NCBI GenBank assembly: GCA_017448825.1
Contig: JAFSKR010000068.1
Coordinates: 62,001-126,000 of the forward strand
DNA length: 64,000 nt
Origin: Bacteroidaceae bacterium
Lineage (GTDB): Bacteria; Bacteroidota; Bacteroidia; Bacteroidales; Bacteroidaceae
Reading direction: 5' to 3'
Under the pieces are notes generated by a model that saw nothing but the letters and a program-made list of their open reading frames with translations, was not told where the DNA came from and did not search any database. Both the position numbers and the translations under genes were made by a program. The number at the start of each line of letters is the position of its first letter. Position 1 is the first letter of the stretch. This document shows positions 1 to 64,000 of this stretch, piece by piece.

Positions 1-19
1 GTATGATTAGGTTCTTCAC
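1..19 (-). CDS. cdsA: Probable start of phosphatidate cytidylyltransferase (partial)
   Basis: Seen: reading leftwards after the ftsH stop there is a GTG codon at 19-17 followed by codons for K-N-L-I-I, running off the window edge. Known: in Bacteroidales cdsA often follows ftsH, and its product begins with a short Met-Lys-Asn-hydrophobic segment. Inference: this is the first six codons of cdsA, the CDP-diacylglycerol synthase of phospholipid synthesis. Only six residues are visible, so the call rests mainly on gene order. Confidence 0.4.
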
Positions 20-58
20 TTTTGGTGGTTTTTGTTCAGTTAGTATCAGCGGCCGTCT

Positions 59-2155
59 TCACTTTTTCTGAGGATCCTCTGCTTGAGTGTCGCCAGCCGC
101 CTGTTGCGCCTTTTCAGCCTTTTCTATGACTGCTTGTACAATCTTCTGGCGGATAATTTCTTCATTTTCCTTCTTGTGGTCAGTTGAGTTGGGCTGTTTG
201 TCATCCTCTTTATCTTTTTCCTCATTGGCAGCCATAATCTCTTCTGTGCGTGATGTCCAAGGACGTTTGCCAAAGATGTTCTCAAGGTCTTCGGCGAAGA
301 TGACTTCACGGTCAACCAGTATTTGTGCCAGTTGGGCGTGTCCCTCCTTATGTTCGATGAGCACCCGTTTAGCGCGTTCATATTCGCCAGCAATAAGTGC
401 CCGAACCTCCTCGTCAATGGTTTCGGCAGTCTTCTCGCTGTATGGCTTGTTGAACTGATATTCCTGGTTGTCGTAGTAGCAGACATTCGGAAGTTTGCTG
501 CCCATACCAGCGTATGCTATCATGCCATAAGCACGCTTGGTCACTTTTTCGAGGTCGTTCATGGCACCTGTCGAGATGCGCCCTACACAGAGTTCCTCTG
601 CGGCACGTCCTCCCAAGGTGGCACAGATTTCATCAAGTATTTCTTCTTTCGTGGAAATCTGGCGTTCCTCAGGCATGTACCAAGCAGCACCCAGTGCCTG
701 TCCGCGTGGTACGATCGTCACTTTCACCAATGGGTTGGCATATTCAAGGAACCACGAGATGGTGGCATGACCTGCCTCGTGAATGGCGATGGTTCTCTTC
801 TCATGTGCCGTGAGCAGTTTGGTCTTCTTTTCCAAGCCACCGATAATACGGTCAACGGCATCGAGGAAGCACTGCTTATCAACCCATTCCTTGTTGTTGC
901 GGGCTGCGATGAGTGCTGCTTCGTTGCAGACGTTGGCAATGTCGGCCCCCGAGAACCCTGGCGTTTGACGTGCCAGTTGTGCCACATCCACTGTTTCATC
1001 TATTTTGAGGGGTTGTAGATGAACCATGAAAATTTCTTTGCGTTCGTTAAGGTCTGGCAAATCTACGTGAATCTGACGGTCGAAACGACCTGCACGCAGC
1101 AATGCTCCGTCCAAAATGTCAGCACGGTTGGTGGCTGCCATGATGATGATACCGCTGTTGGTGCCGAAACCATCCATTTCGGTCAAAAGTTGGTTCAAGG
1201 TGCTTTCGCGCTCGTCGTTACCCCCCATCGCGGCTGTCTTGCTGCGAGCACGTCCGATGGCATCAATCTCATCGATAAAGATGATACATGGCGCTTTCGC
1301 CTTTGCTTGCTGGAAGAGGTCGCGCACACGGCTGGCACCCACGCCTACGAACATTTCCACAAATTCAGAACCTGAAAGCGAGAAGAACGGAACACCTGCC
1401 TCGCCAGCTACAGCCTTGGCAAGCAATGTCTTACCTGTTCCGGGAGGACCTACCAGCAGTGCACCCTTTGGAATTTTACCTCCCAAATTGGTGTATTTGT
1501 CGGGGGTCTTCAAAAAGTCCACAATCTCCTGTACCTCTTGTTTTGCACCAGCTTGTCCTGCCACATCCTTGAAGGTGATTTGGGGCGTATTCTTGTCATC
1601 CTTGTCAAAGAGTTGGGCTTTTGACCGTCCAACGGAGAAGATGCTGCCTGCACCTCCCATCAAACCAGCGCCTCCACCAAAGCCTCTCATGAGGAAAATC
1701 CATACGAATATGATGACGATGATGGGGACGACGTTCCAAAACAGGTTGCTGAGAAAGTCGTTGTCGCGCTCATAGTTCACCTTTCCTTGGAAGTTCCCCT
1801 CTTGGTTTTGTGCATCAATGAAATTCTCCAGATTGTCGATGGAGCCGAACTCCACTTTGATCCGTCCGGGGTTCTTTCCCTTGTTGACCGTGCCAAACAC
1901 TTGTTTGTAGTGTTTGGCATCAATGCCCAGTGTTAAGGTGTAATTGTCTTTATTGACGGTGATGTCAGACACATATCCATCCGATACCAGTTCCTTGAAC
2001 GTTGTGTAGTCAACCGTTCTCGTCGCCGAAACATCACGCCGCGTGAAAACCATGAAGACAAGTCCTGCAATCAGCAGGATATAGAGCCACGTGAAGTTGA
2101 AACGCGGCTTTTGTAGTTTGTTGTTATTGTTGTTCGTTGTTTCCATTGAGTCCAT
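59..2155 (-). CDS. ftsH: ATP-dependent zinc metalloprotease FtsH
   Basis: Membrane-anchored AAA+ protease that unfolds and degrades membrane and regulatory proteins. Two membrane segments are visible (about residues 22-38 and 139-156) flanking a periplasmic domain. The AAA module follows: Walker A GPPGTGKT at 236-243, Walker B IIFIDEID at 291-298 and the second region of homology ending RAGRFDR at about 354-360. The zinc site HEAGH is at 459-463. The 698 residues exceed the usual length of about 650 because of an N-terminal Asn run and a charged, Lys/Glu/Gln-rich tail after about residue 640. The ATG start directly follows the rsfS stop with no gap, implying one transcript lptB-rsfS-ftsH-cdsA. 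A second Met (codon 4) is an equally possible start. Confidence 0.97.
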
Positions 2156-2515
2156 TTAATCAAGGTCTGGCACATCTGTAATCTTTGCGTCCTCCCACAG
2201 GTTATCTACATCATAGAATTCGCGTGCATCGGGCACGAAGATGTGTACAACCACATCAATGAAATCGACTGCCACCCACAGATTGTTTCGAGTACCATCC
2301 ACTGCCGATGGGCGTGCATTTGCCTTTTTGTGGGCAAACTCCCTGACCGATTCTGTGAGAGCAGCCACTTGACTGGGCGAATTACCCTCGCCGATGACGA
2401 GATATTTCGTGATAGTGTCATCAATGCCATCAAGATTGACAAGACGAATTTTCCTTCCTTTCTTTTCCTGTATGCCTGCGATGCAAGCTTTTACTAACTT
2501 TTCGGTTTCTGTCAT
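2156..2515 (-). CDS. rsfS: Ribosomal silencing factor RsfS
   Basis: RsfS (Iojap/DUF143 family) binds ribosomal protein uL14 on the large subunit and blocks subunit joining when nutrients are short. The 119-residue length and single-domain layout are typical. Recognisable family segments are DDTITKYLVIGEGNSPSQV (about residues 32-50) and NNLWVAVDFIDVVVHIF (about 77-93). The ATG at 2515 lies 24 bases downstream of the lptB stop, and the stop abuts the ftsH start. The rsfS-ftsH neighbourhood is common in Bacteroidales and supports the call. Confidence 0.93.
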   Translation of the reverse strand: MTETEKLVKACIAGIQEKKGRKIRLVNLDGIDDTITKYLVIGEGNSPSQVAALTESVREFAHKKANARPSAVDGTRNNLWVAVDFIDVVVHIFVPDAREFYDVDNLWEDAKITDVPDLD

Positions 2516-2539
2516 GTATATTATATAATATGTGTTTTT

Positions 2540-3388
2540 TTAATTTTCTTCCAGTTCTCTTTTCTTCTTCTCTTCAATCATTTGGAAATTCTTTGGGCGA
2601 AGAACAAAGTTGCTGCCCAGATACTTCTCTCTCACGATGACATTATTCGCAAGCTCTTGTGGTGTACCCTTAAACAGAATGCGTCCCTCGAACAGCAAGT
2701 AGGCACGATCCGTGATGCAGAGCGTCTCCTGTACGTTGTGGTCGGTGATGAGGATGCCGATGTTTCTGTCTTTTAGCTTCCAAACGACATATTGGATATC
2801 TTCCACAGCGATGGGGTCAACGCCTGCAAAGGGTTCGTCCAGCATGATGAACTTCGGGTCGATAGCAAGACATCGGGCTATTTCACAACGGCGGCGTTCA
2901 CCTCCTGACAGTTGGTTGCCTCGGTTCTTCCTTACTTTCTGCAAGTTAAATTCGTCCAACAGCCGTTCCAGGTGCTTCCGTTGTTCATCCGCTGACTTGT
3001 ATTTCATCTCCAGCACAGTCATGATGTTGTCTTCCACGCTCATGGTTCGGAACACGCTGGCCTCTTGTGCCAGATAGCCCACACCTTTCTTCGCGCGGGT
3101 TGATACTGGGTCTTTCGTGATTTCCTGCTCATTGATGAACACACGGCCACTATTCGGCACCACAAGTCCCGTTGTCATGTAGAACGATGTGGTTTTGCCG
3201 GCACCGTTAGGTCCGAGCAATCCCACAATTTCCCCTTGCCGAACACTGATGGACACATCATTTGCCACCGTACGTTTGCCATAGATTTTCACCAGATTTC
3301 GGGTGTAGAGAGTGTTCCTGTCATCCGAATACTCTGGTACCTCGGCATCACCGGCATTTGTGGTTGCTGATATCGTTTTTAATTCCAT
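2540..3388 (-). CDS. lptB: LPS export ABC transporter ATP-binding protein LptB
   Basis: Cytoplasmic ATPase that powers extraction of lipopolysaccharide from the inner membrane through LptF/G. Visible motifs are Walker A GLLGPNGAGKTT, Q-loop AQEASVF, signature LSGGERRRCEIA, Walker B FIMLDEPFAG and H-loop ITDHNV, all typical of LptB. The start chosen is the ATG at 3388 (MELKTIS). The open frame extends 17 codons further, but a TAnnTTTG promoter element (3409-3416) lies inside that extension. An acidic, Ser/Thr-rich stretch of about 25 residues precedes the ABC domain and gives 282 residues against about 240 in Escherichia coli. It is the first gene of the lptB-rsfS-ftsH run. Confidence 0.93.
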   Translation of the reverse strand: MELKTISATTNAGDAEVPEYSDDRNTLYTRNLVKIYGKRTVANDVSISVRQGEIVGLLGPNGAGKTTSFYMTTGLVVPNSGRVFINEQEITKDPVSTRAKKGVGYLAQEASVFRTMSVEDNIMTVLEMKYKSADEQRKHLERLLDEFNLQKVRKNRGNQLSGGERRRCEIARCLAIDPKFIMLDEPFAGVDPIAVEDIQYVVWKLKDRNIGILITDHNVQETLCITDRAYLLFEGRILFKGTPQELANNVIVREKYLGSNFVLRPKNFQMIEEKKKRELEEN

Positions 3389-3408
3389 ACGTTCTGTCAA
3401 ATGAGTTA

Positions 3409-3416
3409 CAAAAGTA
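3409..3416 (-). promoter_or_regulatory. Putative -7 box for lptB operon
   Basis: On the minus strand this reads TACTTTTG, matching the Bacteroidetes -7 consensus TAnnTTTG. It lies 20 bases upstream of the ATG at 3388. No clear -33 TTTG is present at the expected distance. Confidence 0.55.
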
Positions 3417-3490
3417 CGAATTGTTTGTTGATTAGTCACTTTCTGAAGGAAAAAACTATGTTAAAAGTCGCTCTTTTGAACAATTTTCAC

Positions 3491-3498
3491 TAATTTTG
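3491..3498 (+). promoter_or_regulatory. Putative -7 box for mlaE-mlaF-topB
   Basis: TAATTTTG matches TAnnTTTG and lies about 40 bases upstream of the GTG start of the permease gene. A TTTG at 3475-3478 is too close for a standard -33 element (12-base gap), so the match is partial. Confidence 0.45.
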
Positions 3499-3539
3499 CG
3501 AAGTTTTTGCTATTTATAAATCATTAAAAACGACAAAAA

Positions 3540-4286
3540 GTGCTTTCAGTAAGAAGTGGATTAACACATTTGGGCAGGTATGTCATTCTGATGGGGCGTG
3601 TGTTCTCACAGCCCGACCGCTGGCGTATGTTCTTCAAACAATATGTAACTGAAATGTATCAGTTGGGCTACAACTCCATCGGCATCGTGCTCATTATTTC
3701 TTTCTTCATCGGAGCGGTGATATGCCTCCAGATTAAGCTCAACATTCAGAGTCCGTGGATGCCGCGTATGGTGGTTGGTTACACTACGCGTGAAATCATG
3801 CTGTTGGAGTTCTCATCCAGCATTATGTGTCTCATACTCGCAGGCAAGGTGGGTTCCAACATTGCTTCCGAGATAGGCACCATGCGCATCACCCAGCAGA
3901 TTGACGCGCTCGACATCATGGGCGTCAATTCTGCCAATTATCTTATTTTTCCAAAGATTGTGGGGCTGATGACCATCATGCCCATCTTGGTCACACTGAG
4001 TGTGGCAGCGGGCATCATCGGTGCCTACGCCACCTCCCTGCTTGGTACCACTACCGTGCCTGAACTGACCGAGGGTTTCCGCTATCAGTTCAACCAGTGG
4101 TTCTTCTGGTGTGGCATGATTAAGGCCGTCTTCTATGCCTTCATCATCACCAGTGTTTCCGCTTACAAAGGCTATACCGTTGAAGGTGGCAGTGTGGAGG
4201 TTGGAGTGTCGAGCACCGATGCTGTCGTCACCAGCAGCATTCTCGTTCTGTTCTCCGACATCTTCTTGACTAATATGCTGACATAG
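3540..4286 (+). CDS. mlaE: MlaE-family lipid ABC transporter permease
   Basis: Inner-membrane permease of the MlaE/YrbE family. With an MlaF-type ATPase it moves phospholipids between inner and outer membrane, maintaining outer-membrane asymmetry. Several hydrophobic segments are visible, including GIVLIISFFIGAVICLQI near residue 50 and IMPILVTLSVAAGIIGAYA near 150. The family-typical EIGTMRITQQIDAL motif sits near residue 115. The start is taken as GTG at 3540, giving 248 residues; the ATG at 3591 would remove the LTHLGRYVILMG segment that family members normally have. The ATPase gene starts 9 bases after the stop. No MlaD-type gene is seen nearby. Confidence 0.9.
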   Translation: MLSVRSGLTHLGRYVILMGRVFSQPDRWRMFFKQYVTEMYQLGYNSIGIVLIISFFIGAVICLQIKLNIQSPWMPRMVVGYTTREIMLLEFSSSIMCLILAGKVGSNIASEIGTMRITQQIDALDIMGVNSANYLIFPKIVGLMTIMPILVTLSVAAGIIGAYATSLLGTTTVPELTEGFRYQFNQWFFWCGMIKAVFYAFIITSVSAYKGYTVEGGSVEVGVSSTDAVVTSSILVLFSDIFLTNMLT

Positions 4287-4295
4287 AATAATAAC

Positions 4296-5066
4296 ATGAT
4301 AAAGATAGAACACCTATACAAGAGTTTTGAGGACAAGGAAGTGCTTCAGGACATCAATGCCACGTTTTGTGATGGTGAGGTCAATCTCATCATCGGCCAG
4401 AGTGGTAGCGGTAAGACGGTGCTGATGAAGAACATCGTGGGACTGCTCACTCCAACCCGTGGAAGCATCTATTACGACGACCGTGATTTCGTGTCGCTGA
4501 CTAAGAGGGAGAAGATTCTCCTGCGACGTGAGATGGGCATGATTTTCCAAAGTGCGGCATTGTTTGATTCGATGACCGTGCTCGACAACGTGATGTTTCC
4601 GCTCAATATGTTCTCATACGATGCCTACGAAGACAGAAAGAAACGTGCTCTCGATTGCTTGGCACGTGTGAATCTGGCGGGAGCGGAGAGCAAGTTCCCT
4701 GGAGAAATTTCGGGTGGTATGCAGAAGCGTGTGGCGATTGCACGTGCCATCGTCCTACAACCCCAATATCTCTTTTGCGATGAACCCAACTCGGGCCTTG
4801 ACCCCAAGACGAGCATCGTGATTGATGAACTCATCGCAGGCATCACGCATGAGGACAAAATCACCACTATCGTCAACACGCATGACATGAATTCCGTGAT
4901 GGGCATTGGTGAGAACATCACCTTCATTTGTGAGGGGCGTGCCGAGTGGCAGGGTAGCAATAAGGAAATCATGGATGCCACCAACAAGAAACTGGAAGAC
5001 TTCATCTTTGCCAGCGATATCCTGCGGCAAGCGAAAGAATTGCATGACCAGCAGAAAAAGGTATGA
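4296..5066 (+). CDS. mlaF: MlaF-family lipid ABC transporter ATP-binding protein
   Basis: Cytoplasmic ATPase partner of the preceding MlaE permease. Motifs: Walker A IGQSGSGKTVLMK at about residues 33-45, Q-loop MIFQSAALFDSMTV, signature SGGMQKRVAIARAI near 140, Walker B YLFCDEPNSGLDP near 160 and H-loop NTHDMN. SGGMQKRVAIARA is characteristic of MlaF/Ttg2A ATPases. At 256 residues the length is normal. The TGA stop overlaps the topB ATG (ATGA at 5063-5066), which suggests translational coupling. Confidence 0.92.
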   Translation: MIKIEHLYKSFEDKEVLQDINATFCDGEVNLIIGQSGSGKTVLMKNIVGLLTPTRGSIYYDDRDFVSLTKREKILLRREMGMIFQSAALFDSMTVLDNVMFPLNMFSYDAYEDRKKRALDCLARVNLAGAESKFPGEISGGMQKRVAIARAIVLQPQYLFCDEPNSGLDPKTSIVIDELIAGITHEDKITTIVNTHDMNSVMGIGENITFICEGRAEWQGSNKEIMDATNKKLEDFIFASDILRQAKELHDQQKKV

Positions 5067-7306
5067 TTGTTTGTATAGCGGAGAAACCGAGTGTGGCGCG
5101 TGATATTGCCAACGTGTTGGGTGCCAGAGACATGAAGCAAGGTTACATCGAAGGCAATGGCTATCAAGTCACATGGACGTTCGGACATTTGTGTGAACTG
5201 AAGCATCCCCATGAATACTTTGAACGCTGGAAACGTTGGGATCTTTGGGACTTGCCCATGATTCCGGCGCGTTTTGGCATCCGTCTGAAGGATGATGAGG
5301 GTGTGAAGCGTCAGTTTGCCACCATCGAGAAGTTGATGCAGGCAGCTGATGGCATCATCAACTGTGGCGATGCTGGGCAGGAAGGAGAACTGATTCAGCG
5401 CTGGGTGATGCAGAAAGCAGGAGCAAAGTGTCCTGTCAAACGCTTGTGGATATCTTCGCTGACGGAAGAGGCTATCCGTGAGGGATTCAATCAGTTGAAA
5501 GACCAAATCGAATACCAGTCGCTCTATGAGGCAGGACTTTGTCGTGCCATTGGCGACTGGACGCTCGGAATGAACGCCACGCGCCTCTACACGCTCAAGT
5601 ATGGGCAAGACCGTCAGGTGCTCTCCATTGGACGTGTGCAGACCCCCACGCTGGCGCTCATCGTGCGTCGCCAACAGGAGATAGAAAGTTTTGTGCCCAA
5701 ACAGAGTTGGGTGCTCTCCACCTTTTATCGTGATACCAAATTCACAGCCATTGCCCACGATGAAGAGGCGGAAGCGGAGGATGCAGCCGAAGTGAAAGCT
5801 GCAGCAGAACAGGGCAAGACCATCAAGAGCAAAGGGCCTATTTACAGGCAGATAGAATATGCAACAGAAGAAGAGGGGAGGGCTGTGCTGCAATCCATTG
5901 AGGGGCAACCTTTCACGGTGACGGACATCCAGAAGAAGAAAGGAACGGAAGCACCGCCACGACTGTACGACTTGACTTCTTTGCAGGTGGATTGCAACCG
6001 CAAGTTTGGCTATTCTGCCGAACAGACCTTGCAACTGATTCAAAGCCTCTATGAAAAGAAGTTCACCACCTATCCGCGTGTGGACACCACCTTCCTCAGT
6101 GATGATATCTATGCCAAATGCCCGCAGACCCTCCGTGGCTTGAAAGGTTATGAGCAGTTTACGCAACCCTTGGAAGGAAAGACGCTGCCGAAGTCGAAGA
6201 AGGTCTTTGATTCCTCGAAAGTGACCGACCACCACGCCATCATCCCCACAGGGGTGCCAGCCATCAGCCTAACTGATATGGAGCGTCGTGTCTATGACCT
6301 TGTCACTCGTGCCTTCATTGCCGTGTTCTACCCCGATTGCAAGTTTGAGACGACGACTGTTTTTGGAGAAGTGTCCCCCCAGCCTCCAAAAGAGCCTGTG
6401 CTGTTCCGCACCAGTGGACGCACCATCCTTGATGAAGGTTGGAAGGTCATTTACAAGAAGAATACATCGGAAAGTACGGATGATGAAGAGCCTGCTGCCG
6501 ACGATGACCATTCACTTCCTGTTTTTCAAAAGGGAGAGAGTGGGGAGCATCTTCCCATGCTTTCTGAAAAATGGACACAGCCCCCAAAACCTTATACTGA
6601 AGCAACCCTCCTTCGTGCGATGGAAACTGCAGGTAAGTTTGTTGAGAATGAGGAGCTGCGTGATGCGATGAAAGAGAACGGCATCGGTCGTCCTTCCACC
6701 CGTGCCGCTATCATCGAAACTCTTTTCAAGCGCCGTTATATCCGCAAGGAACGCAAGAATCTCATCGCCACTCCTACAGGCGTGGAACTCATCGGAATCA
6801 TTCACGAAGAACTCCTCAAAAGTGCCGAACTTACAGGCATTTGGGAGAAGAAACTGCGTGAAATTGAGCGTCATCAATACGATGCCCCAACCTTCATCGA
6901 AGAACTGAAGCAGATGGTGACCGACCTCATCAACCAGGTGCGCAATGACAATTCCAACCGACACGTTGCCGTCACGACCGAGGACGACCTGAATCGACGA
7001 ACGAAGCGAGGGCAGAGTAGAAAGGAATCTGGCTCGGTCTCGCAGGGAGGAGAAAGGCCAGAGGTCAATAAAAAAGTGAAGAAAGTGGCTTCATCTAATG
7101 CCCCTGCAGGTTTTCAACCTCAAAGGAAGAATGCCTCTCCCAAGAAAACCACCGAGGAGGTGAAAGCTGCCCACAATCCCGACGAAGTGATTGGTATGCC
7201 CTGTCCCTTCTGCCACCAAGGTCACATCATCAAAGGTCGCGCCGCATACGGCTGTTCCCGCTGGAAGGAAGGCTGTACCTATCGACTGCCCTTCGACCAA
7301 GCTTGA
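5063..7306 (+). CDS. topB: DNA topoisomerase III (type IA)
   Basis: Type IA topoisomerase that cuts one DNA strand through a tyrosine link, with decatenating activity. The Toprim domain starts at residue 1 (MIVCIAEKPSVARDI) and carries the metal site in the form CGDAGQEGELI near residue 103. The catalytic tyrosine is in TTYPRVDTTFLS near residue 337. HHAIIPTG (about 394) and GIGRPSTRA (about 543) are also conserved. A basic linker follows (about 630-710), then a C-terminal zinc ribbon with CPFC and GCSRWKEGC. At 747 residues it is slightly longer than E. coli TopB (653). It overlaps mlaF by 4 bases, an unusual operon partner. Confidence 0.94.
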   Translation: MIVCIAEKPSVARDIANVLGARDMKQGYIEGNGYQVTWTFGHLCELKHPHEYFERWKRWDLWDLPMIPARFGIRLKDDEGVKRQFATIEKLMQAADGIINCGDAGQEGELIQRWVMQKAGAKCPVKRLWISSLTEEAIREGFNQLKDQIEYQSLYEAGLCRAIGDWTLGMNATRLYTLKYGQDRQVLSIGRVQTPTLALIVRRQQEIESFVPKQSWVLSTFYRDTKFTAIAHDEEAEAEDAAEVKAAAEQGKTIKSKGPIYRQIEYATEEEGRAVLQSIEGQPFTVTDIQKKKGTEAPPRLYDLTSLQVDCNRKFGYSAEQTLQLIQSLYEKKFTTYPRVDTTFLSDDIYAKCPQTLRGLKGYEQFTQPLEGKTLPKSKKVFDSSKVTDHHAIIPTGVPAISLTDMERRVYDLVTRAFIAVFYPDCKFETTTVFGEVSPQPPKEPVLFRTSGRTILDEGWKVIYKKNTSESTDDEEPAADDDHSLPVFQKGESGEHLPMLSEKWTQPPKPYTEATLLRAMETAGKFVENEELRDAMKENGIGRPSTRAAIIETLFKRRYIRKERKNLIATPTGVELIGIIHEELLKSAELTGIWEKKLREIERHQYDAPTFIEELKQMVTDLINQVRNDNSNRHVAVTTEDDLNRRTKRGQSRKESGSVSQGGERPEVNKKVKKVASSNAPAGFQPQRKNASPKKTTEEVKAAHNPDEVIGMPCPFCHQGHIIKGRAAYGCSRWKEGCTYRLPFDQA

Positions 7307-7388
7307 TGATTTTTGCCCGTACACTCTTTATAGCTCTTTTCACGAACACAATAAGGTGATGTCAAAATCACACAGGGATAACCTCTGA

Positions 7389-7414
7389 ATCGACCACATC
7401 TTGGTCGATTTTGG
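7389..7414 (+). terminator. Terminator-like hairpin downstream of topB
   Basis: A perfect 9-base inverted repeat (AATCGACCA at 7389-7397 and TGGTCGATT at 7403-7411, 5-base loop) is followed by a short T run. It lies 83 bases after the topB stop. The T tract is short, so efficiency is uncertain. Confidence 0.55.
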
Positions 7415-7536
7415 CGAATCGGCTTATGCTATTTTAACGTCAGTTCGACGAAAATTACCTAACGTAAATTTCAACTGGATGTGGGATAAAAATGGATACG
7501 TTTTTCCGTATTTTATATCCTATTTGTCTGATTTCA

Positions 7537-7580
7537 GGGAGGAGAAAGGGAGGAAAAAGGGAGGAAAAAGGGAGGATGAG
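7537..7580 (+). repeat. 11-base purine tandem repeat, four units
   Basis: Four consecutive 11-base units (7537-7547, 7548-7558, 7559-7569, 7570-7580) begin GGGAGGA. Units 2 and 3 are identical; units 1 and 4 vary at their ends. Apart from one T in the last unit, the strand is all G and A. Another purine-rich run follows at about 7630-7650. Confidence 0.85.
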
Positions 7581-7793
7581 ACCTAAATTTTCCTTTATAA
7601 CCTATTGTCTTCCAATCTCTTATCTAAAAAGTCAGAGAGAGGGGGGAGGAAAATGCCTATAAACCTATAGGAAAAATTTTATATAAAAGTTTTTACCCCT
7701 TTTCCTCCCGCTCCCCCCCTTTCTTCTACCCATCAAAGCACCCCACGCATCTCTGCGACCACTCCCCCGATGTCCCTGTTTCCATTCCCCGCA

Positions 7794-7860
7794 AAGGCTC
7801 ACGAGCCTTCCCCGCATACCCCCGCGAGCCTCTGCGGCTGAGGCTCACCAGGGTATGCGG
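7794..7860. repeat. Nested GC-rich inverted repeats (REP-like)
   Basis: Three inverted repeats are packed into 67 bases. AAGGCTC/GAGCCTT (7794-7800 and 7803-7809) has a 2-base loop. CCGCATACCC/GGGTATGCGG (7812-7821 and 7851-7860) forms an outer stem enclosing GAGCCTC/GAGGCTC (7826-7832 and 7840-7846). The GAGCCT core recurs in each. The layout resembles a repetitive extragenic palindrome, but no second copy was found in this window. Confidence 0.7.
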
Positions 7861-7961
7861 CATCAGGGAGACAGCATCGAGGTGCGACCCTCTGCTGGTT
7901 GGTGTGAGAGGTACGCACGCGATACACACAATAAAAGTTGCCTTTATACGTTATATATAAT

Positions 7962-10058
7962 ATGCGACGTGTTTCTCGTCATATTATTTTGTGGGCTACG
8001 GTGCTTGTGATGGTTGCTGTGGCTGTTTGTTCGTGTTCCAATGAGGGCATTGCCTACAAGAAGGCGGAACAAAGTTATGCCATTGGTGAGTATTATGCTG
8101 CAAGTCTCAATTATAAGAAGTCGTATTCGCGTACACCTCCTAAGGACAAGGCGAAACGCGCTGTTCGCGCATTCAAGATGGGGGAGTGCTATCGGCACAT
8201 CGGCTATACACAGAAGGCGATTGCCGCCTATCAGAATGCTATCCGATACAATATGCCTGACAGCTCTGCCTACCTGCACATCGCCCGTCAGCAACTGAAG
8301 GCGGGCCAGTATAAGCAGGCAGCACAGAATTTCACCCAGTATCTGGAGTTTGATGTTGGCAGTGAATTGGCGCACAGCGGTTTGCTCTCTTGCGAACTGG
8401 GGCCGCAGTGGAAAGCGAAGCCCAATCAGTATAAGGTGAAGAAGGAGGCCGTCTTCAATTCGCGGCGTTCCGACTACAGCCCCATGCTGGTGGGTGACGA
8501 TGCCGACCAGTTGGTGCTCTCTTCGACACGCAACGATGCCACGGGCGATGACATATCGGGTGTGACAGGCTTAAAGTTTGGTGACCTTTTCTTCTCTCGA
8601 AAGAACGAGCAGGGCAAGTGGCAACCTGTGGACGTGATTGAGGGCGAGGTGAATACTGAGTATGATGAGGGTGCATCCTGTCTCAGTCCAGATGGCAAGA
8701 CAATGTACTTTACCCGTTGCAGCAGCGACCCCGATTATCCTCGTTATGCTGAAATTTGGAAGTCACAGCGCAGCGATGCCTCGTGGAGCAAACCCACCAA
8801 GTGTGCCATCTCTCGTGACACACTCACGTCCTTTGCCCATCCGGCGGTGAGTCCCGATGGGCAATGGCTCTACTTCGTCAGCGATTCGCCTGGCGGAGAG
8901 GGTGGCATGGACATCTGGCGCACCCGCATCCTCGACAGTGGCTTTGGTGGCATGGAGAATCTGGGACGACCTATTAATACGGCTGGTGACGAGATGTTTC
9001 CTGTCTTTCGGCCCAATGGCGACCTCTATTTCTCCAGCGACGGTCATCCCGGCATGGGTGGTCTTGACATCTTTATTGCTCATGAGGACTCCTTGCGAGG
9101 CACCATTGTCGAGAATCAGCAGTATCCGCTCAATTCGGCAGCCGACGATTATGGCATGACCTTCGAGGGTGTACACAATCGTGGCTACTTCTGTTCTTCG
9201 CGTGGTGATGGGAAGGGATGGGAACATATCTTCTCGTTTGAGTGCCCCGAGATTCTGCAAACCGTGACGGGCTGGGTGTATGAGAAAGATGGCTACGAGC
9301 TGCCAGAGGCACTTGTCTATATGGTGGGCAATGATGGCACAAACCTAAAACTCTCGGTGAAGGGCGATGGGTCATTCACCCAAGTGTTGACACCAGGTGT
9401 TGACTATGTGCTGCTGGGCACCTGCAAGGGGTATCTGAACGTGAAAAACGAAATCCGAGTGGAGGATTCGGAGGAGAGCCACGAATACACCCTTCAGTTC
9501 CCTCTGCCACCTATCAATGTGCCTGTGCTCATCGACAACATCTTCTATGAATTTGACAGGGCAGACCTCACACCCGAATCGACTGAGGCACTTGACAAGT
9601 TGGTGGCAATGATGAACGAGAACCCCAACATCACCATCGAATTGTCAGCTCACTGCGACTATCGTGGCAACGATGCTTACAACCAGCGGCTCTCCCAACG
9701 GCGTGCTGAGTCGGTGGTGCGTTACCTCATTGAGCATGACATCGCCAAAGACCGTCTCACGGCGGTGGGCTATGGTGAGTCGCGCCCTAAGGTCATCACC
9801 AAAAAGTTGGTGGAGACCCTCTCGGCTGGGACACCTAAAGTGACTGTGCAAGAGAATGATACGTTGACTGAGAACTACATTCTTGCCATCAAAGACAAGG
9901 ATGAGCAAGAGGTGCTTAATGCTCTCAACCGTCGTACCGAGTTCCGAGTGCTCCGCACTACCTACGGCACCACCCTTAACGAGTATAAGCCAGAGGAGGA
10001 GGAACGCAAGGCTGCCACTAAACGACAGGAAGATGAGGAAGAAGGGTTGGTGTTCTGA
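7962..10058 (+). CDS. porE: PorE-like T9SS lipoprotein (TPR, beta-propeller, OmpA-like)
   Basis: Likely periplasmic lipoprotein tethering the type IX secretion machine to peptidoglycan. Order seen: signal peptide with a Cys near residues 23-25 (AVAVCSCS), TPR-like helices (about 30-130), PD40/WD40-type propeller repeats with SPDGKTMYFTR and SPDGQWLYFVSD (about 150-420), a carboxypeptidase-regulatory-like domain (about 425-505), then an OmpA_C-like domain with CDYRGNDAYNQRLSQRRAE (about 565-583). This is the domain order reported for Porphyromonas gingivalis PorE. The ATG at 7962 is preferred to an upstream TTG because it begins the signal peptide; the protein is then 698 residues. A generic OmpA-family lipoprotein with a propeller is the alternative. 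Confidence 0.75.
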   Translation: MRRVSRHIILWATVLVMVAVAVCSCSNEGIAYKKAEQSYAIGEYYAASLNYKKSYSRTPPKDKAKRAVRAFKMGECYRHIGYTQKAIAAYQNAIRYNMPDSSAYLHIARQQLKAGQYKQAAQNFTQYLEFDVGSELAHSGLLSCELGPQWKAKPNQYKVKKEAVFNSRRSDYSPMLVGDDADQLVLSSTRNDATGDDISGVTGLKFGDLFFSRKNEQGKWQPVDVIEGEVNTEYDEGASCLSPDGKTMYFTRCSSDPDYPRYAEIWKSQRSDASWSKPTKCAISRDTLTSFAHPAVSPDGQWLYFVSDSPGGEGGMDIWRTRILDSGFGGMENLGRPINTAGDEMFPVFRPNGDLYFSSDGHPGMGGLDIFIAHEDSLRGTIVENQQYPLNSAADDYGMTFEGVHNRGYFCSSRGDGKGWEHIFSFECPEILQTVTGWVYEKDGYELPEALVYMVGNDGTNLKLSVKGDGSFTQVLTPGVDYVLLGTCKGYLNVKNEIRVEDSEESHEYTLQFPLPPINVPVLIDNIFYEFDRADLTPESTEALDKLVAMMNENPNITIELSAHCDYRGNDAYNQRLSQRRAESVVRYLIEHDIAKDRLTAVGYGESRPKVITKKLVETLSAGTPKVTVQENDTLTENYILAIKDKDEQEVLNALNRRTEFRVLRTTYGTTLNEYKPEEEERKAATKRQEDEEEGLVF

Positions 10059-10096
10059 GGCAGTCCTTGCCGTATTATTTATTTGTCTATACGTCT

Positions 10097-12943
10097 ATGG
10101 GAAGCATGAAATTGAAAAACTTCGACTATAAGGATTATATCAGTTTGCGTGGTGTGAGGGTGAACAACCTGAAAAACATCGACGTGAAGATTCCGCACGA
10201 CCAGTTTGTGGTCATCACGGGGGTGAGTGGTAGTGGCAAGTCGTCGCTGGCGTTTGATACACTATATGCTGAGGGACAGCGACGCTATGTGGAGAGTCTT
10301 TCGACTTATGCAAGGCAGTTTCTGGGTCGATTGAAAAAGCCTGAATGTGATTTTATTGAGGGTATATCGCCAGCCATTGCGATTGAACAGAAGGTGAGCA
10401 GTAGGAATCCACGCTCGACGGTGGGGACGAGTACGGAGATATATGACTATCTGCGGATGCTGTATGCAAGAATCGGACGGACGTTCTCGCCAGTGAGCGG
10501 ACAGGAGGTGAAAAAGAACACGACTGATGATATGATTCAGTGTATGTTGGCACATGAGCTGGGAACTCGGCTGATGGTGATGACACCTTTGGTCGTGAGG
10601 AATGGCAGAACGTTGGAGGAACAGTTGGATGTGAATGAGAAGACGGGATTCTTGAGAATAGAAGTGGAAGGAGAGGTGATGAGGATTAGTGAATGGAGGG
10701 AGGTGATGGCATTGCAACAGGCTCAAATGAAATCTTCAAAAATAAAGGGAATGAATCTGGTGATTGACCGTCTGAAAGTGGGGGATGATAAGGCAACCAT
10801 TAACCGTTTGGTGGATTCGGCCAATACAGCATTGTATGAGGGAGATGGAAAGTGTATTTTGAAATTTGAGGATGGGGAGATGCAGGAGTTTTCTCTGAAA
10901 TTTGAGGCAGATGGCATCGAGTTTGAGGAGCCAACCGACCAGATGTTTTCCTTCAATTCGCCTGTGGGAGCCTGTCCTGAATGTGAGGGGTATGGTAGAA
11001 TCATAGGCATTGACGAGAGCCTCGTTATCCCTGATCCCGACTTGTCCGTGTATGATGGTGCTGTGGCATGTTGGAAAGGTGAGAAGATGGGGGAGTGGAG
11101 AAAGGAGTTTGTGCGGAGGGCGGACAAATATGAGCATTTCCCTGTCTTTATCCCGTACGCTCAACTGACACAGCGGCAGAAGGATGTACTTTGGCATGGA
11201 GTGTATGAAGAGAACGAATGGGGCAATCATTCCATTTGTATTGACGAATTCTTTCGGATGCTGAAAGAAAATCAGTATAAGATTCAGTATCGTGTGATGC
11301 TGGCAAGATACCGAGGCAAGACTGTCTGTCCGACGTGTCACGGAAAGCGATTGAAGAAGGAATCGGAGTATGTGAAAGTGGGTGGCAAAAGCATTACGGA
11401 ATTGTGTGAACTTTCCATTGACGAATTGAACGAGTTTTTCAGAACACTAAAGGTGACAGAACAAGAGGCCAAGATTGCGAAAAGATTGTTGGTGGAAATC
11501 AAGAGCCGACTGCAGTTCTTGGTGGATGTGGGGTTGAGTTACCTCACTCTGTCGCGCTTGAGCAATTCGTTGTCTGGTGGCGAGAGCCAGCGCATCAATC
11601 TTGCCACCAGCCTCGGTTCTTCGTTGGTGGGTAGTATGTACATATTGGACGAGCCAAGCATTGGACTCCATTCTCGGGATACACAACGGCTGATTCATGT
11701 GTTGAGGCAATTGCAGCAACTGGGAAATACCGTGATAGTGGTGGAACATGATGAGGAAATCATGAGAGCGGCTGATTATATTATCGATATAGGTCCTGAC
11801 GCAGGGAGACTGGGGGGGAAAATCATGTATGCAGGTCCCCCTACCTCCAAAGGGGCTGTGGTTGGGGGGCTTTCCCACACACTTGACTATCTGACAGGAA
11901 AGGAGAAGATTGCCATTCCTGAGAGCCGTCGGCCATGGAACAACTACATCTTGGTGAAGAATGCCCGTGCCAATAACTTAAAGGGTGTTGATGTCAAGTT
12001 TCCACTCAACGTGATGACTTGTGTGACAGGTGTCTCGGGTTCGGGCAAGTCGTCATTGGTGCGTGACATCTTGTATCGTGCCATGAAACGGCATCTTGGG
12101 GAGAGTGCGGAGAAGCCAGGATTGTTCTCAAAATTGGAAGGTGACATGGATATGATTAGGCGTGTGGACTTCATCAATCAGAATCCTATTGGCACCTCCT
12201 CCCGTTCCAATCCTGTGACGTACATTGGTGCATGGGATGAAATTCGCAAGCTCTTGGCAGAGCAGCAATTGTCCAAACAGATGGGATATACACCGGCTTA
12301 CTTCTCATTTAATGCAGAAGGTGGTAGATGTGAAGAGTGCAAGGGCGAGGGAACGGTGACGGTTGAGATGCAGTTCATGAACGATTTGGTGTTGGAATGT
12401 GAGGCGTGTCATGGCAAACGGTTCAAGAGTGACATCTTGGAAGTGAAGTATCAAGGCATGAATGCTTACGATATGTTGGAAATGACCATCAATCAGGCCG
12501 TGGAATTCTTTACCAAACATAAGCAGAAGAAGATTGTGGAGAAAATGAAGCCGCTGCAAGATGTGGGGCTTGGCTATATCAAGTTGGGACAGACTTCTTC
12601 CACCCTTTCAGGTGGTGAAAACCAGCGTATCAAATTGGCATATTACCTCAGTCAGGAGAAATCGGAACCAACTCTGTTCATTTTCGATGAACCTACCACA
12701 GGATTGCACTTCCATGACATTCAGAAATTGCTTGATGCTTTTAATGCCCTCATAGCTCGTGGACATACAGTTCTTATCATTGAGCATAATATGGATATCA
12801 TCAAATGTGCTGACCACATTATCGATCTTGGTCCTGAGGGGGGACAAGGAGGTGGCAATGTGGTGGTGACTGGTACACCAGAAGAGGTGGCAAAGTGCGC
12901 TTATAGTTACACAGGGCAATTTTTGCAGGACAAAATGCTCTAA
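10097..12943 (+). CDS. uvrA: Excinuclease ABC subunit UvrA
   Basis: DNA damage recognition ATPase of nucleotide excision repair. It has two ABC modules: Walker A GVSGSGKSSLAFD near residue 35 and GVSGSGKSSLVRD near 640, with signatures NSLSGGESQRINLA near 490 and STLSGGENQRIKLA near 835. Zinc ligands are visible in CPEC and CPTC (first half) and in CEEC...CEAC (second half, about 740-770). ATG at 10097 or 10106 are both plausible starts; the open frame begins at a TTG 30 bases earlier. The linker near 11830-11880 encodes an unusual PPTSKGAVVGG segment at a place where UvrA sequences vary. The gene begins 38 bases after porE. Confidence 0.95.
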   Translation: MGSMKLKNFDYKDYISLRGVRVNNLKNIDVKIPHDQFVVITGVSGSGKSSLAFDTLYAEGQRRYVESLSTYARQFLGRLKKPECDFIEGISPAIAIEQKVSSRNPRSTVGTSTEIYDYLRMLYARIGRTFSPVSGQEVKKNTTDDMIQCMLAHELGTRLMVMTPLVVRNGRTLEEQLDVNEKTGFLRIEVEGEVMRISEWREVMALQQAQMKSSKIKGMNLVIDRLKVGDDKATINRLVDSANTALYEGDGKCILKFEDGEMQEFSLKFEADGIEFEEPTDQMFSFNSPVGACPECEGYGRIIGIDESLVIPDPDLSVYDGAVACWKGEKMGEWRKEFVRRADKYEHFPVFIPYAQLTQRQKDVLWHGVYEENEWGNHSICIDEFFRMLKENQYKIQYRVMLARYRGKTVCPTCHGKRLKKESEYVKVGGKSITELCELSIDELNEFFRTLKVTEQEAKIAKRLLVEIKSRLQFLVDVGLSYLTLSRLSNSLSGGESQRINLATSLGSSLVGSMYILDEPSIGLHSRDTQRLIHVLRQLQQLGNTVIVVEHDEEIMRAADYIIDIGPDAGRLGGKIMYAGPPTSKGAVVGGLSHTLDYLTGKEKIAIPESRRPWNNYILVKNARANNLKGVDVKFPLNVMTCVTGVSGSGKSSLVRDILYRAMKRHLGESAEKPGLFSKLEGDMDMIRRVDFINQNPIGTSSRSNPVTYIGAWDEIRKLLAEQQLSKQMGYTPAYFSFNAEGGRCEECKGEGTVTVEMQFMNDLVLECEACHGKRFKSDILEVKYQGMNAYDMLEMTINQAVEFFTKHKQKKIVEKMKPLQDVGLGYIKLGQTSSTLSGGENQRIKLAYYLSQEKSEPTLFIFDEPTTGLHFHDIQKLLDAFNALIARGHTVLIIEHNMDIIKCADHIIDLGPEGGQGGGNVVVTGTPEEVAKCAYSYTGQFLQDKML

Positions 12944-12981
12944 TATATAAATAATGTGTAAGAAAAATTCCTTCAAAGTTC

Positions 12982-13009
12982 TTGCACATTATTTTTTTTC
13001 GTATCTTTG
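12982..13009 (+). promoter_or_regulatory. Promoter for M64 peptidase gene
   Basis: TATCTTTG (13002-13009) matches the -7 consensus TAnnTTTG. TTG (12982-12984) lies 17 bases upstream, slightly short of the usual spacing. The ATG at 13034 is 24 bases downstream, which supports that start over the GTG at 13007 that overlaps the box. Confidence 0.65.
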
Positions 13010-13033
13010 TGGCGAAATCAAAAACTAACCTAT

Positions 13034-14461
13034 ATGACGAAATACTTAACTTTCTTTCTAACCTTATTTTGTACGTTGAGTGCCTGCGCACAAAATTTTG
13101 ATGATTTTTTTGAAGATTCCACTTTGCGCTTGGACTATATCTTTGCAGGAAATGCCCATGAGCAACACATCTATTTGCAAGAACTGAAGAAGCAAGACAG
13201 GTGGGCTGGACGCAGGAGTCGTTTGGCAGAGAAGTTCTTGAACGGGAATGGGCAAGTGACGGTGAAAGACCATGCTTCGCAGGAAGTCATTTATGTGACG
13301 ACTTTCTCTACGCTGTTTCAAGAATGGTTGCAATATGATGAGGCGAAAAAAGTGGATAAGGCTTTCGAAGCATCCTATAATATCCCCTTTCCTAAGAAAG
13401 AAATTGACATAACCGTGACGTTGACCAACAATCATCAGGCGGTGATTGCAGAGATGACCCATCTGGTTGACCCCCAAGATATTTTGATTCGGAAAATTGG
13501 AGATAATGGCATTCCATTCCACTATGTGTGGAAAGGGGGAAACAGTACCTCGTTGGCTAAGGCCGAAGACGGGCCTCGCAGTGGTAAGGGACGTACCTAT
13601 GTGGCCAGTGAGTATGACCCCTTTGCTGGTGTAAACATCACTGAATGTATCGATCTTGCCATCGTTGCCGAAGGTTATACAGAGGCGCAAATGGGTAAGT
13701 TCTACCATGATTGCCAACGTGCTGTGGATGCCTTATTTGCAAGGGAACCTTTCAAGTCACTGAAAGGTCGTTTCAATGTGGTGGCGGTAGCAGCCCCTTC
13801 AAGGGAGGCTGGTCCCACGGTGCCTCATCGAGGTGTTTGGCATACCACGCCTGCAGGTAGTCATTACGATACATTCTATTCTGACCGTTACTTGATGTCG
13901 CAAGATATGCATCGTATTTATGATCTCCTTTCGGGGGTGCCTTTTGAGCATATTATGGTGTTGGTCAATAGTGATACCTATGGCGGCGGTGGCATATACA
14001 ATCAGGTTACGTTCTCCACCAGCGACCACCCGACCTTCAAAGAGGTCTTTGTGCATGAGTTTGGTCATAGCTATGCAGGATTGGCAGATGAATATGCCTA
14101 TGATGACATGGATTCCGAGTGGTATCCTGCTGATACCGAACCATGGGAACCTAATATCACTACACTGAAAGACTTCAATTCGAAATGGGCTGATTTGATG
14201 CCCAAGAAGCAACCTATCCCCACACCAATTGACCCCAAGGTGCCCAACTTCAAGCAAATCGACAAGAACGACATGAAGGCGATGGAAGCACTGAACAAAT
14301 GTACACAGGTTGTGGGTGTGTTTGAAGGGGCTGGTTATCAGAGCAAAGGATGCTATCGTCCTGCACAAGAATGCCGTATGAAAATCAACGAGGTAGAAGA
14401 TTTCTGCCCGGTATGTACGCGAGCCATTCAACGCATTACAGATTTCTATACCGCCAAATAA
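13034..14461 (+). CDS. Exported M64-family zinc metallopeptidase
   Basis: The MEROPS M64 family is named for an IgA peptidase; homologs are common in gut Bacteroidales. The zinc and catalytic site HEFGHSYAGLADEY starts near residue 341 (HExxH, then a downstream Asp-Glu). An all-beta N-terminal domain (about 20-190) precedes the catalytic part, which begins near ITECIDLAIVAEGYTEAQM. The N-terminus has a hydrophobic signal segment ending LSAC, which fits a lipobox, so the protein may be a surface lipoprotein. The ATG at 13034 gives 475 residues. The next gene, also exported, starts 48 bases later, so the two may be co-transcribed. The true substrate is unknown. Confidence 0.85.
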   Translation: MTKYLTFFLTLFCTLSACAQNFDDFFEDSTLRLDYIFAGNAHEQHIYLQELKKQDRWAGRRSRLAEKFLNGNGQVTVKDHASQEVIYVTTFSTLFQEWLQYDEAKKVDKAFEASYNIPFPKKEIDITVTLTNNHQAVIAEMTHLVDPQDILIRKIGDNGIPFHYVWKGGNSTSLAKAEDGPRSGKGRTYVASEYDPFAGVNITECIDLAIVAEGYTEAQMGKFYHDCQRAVDALFAREPFKSLKGRFNVVAVAAPSREAGPTVPHRGVWHTTPAGSHYDTFYSDRYLMSQDMHRIYDLLSGVPFEHIMVLVNSDTYGGGGIYNQVTFSTSDHPTFKEVFVHEFGHSYAGLADEYAYDDMDSEWYPADTEPWEPNITTLKDFNSKWADLMPKKQPIPTPIDPKVPNFKQIDKNDMKAMEALNKCTQVVGVFEGAGYQSKGCYRPAQECRMKINEVEDFCPVCTRAIQRITDFYTAK

Positions 14462-14509
14462 CATGACACATTATTATATAATAAAAAGGCAACAAATATC
14501 ACAGGAACT

Positions 14510-17392
14510 ATGAAAATAAGGAACTTTACACTCGTTTTGCTGATGGTTCTGGGACTATCAGCCCAAGCTGCCAACGAGAAGACAACCGTTGAGCAAGTGA
14601 CTGACGCTGTTCAATTGACCGCCGATGTTGACTACATCGTGACAGGTACCACGCCGTTTGCCACAACGGGCAGTGTTGATATCGTGAACACTGAGCACGC
14701 CGTACTCATCATTGCCAGCATTAAGCCCAGCAAGGTGATAGCTAACTGGATGGACTACATCTATATAGGTGGAGCGAAAGCCATCAACGGTGAGAACTGC
14801 CAAGTGAAGATGTACGGAAGAGGTGCCATCGTTTTCCCCTATGCTAAGGATATGGCTCCACTGACCTGCTACACCGAACAAAACTTCGAGGGAGAGGTAT
14901 GCACCAGCTACAGCGAGGGCAGCAGTGGTGGATTCATGAAGACTCTGACGGACGCTAACCTCAACAACAAGATTCGTTCTTTCAAGTTGAAGCGTGGCTA
15001 TATGGTGACCGTTGCTGTCGGTACAAGCGGTTGGGGCTACAGTCGTTGCTTCATCGCAGATCAAGAAGATTTGGAGGTGAAGACCCTCCCCAACATCCTT
15101 GACCACCGCATCTCCTCCTACCGCCTCTTTAAGTGGCAGAATGCTCACAAGGCAGGCTTGGCAAGCAATGGAGACAATAACGCTAACCAAGCCCTCAACA
15201 CCTCATGGTGCTATGATTGGGCGCAAGGCAACGCCAGTAACCTGCCTGACACAGAGTGGGTGCCTAACCACATCTACGAAGACTACCCCTCTCCCTCCAC
15301 TTGTGGCGGTGTGACCGGCTCTTGCCACATGAAGACCAACAATGAGCCTGCCAACCAAAGTGACGACCATCCTCAGAGTGTGGCAACCATCCTTGACAAC
15401 TGGCAGAACCTCATGCGTACAGGTATGCGTCTCTGTACCCCTTCTTCATGGGATGGTAGCGATTACTGGAACGGAACAGGCTCCGTCATCAAGGTGTTCC
15501 TTGATTCTGTTGATGCACGTGGCTGGCGCTGTGACATCGTCGATGCCCACTGCTACTGGACAGAAGGTAACTTTAACAACCTCAAGAACTATTGGTGGCC
15601 CAACTACAAACGTCCCATCTGGATTTCTGAGTGGATTTGGGGCGCGTCATGGAGCGGTGGAAGCGGTGCCTTTGGTAGTGGGGTGACCAATTCGCAGATT
15701 CTTGAAACGACCAAGCGCATCCTTAACAACCTCAATTCGATGGATTGTGTGGAACGCTATGCTTACTGGAACAGTGAGAGCAAGGCGCACATCTATGAAA
15801 GCGGTGCACTGACAGATCTCGGTAAGTACTACTCTACGATGGATGTGGGGCTGGGTTATAATGCTTCCTATGAATTTGTCCCGAAAGAAACCCGTCTGGA
15901 AAACATGACAGACTTCGCGAGTACCTACAACCGTGTGAGGGGAACCGTGGCACTCTCGTGGATTGATCCTAATGGCGACCTGTCGGAAACCATCACCGTG
16001 CAGTGCAAGTTGCCAGGAGCCAGCACCTATACCAATGTGGCCTCCGTGACTCCGAAAGATAAAAACTCTTTAGGGGGTGTGACCTATGCTTATACTGATA
16101 CGATTGCAGATCCAGGTGTGTATGCTTATCGTGTCAAAGTTGTTACATACAATAATAAGACTTTCACTACAGATGATGTCACTGTGAATGTAGCTCCAGC
16201 GCAAGGTACTAATGAGTTCCAATATGGAAAACTGTCGATTGATAATCTGGAGGAGAATACCACCTATTATTCGGAAGCATTTGACGACGCACCTTGTGTT
16301 TTTATGGGTACCATGACTAATAAGAATACAACATTGTCTGTTGGTAATATCACGGCAGCTAAAAATAATAAGGCGTATTTCACCTTCCAACTCTATCCTT
16401 GGCAGACGAATACGGGTGAATTGAAAAATAATGAAGAAGTGCCTTTCTTGGCACTGAAGGCGGGTAATTATAAATATGGTGACCTTGATTGTGAAGTGGG
16501 TGTGGTGGATGCTAATAAGGCGACAGGTAGTGACACTTGGACGGATGTAACAGAGGTGACTTTTGTTCAACCGTTCCCAGAAGGGGTGACCCCAGTTGTG
16601 CTTGCTGAAATCAGGAATCCGGGTTACATCAGTGCTGATCCTAAAACAACCCTTTCTGCACGAGTCTTTGATGTGACCAACACAGGGTTTAAGTTTATTA
16701 TCTATTCGGAAGAAGCTTCGGGTAGAAAGATTGCTTTGTCCAAGAAGGTATGCTATCTTGCCATTACTCCTGGAGTTGCTACTGTAGATGAAGACAATGG
16801 CATCATGGTGGCAGCAGGTCGTGGCGTGGATAGTCAGATTTATGGCTCAACGGTTCGAGAAAACAGATTCTATCTTTCCACTTATGATGAAAAGGGTGAT
16901 TCGATTAAGAATGAGCAACTGTACCTTTATCAGCCCGTTGTCCTCACCAATCTGCAGACCAATAACTTCCCTTCCCTGTGTGTGTTGCGTCGTACAGATG
17001 TGACGGAAAAGGATGAGAACAATAAAGAGTGGACTGTTGGTGCTAAAGTACGTCGTATGCTTGACCATGACCTTACTGTTGATGGTACTACTATTTCTAA
17101 ATCCTCCACTTCTGACAAATATGCGGCTTATCGTGATGACCTCGGTTGGGTTGCTATCGCGTCTGTTATTAGCGTCGCTTCTCCTGCCACGGCTATTCAG
17201 TCGGTTCCTGTAGGCAAGTCTGTCACTCGATTGGTTCCTCGTGTGGTTGATGGACGTATTTATGTTGAAGGTGTATCTTCCTTTGAGGTTTATAATATTG
17301 CGGGTGCCAAACTCTCTTCGGATTCTGTGCTTTCGCCAGGCATTTATCTTATTAAGGCTGGCACTAAGTCTGTCAAAATATATGTTCGTTAG
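14510..17392 (+). CDS. Secreted GH128-like glycoside hydrolase with T9SS sorting domain
   Basis: Predicted cell-surface or secreted glycan hydrolase. Order seen: signal peptide (residues 1-20, ending AQA), a beta-rich N-terminal domain (about 25-190), then a TIM-barrel-like catalytic core (about 200-455). The core carries NEP with Glu near 279 and the ISEW motif with Glu near 374, as in the Glyco_hydro_cc/GH128 fold. A fibronectin-like domain (about 475-570) and a second beta domain (about 575-755) follow. The C-terminal 50 residues (VYNIAGAKL ... PGIYLIKAG ... VKIYV) match T9SS type A sorting domains. Known GH128 enzymes act on beta-1,3-glucan; the substrate here is inferred only. A related clan GH-A family is possible. 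Confidence 0.72.
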   Translation: MKIRNFTLVLLMVLGLSAQAANEKTTVEQVTDAVQLTADVDYIVTGTTPFATTGSVDIVNTEHAVLIIASIKPSKVIANWMDYIYIGGAKAINGENCQVKMYGRGAIVFPYAKDMAPLTCYTEQNFEGEVCTSYSEGSSGGFMKTLTDANLNNKIRSFKLKRGYMVTVAVGTSGWGYSRCFIADQEDLEVKTLPNILDHRISSYRLFKWQNAHKAGLASNGDNNANQALNTSWCYDWAQGNASNLPDTEWVPNHIYEDYPSPSTCGGVTGSCHMKTNNEPANQSDDHPQSVATILDNWQNLMRTGMRLCTPSSWDGSDYWNGTGSVIKVFLDSVDARGWRCDIVDAHCYWTEGNFNNLKNYWWPNYKRPIWISEWIWGASWSGGSGAFGSGVTNSQILETTKRILNNLNSMDCVERYAYWNSESKAHIYESGALTDLGKYYSTMDVGLGYNASYEFVPKETRLENMTDFASTYNRVRGTVALSWIDPNGDLSETITVQCKLPGASTYTNVASVTPKDKNSLGGVTYAYTDTIADPGVYAYRVKVVTYNNKTFTTDDVTVNVAPAQGTNEFQYGKLSIDNLEENTTYYSEAFDDAPCVFMGTMTNKNTTLSVGNITAAKNNKAYFTFQLYPWQTNTGELKNNEEVPFLALKAGNYKYGDLDCEVGVVDANKATGSDTWTDVTEVTFVQPFPEGVTPVVLAEIRNPGYISADPKTTLSARVFDVTNTGFKFIIYSEEASGRKIALSKKVCYLAITPGVATVDEDNGIMVAAGRGVDSQIYGSTVRENRFYLSTYDEKGDSIKNEQLYLYQPVVLTNLQTNNFPSLCVLRRTDVTEKDENNKEWTVGAKVRRMLDHDLTVDGTTISKSSTSDKYAAYRDDLGWVAIASVISVASPATAIQSVPVGKSVTRLVPRVVDGRIYVEGVSSFEVYNIAGAKLSSDSVLSPGIYLIKAGTKSVKIYVR

Positions 17393-17421
17393 CAGATAAA
17401 ATGAGTTCTTATATCAAAAGG

Positions 17422-17455
17422 AAGGCATCAGGTATTCTCTGATGCCTTTTGTTTA
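17422..17455 (+). terminator. Rho-independent terminator after glycoside hydrolase
   Basis: A perfect 10-base stem AAGGCATCAG/CTGATGCCTT (17422-17431 and 17439-17448) with a 7-base loop, followed by TTGTTT. It separates the M64/GH128 genes from the FAS1-SusCD operon. Confidence 0.85.
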
Positions 17456-17546
17456 TTAATGGATTGCTAAATGATTAACCTAAAGAAATTTTAACAATTT
17501 TGTAGTTAAATAATGTTAAAGTGAGACATTGTGGTGTCCTCCCGTA

Positions 17547-17576
17547 TTTGAGTCTTGTCAACTTATGTTATCTTTG
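17547..17576 (+). promoter_or_regulatory. Promoter of the FAS1-SusC/D operon
   Basis: TTTG (17547-17550), 18 bases, then TATCTTTG (17569-17576): a near-perfect Bacteroidetes promoter. It leaves an untranslated leader of about 105 bases before the ATG at 17689. No recognisable regulator-binding repeat was seen between 17456 and 17546. Confidence 0.75.
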
Positions 17577-17688
17577 CAAATGGTTTTTTTGCCTCATCCA
17601 GTGGGATTGGGTATAACTAAATTATGTATTGCGATAGAGGCTAATCACAAGATAATTATACAATAATACTAAACAATATCTAACCTTT

Positions 17689-20652
17689 ATGAACAAACGC
17701 TTTTGTACATTAGGAAAGTATGCCGCTAAGGCTTTCTTCCTATTTGCCATGTGCGGAGCGACTTACTCGTGCAAGGACGACTACACGCTAGATGACACTG
17801 ATCCGTCGTGGTTGGGGTCGAGCATTTACGAGTATCTCGAAAGCCAAGGCAACTACACCAACTTTGTCAAGCTCATCAATGATCTTGGCTACAAGGAGGT
17901 GTTAGCTCGTACAGGTTCGAAAACGCTCTTCGTGGCTAACGATGAGGCTTTCGCAACTTTCTATCAGAGCAACGCATGGGGCGTTCACAGCTACGACCAG
18001 TTGACGCAAAGTCAGAAGAAGCTGCTGTTGAACAGTGCCATGATTAACAATGCTTACCTGCTCGAAATGATGTCGAGCACGGCTGCAGGTAGTGATGAAA
18101 ATGCTCAACCTGACAAAGGACAGGCTTTGCGTCGAGAAACGGCTGCCGATGTGACTGATTCGGTACCTCATCTCTTCGCTGCCGACTTGCCTATCAGTTA
18201 CAATGCTGCTGACAAGGACTATTGGGCACGTTTCCGCAACAATGACAAGGGTATCTACCTTGCCCTTGATGCCACTACTCCGATGATGACTCATTTCCTT
18301 GCAACTCAGTTGGCTAACAAAAGCATCACTGACGAGGATTTTTCTATTATTACAGGGCAGACTCGTGAGAAAACAGATGCTTTCGTTTATGACAGTAAAG
18401 TGCTGGAACAGGATATCACTTGTCAAAATGGCTATATCAACCGTTTGGAGAGAGTGCTTGTCAATCCACAGAATATGGCAGAAGTGTTGCGTACCAATGG
18501 CAATACCAATATCTTTAGCCACATGATTGACCGCTTCTCTGCTCCATTTTACAACTCGACCTTGACGGAACGTTATCGTCTCATTTATGGCAATGCTGTC
18601 GATTCTGTGTTCCAAAAGCGTTATTTCTCTGACCGTTCACAGGGTAACACGACGCTCTATAGCGATGCTGGTACCGACCCCATCGGCAACCCTAACGGCA
18701 ACACCGTATTCGATGATAAATCGAATAAGCCACTTCCCTATGACCCAGGATGGAACACTTACATGACCGACTCAAAGACGGAAAAAGAGCGAGATATGGC
18801 AGCTATTTTCTGTCCGACCGACAAGAAACTCATGGAGTATTTCTTTAGCAGTGAAGGTGGTGGTCGTTTCCTTGTGAAGGCTTATGCTCCTGATTTGTTG
18901 AACCAAATTACGGAAAATACTACAGACCTTGATTTGGTCTATCAAGCTATTGACCAGATTCCGCGTTCTACGATCCGCGCATTGCTCAATAACTTGATGA
19001 AAGAATCATTCATCAGCACTGTGCCCAGCAAGTTCGAAACTATCAAGAACTCGGCTCAGGATGCCATGTTTGATGAGCAGTATGACTATCACCGTGATAA
19101 TATCCTTGGTGTGCTTCTTGCCAACAATGGTGTTATCTATATGATGGATGAAGTGACCACGCCTGCTGAATATGCTGCCGTGTCAGCACCAGCTTACGTG
19201 GAAACAGATAAACACATTTTCAACTGGGCTGTGCAGAGTGCATCGCTGGGTGGCATCCCTACCAACTACTATGCTTACTTGCTCGCCATGAGTTCACGTT
19301 TCTCTTTCTTCGTGCCAAATGATGAAAACTTCTGGTATATCGATCCGTTGTCGTTCTACTCTCCCACAGTGGAAGCCAGTTCGAGTGGGACTGTGCTTAT
19401 CGGTCGTGCCTATAATTACACATGGGACACCACAAATTCGCGCCCACGTGTGGCTTCCTATCAGTATCGTTATGACATCACGACTGGTACTGGGGAAATT
19501 GGGCAGATTGTCTCGACTGAAAATGTTGGCGAGACTTGCTATGGCAACCGCCTCAAAGATATGCTGGAAACTCATACTGTCATTCATGAAGACAATACTG
19601 AAATCACTGGTATTGACGAAACGCAGACTGGTGTGGAATGTGCGCAGCACTATTACATCACCAAGAATAATGCTGTTCTCTACGTGGACAACGCAGAACG
19701 TCGCACAAATGGCATGACGGTGAAGGGTGGATGGCAGATTTATAATAACACAGAGCGTTCCGTAATCGGTTTTGACGACAAGTCTGCACAAACCAATGGA
19801 TATGGTAATGGTTTTGCTTATATGATTGACCAGCCGCTCATCCCTACCATCGAGTCCATTTATTCGGTACTCTACAACAATAGTGATTTCTCTACATTTT
19901 TTGATTTGTGCCAAACCGATGCAGAGGTGTTGAAAGAAATAGGTATCACATCGACAACAGATCAGGCGAAATACACTATTTTTGTTAACAATAAGGGTCT
20001 TCCGTGTTATGACAAGACCACGGGCAACATAGTTAACTCGGCCACCAATGTTCGTTTCTTTAACAATTACCGTTATACTGTTTATGTGCCGACCAATGCT
20101 GCTATGGATGCTGCAAAGGCCGCAGGTTTGCCAACATGGCAAGACATCCGTGATTATCTGGAACTTGATCTGGAGGATGACCAAAAGACGGATCTCACAC
20201 AAGAACAGGAAGATGCCCGCAACTTGAAAGCAAAAGCAATGGTGACAACTATCGTGAATTTTGTGAAGAATCACTTCCAAGACAATTCTGTTTTTGCGGA
20301 TGCTTCACCCGTCGCAGCCACTCAGTATGAAACCGCAACCATTAACAGTGAAACTGGTGTGTATAGCAAAATACAAGTGTCAAGCAGTGGTAACGGATCT
20401 CTTTCAGTGACTGATGCCAATGGTAAGACCTGTAACATCACTAACAATAAGAACATTATTGCACGTGACTATATAACCAATGGCAATTCTAACCCAATCA
20501 GTTGTACCATTACTTCCAGTTCCTCTGCAGTTATCCACGGCATTGATGGGGTGCTTGACTATAAGTCTTATACTGGTGGTCGTTATGATTCTGATTGGGC
20601 GAATGAAGCTAAGGCTCGTGCATATCTGAAACAATATCAATTACTTAAATAA
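17689..20652 (+). CDS. FAS1 (fasciclin) domain lipoprotein, first in operon
   Basis: Large (987-residue) surface lipoprotein; the signal peptide ends at TYSCKDD with a lipidation Cys near residue 28. FAS1-type modules are recognisable by the pattern 'sLFVANDEAF', an adhesion-like fold. One is at about 43-250 (YEYLESQGNYTNFVKLI ... TLFVANDEAF). Probable ones start near 255, near 385 (with RFSFFVPNDENFW near 540) and near 720 (IYSVLYNNSDFSTFF ... YTVYVPTNAAM). FAS1 domains mediate adhesion or ligand binding in other proteins; the ligand here is unknown. It is the first of seven genes, 22 bases ahead of a SusC gene. The repeated insertions between FAS1 signature motifs make exact boundaries uncertain. 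Confidence 0.85.
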   Translation: MNKRFCTLGKYAAKAFFLFAMCGATYSCKDDYTLDDTDPSWLGSSIYEYLESQGNYTNFVKLINDLGYKEVLARTGSKTLFVANDEAFATFYQSNAWGVHSYDQLTQSQKKLLLNSAMINNAYLLEMMSSTAAGSDENAQPDKGQALRRETAADVTDSVPHLFAADLPISYNAADKDYWARFRNNDKGIYLALDATTPMMTHFLATQLANKSITDEDFSIITGQTREKTDAFVYDSKVLEQDITCQNGYINRLERVLVNPQNMAEVLRTNGNTNIFSHMIDRFSAPFYNSTLTERYRLIYGNAVDSVFQKRYFSDRSQGNTTLYSDAGTDPIGNPNGNTVFDDKSNKPLPYDPGWNTYMTDSKTEKERDMAAIFCPTDKKLMEYFFSSEGGGRFLVKAYAPDLLNQITENTTDLDLVYQAIDQIPRSTIRALLNNLMKESFISTVPSKFETIKNSAQDAMFDEQYDYHRDNILGVLLANNGVIYMMDEVTTPAEYAAVSAPAYVETDKHIFNWAVQSASLGGIPTNYYAYLLAMSSRFSFFVPNDENFWYIDPLSFYSPTVEASSSGTVLIGRAYNYTWDTTNSRPRVASYQYRYDITTGTGEIGQIVSTENVGETCYGNRLKDMLETHTVIHEDNTEITGIDETQTGVECAQHYYITKNNAVLYVDNAERRTNGMTVKGGWQIYNNTERSVIGFDDKSAQTNGYGNGFAYMIDQPLIPTIESIYSVLYNNSDFSTFFDLCQTDAEVLKEIGITSTTDQAKYTIFVNNKGLPCYDKTTGNIVNSATNVRFFNNYRYTVYVPTNAAMDAAKAAGLPTWQDIRDYLELDLEDDQKTDLTQEQEDARNLKAKAMVTTIVNFVKNHFQDNSVFADASPVAATQYETATINSETGVYSKIQVSSSGNGSLSVTDANGKTCNITNNKNIIARDYITNGNSNPISCTITSSSSAVIHGIDGVLDYKSYTGGRYDSDWANEAKARAYLKQYQLLK

Positions 20653-20674
20653 CAACTTACATAGAACAAACATT

Positions 20675-23600
20675 ATGAACAAGATTAAATTTATTATTTC
20701 ATCGCTTGTGCTGTTCTTCTGTGTAAGTTCAGCAATGGCGCAGCAGCGGCGTATCACAGGTTATGTTTATGACGACTTGGGCGGCATTATGATGGCGAAT
20801 GTCGTGGAGCGCGATAATAACAACCGTATTGTTGAGCAGGCTGTGACCGATATCAATGGTAACTTCTCAATGGTCATCAAGAATCCTAAGAACAAACTGG
20901 TAGTCAGCTATGTGGGTTATAAGACTTGGAGCCAAGTCATTGGCAACACATCCAAGTTCAATATCCATCTGCAAGACAATACCCAGTTGCAGGAAGTGGT
21001 AGTGAAAGCTAAGCCGATGACACAGAACAATGGTATGTCCATTCCTCTCAAGGAAATCTCTGTAGCCACACAGAAGATGAACATGGACGATGTAGAAGGC
21101 CTTTCTTTTGCATCTGCAGACGAGGCATTACAAGGTAAGATTGCAGGTCTTGATATCATCTCAAACTCAGGAAACCTCGGTTCGGGTACTTCCATGCGTA
21201 TGCGTGGTGTCTCGACTATTAATGGTTCAGCAGAACCACTTATCGTGGTGGATGGTAACATCTTTGACCTGCCAGATGATGTGGCAGATGTGAATTTTGA
21301 AGACCTTGACAATGAGGAGCAGTTTGCCACTCTTCTCTCCGTCAACCCAGAGGACATCAAGGAAATCAATGTCTTGAAGGATGCTGCCGCAACAGCCATT
21401 TGGGGTTCACGTGGTGCAAATGGTGTTATTGAAATCACAACGCGTCGTGGTGTGACAGGTAAGACTAAGATAAACTTCTCTTATCGTTTTACTGGTTCAT
21501 GGGCTCCATCGGGTCTGAATATGCTTGATGGAGATGGGTATACCATGATGCTCAAAGAGGCTTACTTCAATCCGAAACAAAACACTGCTACTTCCGACAT
21601 GGTGGAATTGAATTACGATCAGTCCTATCCAGTACAGTACTACAATTTCAACCGTAACACCGATTGGGTGGACAAAGTGAACCAGTTCGGACAGACCCAT
21701 AATTACTATCTGACGTTGACGGGTGGTGGTGAGAAAGCAAAATTCCGTATATCAGGTGGTTATGACCACCAGACGGGTACCATTATCAAGCAGGTACTTG
21801 ACCGTTTCTCCACACGTTTGGTGTTGGACTATGATGTGTCTGACCGTATCCGTTTCTCAACCAACTTTGCTCTCACTTATACAGATAACCATCGTAATTG
21901 GGACGGTAGTAAGACAACAACCATTTTAGGTAAGGCTTATAATGCCATGCCCAATATGTCTATTTATGAATACGACCAGAATGGCAACCTGACGGGTGAC
22001 TTCTACAAGATGCTGCCCACTAATCCAACACAGTATGCTGGTGGTAACAACTATTACTCGTCTTACTACCTGTCAGATATGAAGAACATTGGCAACCCTG
22101 TTGCCATTGCTCACTTGGCGTTCAGCAATCAATCGACGTATCGTATCAACCCTCAGTTCAACCTCCAATACAAACTATTGTCGAAAGACTCTGAAGGTCA
22201 TCAGTTGAACTTGAATGCCGAGGTCTATATGGATATATATAATGAGTCAGACAATACTTATTATCCCTCAGCTCTTAAAACAGACTCTTGGACAACGGGT
22301 GTGAATGAGACGACGAACTACGAGTATAAGTCCTTGGCTTTCACCAATCGTGAGAAACTCATCTTCATCCCGAAAACCAACTCAGACATTTGGACTGTGA
22401 GTGCACTGGGGCAGTTTGAATTCACCAGCGGTAATGGAACCAATCAATATATTGCTCATAATGGTTTGCCAACGGGATTGGATTCTTCAATAGCAGATGC
22501 TTATCTTACATCATCTACTTCGGGTACCAGCCAATGGCGTAGAGCTTCTATGTTGGGTAGTGTTCATATTGGTATTTACGATGGTCGCTACTCGTTCGAT
22601 GCAACCGTTCGCCGTGATGGTTCCACTAAGTTCGGTGCAGGTCGCAAGTGGGGAACCTTCCCTGGCATCTCAGCACGTTGGAACATCAATCAAGAACCGC
22701 TCTTCGAGAAGTTGATTCAAGCTATCGGTTTGAAGGAAGGTGTTATCTCAATGCTGTCTTTCCGTCCATCTTGGGGTAAGGTGGGGCGTGAACCTGGCTC
22801 TGAATACCTGATGTACAACCGATACAGCAGTTATGGTGTATATGGGTCAGGCAACAGGACGCAGGCCGCTATCTCGCCCGACAACCTCCGTCTGACCGAC
22901 ATTAAGTGGGAAACAACCTCATCTTGGAACCTTGGTGCTAACTTGAACCTTTTCAATGACTTGCTCCAATTCGATTTCAACTACTACAACAAACAGACTA
23001 AAGACTTGTTGATGGAGTCTGTGGGCATCCCAGGCTCGACAGGTTTCGGCTCATTAGCATGGCGAAATGTCGGTGGTATGCGCAACCGTGGTTGGGAACT
23101 TTATATGAATACAGGAAAGTTTTTGAAGAAGGGCAAGTTCTCTATGTCTGTCAGCTTCAATATGGCACAAAACGTGAACACTATCACCGAAATGGATGCA
23201 ACGGTGCTTGCTAGCATGAATGGCGACTATTCCTACAGAAATGCTGACTACCTGAAACGCATTCAAATAGGTAATGCCGTTGGTTCTATATACGGATTCC
23301 GTTATAAGGGTGTTTACCGTTATGACTACGATCACAGCGGTTATACAGAGTTGTCCGCTGCTACATATGGCGACAATACTGCTGCGGCAGCTGAGGCACG
23401 CGGTGAGAATGCTACAGTGCCTGTTGCTCGCGATGCCAATGGTGCTATTCTCTTCGACTCAAAGGGTAACCCACTTCATATGTATTTCAATTATGGCGGT
23501 GTGGGCTACGAGTTCAAGGGTGGTGATGTCATCTACGAAGATGTGAACCACGATGGTCAAATCAACGAGTTGGATATCGTCTATCTTGGCAATTCTAACC

Positions 23601-24097
23601 CGAAGATGAATGGTGGCTTTGGTCTTAACTTCAACTACGGTCAGTGGACCCTCAAACTCTCGTTCAACTATCGTTTGGGTAACAAGATTGCTAACTTGGC
23701 TCGTCTGAATAACGAATCGATGCGCTCCAACATTAACCAATCGCAAGCCGTTTCGTGGCGATGGCGTAAAAATGGTGACATCACCGAGATACCTCGTGCC
23801 ATGAATGCCAGCATCGGTGCTTCCTATAACGCACTTGCCAGTGACCGCTACGTGGAGAAGGGTGACTATCTCCGTCTTCAGTATATGCAGTTGGCCTATT
23901 CGCTCCCAAGTAACATCTGTAAAGACCTTGGGTTCCAGAGCCTCCGTATTAGTGCTTCTGCCAACAACCTCTTCTGTCTCACCAAATATACGGGTGTTGA
24001 CCCTGAGGTTTCCTACGGCTCATGGGGTGTCTGCTACGACAACTCGAAGACTCCACGTGCTAAGTCATTCACAATTAGTGTAAACCTTGGATTCTAA
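20675..24097 (+). CDS. SusC/RagA-family TonB-linked outer-membrane receptor 1
   Basis: 1140-residue outer-membrane beta-barrel transporter that, with its SusD lid, imports large ligands using TonB energy. The signal peptide (1-22) ends AMAQ. A carboxypeptidase-regulatory-like domain (about 25-105) carries GYVYDDLGGIMMANV and VSYVGYKTW. The plug (about 125-255) has EALQGKIAGLDI, RMRGVSTINGSAEPLIVVDG and AAATAIWGSRGANGVIEITT. The remainder is barrel, ending in the terminal aromatic motif SVNLGF. The SusD gene starts 13 bases after the stop. No polysaccharide enzyme lies beside it, so the ligand is unknown. Confidence 0.95.
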   Translation: MNKIKFIISSLVLFFCVSSAMAQQRRITGYVYDDLGGIMMANVVERDNNNRIVEQAVTDINGNFSMVIKNPKNKLVVSYVGYKTWSQVIGNTSKFNIHLQDNTQLQEVVVKAKPMTQNNGMSIPLKEISVATQKMNMDDVEGLSFASADEALQGKIAGLDIISNSGNLGSGTSMRMRGVSTINGSAEPLIVVDGNIFDLPDDVADVNFEDLDNEEQFATLLSVNPEDIKEINVLKDAAATAIWGSRGANGVIEITTRRGVTGKTKINFSYRFTGSWAPSGLNMLDGDGYTMMLKEAYFNPKQNTATSDMVELNYDQSYPVQYYNFNRNTDWVDKVNQFGQTHNYYLTLTGGGEKAKFRISGGYDHQTGTIIKQVLDRFSTRLVLDYDVSDRIRFSTNFALTYTDNHRNWDGSKTTTILGKAYNAMPNMSIYEYDQNGNLTGDFYKMLPTNPTQYAGGNNYYSSYYLSDMKNIGNPVAIAHLAFSNQSTYRINPQFNLQYKLLSKDSEGHQLNLNAEVYMDIYNESDNTYYPSALKTDSWTTGVNETTNYEYKSLAFTNREKLIFIPKTNSDIWTVSALGQFEFTSGNGTNQYIAHNGLPTGLDSSIADAYLTSSTSGTSQWRRASMLGSVHIGIYDGRYSFDATVRRDGSTKFGAGRKWGTFPGISARWNINQEPLFEKLIQAIGLKEGVISMLSFRPSWGKVGREPGSEYLMYNRYSSYGVYGSGNRTQAAISPDNLRLTDIKWETTSSWNLGANLNLFNDLLQFDFNYYNKQTKDLLMESVGIPGSTGFGSLAWRNVGGMRNRGWELYMNTGKFLKKGKFSMSVSFNMAQNVNTITEMDATVLASMNGDYSYRNADYLKRIQIGNAVGSIYGFRYKGVYRYDYDHSGYTELSAATYGDNTAAAAEARGENATVPVARDANGAILFDSKGNPLHMYFNYGGVGYEFKGGDVIYEDVNHDGQINELDIVYLGNSNPKMNGGFGLNFNYGQWTLKLSFNYRLGNKIANLARLNNESMRSNINQSQAVSWRWRKNGDITEIPRAMNASIGASYNALASDRYVEKGDYLRLQYMQLAYSLPSNICKDLGFQSLRISASANNLFCLTKYTGVDPEVSYGSWGVCYDNSKTPRAKSFTISVNLGF

Positions 24098-24110
24098 AAT
24101 ATATAGACTC

Positions 24111-26012
24111 ATGAAGAATATCATTAAAAATATAACACTCTGCGGACTCTTTGCTGTCGGTGCAGGAATGGGGTTGTCTTCTTGCGAAGACTTCCTGACC
24201 ATCACTCCCACTGACAAAATTGTGGAGGAAGAGTTCTGGAAAGACAAGAGTGACTTGAACAATGCCATCATGGCATGCTACAAGCGCATGGTCAGCAGCG
24301 ACCTCCTCGAAAAGTACATCTATTGGGGTGAGATGCGTTCTGACAATTTTGAGCGTTCAAGTAGTGTGTCTGCCACAGGTCCAGTGGCGAACATCATGAA
24401 CGCCAACTTGTTGCCCACTTATGGTCAGTTCAGTTGGACTGATATGTACAATGCTATCAACTACTGTAACAAGGTGCTTGTACATGGTCCTGAAGTGATT
24501 GAGGCTGACGAAAGTTTCTCTGCCAATGACTGGAAACCTATTCGTGCAGAAGTTATCACGTTACGTGCTTTGGCACACTTCTATCTGGTGCGTACCTTTG
24601 GCGAAGTGCCTTACATTACACAAGACTACAACAACGACTCTCAAGAACTGCGTGCCGCACAATCCACACAGCTTGCTGTACTTGATAGCATCGTCAATGA
24701 CCTTGAGTCTATCCAGGATGATGCTATGGTAGATTATGGCAACACTGTGGAAAACAAGGGACGTATCACAAAGAAGGCTATTTACGCACTACTTGCTGAT
24801 GTCTATCTTTGGCGTGCTTCTTACAAGGCTGGTGGTAATCAGCCTTTCACGAAGGTGACGTTGACCAGCAACTATGATGGTTTGATGACAGAAACAGAAT
24901 TAACTTCACGTCATGAAGATTATGGAACTTCTGCTGAGTCTGACTATCAAAAGTGCATTGAGTATTGTGATCTTATCATTGACATGGCTTTCCAGGAGAA
25001 AACCGAGTATATCAACAAAAAAGGTCTGAATATAGGAGGTGCAGAGATTGACCTTGAATTGGAAGACCTATTGGAAAGCAATGATGATTCCAATAAGAAA
25101 TATATAACAACGAACTATGCTGCTTATGAGTCGCTCTTTGGTATGGGAAATTCCGATGAATCCATTCTCGAATTCCAAGTGGATGGCATCACCTATAGCA
25201 ACACGATGATAACAGACCTGTTCTGGAACATCAAGGACTCAAAAACTGGTCAGTTGATAGGTGCTACTGCTTTGCTTGAAGGAACGGAAAGTTCGCCTAA
25301 TACGACATCTCCCACTTCACTTTTTACGAAGACCGACTATCGTAAATGGGAAGACTTCCAATTTGAGAAGGTGGGGCAGACGGCTTTCAACATTGGTAAG
25401 TATATCTATCGTAGCGTAGAACAAAGTGTCGGACAGACTTCCCTCTTCCTTACAGACAACGCGGCATCTAATCTGAAAACAGAAATTACTATGCGTACAA
25501 CGAGTAATCTTGACGCAAATTGGATTGTCTATCGTATGTCCGAGATTTTCCTCTTCAAGGCAGAGGCTATGTCGCAACTATATGATGACGAAACAAATTT
25601 GACAGAGGCATTTAAGTATGTACGTGAGGTCTTCAAACGCAGCAATCCTATTGCTTATCAGTCTAACAACCCCTCCAGTACGAAAGACAACGACTCGCTC
25701 AAGTTTGCCAATTTCTCTACTTCAGAGAATATGGAGAAACTGGTGATGACGGAGCGTCAACGTGAATTTGTCGGTGAAGGCAAACGTTGGTATGACCTCG
25801 TGCGCTATGCGCTTCGTCGTGGCAACACTTCCGAAATGTTGTCTCTTCTGTCTCGCAAGTATACGAACAGCAAGTCGATTCAAGCTAAACTTGCTGATAT
25901 GCAATCGCTCTTCTCTCCTGTTTACAATAGCGAAATCAAGAACAACAGCTGGCTTTACCAAAATGGTGTATGGTCAGTCAATGAGACTTCTTCGCGAACA
26001 GATGATATGTAA
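24111..26012 (+). CDS. SusD/RagB-family surface lipoprotein 1
   Basis: Ligand-capturing lipoprotein that caps the preceding SusC barrel. The signal peptide ends LSSCEDF (lipidation Cys near residue 24), followed by the family opening FLTITPTDKIVEEEFWK. The TPR-like helical core includes AEVITLRALAHFYLVRTFGEVPYIT (about 143-167) and AEAMSQL (about 484). The typical C-terminal ERQREFVGEGKRWYDLVRY is near 548-566. The ATG at 24111 is preferred to a TTG at 24087 that overlaps the SusC stop. The protein is 633 residues, rather long for SusD. A 58-base gap precedes the next FAS1 gene. Confidence 0.94.
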   Translation: MKNIIKNITLCGLFAVGAGMGLSSCEDFLTITPTDKIVEEEFWKDKSDLNNAIMACYKRMVSSDLLEKYIYWGEMRSDNFERSSSVSATGPVANIMNANLLPTYGQFSWTDMYNAINYCNKVLVHGPEVIEADESFSANDWKPIRAEVITLRALAHFYLVRTFGEVPYITQDYNNDSQELRAAQSTQLAVLDSIVNDLESIQDDAMVDYGNTVENKGRITKKAIYALLADVYLWRASYKAGGNQPFTKVTLTSNYDGLMTETELTSRHEDYGTSAESDYQKCIEYCDLIIDMAFQEKTEYINKKGLNIGGAEIDLELEDLLESNDDSNKKYITTNYAAYESLFGMGNSDESILEFQVDGITYSNTMITDLFWNIKDSKTGQLIGATALLEGTESSPNTTSPTSLFTKTDYRKWEDFQFEKVGQTAFNIGKYIYRSVEQSVGQTSLFLTDNAASNLKTEITMRTTSNLDANWIVYRMSEIFLFKAEAMSQLYDDETNLTEAFKYVREVFKRSNPIAYQSNNPSSTKDNDSLKFANFSTSENMEKLVMTERQREFVGEGKRWYDLVRYALRRGNTSEMLSLLSRKYTNSKSIQAKLADMQSLFSPVYNSEIKNNSWLYQNGVWSVNETSSRTDDM

Positions 26013-26070
26013 AATGAAGTATAAAGAAGGAAGAATCATCAGACATTCCTAATTTCTAATTCAAAGAAAC

Positions 26071-28167
26071 ATGAAACTTATTAAGAATATCAAGAATTAT
26101 TGTGGTGTGGCACTGCTCATCGGTGCTGCTGCCACGGTAACGCTGAACTCTTGTTCGGAGAATATCGATGAATCAGACCTCTACACTTTCACAGGGGAGA
26201 TGATGATTGACCACTTCGAGAACAACCCTGAGACTTTCAGCAGTTACCTTACTATACTTGGCAAGGTACATCCCAGCAAGCGTTCTACTTCCACAATGAA
26301 GGAATTGCTTGCTGCTCGAGGACACTACACTTGTTTTGCCCCAACCAACGAGGCCATTCAGATGTATCTCGATTCTCTCTACTCTATTGGCCAACTTGAA
26401 AGCAATCAGCTGGAGCAAATTAGTGACTCTGTGGCAGAAGCACTCGTTTTCAACTCTATCGTACAGAATGGTGACAACGAGGCGTACGCTACGACAGACT
26501 TTGAAGAAGGTGCCCTTGGAACCACCAACATGAATGACCGTTACATTGACATTTCTTATAGTAACGATTCACTCAACAACACCATTATTTACGTCAATGT
26601 TCATTCACGTATCATTGATGGTGATATAGAGGTAGAAAATGGTTTCATTCATACTATTGACAAAGTGCTCTCTCCGTCCAATGTGTCGGTGGCGGACCTT
26701 GTCATTAACGCTGAAAACACAACGTTCTTCGGAAGCTTGCTCCAGATGACTGGATGGGATGTGAAACTTCAGGCATATAAGGACGAAGTTTGGGAAGAAA
26801 AGTACGATGATGTGCGTGGTACACAATACACCCATGGTTCATGGACTGGAATGTTCCCTAACCATCGTTACATCGGTTATACCATTTTCGTTGAGCCCGA
26901 CTCTGTTTATGCTGCGAATGGTATCAACAGCGTGGAAGATTTGAAGGAATGGCTTCAGAACCATGCTTACTACAATGACGATACGAGTGGACATACAGAA
27001 CCAAGCTATGGTGACGATTACGACAGTGAAGACAATGCCATTAATCAATTTGTCAGCTACCACCTTTTGCCAGAACGTCTTACTTTCGACAAATTGGTGA
27101 CTTTCGCTAATGAATATGGTTGCTCCGCGGGAACCATGAAGAACCGTACAGCTACCCAGTTCTACGTTAATGTATGGGAATATTGGGAAACGATGGGAAA
27201 ACAGCGCCGTTCAGTCAAGGTGACAGGTCTGCGAGGTGAAAAGCGTCTCAATCGCGTTTCTGTTTATAATCTTACCACTTATCGTGAGCGTTCTTCGGAA
27301 ATAACGATTCCAGGTATCAAAATTAATTCTAACAATGGTTCTTACAACAACCAAGCTCTGAACGGCTACTACTATCCCATTGATGACATCCTCGTATGGA
27401 ATAGTGATGTCCCAACTAAGGTGTTGAACGAACGTATGCGTTATGATGTCACATCCCTCTTCCCAGAGATGCTGACCAATGGTATTCGTCAGAACCGAAA
27501 TACAGATGAGTGTGCTCAAGGATATTGGTATTTGATGAACGATAAAGTGGAATCCTATATTGACAATGTGGTGGCAGTATCCAAAGAAACACAGTTCATC
27601 TACCTTCCTAACCAAGGTTATTCTGGTGGTAGTAATTCATGGATGAATTATCAGATTGACGAATTTAACATTCAAGGTATTTTCGACTTCACCATGAAAC
27701 TCCCTCCTGTACCTTATACGGGTACATACGAACTTCGTTACGGTATCAATGCTAATGATAACCGAGGCATGGCACAGGTTTATCTTGGAACAAATAAGGA
27801 CAATCTTCCTGCCATTGGCATTCCACTTGATCTCCGTTCTTCCTCTGGTACCAATCCTACGGCTACAGGATGGGTGAGCGACACTTCGTTAGGCGATGAA
27901 GAAGCCATCAACGAAAATGATAAGGCGATGCGTAACCTTGGCTTTATGAAAGGACCTAAATATGTTCAACTTGCCAGCTCAACCAACCGCGATGAACAGA
28001 ATGCCCTCCGTAAAATAATCTACACAGGGCAGTTTGAGGCTGGAAAAACTTATTATATCCGCTTTAAGTCAGTACTTTCTGGTACGACCTATGAGTTCTT
28101 CTACGATTATCTTGAACTTGTGCCAAAATCCGTCTATGCAGGCGATGAAGCTGAAGACAAGTGGTAA
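26071..28167 (+). CDS. FAS1 (fasciclin) domain lipoprotein, second
   Basis: 698-residue lipoprotein with signal peptide ending TLNSCSEN. The first FAS1 module (about 38-190) shows HYTCFAPTNEAIQMYLDSL and closes with NGFIHTIDKVLSPS, a classical FAS1 ending. A second module (about 210-350) has YTIFVEPDSVY. The C-terminal 300 residues form a beta-rich domain without recognised motifs, including WYLMNDKVESYIDNVV and PYTGTYELRYGIN; the latter suggests a jelly-roll-like binding domain. Adhesion or glycan/protein binding at the cell surface is inferred from the fold and operon only. The next FAS1 gene follows after 84 bases that contain a small hairpin. Confidence 0.85.
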   Translation: MKLIKNIKNYCGVALLIGAAATVTLNSCSENIDESDLYTFTGEMMIDHFENNPETFSSYLTILGKVHPSKRSTSTMKELLAARGHYTCFAPTNEAIQMYLDSLYSIGQLESNQLEQISDSVAEALVFNSIVQNGDNEAYATTDFEEGALGTTNMNDRYIDISYSNDSLNNTIIYVNVHSRIIDGDIEVENGFIHTIDKVLSPSNVSVADLVINAENTTFFGSLLQMTGWDVKLQAYKDEVWEEKYDDVRGTQYTHGSWTGMFPNHRYIGYTIFVEPDSVYAANGINSVEDLKEWLQNHAYYNDDTSGHTEPSYGDDYDSEDNAINQFVSYHLLPERLTFDKLVTFANEYGCSAGTMKNRTATQFYVNVWEYWETMGKQRRSVKVTGLRGEKRLNRVSVYNLTTYRERSSEITIPGIKINSNNGSYNNQALNGYYYPIDDILVWNSDVPTKVLNERMRYDVTSLFPEMLTNGIRQNRNTDECAQGYWYLMNDKVESYIDNVVAVSKETQFIYLPNQGYSGGSNSWMNYQIDEFNIQGIFDFTMKLPPVPYTGTYELRYGINANDNRGMAQVYLGTNKDNLPAIGIPLDLRSSSGTNPTATGWVSDTSLGDEEAINENDKAMRNLGFMKGPKYVQLASSTNRDEQNALRKIIYTGQFEAGKTYYIRFKSVLSGTTYEFFYDYLELVPKSVYAGDEAEDKW

Positions 28168-28206
28168 TCATCTAACAGTCCTAAAGAAATTAATAAGTCT
28201 ATAGAA

Positions 28207-28228
28207 TCTGGATTTTTCATCATCCAGA
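28207..28228 (+). promoter_or_regulatory. Intercistronic hairpin between two FAS1 genes
   Basis: TCTGGAT (28207-28213) and ATCCAGA (28222-28228) form a perfect 7-base stem with an 8-base loop. It lies 23 bases before the next ATG and lacks a T tract, so it is not a clear terminator. It could protect or partly attenuate the long transcript. Confidence 0.4.
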
Positions 28229-28251
28229 AAACCTATAAAATCAGAACAATA

Positions 28252-30123
28252 ATGAATAAGAATAAAATCTATAAATGGTTAACTGGGTCGGTGATGACAG
28301 CAGTGCTTACTGCTGGTATCAGTGCCTGCTCCGACGACCATTTCGACATCTCCTCTGATGCTGCTGGCAAGCAGACACTCTGGCAGAACATTCAGTCAAA
28401 GGAGCAGCTCAGTGAGTATGCTGACATTCTGCAGAGTGTTTATTACTCGCAGACCGAGGAGAAGACCACTCCAGAGACCTATGCCAGCCTCTTCGATGGT
28501 GACCAGACTTTCACTGTTTGGGCACCTGTCAATGGCTCTTTCCGTTATAGCTACTATAAAGACTTGCTCAAGTCTGGTATTCGTGATAGTATCTATAAAG
28601 TGGAGAAAGAACTCATTCGCAATAACATGACGCGCTATAGCCATGTTGTCATGGGGTCTGACTCTGTGAAATTGGATCTCTTCAACAGCAAGGCGGCTTG
28701 GCTCAACAACAAGAATCAGACTATCAAGGGTGTATCCATCACAACTCCGAATGTGGGTGCTTCCAATGGTGTGCTTCACATCACAGCCTCTGCGATGGAA
28801 TATCAGCCCAATCTCTATGAGTACCTCGCTTCTCGTCGTGATCTTGACTCCATCAATGCCTTCATCAAGGGTTTCCAAACCATTGAGTTCAATGAAAATG
28901 CTTCCACACAAGGTCCCACTATTGATGGACAAATCACATGGGTGGATTCTATCACATACGTTTCAAATGACTATACCAGATTGTTCATGGGTGCGTTTCT
29001 TGAACGAGAAGATTCTAACTATGTAATGATTATTCCGACCAATGATACTTGGCGTACAAACATAGAGAAGACAAAAAAGTATTTCAATTTCAAAAGTTCT
29101 TACAAGCAGGATATTTACACGCAGACGGAAGCTGGTGCTGATACCACCATTTCAGGTGTAGAAACCACTTTCACTACTGCTGAAATAGATTCCCTAATAA
29201 ATCTCTTCTCAAAAAACGCTATATCAGGAAACTTGGCATTCAATGCCAATTGGCAGTACGAGCAGATTCCTATTACCAGCATTGCTGATATTCGTGCAGT
29301 CGATGCTCGTCGTGACTCACTTTGTTCCACTGCAGGCACCAAGTTTAAGAAGCTTGGTACACTGAATGCCACGAATAAGAATGAAGTGGTTGAAGTGGAT
29401 GATTTCGCGGCCATGTTTGGTAATGCCGATCCTGTTGAGGTAAGCAATGGCTATGCTTATGTTGTAGATGAATTTAAGCTCCCAACGACAGTCTATGCTC
29501 CTAATATGGATCTCATTCCATATCGCAATTATGAATCTTGTGATAACCAATGTGTTGTTTCCAACGTGAATTGGGAGTATCAGACAAGTGTTGTTTTGCG
29601 TGATACGGTAACTAATGAAATTATCGCTCAACGCGATAGTACTTATAAGTACACCTACTTCATCATGGGTAATAAGACTTCAACTTCCCATCCTGGAGCA
29701 TTCTTTAAGTTGCCCAATGTGCTTTCTTGCAAATACGATATATATGTAGTTATTGGCTACAACACTGACTATAACTTGCAGAACAAGTTCCGTGCATACA
29801 TATCGTATGATACAGAAGACAAGCGTTTCAACAATGAAGCGTTGAAGAATCCGAATGAAGATGCCCTTGATGCCAAAGGAGAAAGCCTGTTCGAAGGCAA
29901 CTACTTCGTTAACAAGCAGCCAGCCTTGGATGAAAACCTTTGTGTCAATTATACAGATACTATCTGCCTTGCCAAGGACTTCGAGTTCCCTGTTTCTTAC
30001 TATGGTCTTACAAACGCCTACCCAGTCCTTCAGCTCAAGAGCAATTTCACTTCGTCTGAACGTAATTATTACTCTCGTGAAATCTGGGTAAACGCAATCA
30101 TTTTGAAAGCAAAAGAATGGTAA
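28252..30123 (+). CDS. FAS1 (fasciclin) domain lipoprotein, third
   Basis: 623-residue lipoprotein; the signal peptide ends ISACSDDHFD with the lipidation Cys near residue 26. The first FAS1 module (about 40-190) contains QTFTVWAPVNGSF and GVLHITASAMEY. The second (about 190-440) contains YVMIIPTNDTW and ends GYAYVVDEFKLP. The last 180 residues (from about 445) are beta-rich, with tyrosine-rich segments such as KYDIYVVIGYNTDYN. It sits 24 bases upstream of the second SusC gene and therefore probably works with that transporter pair. The function is unknown beyond a predicted surface adhesive or binding role. Confidence 0.83.
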   Translation: MNKNKIYKWLTGSVMTAVLTAGISACSDDHFDISSDAAGKQTLWQNIQSKEQLSEYADILQSVYYSQTEEKTTPETYASLFDGDQTFTVWAPVNGSFRYSYYKDLLKSGIRDSIYKVEKELIRNNMTRYSHVVMGSDSVKLDLFNSKAAWLNNKNQTIKGVSITTPNVGASNGVLHITASAMEYQPNLYEYLASRRDLDSINAFIKGFQTIEFNENASTQGPTIDGQITWVDSITYVSNDYTRLFMGAFLEREDSNYVMIIPTNDTWRTNIEKTKKYFNFKSSYKQDIYTQTEAGADTTISGVETTFTTAEIDSLINLFSKNAISGNLAFNANWQYEQIPITSIADIRAVDARRDSLCSTAGTKFKKLGTLNATNKNEVVEVDDFAAMFGNADPVEVSNGYAYVVDEFKLPTTVYAPNMDLIPYRNYESCDNQCVVSNVNWEYQTSVVLRDTVTNEIIAQRDSTYKYTYFIMGNKTSTSHPGAFFKLPNVLSCKYDIYVVIGYNTDYNLQNKFRAYISYDTEDKRFNNEALKNPNEDALDAKGESLFEGNYFVNKQPALDENLCVNYTDTICLAKDFEFPVSYYGLTNAYPVLQLKSNFTSSERNYYSREIWVNAIILKAKEW

Positions 30124-30147
30124 AAACTCCTAAATAACAACAAAGAC

Positions 30148-33100
30148 ATGAAAAATCAGATTATTCACACAGGCTTACTTCGCCTCGGTATTGGTCTCAT
30201 GATGTTATCAGGAGCTACTACCGTATTTGCGCAAGAAGCCGAAGAAGCACCGGTCAAACCAGCCAGGACTCAAAAGGAAAAGGCACCAGTTTATGAGATG
30301 AAGGAGGTGAGTGGCTACGTTTATGATGCTGCCACGAAAACCCCTCTTGATGGTGCAAAAGTACAGGCATACGGCAACAGCCGTTACTCTGTTATGACGG
30401 GTGAGGATGGCAAATACACGCTTAAGGTGCCCGTCTTCATCAATTCACTCTATGTCACTGTGCCCGAATACAACGACGTGCAGGTCAGCTTCGATGGGTT
30501 GACGGCACCCTCCGTCGGACTTTACAGTGACAAGTTTAATGCTGTTTATTCCGCCACTACAAGTATCACATCCAGTGCCAAGACGGAACTTAACAACACT
30601 TCTGCTATCGTGGTGGACGAAGAGATTGATGCTAAGTTAGCAGGCGATATCTACACCATCAACCGTACAGGATTGAGAGGACAAGGTGTGGCCATGTTTA
30701 TCCGAGGACTCAACTCGCTCAACATCAATGCTCAGCCACTCATCATCCTCGATGGCATGATGATGGATGCACAACTTGACCGTACCAGCATTCACGATGG
30801 GTTCTTCAACAATATTCTTGCAGGCATCGACCCCGAGGACATCGAATCCGTGGAAGTGTTGAAAAATGCCACCTCGCTTTATGGTTCACGAGGCGGCAAT
30901 GGAGTTGTCATCATCAACACCAAGCGTGGTCACTCAATGGCAACAAAAATAAATGCCAGCATCAATGCAGGTTTCGAGTTGTCGCCTTCAGTTACTAAGA
31001 TGATGAATGCCAGCCAGTACCGCAACTTCGTTAGTGACCTCATTGGTACTACGGAATATGGCTCTGAGCACTCCACAGCCAGCACGTCCATTCCCTTCCT
31101 CAACAACAACTCGACGTACTACTGGTATCCTATGTATCACAATAATACTGATTGGTCTGATGGCCTCTATCGTACAGCCGCTACCCAGAACTACAAGGTG
31201 AACGTGCAAGGTGGTGACGATGTAGCCATGTACAACCTCTCATTAGGTTATACCAACTCACAGTCAACTGTTAAAGAGAATGGCTTCGACCGTTTGAACA
31301 TCCGTTTCAACACCGACATCAAGCTTATCAAGAGCCTCTCCACTCAACTTGACCTTTCCTACTCCAAATTCTCCAACAACCTGAGAGACAACGGTTGGGC
31401 AGAGTCATATGCTGCAAGCACCGTTTCTTCCCCCAACGTGCTTGGTCTCATCCAGGCCCCATTCCTCTCAAAGTATGGATACTACACGGGTGAAGACGGA
31501 AAACTGCACCTATCATCAGTCTATGCGGGCAAATATGTTGACGACGATAACTATCCATTCAACTTTGCGTCTGCATACGGAACCAACGCAGCTCTAGCCA
31601 ACCCTTACTGGATTCTCCAGAACGGTGATGGCGACAACAAGAACCGTCAAGAGGTTACCCAGTTCAACCTCAACATCATGCCCAAGTGGGAAATCAATAA
31701 GCATCTCAATTTGACCAACCGCTTCTCATATCAACTTAATCGTTCCAACGAGAAGTATTATTTGCCAGAGGCTGGTATTCCCATCTTCAACTATGAAGGT
31801 TATGGTGATGTGACCTCTGTGGTCAAGTCGCTTTTCTCCAAGGAGACCTCTATTTATGAAGACTTCCGTATCAATTGGTCTGCCAACTATGGTATGCATG
31901 ATGTAATGGCTTTTGGTGGACTTCGCTTCACCAGCAACAGTTTCTCTGATTCCTACATGCGTTCTTACAATACAGGCAACGACAAGATGCCCAATATGTC
32001 CAACTCCAACGATTTCCGTTCTGTTGAGGGTAATCAAGATTCATGGAACAATCTCGCGTACTATGTACAGGGACGTTGGACAGTTAAGAACACATATATT
32101 CTTGAAGGGACGCTCTCTGCCGAAACCTCATCGCGCTTTGGCAAAAAGGCAGAAGAAGGCATTAAGCTCTTTGGTGTGAAGTGGGGTATCTTCCCAAGCA
32201 TTCAGGCAGGTTGGGTTATCTCCAACGAACCTTGGATGCAAAAGGTTCATGCCATCAATTATCTCAAATTGACAGCTGGTTACGATGAGTCAGGTAACGA
32301 CAACATCGATTATGCCGCTTCACGCACTTACTTCAAGTCCTATACCTTCCTAAAGACAGCCACAGCCCTGCAACTCGCAAACATTGAGAATCCCGCCATT
32401 CAGTGGGAGACCACTCGTCGTTGGAACATTGCGCTTAACGGTTCGTTCTTTAACAACCGCATACAGGCAGGAGCTGACTTCTACATCTCTAACACTGACA
32501 ATCTTGTCACCTACAAGACTATCAATTATCTGTCAGGTCTTGCTGGCTACCTGTGCAATGGTGGTTCACTCCGCAACATCGGTGTTGATGTGAAAGCCAA
32601 CGCCATCCTCATCAACAGCAAGGACTTCAAGTGGCAACTCGGCGCAACGATGGGACACTATAAGAACAAACTCACCTCGTTGCCTGAAGACAACTACACC
32701 CAGAAAATTTACGGTGCTGAGGTGATCACCGCTGTGGGCAATCCCGTAGGTCTCTTCTATGGTTACAAGACTGCTGGTGTCTTCTCCACCGATGCAGAGG
32801 CTTCATCAGCCACCACTGCTACGGCCGACGGTTATCTGAAGTATCCCACAGGCATCACAAAGAATCCATATCGTAATTTCTCTGCAGGCGATGTCCACTT
32901 TGTTGACCAAGATGGAAATGGCATTATTGATGAAAACGATAGGACTGTCATTGGTGACCCCAACCCCAGCATCTTTGGAAACTTCTACACGAATCTTTCT
33001 TACAAGAAATGGAGCCTTGACATCAGTTTCAAGTACTCCGTTGGTGGCGATATATACAATTACCAGCGTAGCCAACTCGAATCGCTCAACACGTTCTACA

Positions 33101-33462
33101 ACCAATCGACTGCAGCAGTTAACCGTTGGACTTACGACGGTGACAATGCCCAGTTGCCACGTGTCATGTCAGAGGACTCTGAAAGTTGGGTGGACAACGA
33201 ACGTTTCTCTGACCGTTGGATAGAAAATGGCTCTTACCTCAAACTCAAGAAGGTACGTCTTTCTTATGAGTTGCCCATCAATGCGTCATGGATTCAGGGA
33301 CTTACTATCTGGGCTGAGGCTAACAACCTCGTCACTCTTACTAAATATACAGGTAAGGATCCAGAGTTCTCTTGTGGCAATGGCGTGCTCTATCAGGGCA
33401 TCGATGCAGGTTTGCTTCCAAGCAATCGCTCATTTAACCTTGGTCTTAAAATCAATTTGTAA
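30148..33462 (+). CDS. SusC/RagA-family TonB-linked outer-membrane receptor 2
   Basis: 1104-residue TonB-dependent barrel, clearly divergent from the first SusC in this operon. The signal peptide ends FAQ (about residue 28). A short Glu/Pro/Lys-rich spacer follows (about 30-50), then a carboxypeptidase-regulatory-like domain (VSGYVYDAATKTPLDGAKV, about 53-72). The plug carries GLRGQGVAMFIRGLNSLN, PLIILDGMMMDAQ and SLYGSRGGNGVVIINTKRG (about 250-268). The barrel ends LGLKINL, so it lacks the usual final Phe. SusD-2 starts 12 bases after the stop. Together they form the second importer of the locus; the substrate is unknown. Confidence 0.94.
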   Translation: MKNQIIHTGLLRLGIGLMMLSGATTVFAQEAEEAPVKPARTQKEKAPVYEMKEVSGYVYDAATKTPLDGAKVQAYGNSRYSVMTGEDGKYTLKVPVFINSLYVTVPEYNDVQVSFDGLTAPSVGLYSDKFNAVYSATTSITSSAKTELNNTSAIVVDEEIDAKLAGDIYTINRTGLRGQGVAMFIRGLNSLNINAQPLIILDGMMMDAQLDRTSIHDGFFNNILAGIDPEDIESVEVLKNATSLYGSRGGNGVVIINTKRGHSMATKINASINAGFELSPSVTKMMNASQYRNFVSDLIGTTEYGSEHSTASTSIPFLNNNSTYYWYPMYHNNTDWSDGLYRTAATQNYKVNVQGGDDVAMYNLSLGYTNSQSTVKENGFDRLNIRFNTDIKLIKSLSTQLDLSYSKFSNNLRDNGWAESYAASTVSSPNVLGLIQAPFLSKYGYYTGEDGKLHLSSVYAGKYVDDDNYPFNFASAYGTNAALANPYWILQNGDGDNKNRQEVTQFNLNIMPKWEINKHLNLTNRFSYQLNRSNEKYYLPEAGIPIFNYEGYGDVTSVVKSLFSKETSIYEDFRINWSANYGMHDVMAFGGLRFTSNSFSDSYMRSYNTGNDKMPNMSNSNDFRSVEGNQDSWNNLAYYVQGRWTVKNTYILEGTLSAETSSRFGKKAEEGIKLFGVKWGIFPSIQAGWVISNEPWMQKVHAINYLKLTAGYDESGNDNIDYAASRTYFKSYTFLKTATALQLANIENPAIQWETTRRWNIALNGSFFNNRIQAGADFYISNTDNLVTYKTINYLSGLAGYLCNGGSLRNIGVDVKANAILINSKDFKWQLGATMGHYKNKLTSLPEDNYTQKIYGAEVITAVGNPVGLFYGYKTAGVFSTDAEASSATTATADGYLKYPTGITKNPYRNFSAGDVHFVDQDGNGIIDENDRTVIGDPNPSIFGNFYTNLSYKKWSLDISFKYSVGGDIYNYQRSQLESLNTFYNQSTAAVNRWTYDGDNAQLPRVMSEDSESWVDNERFSDRWIENGSYLKLKKVRLSYELPINASWIQGLTIWAEANNLVTLTKYTGKDPEFSCGNGVLYQGIDAGLLPSNRSFNLGLKINL

Positions 33463-33474
33463 TACGTAACAATC

Positions 33475-35613
33475 ATGAAGAATATATTCAAACATATCGC
33501 CATTGCGTCAGTTGTTGCCACAGGACTGGTGGCAACCTCCTGCGAGGACATGATGACCATCGACACTGGTGACAAGGCATACACGAATGCACAAGACACC
33601 CTCTATTCCTACCTTGGCATTATGCGTGCCATGCAGGATGTGGCAGAGCGTCAGGTTATTCTTGGCGAAATTCGTGGTGACCTTGTGGTCTCTACTGACT
33701 ACACCACTGATACGCTTTATGCTATTTCTAATTTTGATAATCCAAAGGATCAGTCATGTTCCATGTTGCAAGTGTCCGACTACTACAATGTCATCAACAA
33801 CTGCAATTTCTACATTCACAACGCCGATACTGCGGCTGTGAAGTCTAACATCAAGTATATGGTGCCAGAGTATGCGCAGGTCAAGGCCATTCGTGCATGG
33901 GCATACCTCCAGCTCGTCAAGAACTATAAGGAAGTGCCCTATATCACAGAACCTATCAGCAACCTCGGTGTTATAGATAACTTCGATTATGCTAACAATC
34001 TTGTCAACAAAGACAATTTGGTGGACAAACTTATCGAAGACGGGCTGCTCGATTTTGTTGAGACCGATTATCCGCAGTACGGTTCTGCATCCGACCCTCA
34101 AGGACGTTGGGAGAATGGCTATACTGATATAGCAGCTCGGCTGATGATGATTCCCATTCGCGTTGTGCTTGGCGACCTCTACCTCTTGCGTGGAGCCTCC
34201 ACCAGCGACTATGAGAAAGCTGCACAATACTATTTTGATTATTTGAAGAATGAGACGACACCGCTCTATCAACAATTCTGTGGTGTGTTAGAACTTCGTA
34301 CGGGCAATCGTAACTACATTAATTTCAATGGCTGGGGCACATGGGCTGCCACCTATAATTATTCGGCATCGACAAATGAAGTGATATCACTTATTCCAAG
34401 TTCTGCCAATGCAGGTCTTGGCAAGATGCTGACCCGTGTGGCAGACATCTACGGATATACCCCCACGTCCTCACAGTCTTCCGATGTCAACACCTCCACG
34501 GATGATGACGGAAACACCAGCAATTCTACCGATGCCAACGGCAACGAGACCTATTCCTCCTCTGGTGCCATTACTGTTACCCGTAACTATCGCCGTCAAT
34601 ATGGTCCTTCCAATGCATTCCAAGACGTGGTCAACCAACAGACCTATGTCAGCTACACTGGGCTTAGCACCAATTTGTCGGTCTCCTACGTCGAGAACTG
34701 CGATGCCCGCTATGGATTATCTGTTGAGGACTATTCTTATGAGGGTGAGGGCTATCCTCTCTGTTGTAAGGCTGCCTCTGGTTCCTCTTTCTACTATACC
34801 ATTCCCACCTATCGCAAGACTCTCATTTGGCTCCGCATGGCTGAAGCCATCAACCGTGCTGGCTATCCAGAATTTGCCTTTGCCATTCTCAAGGATGGTA
34901 TCAACCAATACACCCTCCCCGAGGTGGTGGAGCGCTACGACCTCGAGGCACGTCTTGATGCCAATGGCGACTCTATCCCCGTATGGAACAGCGATTCCAC
35001 CAAAATCCTGCGTTACGAGATGGACACTATTTATTATAAGGAACTCGACTACGGTACCTATGGAGCCATGTACTACGTGACCGACTCTGCCCGTCTGGCC
35101 AAGTTCAATACCTTCCTGAACTTCAAAGACGAAATATGGAATGCAACTTATGGCATCCATGCTAAGGGTGCAGGTTGTGCACAGTACATCACAGGAAACA
35201 GAGCCTCGTTTTGGTCATCAGCCGATCAAGGTGCTGTTACTACCAGCATTGGTGGCTATCGTGACTCCATTTACTACGACTACTCCAAACTGTTGCTCAA
35301 ACAAGGTATCGTTCTTGGTACAGCTTCGCAAGAGGATGTCATCAATGCTGTCGAGAACATCATCGTCGATGAGTTGGCACTTGAGACGGCCTTTGAAGGC
35401 AACCGCTTTACCGACCTTGTCCGCATCGCTGAGCACAAGACCGCCTCTGGCTACGATGGCATCGAGTGGCTCGCCCAGAAGATTGCCAACCGAGGCACCA
35501 AGGCAGCCACCAACACCGCTGCTGCCGTTGATGGCTACGATGCCGACATATATTCAAAGCTGAAGAACACAGCCAACTGGTACTTTGCTCTTCCTGCTTG
35601 GACGACCAAGTGA
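33475..35613 (+). CDS. SusD/RagB-family surface lipoprotein 2
   Basis: 712-residue lipoprotein partner of SusC-2. The signal peptide ends ATSCEDM (lipidation Cys near residue 23). SusD landmarks are QVKAIRAWAYLQLVKNYKEVPYIT (about 138-161), LIWLRMAEAINRAGYPEFA and, near the C-terminus, ELALETAFEGNRFTDLVRIAEH. An insertion at about residues 329-364 is almost entirely Ser/Thr/Asn/Asp with DDDGN and DANGN elements; this is not usual in SusD and may be a flexible or metal-binding loop. It is the last gene of the operon, with a strong terminator 53 bases downstream. Confidence 0.93.
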   Translation: MKNIFKHIAIASVVATGLVATSCEDMMTIDTGDKAYTNAQDTLYSYLGIMRAMQDVAERQVILGEIRGDLVVSTDYTTDTLYAISNFDNPKDQSCSMLQVSDYYNVINNCNFYIHNADTAAVKSNIKYMVPEYAQVKAIRAWAYLQLVKNYKEVPYITEPISNLGVIDNFDYANNLVNKDNLVDKLIEDGLLDFVETDYPQYGSASDPQGRWENGYTDIAARLMMIPIRVVLGDLYLLRGASTSDYEKAAQYYFDYLKNETTPLYQQFCGVLELRTGNRNYINFNGWGTWAATYNYSASTNEVISLIPSSANAGLGKMLTRVADIYGYTPTSSQSSDVNTSTDDDGNTSNSTDANGNETYSSSGAITVTRNYRRQYGPSNAFQDVVNQQTYVSYTGLSTNLSVSYVENCDARYGLSVEDYSYEGEGYPLCCKAASGSSFYYTIPTYRKTLIWLRMAEAINRAGYPEFAFAILKDGINQYTLPEVVERYDLEARLDANGDSIPVWNSDSTKILRYEMDTIYYKELDYGTYGAMYYVTDSARLAKFNTFLNFKDEIWNATYGIHAKGAGCAQYITGNRASFWSSADQGAVTTSIGGYRDSIYYDYSKLLLKQGIVLGTASQEDVINAVENIIVDELALETAFEGNRFTDLVRIAEHKTASGYDGIEWLAQKIANRGTKAATNTAAAVDGYDADIYSKLKNTANWYFALPAWTTK

Positions 35614-35665
35614 GAGCATTGACAGTGCTTTTCCATTGTAAGCTTCATGCTTGCAAGGATACGCT

Positions 35666-35710
35666 AAGAACCTCCGAAGTCTATATGGGACTCTCGGAGG
35701 TTCTTTTTTT
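35666..35710 (+). terminator. Strong rho-independent terminator of the FAS1-SusC/D operon
   Basis: A perfect 12-base stem AAGAACCTCCGA/TCGGAGGTTCTT (35666-35677 and 35694-35705), extended by an inner AGTC/GACT pairing, runs into a T tract to 35710. It marks the end of an approximately 18-kb transcript. Confidence 0.92.
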
Positions 35711-35749
35711 GTTTTTCGGTGATGTGGCTCCCCGTTTGCGGGTTGTTGC

Positions 35750-36967
35750 CTACCGCTGATAGCAGAAATAGTGTTTGCGGACTTTCTTGGCAGCGAGGGT
35801 GGTGTTGAGCATATCGCTGGCTTCGGTGATGTTCCGGGTGGTGCCATCGTTGAAGCGGATTTCGATTTGGTCGTCATCGAGGCTGTACATATCTTTCCCC
35901 ACTTCAATGTCGGCAATCAAATCGTTGGCATCTTCGATCGAGATACCGAAACGTTGGGAAAGTTCTTCCTGTTTTTTTGTTCTGTGCTCTTTGGAAAATG
36001 GCTCATCGCTTATTTCAACCTTGAAGATGTTGCGGTTGATGAAGTCGCGGCTAAGCAGGGAAAGGATGGGGTCCGAGTGGTTGCACCACACTTTCATGGC
36101 CGACCAGATGTCGTTGTCGTCCAGCTGGAGGTAGTGTTGCAAGCAAGTTGGATGGTTGAAGAATGTCTCTCTGTCAATGTCGCCAGAGAGGAAGAATTGT
36201 AGGGATGGGGAGGCGAACAGTTCTGTGCCTTGATGGACGAGTTGCTTGGCGCGATGGAGGGCGTTTATCATCACGTGTTCGGCTGCCACGGAGGTCTTGT
36301 GCAGATAGACCTGCCAGTACATGAGTCGTCGGCTCACCAAGTAGTTTTCGATGGAGTAGATGCCTTTCTTATCGACTACGAGCTGGTCGTCCACCACGTC
36401 GAGCATATCGATGATGCGTGAGGAACCGATGTTTGCCTCGTTCACGCCCGTGAAGAAGGCGTCACGCTTGAGGTAGTCAAGGCGATCCATGTCAAGCTGT
36501 GAGGAGATGAGCTGATGGAGGAATCGCTTGGGGTATTCGTCCTTGAATATCTTGATGGCGAGGGAGAGTTGTCCGCGTAGTTCCTCGTTCATCCGCTCCA
36601 TCACCATGAGGGAGATGTCTTCATGGCTGACACCGCTGATGAGGGTGTGTTCCAGCACGTGGCTGAAGGGGCCATGACCGATGTCGTGCAGGAGGATGGC
36701 TGCCTGCACTGCCTCGGCTTCGCTGTCGAAGATGAACTGTCCCTTCAGCTGAAGCGACTGGATAGCTTTGCCCATCAGGTGGAAGGCACCGAGGGAATGC
36801 TGAAAGCGGGTATGCTGTGCACCTGGATAGACGATATTGGCACCGCCCAACTGCTTGATGCGGCTGAGGCGATAGAAGGCAGGATGGCGTACGATGTCGA
36901 GCAATAATCCTCGCGGTACACGGATGAAGCCGAAGACGGGGTCGTTGATGATTTTAGCGTCTTGCAT
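35750..36967 (-). CDS. HD-domain phosphohydrolase
   Basis: Soluble HD-superfamily phosphohydrolase of the COG1078/dGTPase-like group. Metal-binding residues are visible in QHTRFQHSLG (about residues 49-58) and LLHDIGHGPFSHVLEH (about 86-101), with SSQLDMDRLDYLKRD near 160. The 405 residues are family-typical. The ATG at 36967 (MQDAKIIND) is chosen because the open frame's N-terminal extension overlaps the pyrF 3' end; the true start lies one base after the pyrF stop. Adjacency suggests co-transcription with pyrF. The physiological nucleotide substrate cannot be told from sequence. Confidence 0.88.
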   Translation of the reverse strand: MQDAKIINDPVFGFIRVPRGLLLDIVRHPAFYRLSRIKQLGGANIVYPGAQHTRFQHSLGAFHLMGKAIQSLQLKGQFIFDSEAEAVQAAILLHDIGHGPFSHVLEHTLISGVSHEDISLMVMERMNEELRGQLSLAIKIFKDEYPKRFLHQLISSQLDMDRLDYLKRDAFFTGVNEANIGSSRIIDMLDVVDDQLVVDKKGIYSIENYLVSRRLMYWQVYLHKTSVAAEHVMINALHRAKQLVHQGTELFASPSLQFFLSGDIDRETFFNHPTCLQHYLQLDDNDIWSAMKVWCNHSDPILSLLSRDFINRNIFKVEISDEPFSKEHRTKKQEELSQRFGISIEDANDLIADIEVGKDMYSLDDDQIEIRFNDGTTRNITEASDMLNTTLAAKKVRKHYFCYQR

Positions 36968-36968
36968 G

Positions 36969-37781
36969 TCAGAGAAGGGTCGCCATTTGTTGTGCCACCT
37001 TCTTTGCTTCTTCACCCGCCACTTCGGCAAACCGCTCTGTCTTGTCGGCATAGATAATGGCGCGTGAAGAGTTGACGATGAGGCCGCAATCCTTGGTCAT
37101 GCCGTACTTGCACACCTCTTCGAGGCTGCCACCTTGTGCGCCGATGCCGGGCACGAGCAGGAAGTGGTCGGGAGCCACCTTGCGGATGTCCTCAAACATC
37201 TTGCCCTGTGTGGCACCTACTACATACATCATGTTATCTTTGTTGCCCCATTCTTGGCTCTTTTTCAACACCTTCTCAAAGAGGCGTTCACCCTCGCTGT
37301 CGGTCGTGAGTTGAAAGTCATGGCTACCCTTGTTGGAGGTGAGTGCCAAGAGAATCACCCACTTGCCTTCATACTGGAGGAAAGGGGTCACGCTGTCTTC
37401 GCCCATGTAGGGAGCAACGGTGAGGGCATCAAGGTTCATCTCCTCGAAGAACGTGCGGGCATACATGGCGCTGGTGTTGCCGATGTCGCCACGTTTTGCA
37501 TCGGCTATGATGAAGTGCTGCGGATAGTTCTCGTTGAGGTACGCGATGGTCTTCTCAAACGAAATCCAGCCCTTCACGCCCATGCTCTCATAGAAAGCGA
37601 GGTTGGGCTTGTAAGCCACACAGTAAGGTGCTGTGGCATCGATGATGGCCTTGTTGAAGGCGAAGATGGGGTCTTCCTCCTTCAGCAAATGCTCAGGAAT
37701 CTTCTTGATGTCCGTATCAAGACCCACACACAGGAAGGTCTTCTTCGTGAAAATCTGTTGAATCAGTTCTTCTCTTGTCAT
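36969..37781 (-). CDS. pyrF: Orotidine 5'-phosphate decarboxylase
   Basis: Last step of de novo UMP synthesis (OMP to UMP). The catalytic motif [15 protein letters not shown] is near residues 95-109, and [12 protein letters not shown] near residue 20 is the N-terminal signature of the longer type of Pyr[10 protein letters not shown] marks the phosphate-binding part (about 214-222). The ATG at 37781 gives 270 residues and overlaps the stop of the upstream gene in an ATGA arrangement. The open frame's TTG start 12 bases earlier is less likely. In related genomes pyrF directly follows prfA; here two R-M genes separate them. Confidence 0.95.
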
Positions 37782-38425
37782 TTTTGTGTCCAATATTCTT
37801 TAATGTCCTTAAACCATAGTTTTCTTTCGCCTATTTTGTTTATCTCTTCATCGTAGAAAGTGTCGAGGAGGTCACAAAGTTGAAGCATCCATGCTTTTCT
37901 GTTTGGGTTCGCTTCAAATTTTAGCACATTGGCATTGGCAATCTGTATTTGTCCCCATCCGAGCGCCCCAATGGTGAGGCAATCCCACGAAAAGGCTTCG
38001 ATGGGTTTGAAATGGCAGTTGGTGTAGTGGATACTTTTTCTCTTCACTTCGTATTCGACGATAAGGATGCAGAATACGTTGGTGTCGTTTTTGTAGAAGT
38101 TGGCCAGTCTCCGAACGGAAATCAGATTGGGCATGTTGAAGACAGTGTTCAGATTGTGCGTTTTACAATCAACGGTGTAGTACTGTTGGTTGATATCGTA
38201 AAAAGCCATATCTTCCATGGAACGTCGTTCGAACTCGCTCTCAAAAGACTGAAGCATATTCTGTGGAATGCATTGCTGCAACCCGTTTTGTTCTCCGAGA
38301 AATTCCTGCACGGCGTCTCCCACAGCTCTGGGCGAATGCAGGGAACGTTCACTTACAAGGTGCTGGCCTTTCTCGTTCAGCAGTTTGAGGACGGCTATTG
38401 AGGTGTTCTCTAATAGTGAATTCAT
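37778..38425 (-). CDS. Probable type II restriction endonuclease (PD-(D/E)xK)
   Basis: 215-residue protein directly downstream of a DNA methyltransferase. A PD-(D/E)xK-like nuclease site is visible as [21 protein letters not shown], split here as D77, then D86 with K88. The flanking [17 protein letters not shown] also looks enzyme-like. Gene order (methylase, 3-base gap, endonuclease), size and motif argue for a type II endonuclease; the recognition sequence is unknown. Its TGA overlaps the pyrF ATG (37778-37781). Codon use looks more AT-rich than in pyrF and prfA, suggesting acquisition. An R-M accessory protein is the alternative. Confidence 0.7.
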
Positions 38426-38428
38426 ATT

Positions 38429-39436
38429 TTAGAATAGCGCTAATTGTTTGGATTGTGTCTTGATGGTGTGCGTTTTCTTAGTTGGGTTAGTTTGGACATT
38501 TTGTTGAAGAAGTGTGTTCCTCTCCCAGAAAACGCCGTCGGTATATCCTTGTATCGTGTTATCTTCGGTTGCCAATTCCAGACGCTTTTCTGCCCAACAG
38601 CAGTATTCGGGATTGATTTCCACACCACAGTAGTGCCGGTGTAGTTTCTTTGCCACCACGCTTGTCGTGCCACTTCCCAAGAAGGGGTCAAACACCATAT
38701 CGCCTTCTCTTGACGATGCTAAAACCAGCTTCGCTATCAGTTTTTCGGGCTTTTGTGTCGGGTGGTCAGTGTTTTCGGGCATTGACCAAAAAGGTACACT
38801 GATGTCGTCCCAGAAATTGGACGGGCAGGTCATTCGGAAGTTGCCTTTTTCCGTCTCTTCCCAATCTTTGGGCTTGCCATTCTGTTTGTAAGGTGCAATA
38901 ACTTGTCTTTTAATCTTGACAGCATCAAGGTTAAAGTAATAGTTGTTCGGGGCTTTCACGGCAAACCAGATGTCTTCCATGCTGTTCTTCCAGTTGGACA
39001 GAGCACCTCGTCCCTTCTCTCTTTGCCAAGTAATTCTGTTCATAATGTGGAGGTGCTCAGATAACACTTGCTGCATGGCCGCTGAGCATCGCCAGTCGCC
39101 GCAAAGATAGAGAGACCCTGTTGGCTTGAGTTTCTTGACTACCAGTGGAAGCCATTGACGAAGATATGTGATATATTCTTCTTGTGTGCGGGCAGCGAAC
39201 TTGTTACCGTTGAAATCCTTGGTGAGGTTATAAGGAGGGTCAATGATGATTAAATCGGCAAACTCGTCGGGAAGCAAGGGAAGGGTGAGCATCAAGTCAT
39301 CATTGATAGTCCGATTGATGTATGAAGTGTCAAGACTTCTTAAATCATCGCTCGTTATGAGGTGTTGCCGATAGATGGACTCTTCTTCGGCATTCAGCGT
39401 GAGAGTTCTGTTCCTTGGTGCCTTTTCTTTTTTCAT
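38429..39436 (-). CDS. Type II DNA methyltransferase (beta class)
   Basis: 335-residue site-specific adenine-N6 or cytosine-N4 methyltransferase. The catalytic motif DPPYN is at residues 66-70 and the AdoMet motif DPFLGSGTT at 250-258. That order (IV before I), with the recognition region between them, defines the beta class. HPTQKPEKL (225-233) is also typical. It protects host DNA from the endonuclease encoded 3 bases downstream. The ATG at 39436 is 16 bases after the prfA stop. No controller (C-protein) gene is present, so expression balance must come from the prfA transcript or an internal promoter not identified here. Confidence 0.9.
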   Translation of the reverse strand: MKKEKAPRNRTLTLNAEEESIYRQHLITSDDLRSLDTSYINRTINDDLMLTLPLLPDEFADLIIIDPPYNLTKDFNGNKFAARTQEEYITYLRQWLPLVVKKLKPTGSLYLCGDWRCSAAMQQVLSEHLHIMNRITWQREKGRGALSNWKNSMEDIWFAVKAPNNYYFNLDAVKIKRQVIAPYKQNGKPKDWEETEKGNFRMTCPSNFWDDISVPFWSMPENTDHPTQKPEKLIAKLVLASSREGDMVFDPFLGSGTTSVVAKKLHRHYCGVEINPEYCCWAEKRLELATEDNTIQGYTDGVFWERNTLLQQNVQTNPTKKTHTIKTQSKQLALF

Positions 39437-39452
39437 TTTGGTAGCATATTAT

Positions 39453-40568
39453 TTACAGTTCCGCTTCCTTCAGACGCTCTGCATTCTCTGCCACGATGAG
39501 GTGGTCGATGCAGTCCTGGATGTCGCCGTCCATGAAGGCGGAGAGGTTGTAGATGGTGTAGTTGATGCGGTGGTCGGTGATGCGGCCTTGGGGGTAGTTG
39601 TAGGTGCGGATTTTGGCGGAGCGGTCGCCTGTGGAGACGAGGGTCTTGCGGCGCGAGGCGATGTCGTCGATGTACTTCTGGTGCTCGCGGTCGTAGATGT
39701 AGGTGCGCAGACGAGCCAGGGCACGTTCCTTGTTCTTGGGCTGGTCGCGTGTCTCGGTGCATTCCACAAGGATTTCCTCCTTCTCGCCCGTGTTCGGGTT
39801 CGTCCACATATAGCGGGCACGCACACCCGATTCCACCTTGTTTACGTTCTGACCGCCAGCACCCGACGAGCGGAAGGTGTCCCACTTGATTTCGCCTTCG
39901 TTGATTTGCACGTCGAAAGGCTCTGCTTCGGGAAGTACAGCTACGGTGGCAGCCGATGTGTGCACACGTCCCTGTGTTTCCGTGACAGGAACACGCTGCA
40001 CACGATGCACTCCTGACTCATACTTGAGGGTGCCATACACGTTTTCGCCCGTCACACTCACGATGATTTCCTTGTAGCCGCCCACAGCCCCTTCGGAGAA
40101 GGACGACACCGCCATGTGCCAACCTTTGATTTCGCAGTATTTCGAGTACATGCGGAAGAGGTCGCCCGCAAAGAGGGCTGCTTCGTCGCCTCCCGTGCCG
40201 CCACGGATTTCGAGTGTCACGTTCTTGCTGTCCTCGGGGTCAGCAGGGATGAGCAGCAGCTTGATTTCCTCCTCCAGTTCGGGGATGCGTTTCTCGTTGG
40301 CGGCGATTTCCTCGCGTGCCATCTCCTTCATTTCGGGGTCATCCTCCAATGTGAGCATCTCCTTTGCCTCTTCCAATCCCTTGATGGCATTGATGTAAGC
40401 TTGGCGGGCTTTCATGATGTCCTCCAAGTTCTTATACTCCTTCGTCAGTTGTACATACCGCTTCTGGTCGGCAATGACGTTGGGGTCGGTGATGAGGGTG
40501 CTGACTTCCTCAAATCGAGGCACCAGCCCTTCCAGTTTCTCGAGTATGGTGTTGTTTTCCGTTGCCAT
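39453..40568 (-). CDS. prfA: Peptide chain release factor 1
   Basis: Class I release factor that reads UAA and UAG stop codons and triggers peptide release. The GGQ motif is in SSGAGGQNVNKVES (about residues 231-244), and the codon-recognition region lies at about 185-200 (HRVQRVPVTETQGRVHTS). RDQPKNKERAL is also conserved. The ATG at 40568 gives 371 residues; the open frame extends about 180 codons upstream without homologous character and runs antisense to the HEPN gene. A -7 box (40586-40593) is 17 bases upstream. Confidence 0.96.
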   Translation of the reverse strand: MATENNTILEKLEGLVPRFEEVSTLITDPNVIADQKRYVQLTKEYKNLEDIMKARQAYINAIKGLEEAKEMLTLEDDPEMKEMAREEIAANEKRIPELEEEIKLLLIPADPEDSKNVTLEIRGGTGGDEAALFAGDLFRMYSKYCEIKGWHMAVSSFSEGAVGGYKEIIVSVTGENVYGTLKYESGVHRVQRVPVTETQGRVHTSAATVAVLPEAEPFDVQINEGEIKWDTFRSSGAGGQNVNKVESGVRARYMWTNPNTGEKEEILVECTETRDQPKNKERALARLRTYIYDREHQKYIDDIASRRKTLVSTGDRSAKIRTYNYPQGRITDHRINYTIYNLSAFMDGDIQDCIDHLIVAENAERLKEAEL

Positions 40569-40585
40569 GTGATTTACATTTTGTG

Positions 40586-40593
40586 CAAAGGTA
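40586..40593 (-). promoter_or_regulatory. -7 box for prfA
   Basis: On the minus strand this reads TACCTTTG, an exact match to TAnnTTTG, 17 bases upstream of the prfA ATG. It would drive prfA and probably the methylase, endonuclease, pyrF and HD genes. No clean -33 TTTG was found. Confidence 0.6.
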
Positions 40594-40674
40594 CGAAAAC
40601 TTCGCGAGACATGAAAATGATTCCCCCGAAAACGCCCCATCTTCCCTCTTTTCTGAACTTTCGTACTGATTTTG

Positions 40675-40704
40675 TTGGTTTGTGAAAAAGAATTCGTACC
40701 TTTG
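40675..40704 (+). promoter_or_regulatory. Promoter for HEPN-MNT genes
   Basis: TTG (40675-40677), 19 bases, then TACCTTTG (40697-40704): a full Bacteroidetes promoter match, 23 bases upstream of the ATG at 40728. It is divergent from the prfA promoter. Confidence 0.7.
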
Positions 40705-40727
40705 CAGGCGAAAACTAAACAAAGGGA

Positions 40728-41147
40728 ATGACTATGGCAAATAAAGACAGAGCGGAGAAGTGGCTCGACATTGTGGCGGAAGACATGAGCGTGGCAGACG
40801 ATCTCTTCAAGACAGGTCACTGGCTCTATGTCGGTTTTATGTGCCATCAGGTCATAGAGAAGACGCTCAAGTCCTACTGGTGCGTGTGCCGCGACGACGA
40901 CCCTCCCTACATCCACGACCACAAGAAAATAGCCCAGGGCTGCGGACTCTACACGAAGATGAGCGACGAGCAGAAAGCCTTCCTCGAAGTCATCAAACCG
41001 ATGAACATCGAGGCGCGCTATCAGGAATACAAGGACGAGGTGGCCCGCAGACTCAATCGCGAGGTTGCCGCCGAGATATTGGAAACCGCCAAACAATTTC
41101 ACGCATGGATACTCGAAAAACTAAAGGAAAAGTCATCGACCCGATGA
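40728..41147 (+). CDS. HEPN-domain protein
   Basis: 139-residue helical protein of the HEPN family, encoded with a minimal nucleotidyltransferase. The typical HEPN core WLDIVAEDMSVADDLFKTGHWLYVGFMCHQVIEKTLKSYW spans about residues 12-51. PPYIHDHKKIA (59-69) and IEARYQEYKDEVAR (about 97-110) follow. The R-X4-6-H RNase motif of toxin HEPNs is not present in clean form: the nearest is R55 with H63, seven residues apart. It may therefore be a nucleotide- or substrate-binding HEPN, not an active RNase. A second in-frame ATG two codons on is possible. Its stop overlaps the next ATG. Confidence 0.85.
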   Translation: MTMANKDRAEKWLDIVAEDMSVADDLFKTGHWLYVGFMCHQVIEKTLKSYWCVCRDDDPPYIHDHKKIAQGCGLYTKMSDEQKAFLEVIKPMNIEARYQEYKDEVARRLNREVAAEILETAKQFHAWILEKLKEKSSTR

Positions 41148-41479
41148 CCTTCACGCCCGACACCGTACAGGGCATCCTGCCCAAGGACTTCGCCCTTGAA
41201 CTGGTGCGTCGCTACAAGGCTGCCATCGCCCCGCGTTTCGACCCGGCGATGAAGGTCATGATGTTCGGCTCCTACGCCAAAGACTGCCCCAACGAATGGA
41301 GCGACATCGATGTGGCTGTCATCGTGCCCAAGATAGAAGAAGGCAAGTGGTGGGACTTATCTACAGATCTTTGTCACGATGTGGACAAGGTGAGCCTCTA
41401 CATCGAGCCCATCCTGCTGGAGAGCGGGGAGGATTCCCCCATCTACCGCGAGGTGATGCGCACGGGCATTGCCGTATAA
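41144..41479 (+). CDS. Minimal nucleotidyltransferase (MNT) domain protein
   Basis: 111-residue nucleotidyltransferase partner of the HEPN protein. The metal/nucleotide motif GSYAKDCPNEWSDIDVAV (about residues 46-63) is the GS-X10-DxD signature of DNA polymerase beta-type minimal nucleotidyltransferases. In characterised pairs (MntA-HepT) the MNT protein AMPylates the HEPN toxin. The ATG at 41144 overlaps the HEPN stop (ATGA). The same frame is open further upstream, but that is out of register with the HEPN gene. Whether the pair is a toxin-antitoxin module or a resistance-type nucleotidyltransferase is unresolved. Confidence 0.85.
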   Translation: MTFTPDTVQGILPKDFALELVRRYKAAIAPRFDPAMKVMMFGSYAKDCPNEWSDIDVAVIVPKIEEGKWWDLSTDLCHDVDKVSLYIEPILLESGEDSPIYREVMRTGIAV

Positions 41480-41635
41480 TTCATGATATAAACACATATC
41501 TGCACCATGAGTGAGCAAGCATATATAAATAATGCGAAGGCAGTGAAGATGATGACCAAAACAGTTGCCTTTGGCGAACTTTGGCTGCGCCTTGGCTATT
41601 TTAGGCAAGTTTAACACTTGCCAAAGGCATTTGGC

Positions 41636-41667
41636 TTGCACAAAATTTGGCCATCTCGATATTTTTG
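41636..41667 (+). promoter_or_regulatory. Possible promoter of small lipoprotein gene
   Basis: TTG (41636-41638), 21 bases, then TATTTTTG (41660-41667). It would give a leader of about 180 bases before the ATG at 41853, containing the hairpin at 41741-41780. Confidence 0.45.
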
Positions 41668-41740
41668 CTACTTACTTAATCTTCCTATAAGAGAAAGGGA
41701 GGGAGCGACGCCCATAGTTGGGTGTTGCGGACGCATATTT

Positions 41741-41780
41741 GGCACGTATCGGTCTCGCGCGGGCGGGGTGGAGACGTGCC
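41741..41780 (+). repeat. Bulged GC-rich hairpin upstream of lipoprotein
   Basis: GGCAC (41741-41745) pairs with GTGCC (41776-41780) and GTCTC (41752-41756) with GAGAC (41771-41775), leaving a 6-base bulge and a 14-base G/C-rich loop. There is no T tract. It could be an extragenic palindrome or an RNA leader element. Confidence 0.5.
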
Positions 41781-41852
41781 GTTTCCGTGTCTGTTGAGTT
41801 CATCTCACATAATCAACAATTTTCATTAACAACTTAAACATCAAAAAAGATC

Positions 41853-42389
41853 ATGAAGAAAGTATTCTTTTCTTTCGCCATCGCCACGATGATGGCATCG
41901 CTCATGGCTTGCGGAGGCAAGACAGGGCAGAATCAGGATGGCCAGGACTCTGCGGCTGTGGAGGCTGAGGCAGAGGCAGAGGCTGCTGACCCCAACCGCG
42001 AGGAACTGCTATTCCTCTCAGTCGCAGTGCCAGAAGGCTATACGAACAACAGCATCTCAGAGTACAAACTCTTCCTTCGTCAGGAGCCAGAGCCAAACTA
42101 CAACTACAATTCGGAAAGACTCTATCTGGAGGTTAACTTCTGCAAGAATCAGAATGTGGAAAAGTACATCGGGCCCTACAAAAGGTTTCATGACGTGACG
42201 GAGCGTCCCGACTTGAAAACGACCATCGACGGTGTCGATTTCCAGGCTTTCTCTATCATCACCCAGAAGGACACCACACTTCACATCATTGCCGAACAGG
42301 GCGAAAATCTCATCGAGATCATCACCAATGAGCTCTCCTATGGCAATGCTGACATCCAGCAGGCAATCAAGAGCATCAAGTTCAAGTAA
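41853..42389 (+). CDS. Small lipoprotein of unknown function
   Basis: 178-residue predicted lipoprotein. The signal peptide has lipobox LMAC with the lipidation Cys near residue 20. An Ala/Glu-rich low-complexity linker (about 35-48) leads to a single alpha/beta domain (FLSVAVPEGYTNNSISEYKLFL ... IEIITNELSYGNADIQQAIKSIKF). The C-terminal half, with IDGVDFQAFSIITQKDTTLHIIAEQ, resembles small beta-sheet domains that assess ligand or stress, but no family was recognised. Monocistronic: a bidirectional terminator follows 24 bases later. Confidence 0.8.
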   Translation: MKKVFFSFAIATMMASLMACGGKTGQNQDGQDSAAVEAEAEAEAADPNREELLFLSVAVPEGYTNNSISEYKLFLRQEPEPNYNYNSERLYLEVNFCKNQNVEKYIGPYKRFHDVTERPDLKTTIDGVDFQAFSIITQKDTTLHIIAEQGENLIEIITNELSYGNADIQQAIKSIKFK

Positions 42390-42412
42390 TCGAAGAAATT
42401 CCTAAAACTACT

Positions 42413-42452
42413 AAAAAAGTCACGCTTCCCATTGGGGGCGTGACTTTTTTTT
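42413..42452. terminator. Bidirectional terminator between lipoprotein and purM
   Basis: A perfect 13-base stem AAAAAAGTCACGC/GCGTGACTTTTTT (42413-42425 and 42438-42450) carries an A run on one side and a T run on the other. It can end both convergent transcripts. Confidence 0.92.
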
Positions 42453-42494
42453 GTGCGTATGTCTCTCGCCTCATCGGAGGCTGTCGGGGCGTTG

Positions 42495-43670
42495 TCAGTA
42501 GTTGAACTCGCCAAATTCGCTTTTGATGGTCAAAGACTTCTTGCCCTCCTCGATGTGCCCAACTACCTGGGCATCAATGTTGAACGACTTGCTGATGGCG
42601 ATGACTTTCTCGGCATATTCGGGCGCAAGATAGACTTCGAGGCGGTGTCCCATGTTGAAGACCTTGTACATCTCTGCCCAGTCGGTGCCTGACTCCTTGG
42701 CGATGGCGCGGAAGAGTGGGGGGACGGGGAACAGGTTGTCCTTGATGACACGGCAGTTATCGCCCACGAAATGCAGCACCTTTGTCTGTGCGCCTCCCGT
42801 GCAATGCACCATGCCGTGAATGTCTGCCCGCATCTCGTCCAACAGCTTCTTCACCACAGGTGCATACGTGCGAGTGGGGGAGAGGACGAGTTTGCCAGCG
42901 TTGACGGGCGCACCTTCCACGGGGTCGGTCAGTCGGTAAGAACCCGAATAGACGAGTTCTTCAGGCACCGCCTTGTCGAACGATTCGGGGTATTTCTCTG
43001 CCAAGTATTTGGCGAAGACATCATGACGGGCAGAGGTGAGTCCGTTGCTCCCCATGCCGCCGTTGTACTCCTTCTCGTAAGTGGCTTGACCACAAGAAGA
43101 TAAACCTACAATTACATCGCCTGGACGGATGTTGGCATTGTCAATCACATCGCTACGCTTCATGCGGCAGGTGACGGTGCTGTCGACGATGATGGTGCGC
43201 ACCAAGTCGCCCACATCTGCTGTCTCACCACCCGTTGCATAGATGCCAATGCCCATCTTGCGCATCTCTGCCAGCAGTTCGTCCGTACCGTTGATGATGG
43301 CGCTGATGACTTCGCCCGGGATGAGCATCTTGTTACGACCGATGGTGGAAGAGACGAGGATGTTGTCCACCGCACCCACACAGAGCAGGTCGTCGGTGTT
43401 CATGATGAGCGCATCCTGTGCGATGCCCTTCCACACGGAGAGGTCGCCCGTCTCTTTCCAATACATATAAGCAAGGCTCGACTTGGTTCCTGCGCCGTCG
43501 GCATGCATGATGTTACAGTATTCGGGGTCGCCTCCGAGGATGTCGGGAATGATTTTGCAGAACGCTTGTGGAAAGATACCTTTGTCGATATTTTTGATGG
43601 CATTATGCACATCTTCTTTTGCGGCACTCACGCCCCGCATCATGTATCTCTGCTTGTTGTCAATAGCCAT
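42495..43670 (-). CDS. purM: Phosphoribosylformylglycinamidine cyclo-ligase (AIR synthase)
   Basis: Fifth step of purine synthesis: ATP-dependent ring closure of FGAM to AIR. Visible motifs are MHADGAGTKSSLAYMYWK (about residues 55-72), MNTDDLLCVGA (about 90-100), YATGGETADVGD (about 144-155) and the C-terminal HCTGGAQTKVLHF near 288. The 391 residues are somewhat longer than E. coli PurM (345), as in other Bacteroidales. The ATG at 43670 is 40 bases downstream of a -7 box. In related genomes purM is close to prfA; here a small lipoprotein gene and the HEPN-MNT pair intervene. Confidence 0.95.
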   Translation of the reverse strand: MAIDNKQRYMMRGVSAAKEDVHNAIKNIDKGIFPQAFCKIIPDILGGDPEYCNIMHADGAGTKSSLAYMYWKETGDLSVWKGIAQDALIMNTDDLLCVGAVDNILVSSTIGRNKMLIPGEVISAIINGTDELLAEMRKMGIGIYATGGETADVGDLVRTIIVDSTVTCRMKRSDVIDNANIRPGDVIVGLSSCGQATYEKEYNGGMGSNGLTSARHDVFAKYLAEKYPESFDKAVPEELVYSGSYRLTDPVEGAPVNAGKLVLSPTRTYAPVVKKLLDEMRADIHGMVHCTGGAQTKVLHFVGDNCRVIKDNLFPVPPLFRAIAKESGTDWAEMYKVFNMGHRLEVYLAPEYAEKVIAISKSFNIDAQVVGHIEEGKKSLTIKSEFGEFNY

Positions 43671-43710
43671 TTTGATAAGATTTGTTTGTCTATTTGGAAG
43701 TTTTGTGGTG

Positions 43711-43718
43711 CAAAGGTA
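43711..43718 (-). promoter_or_regulatory. -7 box for purM
   Basis: The minus strand reads TACCTTTG, an exact TAnnTTTG match, 40 bases upstream of the purM ATG. The -33 element is weak. Confidence 0.55.
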
Positions 43719-43908
43719 AGGAATATAATTGAGAAAAGCCTTACCTTGGCCTTAAAAAAAACTCAAATTGCTGCATGAAGCACTTGCCCATGTCCCATTT
43801 TCTTTGTAGCTTTGCGCATGGAATCTCTTTGTGCATTTGCTTTCGGTGTTTCATGGGTCTTTCTGGCTTGCAAGGGGTTCTCGTTTTTCCGAAGGCGAAG
43901 AGCAGTTT

Positions 43909-43984
43909 ACATATCCTTGTACGAAATGTACATATCGTTCTTGAAAATGTGCATATCCTTGTAGGAAATGTACATATCCTTGTA
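43909..43984 (+). repeat. 21-base tandem repeat, three full units plus part
   Basis: Units at 43909-43929, 43930-43950 and 43951-43971, with a partial unit from 43972. The shared pattern is ACATATCCTTGTA followed by GAAATGT, with up to five differences in the middle unit. Junctions create the palindrome ATGTACAT. It lies 10 bases before a second, unrelated tandem array. Confidence 0.85.
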
Positions 43985-43994
43985 TGATTCCAAA

Positions 43995-44136
43995 GTGGCA
44001 TACGGCAATCCTCAGAGGTGGCATACGGCAATCGTCAGGGGTGGCATACGGCAATCCTCAGAGGTGGCATACGGCAATCCTCAGGGATGGCATACGGCAA
44101 TCGTCAGAGGTGGCATACGGCAATCGTCGGAGGTGG
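43995..44136 (+). repeat. 23-base tandem repeat, six units
   Basis: Six head-to-tail units start at 43995, 44018, 44041, 44064, 44087 and 44110, followed by a 4-base partial. Each contains GGCATACGGCAATC followed by C/G-TCAG(A/G)G; differences are confined to four or five positions. There are no spacers between units, so this is not a CRISPR array. A 23-base period is not a multiple of 3, which argues against coding. The array ends about 150 bases before the lpxD promoter. Confidence 0.95.
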
Positions 44137-44284
44137 ACATTTTGTGTCGATAGTGTACCGATGTCGTGCCGATTCCATGTGCTGTTTTTATGCAGGTGGT
44201 TATGCCAAGAATTTTCCGATTGAGGATGTTTTTTGGTTGATTTGGAGTTTTTGTACCTACAAAGAGACGAAAAGTGGGTGTAAA

Positions 44285-44317
44285 TTGCCGTTATGTCGAA
44301 TATCTTTCTTAAATTTG
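44285..44317 (+). promoter_or_regulatory. Promoter of lipid A operon (lpxD)
   Basis: TTG (44285-44287), 22 bases, then TAAATTTG (44310-44317). The lpxD ATG at 44347 is 29 bases downstream. This supports that start over the upstream in-frame ATG at 44293, which would begin before the -7 box. Confidence 0.55.
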
Positions 44318-44346
44318 CAACATATTCTATAACAAAATATTGCGAA

Positions 44347-45396
44347 ATGGTATTTACTGCACAGCAGATAGCAAGTTATACGGGTGGCACGGTTGAGGGT
44401 AATCCAGAGGCTGTCATCAGCACGTTTGCCAAGATTGAGGAGGGCACGGAAGGTGCGCTGTCGTTTCTTGCCAATCTACAGTACGAACATTATATTTACG
44501 AGACGAAGTCGAGCGTGGTGCTGGTGAACCGAGATTTCCAGCCTTCTCAGCCAGTGGCAGCCACGCTGGTGAGGGTGGACAATGCCTACGAATCGGTGGC
44601 GAAGTTGATGCAACTCTATCAGAGCATGCAGCAGAAGCGGGTTGGCATAGACTCCTTGGCGTTCATCTCTCCGTCGGCCAAGATTGGCAAGGATTGTTAC
44701 ATCGGGCCTTTTGTCGCCATTGCTGAAGGAGTGGAGATTGGCGACGGCGTGGTGCTTCATCCTCATGTCACCATCGGGCGAAATGCCAAGGTGGGCAGTA
44801 ACACCGAAATCTATAGCAATGCAGTTGTTTACCACGATTGTGTCGTTGGCAGCAACTGCATTCTTCATGCCGGTTGCGTGATTGGTGCCGATGGCTTTGG
44901 CTTTGCGCCAACGGCCAATGGCTATGATAAGATTCCGCAGATAGGCATCGTGACCATTGAGGACAACGTGGAGATAGGTGCCAACACGTGCATCGACCGC
45001 TCCACGATGGGCAGCACCATCATCCGCGAGGGTGTGAAGCTTGATAACCTTGTGCAGATTGCCCACAACGTGGAGGTGGGTCGGAACACGGTCATGTCGG
45101 CGCAAGTGGGCGTGGCTGGCAGCTCGAAAGTGGGTGAGTGGTGTGTGTTTGCCGGACAGGTGGGCATCGCAGGTCACCTGAAGGTGGGCGACCGCACCAC
45201 GATGGGTGCACAAGCGGGGCTGGCTGGCGGAAATCTGGCCAAGAAGGGTGGTGCTACGCTGATGGGTTATCCTGCAGTGGAACACAAGAAGTTTGCCAAG
45301 AACATGGCGGCACTCAATTCCCTGCCCGACTTGCTGAAAGAGGTGGCTGCTTTACGGAAAGAAGTGGATGAGTTGAGGGGTTGCAAGACTAATTAA
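44347..45396 (+). CDS. lpxD: UDP-3-O-(3-hydroxyacyl)glucosamine N-acyltransferase
   Basis: Third step of lipid A synthesis: adds a hydroxyacyl chain to UDP-acyl-glucosamine. An N-terminal uridine-binding domain (about 1-100) precedes a left-handed beta-helix of hexapeptide repeats (about 105-310; for example [26 protein letters not shown]). The catalytic His is in [10 protein letters not shown] (H240). A short C-terminal helix follows. At 349 residues the length is normal. The lpxC-fabZ gene starts 28 bases later, so lpxD, lpxC-fabZ and lpxA form one pathway operon. Confidence 0.96.
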
Positions 45397-45424
45397 CGTA
45401 TAAAAACCAAACAATAAAATAGAA

Positions 45425-46807
45425 ATGCAGAAGCAACAGACCCTGAAAGAGTCGTTTACGCTGAAAGGCAAAGGACTTCACACAGGCCAGTTCATTACGG
45501 CGGTATTCCATCCCGCAGAAGAGAACCACGGATACAAAATTCAACGGACAGATATTGATGGTCAGCCAATCGTCGATTGTAATGCTGACTTTGTAGGTGA
45601 CACGCAACGTGGTACCGTTCTTGTGAAAGGCGATATCAAGATTAGCACCATCGAGCACGCGATGGCAGCCCTCTATGCCAGCGGCATCGACAACTGCCTC
45701 ATTCAGCTGGATGGTCCCGAAATGCCTATATTGGACGGAAGCGCCATGCCGTTCGTTGAAGAGATTCAACGGGTGGGGCTTCAGGAACAGGAGGCCAAGA
45801 AGGACTATTATGTGGTGAAACATAAAATGGAGGTGAAGGGCGAGAACGGTGAACATCTGATTCTCCTGCCCGACGACCACTTCTGCCTGAATGCGCAGAT
45901 TGCTTTCGATTCGAAGATTCTGGATAACCAGTTTGCCAATCTCGATGACATTGCCGACTTCTCCACGGAAATTGCTTCGGCTCGCACGTTTGTGTTTGTA
46001 CGTGAGATTGAGCCGCTGCTGAATCTCGGTCTAATCAAGGGCGGTGACCTCGACAATGCCATTGTTATCTATGAACGTGAGCTGCCACAGGAGCGTTACG
46101 ACAAGTTGGCCGACACGTTGGGCATTCCTCACATGGATGCCACCCGACTGGGCTATATCAACCACAAGCCCCTCATGTGGGACAACGAGACGGCACGTCA
46201 CAAGTTGCTGGACATCATCGGAGACCTCGCCTTGGTGGGCAAGCCCATTCTTGGCCGAGTCATCGCCACGAAGCCCGGTCATACAATAAATAATAAGTTC
46301 GCGCGTGCGATAAAGAAGGACATCAAGAAGCATGAGGTGCAGAGTCCTGCTTACGACCCCAACAGCGACCCGTTGATGGATGTGAACAAGATTCGCCACC
46401 TGCTCCCTCACCGCTATCCGATGCAGTTGGTTGATAAGGTGCTTTCGGTGGATGGCATGGAAATCGTGGCTGTGAAGAACGTGACCAGCAACGAGCCTTT
46501 CTTCACGGGACACTTTCCAGAGGAGCCAGTCATGCCCGGTGTGCTCATCGTCGAGGCGATGGCACAGGCAGGCGGATTGCTGGTGTTGAGCAACGTGGAG
46601 GAACCTGAGCGTTGGTCCACTTACTTCTTGAAGATTGACAATGTGAAGTTCCGTCGCAAGGTCGTTCCGGGCGACACGCTCATCTTCAAGGTGAAGATGT
46701 TGGGTCCCCTCCGTCGCGGCATCGCATCGATGGCAGGCCTTGTTTCCGTGGGCGACACCATTGTTGCCGAGGCTGAATTTACGGCACAAATTGTGAAGAA
46801 TAAGTAG
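45425..46807 (+). CDS. lpxC-fabZ: Bifunctional LpxC deacetylase / FabZ dehydratase
   Basis: Fusion seen in Bacteroidetes joining the committed lipid A deacetylase to the fatty-acid dehydratase that competes for the same hydroxyacyl pool. LpxC half (about 1-305): zinc ligands H78 (TIEHAMAAL), H259 and D263 ([11 protein letters not shown]). FabZ half (about 318-460): [14 protein letters not shown] and catalytic H363 with E377 ([20 protein letters not shown]). Fusion lets the flux split be set at one polypeptide. The ATG at 45425 gives 460 residues. Confidence 0.97.
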
Positions 46808-46871
46808 TAAATCGCTTTCTGAAGCTGCCAGAGGCGCAAATAGAGTAAATTGTAAAATCGTAAATAAGAAG

Positions 46872-47645
46872 ATGTCAAAGATAAGTCCTTTAGCCTTCAT
46901 CGACCCTGAGGCTGTGATTGGTGAGAACTGCGAGATTGGTCCCTTCTGTTTCATCGACAAGAATGTGACCGTAGGTGACAACAATGTGTTGATGAACAGT
47001 GTGACCCTGCTCTCGGGCACCCGATTGGGCAACGAGAACACCTTGTTCCCCGGTGCTGTGATTGGCGCTGTGCCTCAAGACTTGAAGTTCAAGGGGGAAG
47101 AAACGACGGTGGAGATAGGCAACGGCAACCGCATCCGCGAGAACGTGACCATCCATCGTGGCACCGCCAGCAAAGGCAAGACGATTGTGGGCAGCAACAA
47201 CCTCATCATGGAGAATGCCCACATCGCCCACGACTGTGTGTTTGGCAGTGGTATCATCATGGGCAATTCGACCAAGTTGGCTGGTGAGGTCATCATCGAC
47301 GACAACGCCATCATTTCTGCCGTTGTGCTGGTGCACCAGTTCTGTCGCATCGGTGGCTACGTGATGGTGCAGGGTGGTACACGCACCAGCAAGGACATCC
47401 CTCCGTTTATCATAGCCGGTCGAGAGCCTGTGGCGTATGCCGGATTGAACATCATCGGCTTGCGTCGTAGAGGTTTTGGCCGTGAAATCATCGACAATAT
47501 CGCTCATGCCTATCGTCTGGTTTATCAGTGCAACCTCACGGTAGAAGAGGCAATTGCCGCCATTCGCGAGGAAGTGCCGATGAGCAAGGAAATAGAATAC
47601 ATCATAGAGTTTGTGGGAGGCTCGAAGCGCGGCATTGTGAGATAA
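46872..47645 (+). CDS. lpxA: Acyl-ACP--UDP-N-acetylglucosamine O-acyltransferase
   Basis: First step of lipid A synthesis. The protein is a left-handed beta-helix of hexapeptide repeats (about 1-190) with a helical tail. The catalytic base is within ENAHIAHDCVFGSG (H120, with H117 beside it), corresponding to H125 of E. coli LpxA. PPFIIAGREPVAYAGLNIIGLRRRGF (about 177-202) is typical of the family. The 257 residues match the usual length. It lies 64 bases after lpxC-fabZ and 32 bases before the next gene. Confidence 0.96.
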   Translation: MSKISPLAFIDPEAVIGENCEIGPFCFIDKNVTVGDNNVLMNSVTLLSGTRLGNENTLFPGAVIGAVPQDLKFKGEETTVEIGNGNRIRENVTIHRGTASKGKTIVGSNNLIMENAHIAHDCVFGSGIIMGNSTKLAGEVIIDDNAIISAVVLVHQFCRIGGYVMVQGGTRTSKDIPPFIIAGREPVAYAGLNIIGLRRRGFGREIIDNIAHAYRLVYQCNLTVEEAIAAIREEVPMSKEIEYIIEFVGGSKRGIVR

Positions 47646-47677
47646 ACAGGAATAGAAACCGCTTAAACACTAAAACT

Positions 47678-48217
47678 ATGATTTACAGATTCACAATCAT
47701 CTCTGATGAAGTCGATGGCTTCATGCGAGAAATACAACTGGATGCCGATGCCAAGTTCTTGGAACTGCATAAGCTGATACTTGAATCGTGTGGCTATGAG
47801 GACAATCAATTGACCTCCTTCACCATCTGCGAAAATGGATGGGAGAAGGGTCAGGAGATTACGCTGGAGGTGATGGACACAGATGCCGATGTGGACAGTT
47901 ACATCATGGCAGAAACGGAATTGAACGAGTTCTTGGAGGACGAGAAACAGCACCTGCTCTATACGTTCGACCCTTTGGCTGACCGTGTTTTCTTCATAGA
48001 ACTTTCGGAAATCAAGACTGGTAAGCATCTGGAACAGGGAAAAATCACCCGTTCTATGGGCGAGCCTCCAGCACAGACTCTTGACTTTGATGAGATGTTT
48101 GCCCGCAACCCTATTGTTGACTCTGCATCCATCATGGATGATGATGACCTGTTTGGCGACGAGATAGACAGCAGCGAGATTGACCTCGAAGGGTTCGACA
48201 TCAGCGATGAGTTCTAA
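47678..48217 (+). CDS. Acidic protein, pRiA4b ORF-3-like
   Basis: 179-residue cytoplasmic protein. The N-terminal part ([20 protein letters not shown] ... [14 protein letters not shown]) has the layout of the plasmid pRiA4b ORF-3/IS1096 TnpR-like family, a small fold of unknown role often found in Bacteroidales chromosomes. The C-terminal 40 residues are strongly acidic (Asp/Glu/Ser, for example [20 protein letters not shown]). It overlaps the miaA start by 11 bases and follows lpxA by 32, so it is co-transcribed with both. The family name implies no transposition function here. The start at 47678 excludes an upstream extension overlapping lpxA. Confidence 0.75.
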
Positions 48218-49124
48218 GACGCTGGTTGTCCTCTTGGGACCTACGGGGGTGGGGAAGACGGAACTGAGCCTCCTGTTGGCAGAGCGTTTTGAGTGCCCCA
48301 TCATCAATGCCGATTCTCGTCAGATCTACCAAGATATTGAGATTGGCACGGCTGCCCCGACAGCGGAGGAGTTGGCTCGGGTGAAGCACTATTTTGTGCA
48401 TACTTTGTCATTGGACGAATACTATAGTGCGGCTGAATATGAGAAGGATGTGCTCTCCTTGTTGGATGAACTGTTTGTGACCCATGATACGGTAGTGCTT
48501 TCGGGAGGTAGCATGATGTACATCGATGCCGTGACGAAGGGAATCGATGACATACCTACGGTAGATGAAGAGACGCGAACGATGTTGAGAGAACGACTTG
48601 ACCATGAAGGACTTGACCCTTTGCTCGCCGAATTGAAACTGCTTGACCCAACTTATTACGATATCGTTGACAAACGAAACCACAAGAGAGTTGTGCATGC
48701 GTTGGAAATCTGCTACATGACAGGGATGCCCTACACCTCCTTTCGTACCAACAGCCAGAAGGAACGTCCTTTCCGCATTGTCAAGTTTGGATTGCGGCGT
48801 GAACGGGATAATCTCTTTTCTCGCATCAATCAGCGAGTTGATCAGATGATGAAGGACGGTTTTCTGGAAGAAGCGAAGAAGGTGTATCCATTACGGCATC
48901 TCAATTCCCTGAACACTGTGGGGTACAAGGAACTCTTTCGAGTGTTGGATGGCGAGTGGGAACTACAGATGGCAGTGGAGCGAATCAAGAAGAACACGAG
49001 GGTATATGCCAAGAAACAAATGACATGGTATAAACACGATGCCGAGATTCATTGGTTGGATGCTGATAAGATGGGTGTTCAAGAAATGCTAAAGATGATA
49101 GAAAATGAAATCATGGTTAGGTAA
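48207..49124 (+). CDS. miaA: tRNA dimethylallyltransferase
   Basis: Transfers a dimethylallyl group to A37 of tRNAs that read codons starting with U. The P-loop [13 protein letters not shown] is near residues 8-20, followed by [19 protein letters not shown] (about 36-54) and [19 protein letters not shown] (about 100-118), all MiaA signatures. [18 protein letters not shown] is near the C-terminus. The 305-residue ATG start at 48207 removes nine codons that overlap the upstream gene's acidic tail. The 3' end overlaps the penicillin-binding-protein gene by 20 bases. Confidence 0.95.
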
Positions 49125-51516
49125 AACGTTCGTTTACTTCAAGTTGGTATGTCGATGGTATGCCAATCAATACAGAGGCAAATGGTATCAGAGAGTCATC
49201 ACTCCGATAGCCTCTTTTTTTGTGCTCTTTTATCTCTATCTGGGTGCTGTCGATATCAATTTTCTCGGACTCTTTGGTGTGTCTCCCACCATGGACATCA
49301 TTCAGAACCCCATCACCAATGAGGCCTCATACATTTATAGCGCAGACAGTGTGCTGATGGGTAAGTTCTTCAACGAGAACCGTTCGCCCGTCCAGTTTGA
49401 TGACATCTCCCCCTACGTCATCGATGCCCTCATTTCCACGGAAGATGAACGCTTCTATCAGCATCATGGCATTGATTATCAGGGAGTCTTCGCTGCATTG
49501 AAGGATATAGTTCAAGGCAATCCCCGTGGTGCCAGCACCATCACTCAGCAGTTGGTGAAGAACCTCTTCAAGATTCGCTCGCAGTACTCGACTGGATTGT
49601 TGGGAAAAGTGCCGGGTTTAGGCATTCTGGTGATGAAGTCGAAGGAGTGGATTACTGCCATTAAGATAGAAAATATGTATAGTAAACAGGACATCCTGAC
49701 GCTATACCTCAATACAGTCGATTTCGGCAGCAATGCATACGGTATCAAGACGGCGGCGAAGACTTACTTCAAAACGACCCCGCAGAATCTGACGGCTGAA
49801 CAGGCGGCTGTGCTTGTGGGACTGCTCAAAGCCACCACCACCTACAATCCCAAAGTTCATCCCGACAAGAGTCTCGAACGTCGTAATGTCGTTCTGCATA
49901 ATATGTACGCTCACGATAAACTGACTGCCCAAGAGTTTGATTCTCTCATCCAATTACCTATTGACCTTAATTTTAATGTCGAAAAGACTTACGATGGCGA
50001 GGCACAGTACTTCCGTGAGGCTATCAAGGACTATCTTGAGGAGTGGTGTCAGCAGAATAATATTGACCTCTATTCAGACGGTCTGGTCATATACACCACT
50101 ATAGACACACGTCTTCAGCACTATGCCCAGATGGCGGTGCAACGGCAGATGTATTCCATTCAGCAGCGATTTGACCAGCACTGGGGCAGTCGGTCACCAT
50201 GGCGTGATGAGCGTGGACAGGAGATTCCAAACTTTATTGAGGACATAGCCAAAAGAAGTGAGTATTATAAGCTACTGACAGCAAAGTTTGAGGGTGATAC
50301 TGACTCCATTGACTACTATATGAATCAGCCCCATCGGGTGAAGGTCTTTGACTATAAAAGCCCTGACCATTTGGTAGAGAAAGAGATGAGCACTATGGAC
50401 TCGATTCGTTATATGGTGAAATTCATGCACTGCGGTTTCGTGGCTATGGAACCTCAGACGGCATACGTGCGTGCATGGGTGGGTGATGTCGATTTCAATA
50501 GCTGGAAGTATGACAAGGTGACAGCGATGCGCCAACCGGGTTCCACGTTCAAGTTGTTTGTTTATGCTTCTGCATTCGAACACGATGATGCCATCACCCC
50601 TACGACACATTACCCCGACCAGCTCATCTCCTTGCAGGTGCCCGATGCCCACGACTCTAACAAGACCGTCACATGGACACCTCATAATTCGGGTGGTTAT
50701 TGTACGGGAGCCAGCTATCCTCTCAAATCGGCGTTTGCCCAGTCCATTAACACCATTGCTGTCAGGTTGGGACAAGATACAGGCATCCCTAACGTGGTGG
50801 ACATTGCCCACAAGATGGGCATTAAGAGTCATCTTGATGCCACTCCTTCATTGGCACTGGGTTCCTCCGACGTGAATCTGTTGGAGTTGGTCGATGCCTA
50901 TTGTACAGCGATGAATGATGGCAAGCAGCGCGAGCCCATCTTGGTTACAAAGGTGATAGACCGTAATGGCGATGTCATCTATGATTGTGAGCGTGATGTA
51001 CCTGCTGCAACGCAAGTTATTCGCTATAAGACAGCTTTCTATCTGCAAAGGTTGCTTTATGCTGGTATGCATGAGCCTGGAGGCACCACAGCAGCACTTT
51101 GGGAGTACATCCATTGTTATGACACAGAACTGGGAGGCAAGACAGGAACGTCCAGCAATCATTCCGATGCTTGGTTTGTGGGTTGTGCCCCCAACCTTGT
51201 CGGAGGCGCATGGGTGGGTGGTGAATACCGCTGTATTCATTTCCGAACGGGTGCTTTGGGGCAAGGTAGCCGTACGGCACTTCCCATCTTTGGCTATTTT
51301 ATGGATAAAGTGTTAGCAGACAAAAATTTCCCTCAATATCATGGTAAATATCCTGTTGCCAAAGAAAACATTCCTCGCAATACCTATATTGGCAGCAGTG
51401 TCTATATCCCAGCATCTTCAAGCGAAACAGACGAAAAGGAATCTGATGATACAGAAGTTCCCCCTACGGAAGTTGTTTCTGACGAGGATGCTCATGTCAC
51501 AGCTCCCCTCCCATAG
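49105..51516 (+). CDS. Class A penicillin-binding protein (PBP1A-type)
   Basis: Bifunctional peptidoglycan synthase: glycosyltransferase plus transpeptidase. One membrane segment (about 33-55) anchors it. The GT51 domain carries [16 protein letters not shown] (catalytic Glu near 113) and the [14 protein letters not shown] motif near 140. The transpeptidase site has S480-[12 protein letters not shown] near 545 and KTGTS near 679-683. The tail is Ser/Thr/Asp/Glu-rich. At 803 residues the size is normal. The start lies inside the end of miaA. Confidence 0.95.
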
Positions 51517-51550
51517 GGAACAATTAGGAAAGACTATTAGGTTGAGATGG

Positions 51551-51598
51551 TATAAGCCCCGAAAGTTAGACAAAACTCTCGGGGCTTATATCGTTTTT
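51551..51598 (+). terminator. Terminator of lipid A-miaA-PBP operon
   Basis: A perfect 12-base stem TATAAGCCCCGA/TCGGGGCTTATA (51551-51562 and 51579-51590) followed by a CGTTTTT tract. It ends the lpxD to PBP transcript. Confidence 0.88.
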
Positions 51599-51650
51599 GA
51601 GTAGGGCGTACCCTTGAAAGGAGGCACTTAGTGGTTGCTGCTATCCCTTA

Positions 51651-52460
51651 TCACTTCATCACGTTCTGAATGAACTGCCACTCGCTTTCGTAGCCTTTTA
51701 CTTTCAAGTATGTCTGGTCAACTACAATGTATTCAGACAAACCTTGGCGAGGTGCTCCGTGGTGCCAGTCATAGGTGTAACCCATACGTGTCCAAGGCAG
51801 TGGGCTGTCGTCTTCGAAGGCAGCTTGTACATTGTAACGGAACCACTCTCGGAAGTTTGTGTCGCCAATCTTGTAGTTTTCATCAGCATAGTCAGGAAAT
51901 TCGAGACCTGCAGTGGTGGTGGTGATGTCAGGGTTGTGAGCTGGACGGAAAATGCCGTTTACATCAGCATAGAATTGTACCATGATGTTGTAAGTGCAAT
52001 CGGGGCTGAGACCGTACATCTGCAACATACGCATGTGGGCTGCCACACTGTCGAGTCCTTCGAAAGCTTCCTTCTTCTGTGACCATTCACCTGGGATAGT
52101 CACCCATGTGCCCATTTCACGGTCAATCTGATACACACCTTCCTGTCCGAAGAACTTCTGTAGACGGCTGCTGTCAACGAGTGTTACGAGTAGCACCATG
52201 TCCTTGCCGTCAATGGTTGCCCATTCCTCATTAGGTGTTCCTTTCTTGATAGGCATGAGGTTGACTCCCATCTTGGTGGAGTCGAGTACTTGAGCGTCGG
52301 CAATAGCTGCATCGAGGTCTGCTTGAAGAGCTTCCATATTTTCATACCAAGGGATGGAATCCGTGTTGTCCACGTCCACGTTTACGTTTACGTTGCCTCC
52401 TCTGCATGCAGTCATGGTGATGGTTGCTGCTACAATAGCGAATTGAAAAAACTTCTTCAT
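51651..52460 (-). CDS. Lipoprotein of unknown function
   Basis: 269-residue predicted lipoprotein; the signal peptide ends MTACRGG (lipidation Cys near residue 19), followed by Asn/Val/Asp repeats (NVNVNVDVDN). Folded region about 35-269, with segments such as VQFYADVNGIFRPAHNPDITTTTAGLEFPDY and WTRMGYTYDWHHGA. No recognised family. It is the last of three small exported-protein genes on this strand (gap of 60 bases to the upstream gene) and may share their transcript. Confidence 0.78.
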   Translation of the reverse strand: MKKFFQFAIVAATITMTACRGGNVNVNVDVDNTDSIPWYENMEALQADLDAAIADAQVLDSTKMGVNLMPIKKGTPNEEWATIDGKDMVLLVTLVDSSRLQKFFGQEGVYQIDREMGTWVTIPGEWSQKKEAFEGLDSVAAHMRMLQMYGLSPDCTYNIMVQFYADVNGIFRPAHNPDITTTTAGLEFPDYADENYKIGDTNFREWFRYNVQAAFEDDSPLPWTRMGYTYDWHHGAPRQGLSEYIVVDQTYLKVKGYESEWQFIQNVMK

Positions 52461-52520
52461 AATCTGTTTTTTATTTATAAAGTGAATAGTATTGTGTTCT
52501 CAACTCTCAACTCCTAACTA

Positions 52521-53171
52521 TTACTCAAGCCCCTCTTCTCCCAATTTCTTCAAGGGCTTCTTCTCCATCTTGCTCCAAGTCTCCTTCTTCTTCACCTCCT
52601 CAAAAGCGTTGTCCTCGATGGTTTGGCGTTTCCAGGTCAGGTAGTTCTCGCTCACGGTAGTCATCTCACCCGTGTTGCGTGACATTTCGGTGCTTTCCAT
52701 GCCTATCAGGTAGAAGTCACCATTCTGAAAACGGTAGGTGTACGTGGTTTGGCTGGTGCCGTATGTGCCTGCGCTGGCGAAGAAGTCAGGGCTGATATTG
52801 AGGGTGCCACGTTCGGTGATGTTGATGCCCACATCCACGCTGCTCCACTCGCTGTCGGGCTCAAACAGATCCTCGTATTGCTTCCATTGCTGGTAGTTTC
52901 CGTCTTCCTGACCGAAGTAGATGGCAAGGATGTAGGGGTTGAAGTTATACTCGTAGCCGTCATCACGGGTCATCATGTTCTCCTTGAAATTGGGTTTGGC
53001 AAGCACCACAAGGTCGCTGACGCCGTCTTTGTTTAGGTCCCCTTCAGCCTCCTTGTGCTCCCAACCTTCTGGCACAATCTGCTCTGCCGATATGCCCTGT
53101 TGCTTCAATGTCTGTGCTTGTGTGCCAAGGGCACACAGACCTAAAAGGAGTGAAAATACAATCTTCTTCAT
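52521..53171 (-). CDS. Exported protein of unknown function
   Basis: 216-residue secreted protein. The signal peptide (about 1-19, GLCALGTQAQ) gives a cleavage site AQA-Q. GDLNKDGVSDLVVLAKPN (about 44-61) is an EF-hand-like calcium-binding or FG-GAP-like segment (DLNKDGVSD). The rest is Tyr/Thr-rich. The ATG at 53171 removes a 60-codon extension that overlaps the upstream YARHG gene. The spacing of 22 bases suggests one operon. No family assignment. Confidence 0.75.
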   Translation of the reverse strand: MKKIVFSLLLGLCALGTQAQTLKQQGISAEQIVPEGWEHKEAEGDLNKDGVSDLVVLAKPNFKENMMTRDDGYEYNFNPYILAIYFGQEDGNYQQWKQYEDLFEPDSEWSSVDVGINITERGTLNISPDFFASAGTYGTSQTTYTYRFQNGDFYLIGMESTEMSRNTGEMTTVSENYLTWKRQTIEDNAFEEVKKKETWSKMEKKPLKKLGEEGLE

Positions 53172-53193
53172 GTTGTACACATGGTTTTTGGGG

Positions 53194-53844
53194 TTATCTT
53201 GCAGCCTCTTCGCTCTTGATGAGTTCGATGTTGATTTGCTCGATGATGTCGAGTTTGATGGTGCTGTTGTCATTGATGGGCTTATACCAGCGATATTTGC
53301 CGAAGTACTCTTGTAGGTCTTTCGACTGGAAACGATAGTCGTGATTGGCAAGGATGCGGTTGCGCATCAGACGCAGATCCGACTTGGAAATATTGGCGAG
53401 ATAGTGTCGGTTAATCGCAAGAGTGCCAGCATTCTCGGGCTCTTCTTGTACCATCATCTGCTGCATCATGATGCAGTCATCGTAAGAGTTGCGTGTCAAA
53501 TCCATCGTCCACATCACGTCGCCGTTGCCAGGATTGCGGAATGCGAGGAGATTCCTTTCGTCATGGCGGATGTACTGCACCCGTCCTCCCCATTTGCTTC
53601 CAAAGGGAGGCTCGTCTGCCTGGCGACTGGGTTGCAAGGTGTATTCACCCACCTTTCCGTCCACCTTCTCCAGCGTCAGTTCGTTGTCGTCGTTGCTGGT
53701 CATATAGACATACTTCCCCATCCGCACTTCCTGGACGGTGTAGAGTGATGCACCGTCGAAGAACTTGTCACCCTTCTTGATGGTTTGTGCCTGTATGCAG
53801 CAAAAAGCACACAGACATAGCATAAAAGATAGTATCTTTTTCAT
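53194..53844 (-). CDS. Exported YARHG-domain protein
   Basis: 216-residue exported protein with signal peptide MKKILSFMLCLCAFCCIQAQ. A beta-rich part (about 25-125) contains SLYTVQEVRMGKYVYMTSND. The C-terminal region has NRILANHDYRFQSKDLQEYF and KYRWYKP (about 165-195), the layout of a YARHG domain (NxIyARHGyxF...YFxxxxWY), with several positions altered. YARHG domains occur in exported or cell-surface proteins and are of unknown function. The ATG at 53844 is 55 bases downstream of a -7 box. Confidence 0.82.
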   Translation of the reverse strand: MKKILSFMLCLCAFCCIQAQTIKKGDKFFDGASLYTVQEVRMGKYVYMTSNDDNELTLEKVDGKVGEYTLQPSRQADEPPFGSKWGGRVQYIRHDERNLLAFRNPGNGDVMWTMDLTRNSYDDCIMMQQMMVQEEPENAGTLAINRHYLANISKSDLRLMRNRILANHDYRFQSKDLQEYFGKYRWYKPINDNSTIKLDIIEQINIELIKSEEAAR

Positions 53845-53899
53845 GATGCCACAGGTTTTGAGATAAGTCTTATAAGTAGTAAATAGTAATCTGATGGAG

Positions 53900-53907
53900 C
53901 AAAGGTA
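53900..53907 (-). promoter_or_regulatory. -7 box for the YARHG gene cluster
   Basis: The minus strand reads TACCTTTG, an exact TAnnTTTG match, 55 bases upstream of the ATG at 53844 and downstream of the aroE stop. This marks the three small genes as a separate transcription unit. Confidence 0.55.
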
Positions 53908-53948
53908 CAAAAATAATGTGAAAAGTGAAGAGTACAAGGAGAAAAAAA

Positions 53949-54704
53949 TCACATTCCCCAGAATTTCCATGAGGCGAGGGCTTGCAGATGCAACATCTCC
54001 AACCCATTTTTCACCGTAGCACCCTGTGCTGCACCTTTCTTCATGAAGAGCGTTTCGAGGGGATTGTACACGAGGTCATACAGAAGGTGCTTCTCGCTCA
54101 TCGCTTCGTAGGGGAGGGCAGGGCACTCATCCACATGAGGAAACATTCCCACAGGCGAACAGTTGACAATCACTTCATACTCTTGCAGCGTTTCGGGTGT
54201 GAGGTCCTCATAGGTAAAGCCCCCCTCCCGTGGCGTTCTGCTGACGAAAGCGGTCTCTATTCCCAACTTCTCCTCCAATCCGTAGCGGATGGCTTTCGAT
54301 GCTCCTCCCGTGCCTAAGATGAGTGCCTTCTTGTGATGAGGCTTCAGCAAAGGTTTGATGCTTTCCACAAAACCAATCACATCGCTGTTATAGCCCACGA
54401 GCTGCACATCGCGACAGCCCTCCTCCTTTTGGGGGCGGGGGGCTATCACATTCACCGCCCCAATCGCTTTTGCTTCCTCACTGATGTCATCCAGATACTG
54501 CATCACCTGCTGCTTGTAGGGGATGGTCACGTTCAGCCCTCTCAGTTCTGGGTTGTTTTTGATGATGTCAGGAAACTCTTCGATGCTCGTAATCTCAAAG
54601 TTCAGATACTGAGCATCAATCCCCTCCTTCTCGAATTTCTCTGTGAAGAACTTGCGCGAGAAGGAGTGTCCCAATGGGTAGCCAATCAATCCGTATGTGT
54701 TCAT
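53949..54704 (-). CDS. aroE: Shikimate dehydrogenase
   Basis: NADPH-dependent reduction of 3-dehydroshikimate to shikimate in aromatic amino acid synthesis. The N-terminal substrate part opens YGLIGYPLGHSFSRKFF with the conserved Ser-Xaa-Ser pattern, and GLNVTIPYKQQVMQYLD contains the catalytic Lys (about residue 65). The nucleotide-binding glycine loop is ALILGTGGASKAI near 127-139. VNCSPVGMFP (about 180) is conserved. The 251 residues are slightly short for AroE (about 270), as in Bacteroidales. It is the last gene of the phoH-purC-menG-S41-aroE run, 3 bases after its upstream neighbour. Confidence 0.94.
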   Translation of the reverse strand: MNTYGLIGYPLGHSFSRKFFTEKFEKEGIDAQYLNFEITSIEEFPDIIKNNPELRGLNVTIPYKQQVMQYLDDISEEAKAIGAVNVIAPRPQKEEGCRDVQLVGYNSDVIGFVESIKPLLKPHHKKALILGTGGASKAIRYGLEEKLGIETAFVSRTPREGGFTYEDLTPETLQEYEVIVNCSPVGMFPHVDECPALPYEAMSEKHLLYDLVYNPLETLFMKKGAAQGATVKNGLEMLHLQALASWKFWGM

Positions 54705-54707
54705 GTT

Positions 54708-55829
54708 TCAGTTTGTTTTATTTGTTTTCAAATCTTCTGCCACCCACAGCACCCACTCGTCGATGTTGTCGGTAAGACGTTTCGGATAGGGGAGGGTGAT
54801 GTGCACATCTGGCTCTATGCCATTCTTTCCAAAGACGTGATGCGCTAAAAACTCTTTTTGTTCGATGCAGGTGGGATAGGTCAAGTAGATGTCGGCATCG
54901 GGGAGTTTTGTGTAATAAACGTTGCCCGTGAGGTCTGCACCGTGGGTTCTTTCCTTGCCATAGACTTTCGTGCGGTTGCTAACTCCCTTGACGTTATAGT
55001 AAATCAAGCCCTCTCCTGCGCTGCATGTGCCGTTGTCAACAATGATGGCTGCTCGCTTGGGCAAAGGCTGAGGCGTGACTTCACCTGCATCAACCGAAGT
55101 CCATAGCAGGAACTCACTCTTACCCAAACTATCCTTGCACTGCGTGAGAAAATCCTTGAAGTACAAGTTATCGGGTTCCATAGATAAGGAATACTCCCAA
55201 AAGCCTTGATTATGCTGAGTGTTGCGAAAGTAGTTATCAATAGTTCGTTCGCGTCGATGGTCAACGAGCAAATCAATAAAGGGACTCCATATGCCAGTAC
55301 TGCCTCCTTCATTTCCTCTCACGTCGATAATCAGATATTCGCAACCCGATTTCTGGAAGTCTTTGACCGCCTGTCGCACCCATTCGTTTGTGGGATTCTC
55401 ACCAACGCATGACGGCACACGCACCAGCCATGTCTGCCCATCCACCTTGTATGAAACGGGCTGTGGATTGTATTCCATCATCTTCGTGTAGTCGATGTGG
55501 ACGGGCTGCTCGTAGCTCTCCCATAACGTCGTATTGTTAAGCTGATAGTGCGTGTCGAAGTTCTTGTAGAACCAGATGGCGTATTCGCAAGCAGCCTTCT
55601 CTATGCCCACCTCGCCCTTTGCAACCTGCTTCCTCAGTCGTTTCTTCAGCGTCTCGTATTTTTTCCGATACCCTTGCTCTATGATAGCTGGGTAAGCGGC
55701 ATAATTCTCCTCCGTAAAGCTGGTTAGGTAGTCGAAGTCCGCCAAATTTCGCATGATGCTGTCGGGCACGGTGGCATTGGCGGCATGGCAGACGATGGCA
55801 AACAGTATTGTGATGATTATCTTCTTCAT
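54708..55829 (-). CDS. S41-family exported peptidase
   Basis: 373-residue exported serine peptidase of MEROPS S41 (C-terminal/tricorn core type). Signal peptide about 1-19 (AANAT). The helical N-terminal part contains FDTHYQ (H94), a likely catalytic His of the Ser/His-type members. YLIIDVRGNEGGSTGIW (about 165-181) and NGTCSAGEG with Ser270 mark the S41 core. No PDZ domain is evident. It lies tightly between menG (6-base gap) and aroE (3-base gap), an odd companion for two biosynthesis genes. Confidence 0.85.
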   Translation of the reverse strand: MKKIIITILFAIVCHAANATVPDSIMRNLADFDYLTSFTEENYAAYPAIIEQGYRKKYETLKKRLRKQVAKGEVGIEKAACEYAIWFYKNFDTHYQLNNTTLWESYEQPVHIDYTKMMEYNPQPVSYKVDGQTWLVRVPSCVGENPTNEWVRQAVKDFQKSGCEYLIIDVRGNEGGSTGIWSPFIDLLVDHRRERTIDNYFRNTQHNQGFWEYSLSMEPDNLYFKDFLTQCKDSLGKSEFLLWTSVDAGEVTPQPLPKRAAIIVDNGTCSAGEGLIYYNVKGVSNRTKVYGKERTHGADLTGNVYYTKLPDADIYLTYPTCIEQKEFLAHHVFGKNGIEPDVHITLPYPKRLTDNIDEWVLWVAEDLKTNKTN

Positions 55830-55835
55830 GTGTCT

Positions 55836-56576
55836 TTATTTTTCTGCTGTATAAAGAATACACATGCCGAAGGCGAGGCGACGGAAGTTCACGTTGTGGA
55901 AGCCTGCCTGTTGGATGATGTGTTGCATGCGTTCGGCTTGGGGAACGGCATCCATCGTGTCAGGCAGGTAGGTGTAGGCGGTTTTGTCTTTGGAAAGGAG
56001 TTTGCCGAGGGTGGGCATGACCACTTTCTTGTAGAGCCAGAAGAGTTGTTTCATGGGGAAGGAGACAGGGGCACAGAGGTCAACCACGGAGAGGTGGCCG
56101 TTGGGGGAAAGGACACGGTGCATCTCTCTTAGGCACTCGTCGAGGTTCTGGAAGTTGCGGAGGGCGAAAGCAGAAATGACGGCATCAAAGGAGTTGTCGG
56201 GAAAGGACATCTTCGCACAGTCTTCTTTTTGAAAGGTAATTCGGTCGGAAAGGCCGAGTCTCTCCACTTTCTCCCGACCAATCGCCATCATTCCTTCGCT
56301 GATGTCGATGCCAACGACTTTCTGAGGATGAAGTTTCTGAAAAGCGCGGATAGCAAAGTCGCCAGTGCCAGTGGCAATGTCGAGTACGCTATCCGTGCTT
56401 TGTCTGTGTTTAAGCAGAAAGTCGATGGCGTTATTCCTCCAGATGCGGTCAACACCGAAACTGAGGGTATGGTTCAGCGTGTCATAGGAATGAGCGATGT
56501 TGTCAAACATCTGCTCCACCTGTTCACGCTTCGTACCTTGGTCGCCGTAGGGCTTTATCTGCTCCTGTTCGTACAT
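55836..56576 (-). CDS. menG: Demethylmenaquinone methyltransferase
   Basis: AdoMet-dependent C-methylation that finishes menaquinone synthesis (UbiE/MenG family). AdoMet-binding motif LDIATGTGDFAIRAFQ (about residues 66-81). VGIDISEGMMAIGREKV (about 89-105) and the family motif FDAVISAFALRNFQNLDECL (about 130-149) are also visible. The N-terminal FDNIAHSYDTLNHTLSFGVDRIWR is typical of UbiE. 246 residues. The start directly follows the purC stop. In an organism without ubiquinone genes here, menaquinone is the expected product. Confidence 0.94.
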   Translation of the reverse strand: MYEQEQIKPYGDQGTKREQVEQMFDNIAHSYDTLNHTLSFGVDRIWRNNAIDFLLKHRQSTDSVLDIATGTGDFAIRAFQKLHPQKVVGIDISEGMMAIGREKVERLGLSDRITFQKEDCAKMSFPDNSFDAVISAFALRNFQNLDECLREMHRVLSPNGHLSVVDLCAPVSFPMKQLFWLYKKVVMPTLGKLLSKDKTAYTYLPDTMDAVPQAERMQHIIQQAGFHNVNFRRLAFGMCILYTAEK

Positions 56577-57524
56577 TTATTTATTAGCAAGATATGCCAA
56601 TACGTTCTTTTCGATGCGGGCAGCGATGTCCTCATTCCCCTCTGCTTTCACGAACTTCTCGCCGATGATGTGCTCGTAGAGTTCGATGTAGCGGTCGCTG
56701 ACAGATTCTGCGTATTCATCGGTGATTTCAGGCATCACTTGTCCGGGTTGGTTCATGAAGTTGTGGTCGATGAGCCACTGGCGCACGAACTCCTTAGAGA
56801 GTTGCTTCTGAGGCTCACCTTTGGCGAACTTCTCCTCGTAGCCATCGGCATAGAAGTAACGGGAAGAATCGGGCGTGTGTACTTCGTCAATCAGATACAC
56901 CTTGCCGTCACGCTTGCCAAACTCGTACTTGGTATCCACAAGGATGAGTCCCTTCTCAGCGGCAATCTTCGTGCCGAGGTCGAAGAGGGCGCGGGTGTAC
57001 TTCTCCATCACCTCATAGTCCTCCTTGCTTACCAATCCCTGAGCGATGATTTCTTCCTTCGAGATGTTCTCGTCATGTCCCTCATCTGCCTTGGTGGTGG
57101 GGGTGATGATGGGGGTGGGGAACTTCTGGTTCTCCTTCATGCCCTCGGGTAGGGTGATGCCGCAAAGAGTGCGGTTGCCAGCCTTGTACTCACGCCATGC
57201 AGAGCCTGTGAGATAGCCACGGATAATCATTTCCACGCGGAAGCCTTCGCACTTCAAGCCCACGGTCACCATCGGGTCGGGAGTTGCCAGTTTCCAGTTG
57301 GGCACGATGTCAGCCGAGGCATCGAGGAACTTGGCTGCAATCTGGTTGAGCACCTGACCCTTGAAGGGGATGCCCTTGGGCAGCACCACGTCGAATGCCG
57401 AGATGCGGTCGGTGGCGACCATCACCATGAGGTCGTCGTTGATGTTATACACGTCACGTACTTTGCCGTGATACACTTCCTTCTGTCCGGGGAAGTTGAA
57501 ATCAGTCCTTGTTAAAGAGTTCAT
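56577..57524 (-). CDS. purC: SAICAR synthetase
   Basis: ATP-dependent ligation of aspartate to CAIR in purine synthesis. Conserved segments: [26 protein letters not shown] (about 19-44), [14 protein letters not shown] (about 98-111), [30 protein letters not shown] (about 195-224). The ATG at 57524 (MNSLTRTDF) gives 315 residues, the longer eukaryote-like and Bacteroidales size. The open frame starts 39 bases earlier, within phoH. The start overlaps the phoH stop by 23 bases, and the stop abuts menG. Confidence 0.95.
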
Positions 57525-58476
57525 ATTGTTGAATTTTAGTTTGTTCGTATTTGTGGTAAGCATTTACGATTCTTGTCACTAACTTGTGGCGCACGATGTC
57601 GCGTTCGTCCATCGTGACGAAACTGATGCCCTTCACGTCCTTCAACACCTCTGTCGCCTCCTTCAGTCCGCTCTTCACGTTGCGAGGCAGGTCTATCTGT
57701 GTCAGGTCACCTGTGATAATCATCTTTGTGTTCTGACCCATGCGCGTGAGGAACATCTTGATTTGTTGAGTCGTCGTGTTTTGGGCTTCATCGAGGATGA
57801 CCACCGCATCGTTCAGTGTGCGTCCGCGCATGAAAGCGAGAGGGGCAATCTGAATCACGTTCTGCTCCATGTACTCGGTGAGTTTCTGCGCCGGAATCAT
57901 GTCCTGTAAGGCATCATAGAGTGGTTGCAGATAGGGGTCAATCTTCTCTCGCATATCGCCAGGCAAGAACCCCAACTTTTCGCCAGCCTCCACAGCCGGA
58001 CGCGAAAGGATGATTTTGCGTATCTCCTTGTTCTTCAGCGCACGAACTGCCAAGGCGATGGACACGTATGTCTTGCCCGAGCCAGCAGGTCCCACAGCGA
58101 AAATCATATCGTTTTCCATATAGGCATCCACCAGCGTCTTCTGGTTCTCCGAACGCGGCGCAATCGGTTTGCCGACAATGCTGTAGCAGATGGCACTCCC
58201 GTCCGCAGCGTGCCCTTGTGGTTGTTCCCCCTTCACGATTTGCAGGATGGCTTCCTCATTCAGCGAGTTGTACTTGGCACAATGCTCCTGCATCTTCTGC
58301 ATATTCTCCTCGAAGGCACACATCTCCTCCTCGTCGCCCATCACCTTGATGATGTTGCCACGAGCCACAATGCGCAACTTGGGATAGAGCGCCTTAATCA
58401 TCTGCAAATGGACATTGTTCACCCCATAGAAGGTGACGAGGTCAATGTCCTCCAATACTATCATTTTCTCAATCAT
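57502..58476 (-). CDS. PhoH-family ATPase
   Basis: PhoH/YbeZ family P-loop ATPase with suspected RNA-related function. An N-terminal KH-like part (about 1-90) precedes the PhoH core. Walker A is [19 protein letters not shown] (about 131-149), followed by [19 protein letters not shown] (about 160-178) and Walker [20 protein letters not shown] (about 232-250). The 324 residues are standard. An alternative ATG four codons in (58464) may be the true start, since a -7 box ends only 5 bases before 58476. First gene of the phoH-purC-menG-S41-aroE unit. Confidence 0.92.
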
Positions 58477-58481
58477 GAGTG

Positions 58482-58489
58482 CAAAGGTA
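58482..58489 (-). promoter_or_regulatory. -7 box for the phoH-purC operon
   Basis: The minus strand reads TACCTTTG. The expected transcription start would fall at or within a few bases of the ATG at 58476, implying a leaderless mRNA or use of the ATG at 58464. Confidence 0.5.
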
Positions 58490-58541
58490 CGGAGAATTTT
58501 TGATACGAAAGAATAATCTTGAATAATTTCTTCAAAGCCTA

Positions 58542-60845
58542 TTATATGGCACTTAACTCAGAGAGTCGTTCCTTGAAATTGTCTATTTTATTGATAATGT
58601 CTAATGTTTCTTTAAGATGGGTTGTGGGTGTTTCTATCTGCAAATTCTCCAAACGTTTCTTGATGGCTTGTCTGGCGTATGTGAATCGCCATTTCTGGCT
58701 ATTGATTTGGGCGATAAACCAAAAGAGTTCTCTGACGTTCATCCTGTATTTGGGCACTAATACCCGAACGGAACTACCTCCGTTTCCACGTGCCATATAG
58801 TGCCAAGGTTGCAAGTAGGCGGTACCGAAAGCAGAAACCGTGATACATCCTTCACATAATTCGGTCTCATTTTGTGCTACAAGTCCCACCACGCCATTTG
58901 TGTCGTCACCACTGGACACATAAGGAACGATTCCTTCAGAGTAGGTCTTCACACCTGCTGATTTTCCTGTCTTAACGACGAAATACTTTGACAATGGACC
59001 TTTTTCCGATAAAGGAACAGGTTGTTCGTGTTGGGTTTCAATGAAGTCTCTATATAGGCTATCCGTGATGTCTGGATAGCTTGTTACTGCTTTGAACAGC
59101 GACATGAGCGTCTCGCTATTCAATGTATGGATTTCTTTGTCGCTTAGTGCAGGTTGAGGCAGATATTGTTGTGGACTATATTCTGCACCGTTTTTCAGCA
59201 TTTCGGCATCGACACAAATACACGATTCGTTGCAAGGCTTTTCTCCTCTCATGAAAGCATGGAACGAGTCTAAGATTGTAGGGATTTGGCTGCCTGCACA
59301 TTCCACTCGTTTCCCTTTTAACTTAACGAATCCGTCGTTTGCGATTCTTCCAATGAAAACTCTTGATTCTTTGGGCTGTGGAACATGAGCCTTTGCTATC
59401 ATGATGGTTGTGATGGCCGATGCATTGGGGTAAAACAATTCATCGGGTAGGCTTATCATTCCCAAAATTGTATGTTTTTTCATGAACCTTGCTCGCCAAA
59501 GGCTGTTTTCTTCGTCAGCGAAAACACCTGCATAGATGACTCCGGCAAAGAGCCCTCCTTCCACCAACGCATCCATCGATGCGTCAATGAAATCACGTTC
59601 AGGCTCTCCTATTTGATGAAAAGGAGGATTCAGAAAGGCTCTGTTGAAACACCCCCTGACATTTTTTTTGGCTTGTATGTCCAATGATGACGAGTTTTCG
59701 ATGTGGCTTTTCCCGTCTCCTCTGAAGAACATATTGAGGCAAGACAAAGCCCAGACTGTGGGGTTTGTGTCAAAGCCATAGATAGACTCCCTTATCAAAT
59801 TGCGTGATTGTTCCGTTACACTTTTCCTTTTGAGTGCATCGAATGCAGACACAAGGAAACCGCCCGTTCCACAGGTGATGTCGATAATCTTATGGCTGAT
59901 TTCAACATTGACCAAATCCACGCATAGTTTTGTGATATGGCGTGGCGTGAACACAATGCCCATCGCGTTGTTGTCTGCCCCATAGCGAAGGAAGGCTTCG
60001 TAAAACATTCCGAGGAAATCGGCATCTGATTGTAGCACGGATCTGACATTGAGGCGTTTCAAGATGGAAATGATGCGGAAAATGTATGGAACCAGTCGGT
60101 TGAAATCGTTATATCCTAATTTGATGGCCTCTATGAGCAGTTTCTTTTTTTCTGCACTGAAATGGTCACTTTCGCCAATGGCTTCTGCGACCATCTTGTT
60201 GATTTCCCTCAAAGTGTTGGTAGAAGTGACTTCTATTTCTCCTCGGTAGAGGGCGGTTGTGATGGCACCAACCACTTTGGGACGTAAGGTGGTCTCAATC
60301 TTGGCGGTGCGGAGAATGTTCGACACCTCAATGGCGGCATCTATGAACTCAGCCGAGGAAGGAATCGTCAGTTGGGTTGTTCCGTCATCCGAGGTGAGTG
60401 CATTCAAACATTCTTGTTTGGAAATAATGGCCGTCAAGGCATTCCCTTTAGACAGAAGGTCGCACCATTTTCCATCTTTCCAATACTTAACGATGACGAT
60501 GTAGCCATTTTGGTCTTCTCCAGCCACTCCGATTGCTATTTTCACATGATAGGCATTCGTGGAATTGATGGCATCACAATAGCCAATGGCTTGTTCTATG
60601 GCATCTTGATATTTTCGGAAATCATTTTTCGTCTCAATAACAACGGCGGGTTCTCCATGTATGCATAATAGAAAGTTTGGACGATTTTGCCCTAAACCAA
60701 TATTGGGGAAATAGGCTGTGACCTCCTGCTCTTCCAAACAATCGCCGCCATTTTGGAGGTGTCGCATATCCCATCCCCTTTCTTGGGAAATCTTGCGGGT
60801 GAAGTACCGTGCTCTACTTTCAGATATCCTCTTGTTTCTTGCCAT
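58542..60845 (-). CDS. Single-chain restriction-modification-specificity enzyme
   Basis: 767-residue fused enzyme, type IIG or type I-like. The N-terminal nuclease-like domain (about 1-150) has RPNF (55-58) followed by VVIETKN (E71, K73), the PD-(D/E)xK layout of HsdR-type domains. The gamma-class N6-adenine methyltransferase (about 250-510) has motif I IDITCGTGGF (321-330) and motif IV NPPF (406-409). The C-terminal part (about 600-767) resembles one half of an HsdS target-recognition unit, ending in coiled helix. Asn57 stands where Asp is normally expected, so cleavage may be lost. It has its own promoter and no R-M partner gene. Confidence 0.85.
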   Translation of the reverse strand: MARNKRISESRARYFTRKISQERGWDMRHLQNGGDCLEEQEVTAYFPNIGLGQNRPNFLLCIHGEPAVVIETKNDFRKYQDAIEQAIGYCDAINSTNAYHVKIAIGVAGEDQNGYIVIVKYWKDGKWCDLLSKGNALTAIISKQECLNALTSDDGTTQLTIPSSAEFIDAAIEVSNILRTAKIETTLRPKVVGAITTALYRGEIEVTSTNTLREINKMVAEAIGESDHFSAEKKKLLIEAIKLGYNDFNRLVPYIFRIISILKRLNVRSVLQSDADFLGMFYEAFLRYGADNNAMGIVFTPRHITKLCVDLVNVEISHKIIDITCGTGGFLVSAFDALKRKSVTEQSRNLIRESIYGFDTNPTVWALSCLNMFFRGDGKSHIENSSSLDIQAKKNVRGCFNRAFLNPPFHQIGEPERDFIDASMDALVEGGLFAGVIYAGVFADEENSLWRARFMKKHTILGMISLPDELFYPNASAITTIMIAKAHVPQPKESRVFIGRIANDGFVKLKGKRVECAGSQIPTILDSFHAFMRGEKPCNESCICVDAEMLKNGAEYSPQQYLPQPALSDKEIHTLNSETLMSLFKAVTSYPDITDSLYRDFIETQHEQPVPLSEKGPLSKYFVVKTGKSAGVKTYSEGIVPYVSSGDDTNGVVGLVAQNETELCEGCITVSAFGTAYLQPWHYMARGNGGSSVRVLVPKYRMNVRELFWFIAQINSQKWRFTYARQAIKKRLENLQIETPTTHLKETLDIINKIDNFKERLSELSAI

Positions 60846-60891
60846 TATAAATATAGATTTGTGGGGTACAAGATTTTAATGATATTTGGTG

Positions 60892-60923
60892 CAAAAATAC
60901 GAACAAAAAAGTGAAAAACCAAA
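60892..60923 (-). promoter_or_regulatory. Promoter of R-M-S gene
   Basis: Minus strand: TTTG (60923-60920), 20 bases, then TATTTTTG (60899-60892), a full consensus match. It is 46 bases upstream of the ATG at 60845. Confidence 0.65.
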
Positions 60924-61160
60924 ACATTTGTTTTTTTTCTCGAACATGGGTGCTTCTGCAATTATCAAAAGTGTGAAAAAAGAATGCCGCATGAAAAAGA
61001 AATTCAAGTTTTCTCCCAACGGATAATTCGTCTTGCCTTCTTGATGTTTCAGTTCTGGATACTCAAAAAGGAACTGAACAGTATTGGCGTGAAGCGATTT
61101 TTATTGGCGGAAACATGCAAGATGCTGATACTCGTTCCACAATGTTTCCGCAACCTCAAA

Positions 61161-61227
61161 ACCGACGTGCCCCACATCGGTCAACCGACGTGGGGCACGT
61201 CGGTCAAGCGGTGTGGGGCACGTCGGT
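61161..61227 (+). repeat. Palindromic repeat with 23-base period
   Basis: The left arm ACCGACGTGCCCCAC (61161-61175) is the exact reverse complement of GTGGGGCACGTCGGT at 61190-61204. The same right arm recurs at 61213-61227, 23 bases on. The two right-arm units (61178-61200 and 61201-61223) are direct repeats differing at a few positions. It could form a stable hairpin with either right arm. Confidence 0.9.
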
Positions 61228-61234
61228 TGAGGGG

Positions 61235-61412
61235 CTATTTCATGCCGTGATTCATCATCCGATAAGTGGCCATCTCCTCATATTTTGTTCCTAGGCGTCC
61301 ATAGTTGGCGTAGGGATAGATGCTGATGCCGCCACGGGGGGGGTGAAGATGCCAGTCACCTCGATGTATTTGGCTTCCATCAGCTGGATGGGGGCTTTCC
61401 TGATGATGTAGT
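61235..61412 (-). pseudogene. queF: Probable C-terminal remnant of queF, frameshifted
   Basis: Reading leftwards, one frame encodes [19 protein letters not shown] (ending near 61340). After a run of eight C on this strand (61336-61343) a shifted frame continues [20 protein letters not shown] and [13 protein letters not shown] to a TAG at 61235. Joined, these read as the C-terminus of the 7-cyano-7-deazaguanine reductase QueF as I remember it from Bacteroidales (TPRGGIS then NYG and TKYE). No upstream coding for the other two thirds is present. The identification is from memory of the family, not a search. Confidence 0.6.
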
Positions 61413-61460
61413 GGGGAATTTATGTCTTTGTGAGGGGAAAACAGCATATTTTTTTGTTTT

Positions 61461-61494
61461 TTTGTGTGTATGTGAAAAAAAAGTTCTACCTTTG
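61461..61494 (+). promoter_or_regulatory. Isolated promoter match without a clear gene
   Basis: TTTG (61461-61464), 22 bases, then TACCTTTG (61487-61494). No recognised gene follows for 560 bases; an open frame (61430-61855) starts upstream of it. It may be left from a lost gene or drive a transcript reaching the transporter. Confidence 0.4.
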
Positions 61495-61907
61495 TGGCGC
61501 AAATGGTTCTCCCCCCCCCACCGAAAAAAGGTGCGGTGCTGGAGCTAAGATGGGAATGCAGTGTGAATCTGCAACATTACCCGATGCTGTGAGTCCTTTT
61601 TCTGAGGCTACCGATAGTGTCACTGAATTCAAAGTGTTGTCTGCAAGAGATGTCACTTTGAAATATTCGGGAAGGCCGAGTAGTTTCTGCGGGATGAAGT
61701 CAGAAGACCTGCCTTTGCCAATAGAGACGTCTGTCTGCGGGGTTACGGACATGATGGAAACGACATACATAAGAATGATGATAGGGCATGACTATATAAT
61801 AATAGTCATGATGTGTCAGATACGCACCATTGGGTGTTGCTTTTTGGTGCGTTGAAAGAAATGGATACATTAGAAGCAATAAAATATTAATTAAAGTAGT
61901 AAATGCC

Positions 61908-61948
61908 GAGTGCCTTGGCAGGGATGTCCGGGCACTCACCTTTCGGAC
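61908..61948 (+). ncRNA. Possible structured leader upstream of DASS transporter
   Basis: GAGTGCC (61908-61914) pairs with GGCACTC (61931-61937). An alternative GTCCG/CGGAC pairing (61926-61930 and 61944-61948) would compete with it. The segment lies 105 bases before the transporter ATG at 62053. It matches no riboswitch class I recognise. Confidence 0.35.
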
Positions 61949-62052
61949 TATTTCAAATTTATCATTATATGTCATTCTTTAACAAAAAAATCTTCCATCT
62001 TCATCTGTTTAGGAAGTTGGAACCACAGAGAGATTTAAAGTTCGGCAACAAA

Positions 62053-63474
62053 ATGTCGAGCAAGTTCAACAACAAACAATTTATCGCTTCGGTCATTTCC
62101 GTATTGGCGACAGTCGTGGTGGCATTTTTGCCGGCTGACTGCTTTGGCATCGAGGGGCTGACTGTCGTTCAACAACGCATCATCGCCATTTTCGTCTTTG
62201 CCACGTTGATGTGGCTGACAGAGGCGATTCCTGCATGGGCAACGTCTGTGTGCCTCATTTGTATGCTGCTGTTTGTCACGTCAGACAGTGCCTTGAGTTT
62301 CTATTCGTCAGGCTTGGAGAAGTCTGAGTTGCTCAGTTACAAGGTGTTGATGGCGACGTTTGCAGACCCTATCATCATCCTGTTTTTGGGTGGCTTCGTG
62401 CTTGCTATCGCCACCACGAAGAGCGGATTGGATGTGGTGATGGCTCGTTATCTGCTCAAACCCTTCGGGAAGAGGAGTGAAGTGGTGCTGTTGGGCTTTA
62501 TCCTCATCACAGGTTTGTTCTCCATGTTCATCAGCAACACGGCCACAGCGGCAATGATGCTGACCTTTCTTGCTCCAGTATTTAAGGCACTGCCTGCTGA
62601 CGGTAAGGGACGTGTGGCGTTGACGCTTGCCATTCCATTAGGTGCCAACATCGGTGGCATTGGTACGCCTATCGGTACGCCACCTAACATGATTGCGTTG
62701 AAGTATCTGAATGATCCCGAGGGCATGAACCTCAACATTGGTTTTGGTGAGTGGATGATGTATATGGTGCCGATGACTCTGATTCTGCTGGTGGTTGGCT
62801 GGTGGCTGTTGCTACGTTTCTTCCCGTTCAAGCAGAAGACAATTGAACTGAATATTGAAGGTAATATCCAGCACAACTGGCGTACAACAGTGGTGATTGT
62901 CACGTTTATCGTCACGATTCTCTTCTGGTTGTTAGATAAAGTGACGGGAGTGAACGCCAATACGGTGGCGATGATTCCTATTGCTGTATTTGCCGCTACG
63001 GGAGTCATCACGGCAAAGGATCTTCAGGCTGTGAACTGGAGTGTGCTGTGGATGGTGGCAGGAGGTTTTGCTCTCGGTGTTGCCCTCAACGAATCAGGTT
63101 TAGCAGAGAATGCCATCCAGAGCATTCCGTTTGGCCAGTGGTCGCCACTTGTGATTCTCATCATTGCTATGCTGGTGTGCTACACGATGTCGAACTTCAT
63201 CAGCAACACTGCTACTACGGCGCTGTTGGTGCCTGTGCTTGCGGTGGTTTGCAAGGGTATGGGCGATAAACTTGAAGACATTGGTGGCGTCACCACGATG
63301 CTCATAGCCATCGCCATCACGGCCTCTGTGTCTATGTGTCTGCCTATCAGTACGCCTCCCAATGCCATTGCGCACTCAACAGGTCTGGTGAAGCAGAACG
63401 AGATGCTGAAAGTGGGTATCTGCATCGGTGTCATCGGTATGGTGTTGGGCTACTTCACCCTGCGGTTGATGTAA
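62053..63474 (+). CDS. DASS/SLC13-family anion:sodium symporter
   Basis: Inner-membrane sodium-coupled transporter for dicarboxylates, citrate or sulfate (divalent anion:Na+ symporter family). The two SNT signature motifs are present as ISNTATAAMM (about 159-168) and ISNTATTALL (about 383-392), each followed by a TPP element (GTPIGTPPN; ISTPPNAIAHS). About eleven hydrophobic segments. The ATG at 62053 (MSSKFNNKQF) gives 473 residues, the usual size; a further ATG at 61969 is possible but adds a polar, repeat-adjacent extension. The specific anion cannot be told from sequence. Downstream 63499 gene is 24 bases away. Confidence 0.9.
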   Translation: MSSKFNNKQFIASVISVLATVVVAFLPADCFGIEGLTVVQQRIIAIFVFATLMWLTEAIPAWATSVCLICMLLFVTSDSALSFYSSGLEKSELLSYKVLMATFADPIIILFLGGFVLAIATTKSGLDVVMARYLLKPFGKRSEVVLLGFILITGLFSMFISNTATAAMMLTFLAPVFKALPADGKGRVALTLAIPLGANIGGIGTPIGTPPNMIALKYLNDPEGMNLNIGFGEWMMYMVPMTLILLVVGWWLLLRFFPFKQKTIELNIEGNIQHNWRTTVVIVTFIVTILFWLLDKVTGVNANTVAMIPIAVFAATGVITAKDLQAVNWSVLWMVAGGFALGVALNESGLAENAIQSIPFGQWSPLVILIIAMLVCYTMSNFISNTATTALLVPVLAVVCKGMGDKLEDIGGVTTMLIAIAITASVSMCLPISTPPNAIAHSTGLVKQNEMLKVGICIGVIGMVLGYFTLRLM

Positions 63475-63498
63475 AATGAAATAGGAAAGTGAGAAATT

Positions 63499-63873
63499 AT
63501 GGACATCTATCATTCAACTTACACGCAATACATCGACCTGATGGACAAGCTGAAGGACGATGTGGAGGAACTACTCGGGCAGGCGGCTGGGATGGAGCCG
63601 GAGGAGAAGTCAGATGAACGCATCTTCACCTTAATTGGCCAGACAATCGACACGGCATCTGACGAGAAATTTCTGCCGACAAATGAGTTGCTGAACATCA
63701 CGAAGGAATTGTTGGGCATCAAGAGGCGCCTCCGTCCTAAGGCACCATTGGAGCAGAGGATGCTCAAGCAGTGTTTCCGCACCCTTAACAGTGCGGCAGT
63801 GTCGCTTCGGCAGATTACGGACGACTGTCCGCTGGCGGAGGTGAACGAATTGTCGGAAAAGGAAATGTATTAA
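63499..63873 (+). CDS. Small helical protein of unknown function
   Basis: 124-residue soluble protein, almost all predicted helix and charged, with no signal peptide. DLMDKLKDDVEELL and ELLNITKELLGIKRRLRPKAPLEQRMLKQCF suggest a helical bundle. It sits 24 bases after the transporter and 17 bases before a biotin carboxylase gene. A role with the carboxylase is possible but unsupported. No family recognised. Confidence 0.65.
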   Translation: MDIYHSTYTQYIDLMDKLKDDVEELLGQAAGMEPEEKSDERIFTLIGQTIDTASDEKFLPTNELLNITKELLGIKRRLRPKAPLEQRMLKQCFRTLNSAAVSLRQITDDCPLAEVNELSEKEMY

Positions 63874-63890
63874 AATAGATTCTACATTAT

Positions 63891-64000
63891 ATGATAAGAA
63901 AAATATTGGTTGCAAATCGTGGGGAGATTGCCATTCGTGTGATGCGCAGTTGTTATGAGATGGGCATCCGTTCAGTGGCTGTCTATAGCACGGCTGACCG
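63891..64000 (+). CDS. accC: Biotin carboxylase (partial, 5' end)
   Basis: The first 36 codons run off the window. [20 protein letters not shown] is the invariant opening of acetyl-CoA or propionyl-CoA carboxylase biotin carboxylase subunits (and pyruvate carboxylase). [10 protein letters not shown] follows. In Bacteroidales this usually belongs to a carboxylase operon with biotin carrier and carboxyltransferase genes. Which acyl-CoA it serves cannot be decided from this fragment. Confidence 0.88.

What the first reader, a model, noticed from the sequence alone, without database searches (positions are those of the whole stretch)
17547..35710. Enzyme-free 18-kb operon of three FAS1 lipoproteins and two SusC/SusD importers
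Seen: one promoter and one terminator bound seven genes in the order FAS1-SusC-SusD-FAS1-FAS1-SusC-SusD. Intergenic gaps are 12-84 bases and there is no enzyme, regulator or transporter for inner-membrane uptake. Known: SusC/D pairs import large ligands, and FAS1 domains bind or adhere in other organisms. Inference: the three FAS1 lipoproteins may be surface receptors or scaffolds for a ligand not degraded at the surface, such as a protein or a peptide-linked glycan. This may be an undescribed uptake or adhesion machine.
Basis: partly seen in the sequence, partly recalled or inferred. Interest (0 to 1): 0.7.

Follow-up and report, generated by a model that had tools for sequence, protein, structure and literature searches.

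The report
Conserved seven-gene FAS1 sugar importer
Seven genes that keep the same order in distantly related Bacteroidia encode two SusC/SusD outer-membrane importers and three predicted surface lipoproteins with FAS1 domains, a set that likely captures and imports sugar chains released from plant polysaccharides.

Summary
In detail: seven genes (17689-35613), FAS1-SusC-SusD-FAS1-FAS1-SusC-SusD, lie between a Bacteroides-type promoter motif and a strong terminator. It is not a one-off. A second full copy lies in the same genome. Of 110 distinct loci fetched through their FAS1 genes, 69 have the same order, 3 have the middle FAS1 gene at the front, 9 lack only that gene, 14 are truncated and consistent, and 15 are FAS1 genes without SusC/D. 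Six loci from outside the order also match, with F1 22-24% identical to the nearest reference.

"Enzyme-free" is true of the transcript but misleading for the locus. A GH128-type glycosidase gene (14510-17392) lies directly upstream, and a relative is seen there in 18 of 25 orthologous loci. Other copies sit beside GH43, GH67, GH10 or PL11/GH28/GH115. F1 is modelled as four FAS1 domains, F2 as two plus a carbohydrate-binding-like jelly roll. Among solved structures both SusCs are nearest to the dextran-utilisome SusC.

I read it as a glycan-uptake module (a utilisome variant) with FAS1 lipoproteins as surface binding or scaffold subunits. Ligand and assembly are untested. The papers searched hold no description. 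New variant of a known kind.

The parts
17547..17576 (+). promoter motif TTTG-N18-TATCTTTG
   Evidence: sequence, pattern; consensus recalled, activity not tested
17689..20652 (+). F1: predicted surface lipoprotein (C-KDD), four FAS1 domains in the model, 987 aa
20675..24097 (+). C1: SusC/RagA TonB-dependent transporter, 1140 aa
   Evidence: TIGR04056 658.6 bits; nearest solved chain 8aa4
24108..26012 (+). D1: SusD-family lipoprotein, 634 aa
   Evidence: PF14322 and PF07980 over cut-off
26071..28167 (+). F2: lipoprotein, two FAS1 domains (41-204, 205-445) plus carbohydrate-binding-like jelly roll (453-690), 698 aa
28252..30123 (+). F3: predicted surface lipoprotein (C-SDD), one FAS1 domain recognised (80-178), 623 aa
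   Evidence: export motif read from the sequence
30148..33462 (+). C2: SusC/RagA TonB-dependent transporter, 1104 aa
   Evidence: TIGR04056 586.7 bits; nearest solved chain 8aa4
33475..35613 (+). D2: divergent SusD-family lipoprotein, 712 aa
35666..35705 (+). intrinsic terminator of the operon (hairpin followed by T run)
   Evidence: -25.2 kcal/mol, z -5.6
14510..17392 (+). GH128-type glycosidase with H-type-lectin-like region, 960 aa; conserved upstream neighbour with its own terminator-like hairpin
17420..17450 (+). terminator-like hairpin between the glycosidase gene and the operon

Best explanation
The seven genes form one conserved module, F1-C1-D1-F2-F3-C2-D2, that likely captures oligosaccharides of plant polysaccharides at the cell surface and imports them across the outer membrane. 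Shown: gene order, families, FAS1 folds in the models of F1 and F2, lipoprotein signals, and the neighbouring glycosidase gene. Inferred: a secreted or surface enzyme (here of the GH128 type) cuts the polysaccharide. FAS1 lipoproteins F1 and F3 sit on the SusC rims as fixed binding or scaffold subunits. F2, which carries the carbohydrate-binding-like domain and is the one part that moves or is missing, holds the chain. SusD1 and SusD2 act as lids, and SusC1 and SusC2 take in the fragments by TonB-driven transport. Two different SusC/D pairs would serve two fragment types, such as backbone and side chain, of one polysaccharide.
For: Order: 69 of 110 distinct loci canonical, 3 with F2 first, 9 without F2, 14 truncated and consistent; six loci from outside the order keep it, with F1 22-24% identical to the nearest reference. 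Co-inheritance r 0.90-0.97 over 71 units.

Surface signal, by a script heuristic: lipobox in 42/42 F1, 45/45 F2, 39/41 F3, 44/45 D1, 38/38 D2; an acidic residue at +2..+4 in 39/42, 44/45, 39/41, 44/45, 38/38. The window's F1 (C-KDD) and F3 (C-SDD) fit the export signals K-(D/E)2 and CS(D/E)2 of PMC6222051 (passages).

Glycan context: GH128-type relative directly upstream in 18 of 25 orthologous loci with >=1 kb seen. GH43 upstream in 5 of 5 scanned units of a second lineage (lineage checked). PL11, GH28 and GH115 upstream and an esterase and GH97 downstream of L176; GH67 upstream of L161; GH10 downstream of and a weak CBM6 match upstream of L183; GH43 at L182; GH30 at L168. Nearest solved SusC is 8aa4 for both, E 1e-92 and 4e-87, against 1e-35 and 7e-39 for RagA; 8AA4 is the dextran utilisome (PMC7618045 passages).
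Against: In 7 of 25 orthologous loci no GH128 relative was seen upstream (flanks of 1.0-1.7 kb). In the closest relative (93% identical F2) a sensor kinase gene is there instead, and in another an RmuC gene. The window genome's second copy has a thioredoxin-fold protein and an AraC regulator upstream, not a recognised glycosidase. Many neighbours scanned matched nothing or a family not known to act on carbohydrates: nothing for L106, L110, L170, L191 and the partial ORFs of L175, L176 and L177 (upstream), HpiC1-like in L105, DUF1846 in L107, PPDK_N in L136/L137, CotH in L112. The C-terminal domain of F2 is at least as conserved as its FAS1 domains (mean identity 46.0 against 45.2 and 36.3%; 29 of 238 columns >=95%), which fits a docking role as well as a sugar site. 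FAS1 domains elsewhere are best known for adhesion (recalled). By prediction the glycosidase is not in the same transcript.
Confidence: 0.7

Rival explanations
1. Peptide, protein or glycoprotein importer: the SusC/D pairs take up peptides in the manner of RagAB and the FAS1 proteins are protein receptors; the neighbouring glycosidases are incidental.
For: FAS1 domains bind proteins in animals (recalled); an M64 peptidase gene lies two genes upstream (13007-14461); several copies have no recognised glycosidase next to them.
Against: Recurrent glycosidase neighbours that differ by lineage; carbohydrate-binding-like domain in F2; both SusCs score far closer to glycan SusCs than to RagA or BT2264.
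Confidence: 0.13
2. Two ordinary SusC/D glycan importers that are merely co-transcribed; the FAS1 proteins are ordinary surface glycan-binding proteins, each serving its own pair, with no joint assembly.
For: Tandem SusC/D pairs are known in xylan PULs (PMC4855328, PMC11784079; passages). No physical contact was shown here.
Against: Strict order with a FAS1 gene (F3) between the pairs in all 81 complete loci, and F2 as the only part that moves or is lost, suggest more than co-transcription, but do not prove contact.
Confidence: 0.35
3. Adhesion machine: the FAS1 lipoproteins stick the cell to plant fibre or neighbouring cells, and import is secondary.
For: F1 is built like TGFBIp and periostin, four FAS1 domains in a row.
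Against: F1 and F3 come with two complete SusC/D pairs in all 81 complete loci, although 15 fetched loci hold FAS1 genes without SusC/D; glycosidase neighbours.
Confidence: 0.1

Closest known systems
Levan and dextran utilisomes of Bacteroides thetaiotaomicron (PMC7618045)
   Same: SusC/D core with extra surface lipoproteins, one of them binding glycan through a C-terminal domain; among solved chains both SusCs here are nearest to dextran SusC 8AA4.
   Different: Here three FAS1 lipoproteins, two different SusC/D pairs in one operon and no glycosidase in the transcript. The passages read describe Ig-like and levan-binding domains in the levan protein, and the main text has no 'fasciclin' or 'FAS1'.
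Xylan PULs with tandem SusC/SusD pairs (Bacteroides xylanisolvens PUL 43, Segatella copri PUL17)
   Same: Two SusC/D pairs together in one polysaccharide locus (PMC4855328, PMC11784079; passages).
   Different: 'FAS1' and 'fasciclin' do not occur in the main text of the S. copri paper; in those passages the glycosidases are listed as part of the PUL.
Gramella GH5/GH9/GH26 PUL with a FAS1 gene (PMC4891872)
   Same: The legend of one polysaccharide-locus figure lists a FAS1-domain gene and a SusD-like gene (section 19 read).
   Different: The section does not discuss the FAS1 gene; gene order was not checked here.
TGFBIp / periostin FAS1 proteins
   Same: Tandem FAS1 fold.
   Different: Animal matrix proteins (recalled); here lipoproteins in an import operon.
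GH128 endo-beta-1,3-glucanases (6uaq group)
   Same: Profile of the upstream gene matches at E 1.3e-14, with two invariant glutamates, E279 (NEP) and E374 (SEW).
   Different: 960 aa with further regions; activity untested; the family number and its activity are recalled (the entries are titled Glyco_hydro_cc).

Membership tests
SusC/SusD transporter pairs | SusC of the TIGR04056 subfamily | tested here: met
   658.6 and 586.7 bits, cut-off 368
SusC/SusD transporter pairs | SusD-family lipoprotein beside each SusC | tested here: met
   D1 over both Pfam cut-offs. D2 itself 20.9 bits, below 23.1; 28 of 28 alignment members match PF07980 at E<=0.01
FAS1 (Fasciclin, PF02469) | FAS1 domain by profile | tested here: met
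   F1 and F2 over cut-off; F3 below it (20.0 of 22), with 31 of 35 alignment members at E<=0.01
FAS1 (Fasciclin, PF02469) | FAS1 fold in a predicted structure | tested here: met
Polysaccharide utilisation locus (PUL) | SusC/D pair co-located with carbohydrate-active enzymes | tested here: met
   GH128-type gene directly upstream; a relative there in 18 of 25 orthologous loci; other enzymes at other copies
Polysaccharide utilisation locus (PUL) | linked regulator | tested here: inconclusive
   none seen next to the window's operon (translations read by eye; for two upstream genes); AraC near the second copy, a Reg_prop sensor at L174
Polysaccharide utilisation locus (PUL) | induction by, and growth on, a polysaccharide | not testable with these tools
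   needs a culture
Utilisome | stable outer-membrane complex of SusC/D with surface lipoproteins and enzyme | not testable with these tools
   no complex prediction or biochemistry available
GH128 glycosidase (upstream gene) | catalytic core with two catalytic glutamates | tested here: met
   profile match to 6uaq, E 1.3e-14; E279 and E374 invariant in 35 sequences; PF11790 in 9 of 35 members but not in the window's own protein

The most novel reading that the evidence does not exclude
An undescribed class of outer-membrane utilisome: two different SusC/D transporters joined by FAS1 lipoproteins into one mixed surface assembly. F1 and F3 are fixed braces and F2 is an exchangeable chain-grabbing arm that some genomes keep in many copies elsewhere. 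The assembly is paired with different surface enzymes to suit different plant polysaccharides, and is used across Bacteroidia.
Probability: 0.4. Interest if true: 0.85.

Novelty: new variant of a known kind. Interest (0 to 1): 0.72.

Why it matters
In the GTDB family Bacteroidaceae, 236 of 349 sampled genomes, in 18 of 30 genera, have an F1 match at E<=1e-10 (a few are weak, 1e-11 to 1e-19). Single genomes can hold several units: three in G303, two in the window's own. This would therefore be a common glycan-import route in herbivore-gut bacteria, and the literature searches found no description of it. It would also give bacterial FAS1 domains a concrete job and raise a testable structural question: can two different SusC/D pairs share one complex? 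Annotation would benefit too, since the sources that name these proteins mostly say "fasciclin domain-containing protein".

Tried and rejected
Chance or annotation artefact: rejected by the order census. Truly enzyme-free importer: rejected for the locus. F3 not being FAS1 (below the Pfam cut-off): rejected by 31 of 35 alignment members and hhalign probability 97.8 against F2. Promoter as a strictly conserved feature: only weak, 9 of 72. Generic promoter/terminator scan: no more sites than shuffles. PADLOC and PHROGs libraries were not run. No ARAGORN tRNA in the window.
Full report
WHAT IS THERE. I call them F1 (17689-20652), C1, D1, F2, F3, C2 and D2 (to 35613). C1 and C2 are SusC/RagA transporters. 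D1 is a SusD. D2 is a divergent SusD: the window's protein is just below the Pfam cut-off, while 28 of 28 alignment members match PF07980 at E<=0.01. F1 and F2 are over the Fasciclin cut-off and F3 just below it; 31 of 35 members of the F3 alignment match at E<=0.01, and profile comparison ties F3 and F1 to F2 (hhalign probabilities 97.8 and 98.0). A TTTG-N18-TATCTTTG promoter motif starts at 17547 and a strong terminator hairpin ends the unit.

IT IS A RECURRING MODULE. The window's own genome has a second full seven-gene copy on another contig. Position by position it is 33, 49, 35, 31, 25, 44 and 28% identical; C1 of the window is nearer to C1 of the second copy (49%) than to its own C2 (27%). 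So the block is old as a block. I fetched part of the loci matched by F1 or F2 in the genus, family and order and classified 110 distinct ones: 69 canonical; 3 with F2 moved to the front (L210, L214, L215); 9 with everything but F2; 14 cut by a contig or fetch end and consistent as far as they go; 13 with F2-like genes alone; and 2 with FAS1 genes and no SusC/D. No locus with SusC/D genes contradicts the order. In the 60 canonical loci of an earlier count (one of them a repeat) the 360 gaps have a median of 18 bases and a maximum of 224. The pairwise distances of the seven proteins correlate at r 0.90-0.97 over 71 units; shared ancestry alone contributes to this.

DISTRIBUTION. F1 is found in 236 of 349 genomes of the GTDB family, in 18 of 30 genera (E<=1e-10, a few weak). 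In the order it is in 15 of 393 genomes (E<=1e-20), 13 of them in nine other families. In the phylum sample it is in 7 of 395, six of them outside the order. Those six loci (families f122 and f124) keep F1-C1-D1-F2-F3-C2, with F1 22-24% identical to the nearest reference unit, and five show D2 or its start too; the sixth ends at the fetch limit after C2. A profile from these six F1 proteins found F1 in 8 of 395 genomes of the class (E<=1e-30; the window's genome was not among them). So the module is old or widely transferred, common in Bacteroidaceae and patchy elsewhere. The window's genus is Candidatus Minthosoma (GTDB UBA4334): a genome of the same genus, G021, carries a contig with the same length and match coordinates as one of Ca. 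M. caballi (genus from PMC8957277 passages). Records named are MAGs, from rumens, horse faeces and other herbivore guts where the title tells. The only organism named among the 120 listed hits to G303's F1 is a Prevotella sp. MAG, 70% identical, so its genus (g6) is probably Prevotella or close to it.

THE MISSING ENZYME IS NEXT DOOR. The gene at 14510-17392 is followed by its own terminator-like hairpin. By itself it has no Pfam match at E<=0.01, but its alignment profile finds Glyco_hydro_cc enzymes in the PDB (6uaq, E 1.3e-14), and two glutamates in NEP and SEW motifs are invariant in 35 sequences. H_lectin matches 27 and PF11790 9 of the 35 members. Of 31 distinct orthologous loci (F2 at least 53% identical), 25 showed at least 1 kb upstream of F1, and 18 of these 25 had a relative of this gene directly upstream, same strand (BLASTX E<=1e-3). 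The seven without it include the nearest relative, where a sensor kinase sits there. BLAST also finds relatives upstream in three loci of other families (L203, L206, L208; 24-27% identity) and downstream in L177 (PF11790 E 4.6e-17). A second lineage of units has a GH43 protein instead, in 5 of 5 scanned (L075 placed in it; a sixth, at L114, was not scanned). Others sit beside PL11, GH28 and GH115 with an esterase and GH97 behind (L176), GH67 (L161), GH10 and a weak CBM6 match (L183), GH43 (L182) or GH30 (L168). Against this, many neighbours scanned are unrecognised or of other kinds.

F2 IS THE EXCHANGEABLE PART. In the census it is the only member that moves or is absent. Genome G054 has a six-gene unit without F2 (L187) and eleven F2 matches. 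The eight of those places I fetched (L061-L068) hold F2 without SusC/D by BLAST. Of seven neighbouring proteins scanned there, three are glycosidases (Pfam Glyco_hydro_2, Melibiase_2 with CBM6, Glyco_hydro_106), one is CotH and three match nothing.

HOW IT LIKELY WORKS. Among solved chains both SusCs are closest to the dextran-utilisome SusC (8AA4; identity of the entry from PMC7618045 passages). In that work SusC/D dimers carry a glycosidase and a glycan-binding lipoprotein on their rim. I infer the same plan here, with F1 and F3 as fixed rim lipoproteins, F2 as the binding arm and a separately transcribed enzyme. The ligand would differ by copy: perhaps beta-1,3-glucan for the GH128 lineage, and pectin or xylan fragments elsewhere. 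None of this is tested.

NOVELTY. Searches for fasciclin or FAS1 with SusC, SusD, TonB, PUL, Bacteroides thetaiotaomicron and Prevotella and for tandem SusC/D in Prevotella (listing of 20 of 37) found no description of the unit. The nearest is a Gramella PUL whose figure legend lists a FAS1 gene (PMC4891872, section 19 read). Of PMC10199937 and PMC7661554 only passages were seen; they name FAS1 or fasciclin proteins as adhesins. The library holds only open-licence papers, so subscription papers are not covered.

Noticed in passing
L004:5734-17170 and on into L005:3104 (G000 contig C6): A complete second copy of the seven-gene unit in the window's genome, with an AraC regulator and a 797-aa thioredoxin-fold protein upstream, and a Big_2/dockerin protein and a GDSL-family protein downstream.
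   Followed up: yes
L061-L068 (genome G054): Eight of eleven F2 matches in one genome were fetched; none lies with SusC/D by BLAST, and several are next to glycosidases or to 1400-1600-aa proteins without Pfam hits.
   Followed up: partly
window 14510-17392: A large family (1863 database proteins at E<=0.001) of GH128-type proteins with an H-type-lectin-like region and, by eye, a sorting-domain-like tail that NCBIfam did not match.
   Followed up: partly
window 13007-14461: M64 (IgA-peptidase family) protein gene next to the GH128-type gene; whether it belongs with the module was not tested.
   Followed up: no
L136:332-3343 and L137:349-3375: A protein of about 1000 aa with a PPDK_N ATP-binding domain downstream of two units of one lineage.
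   Followed up: no
L200 (genome G472): Two F1-like genes flank a 1457-aa ORF of unknown kind just before a unit without F2.
   Followed up: no
L080 and L100 (genome G022): A homologue of the second copy's thioredoxin-fold protein lies directly downstream of this genome's window-type unit.
   Followed up: partly
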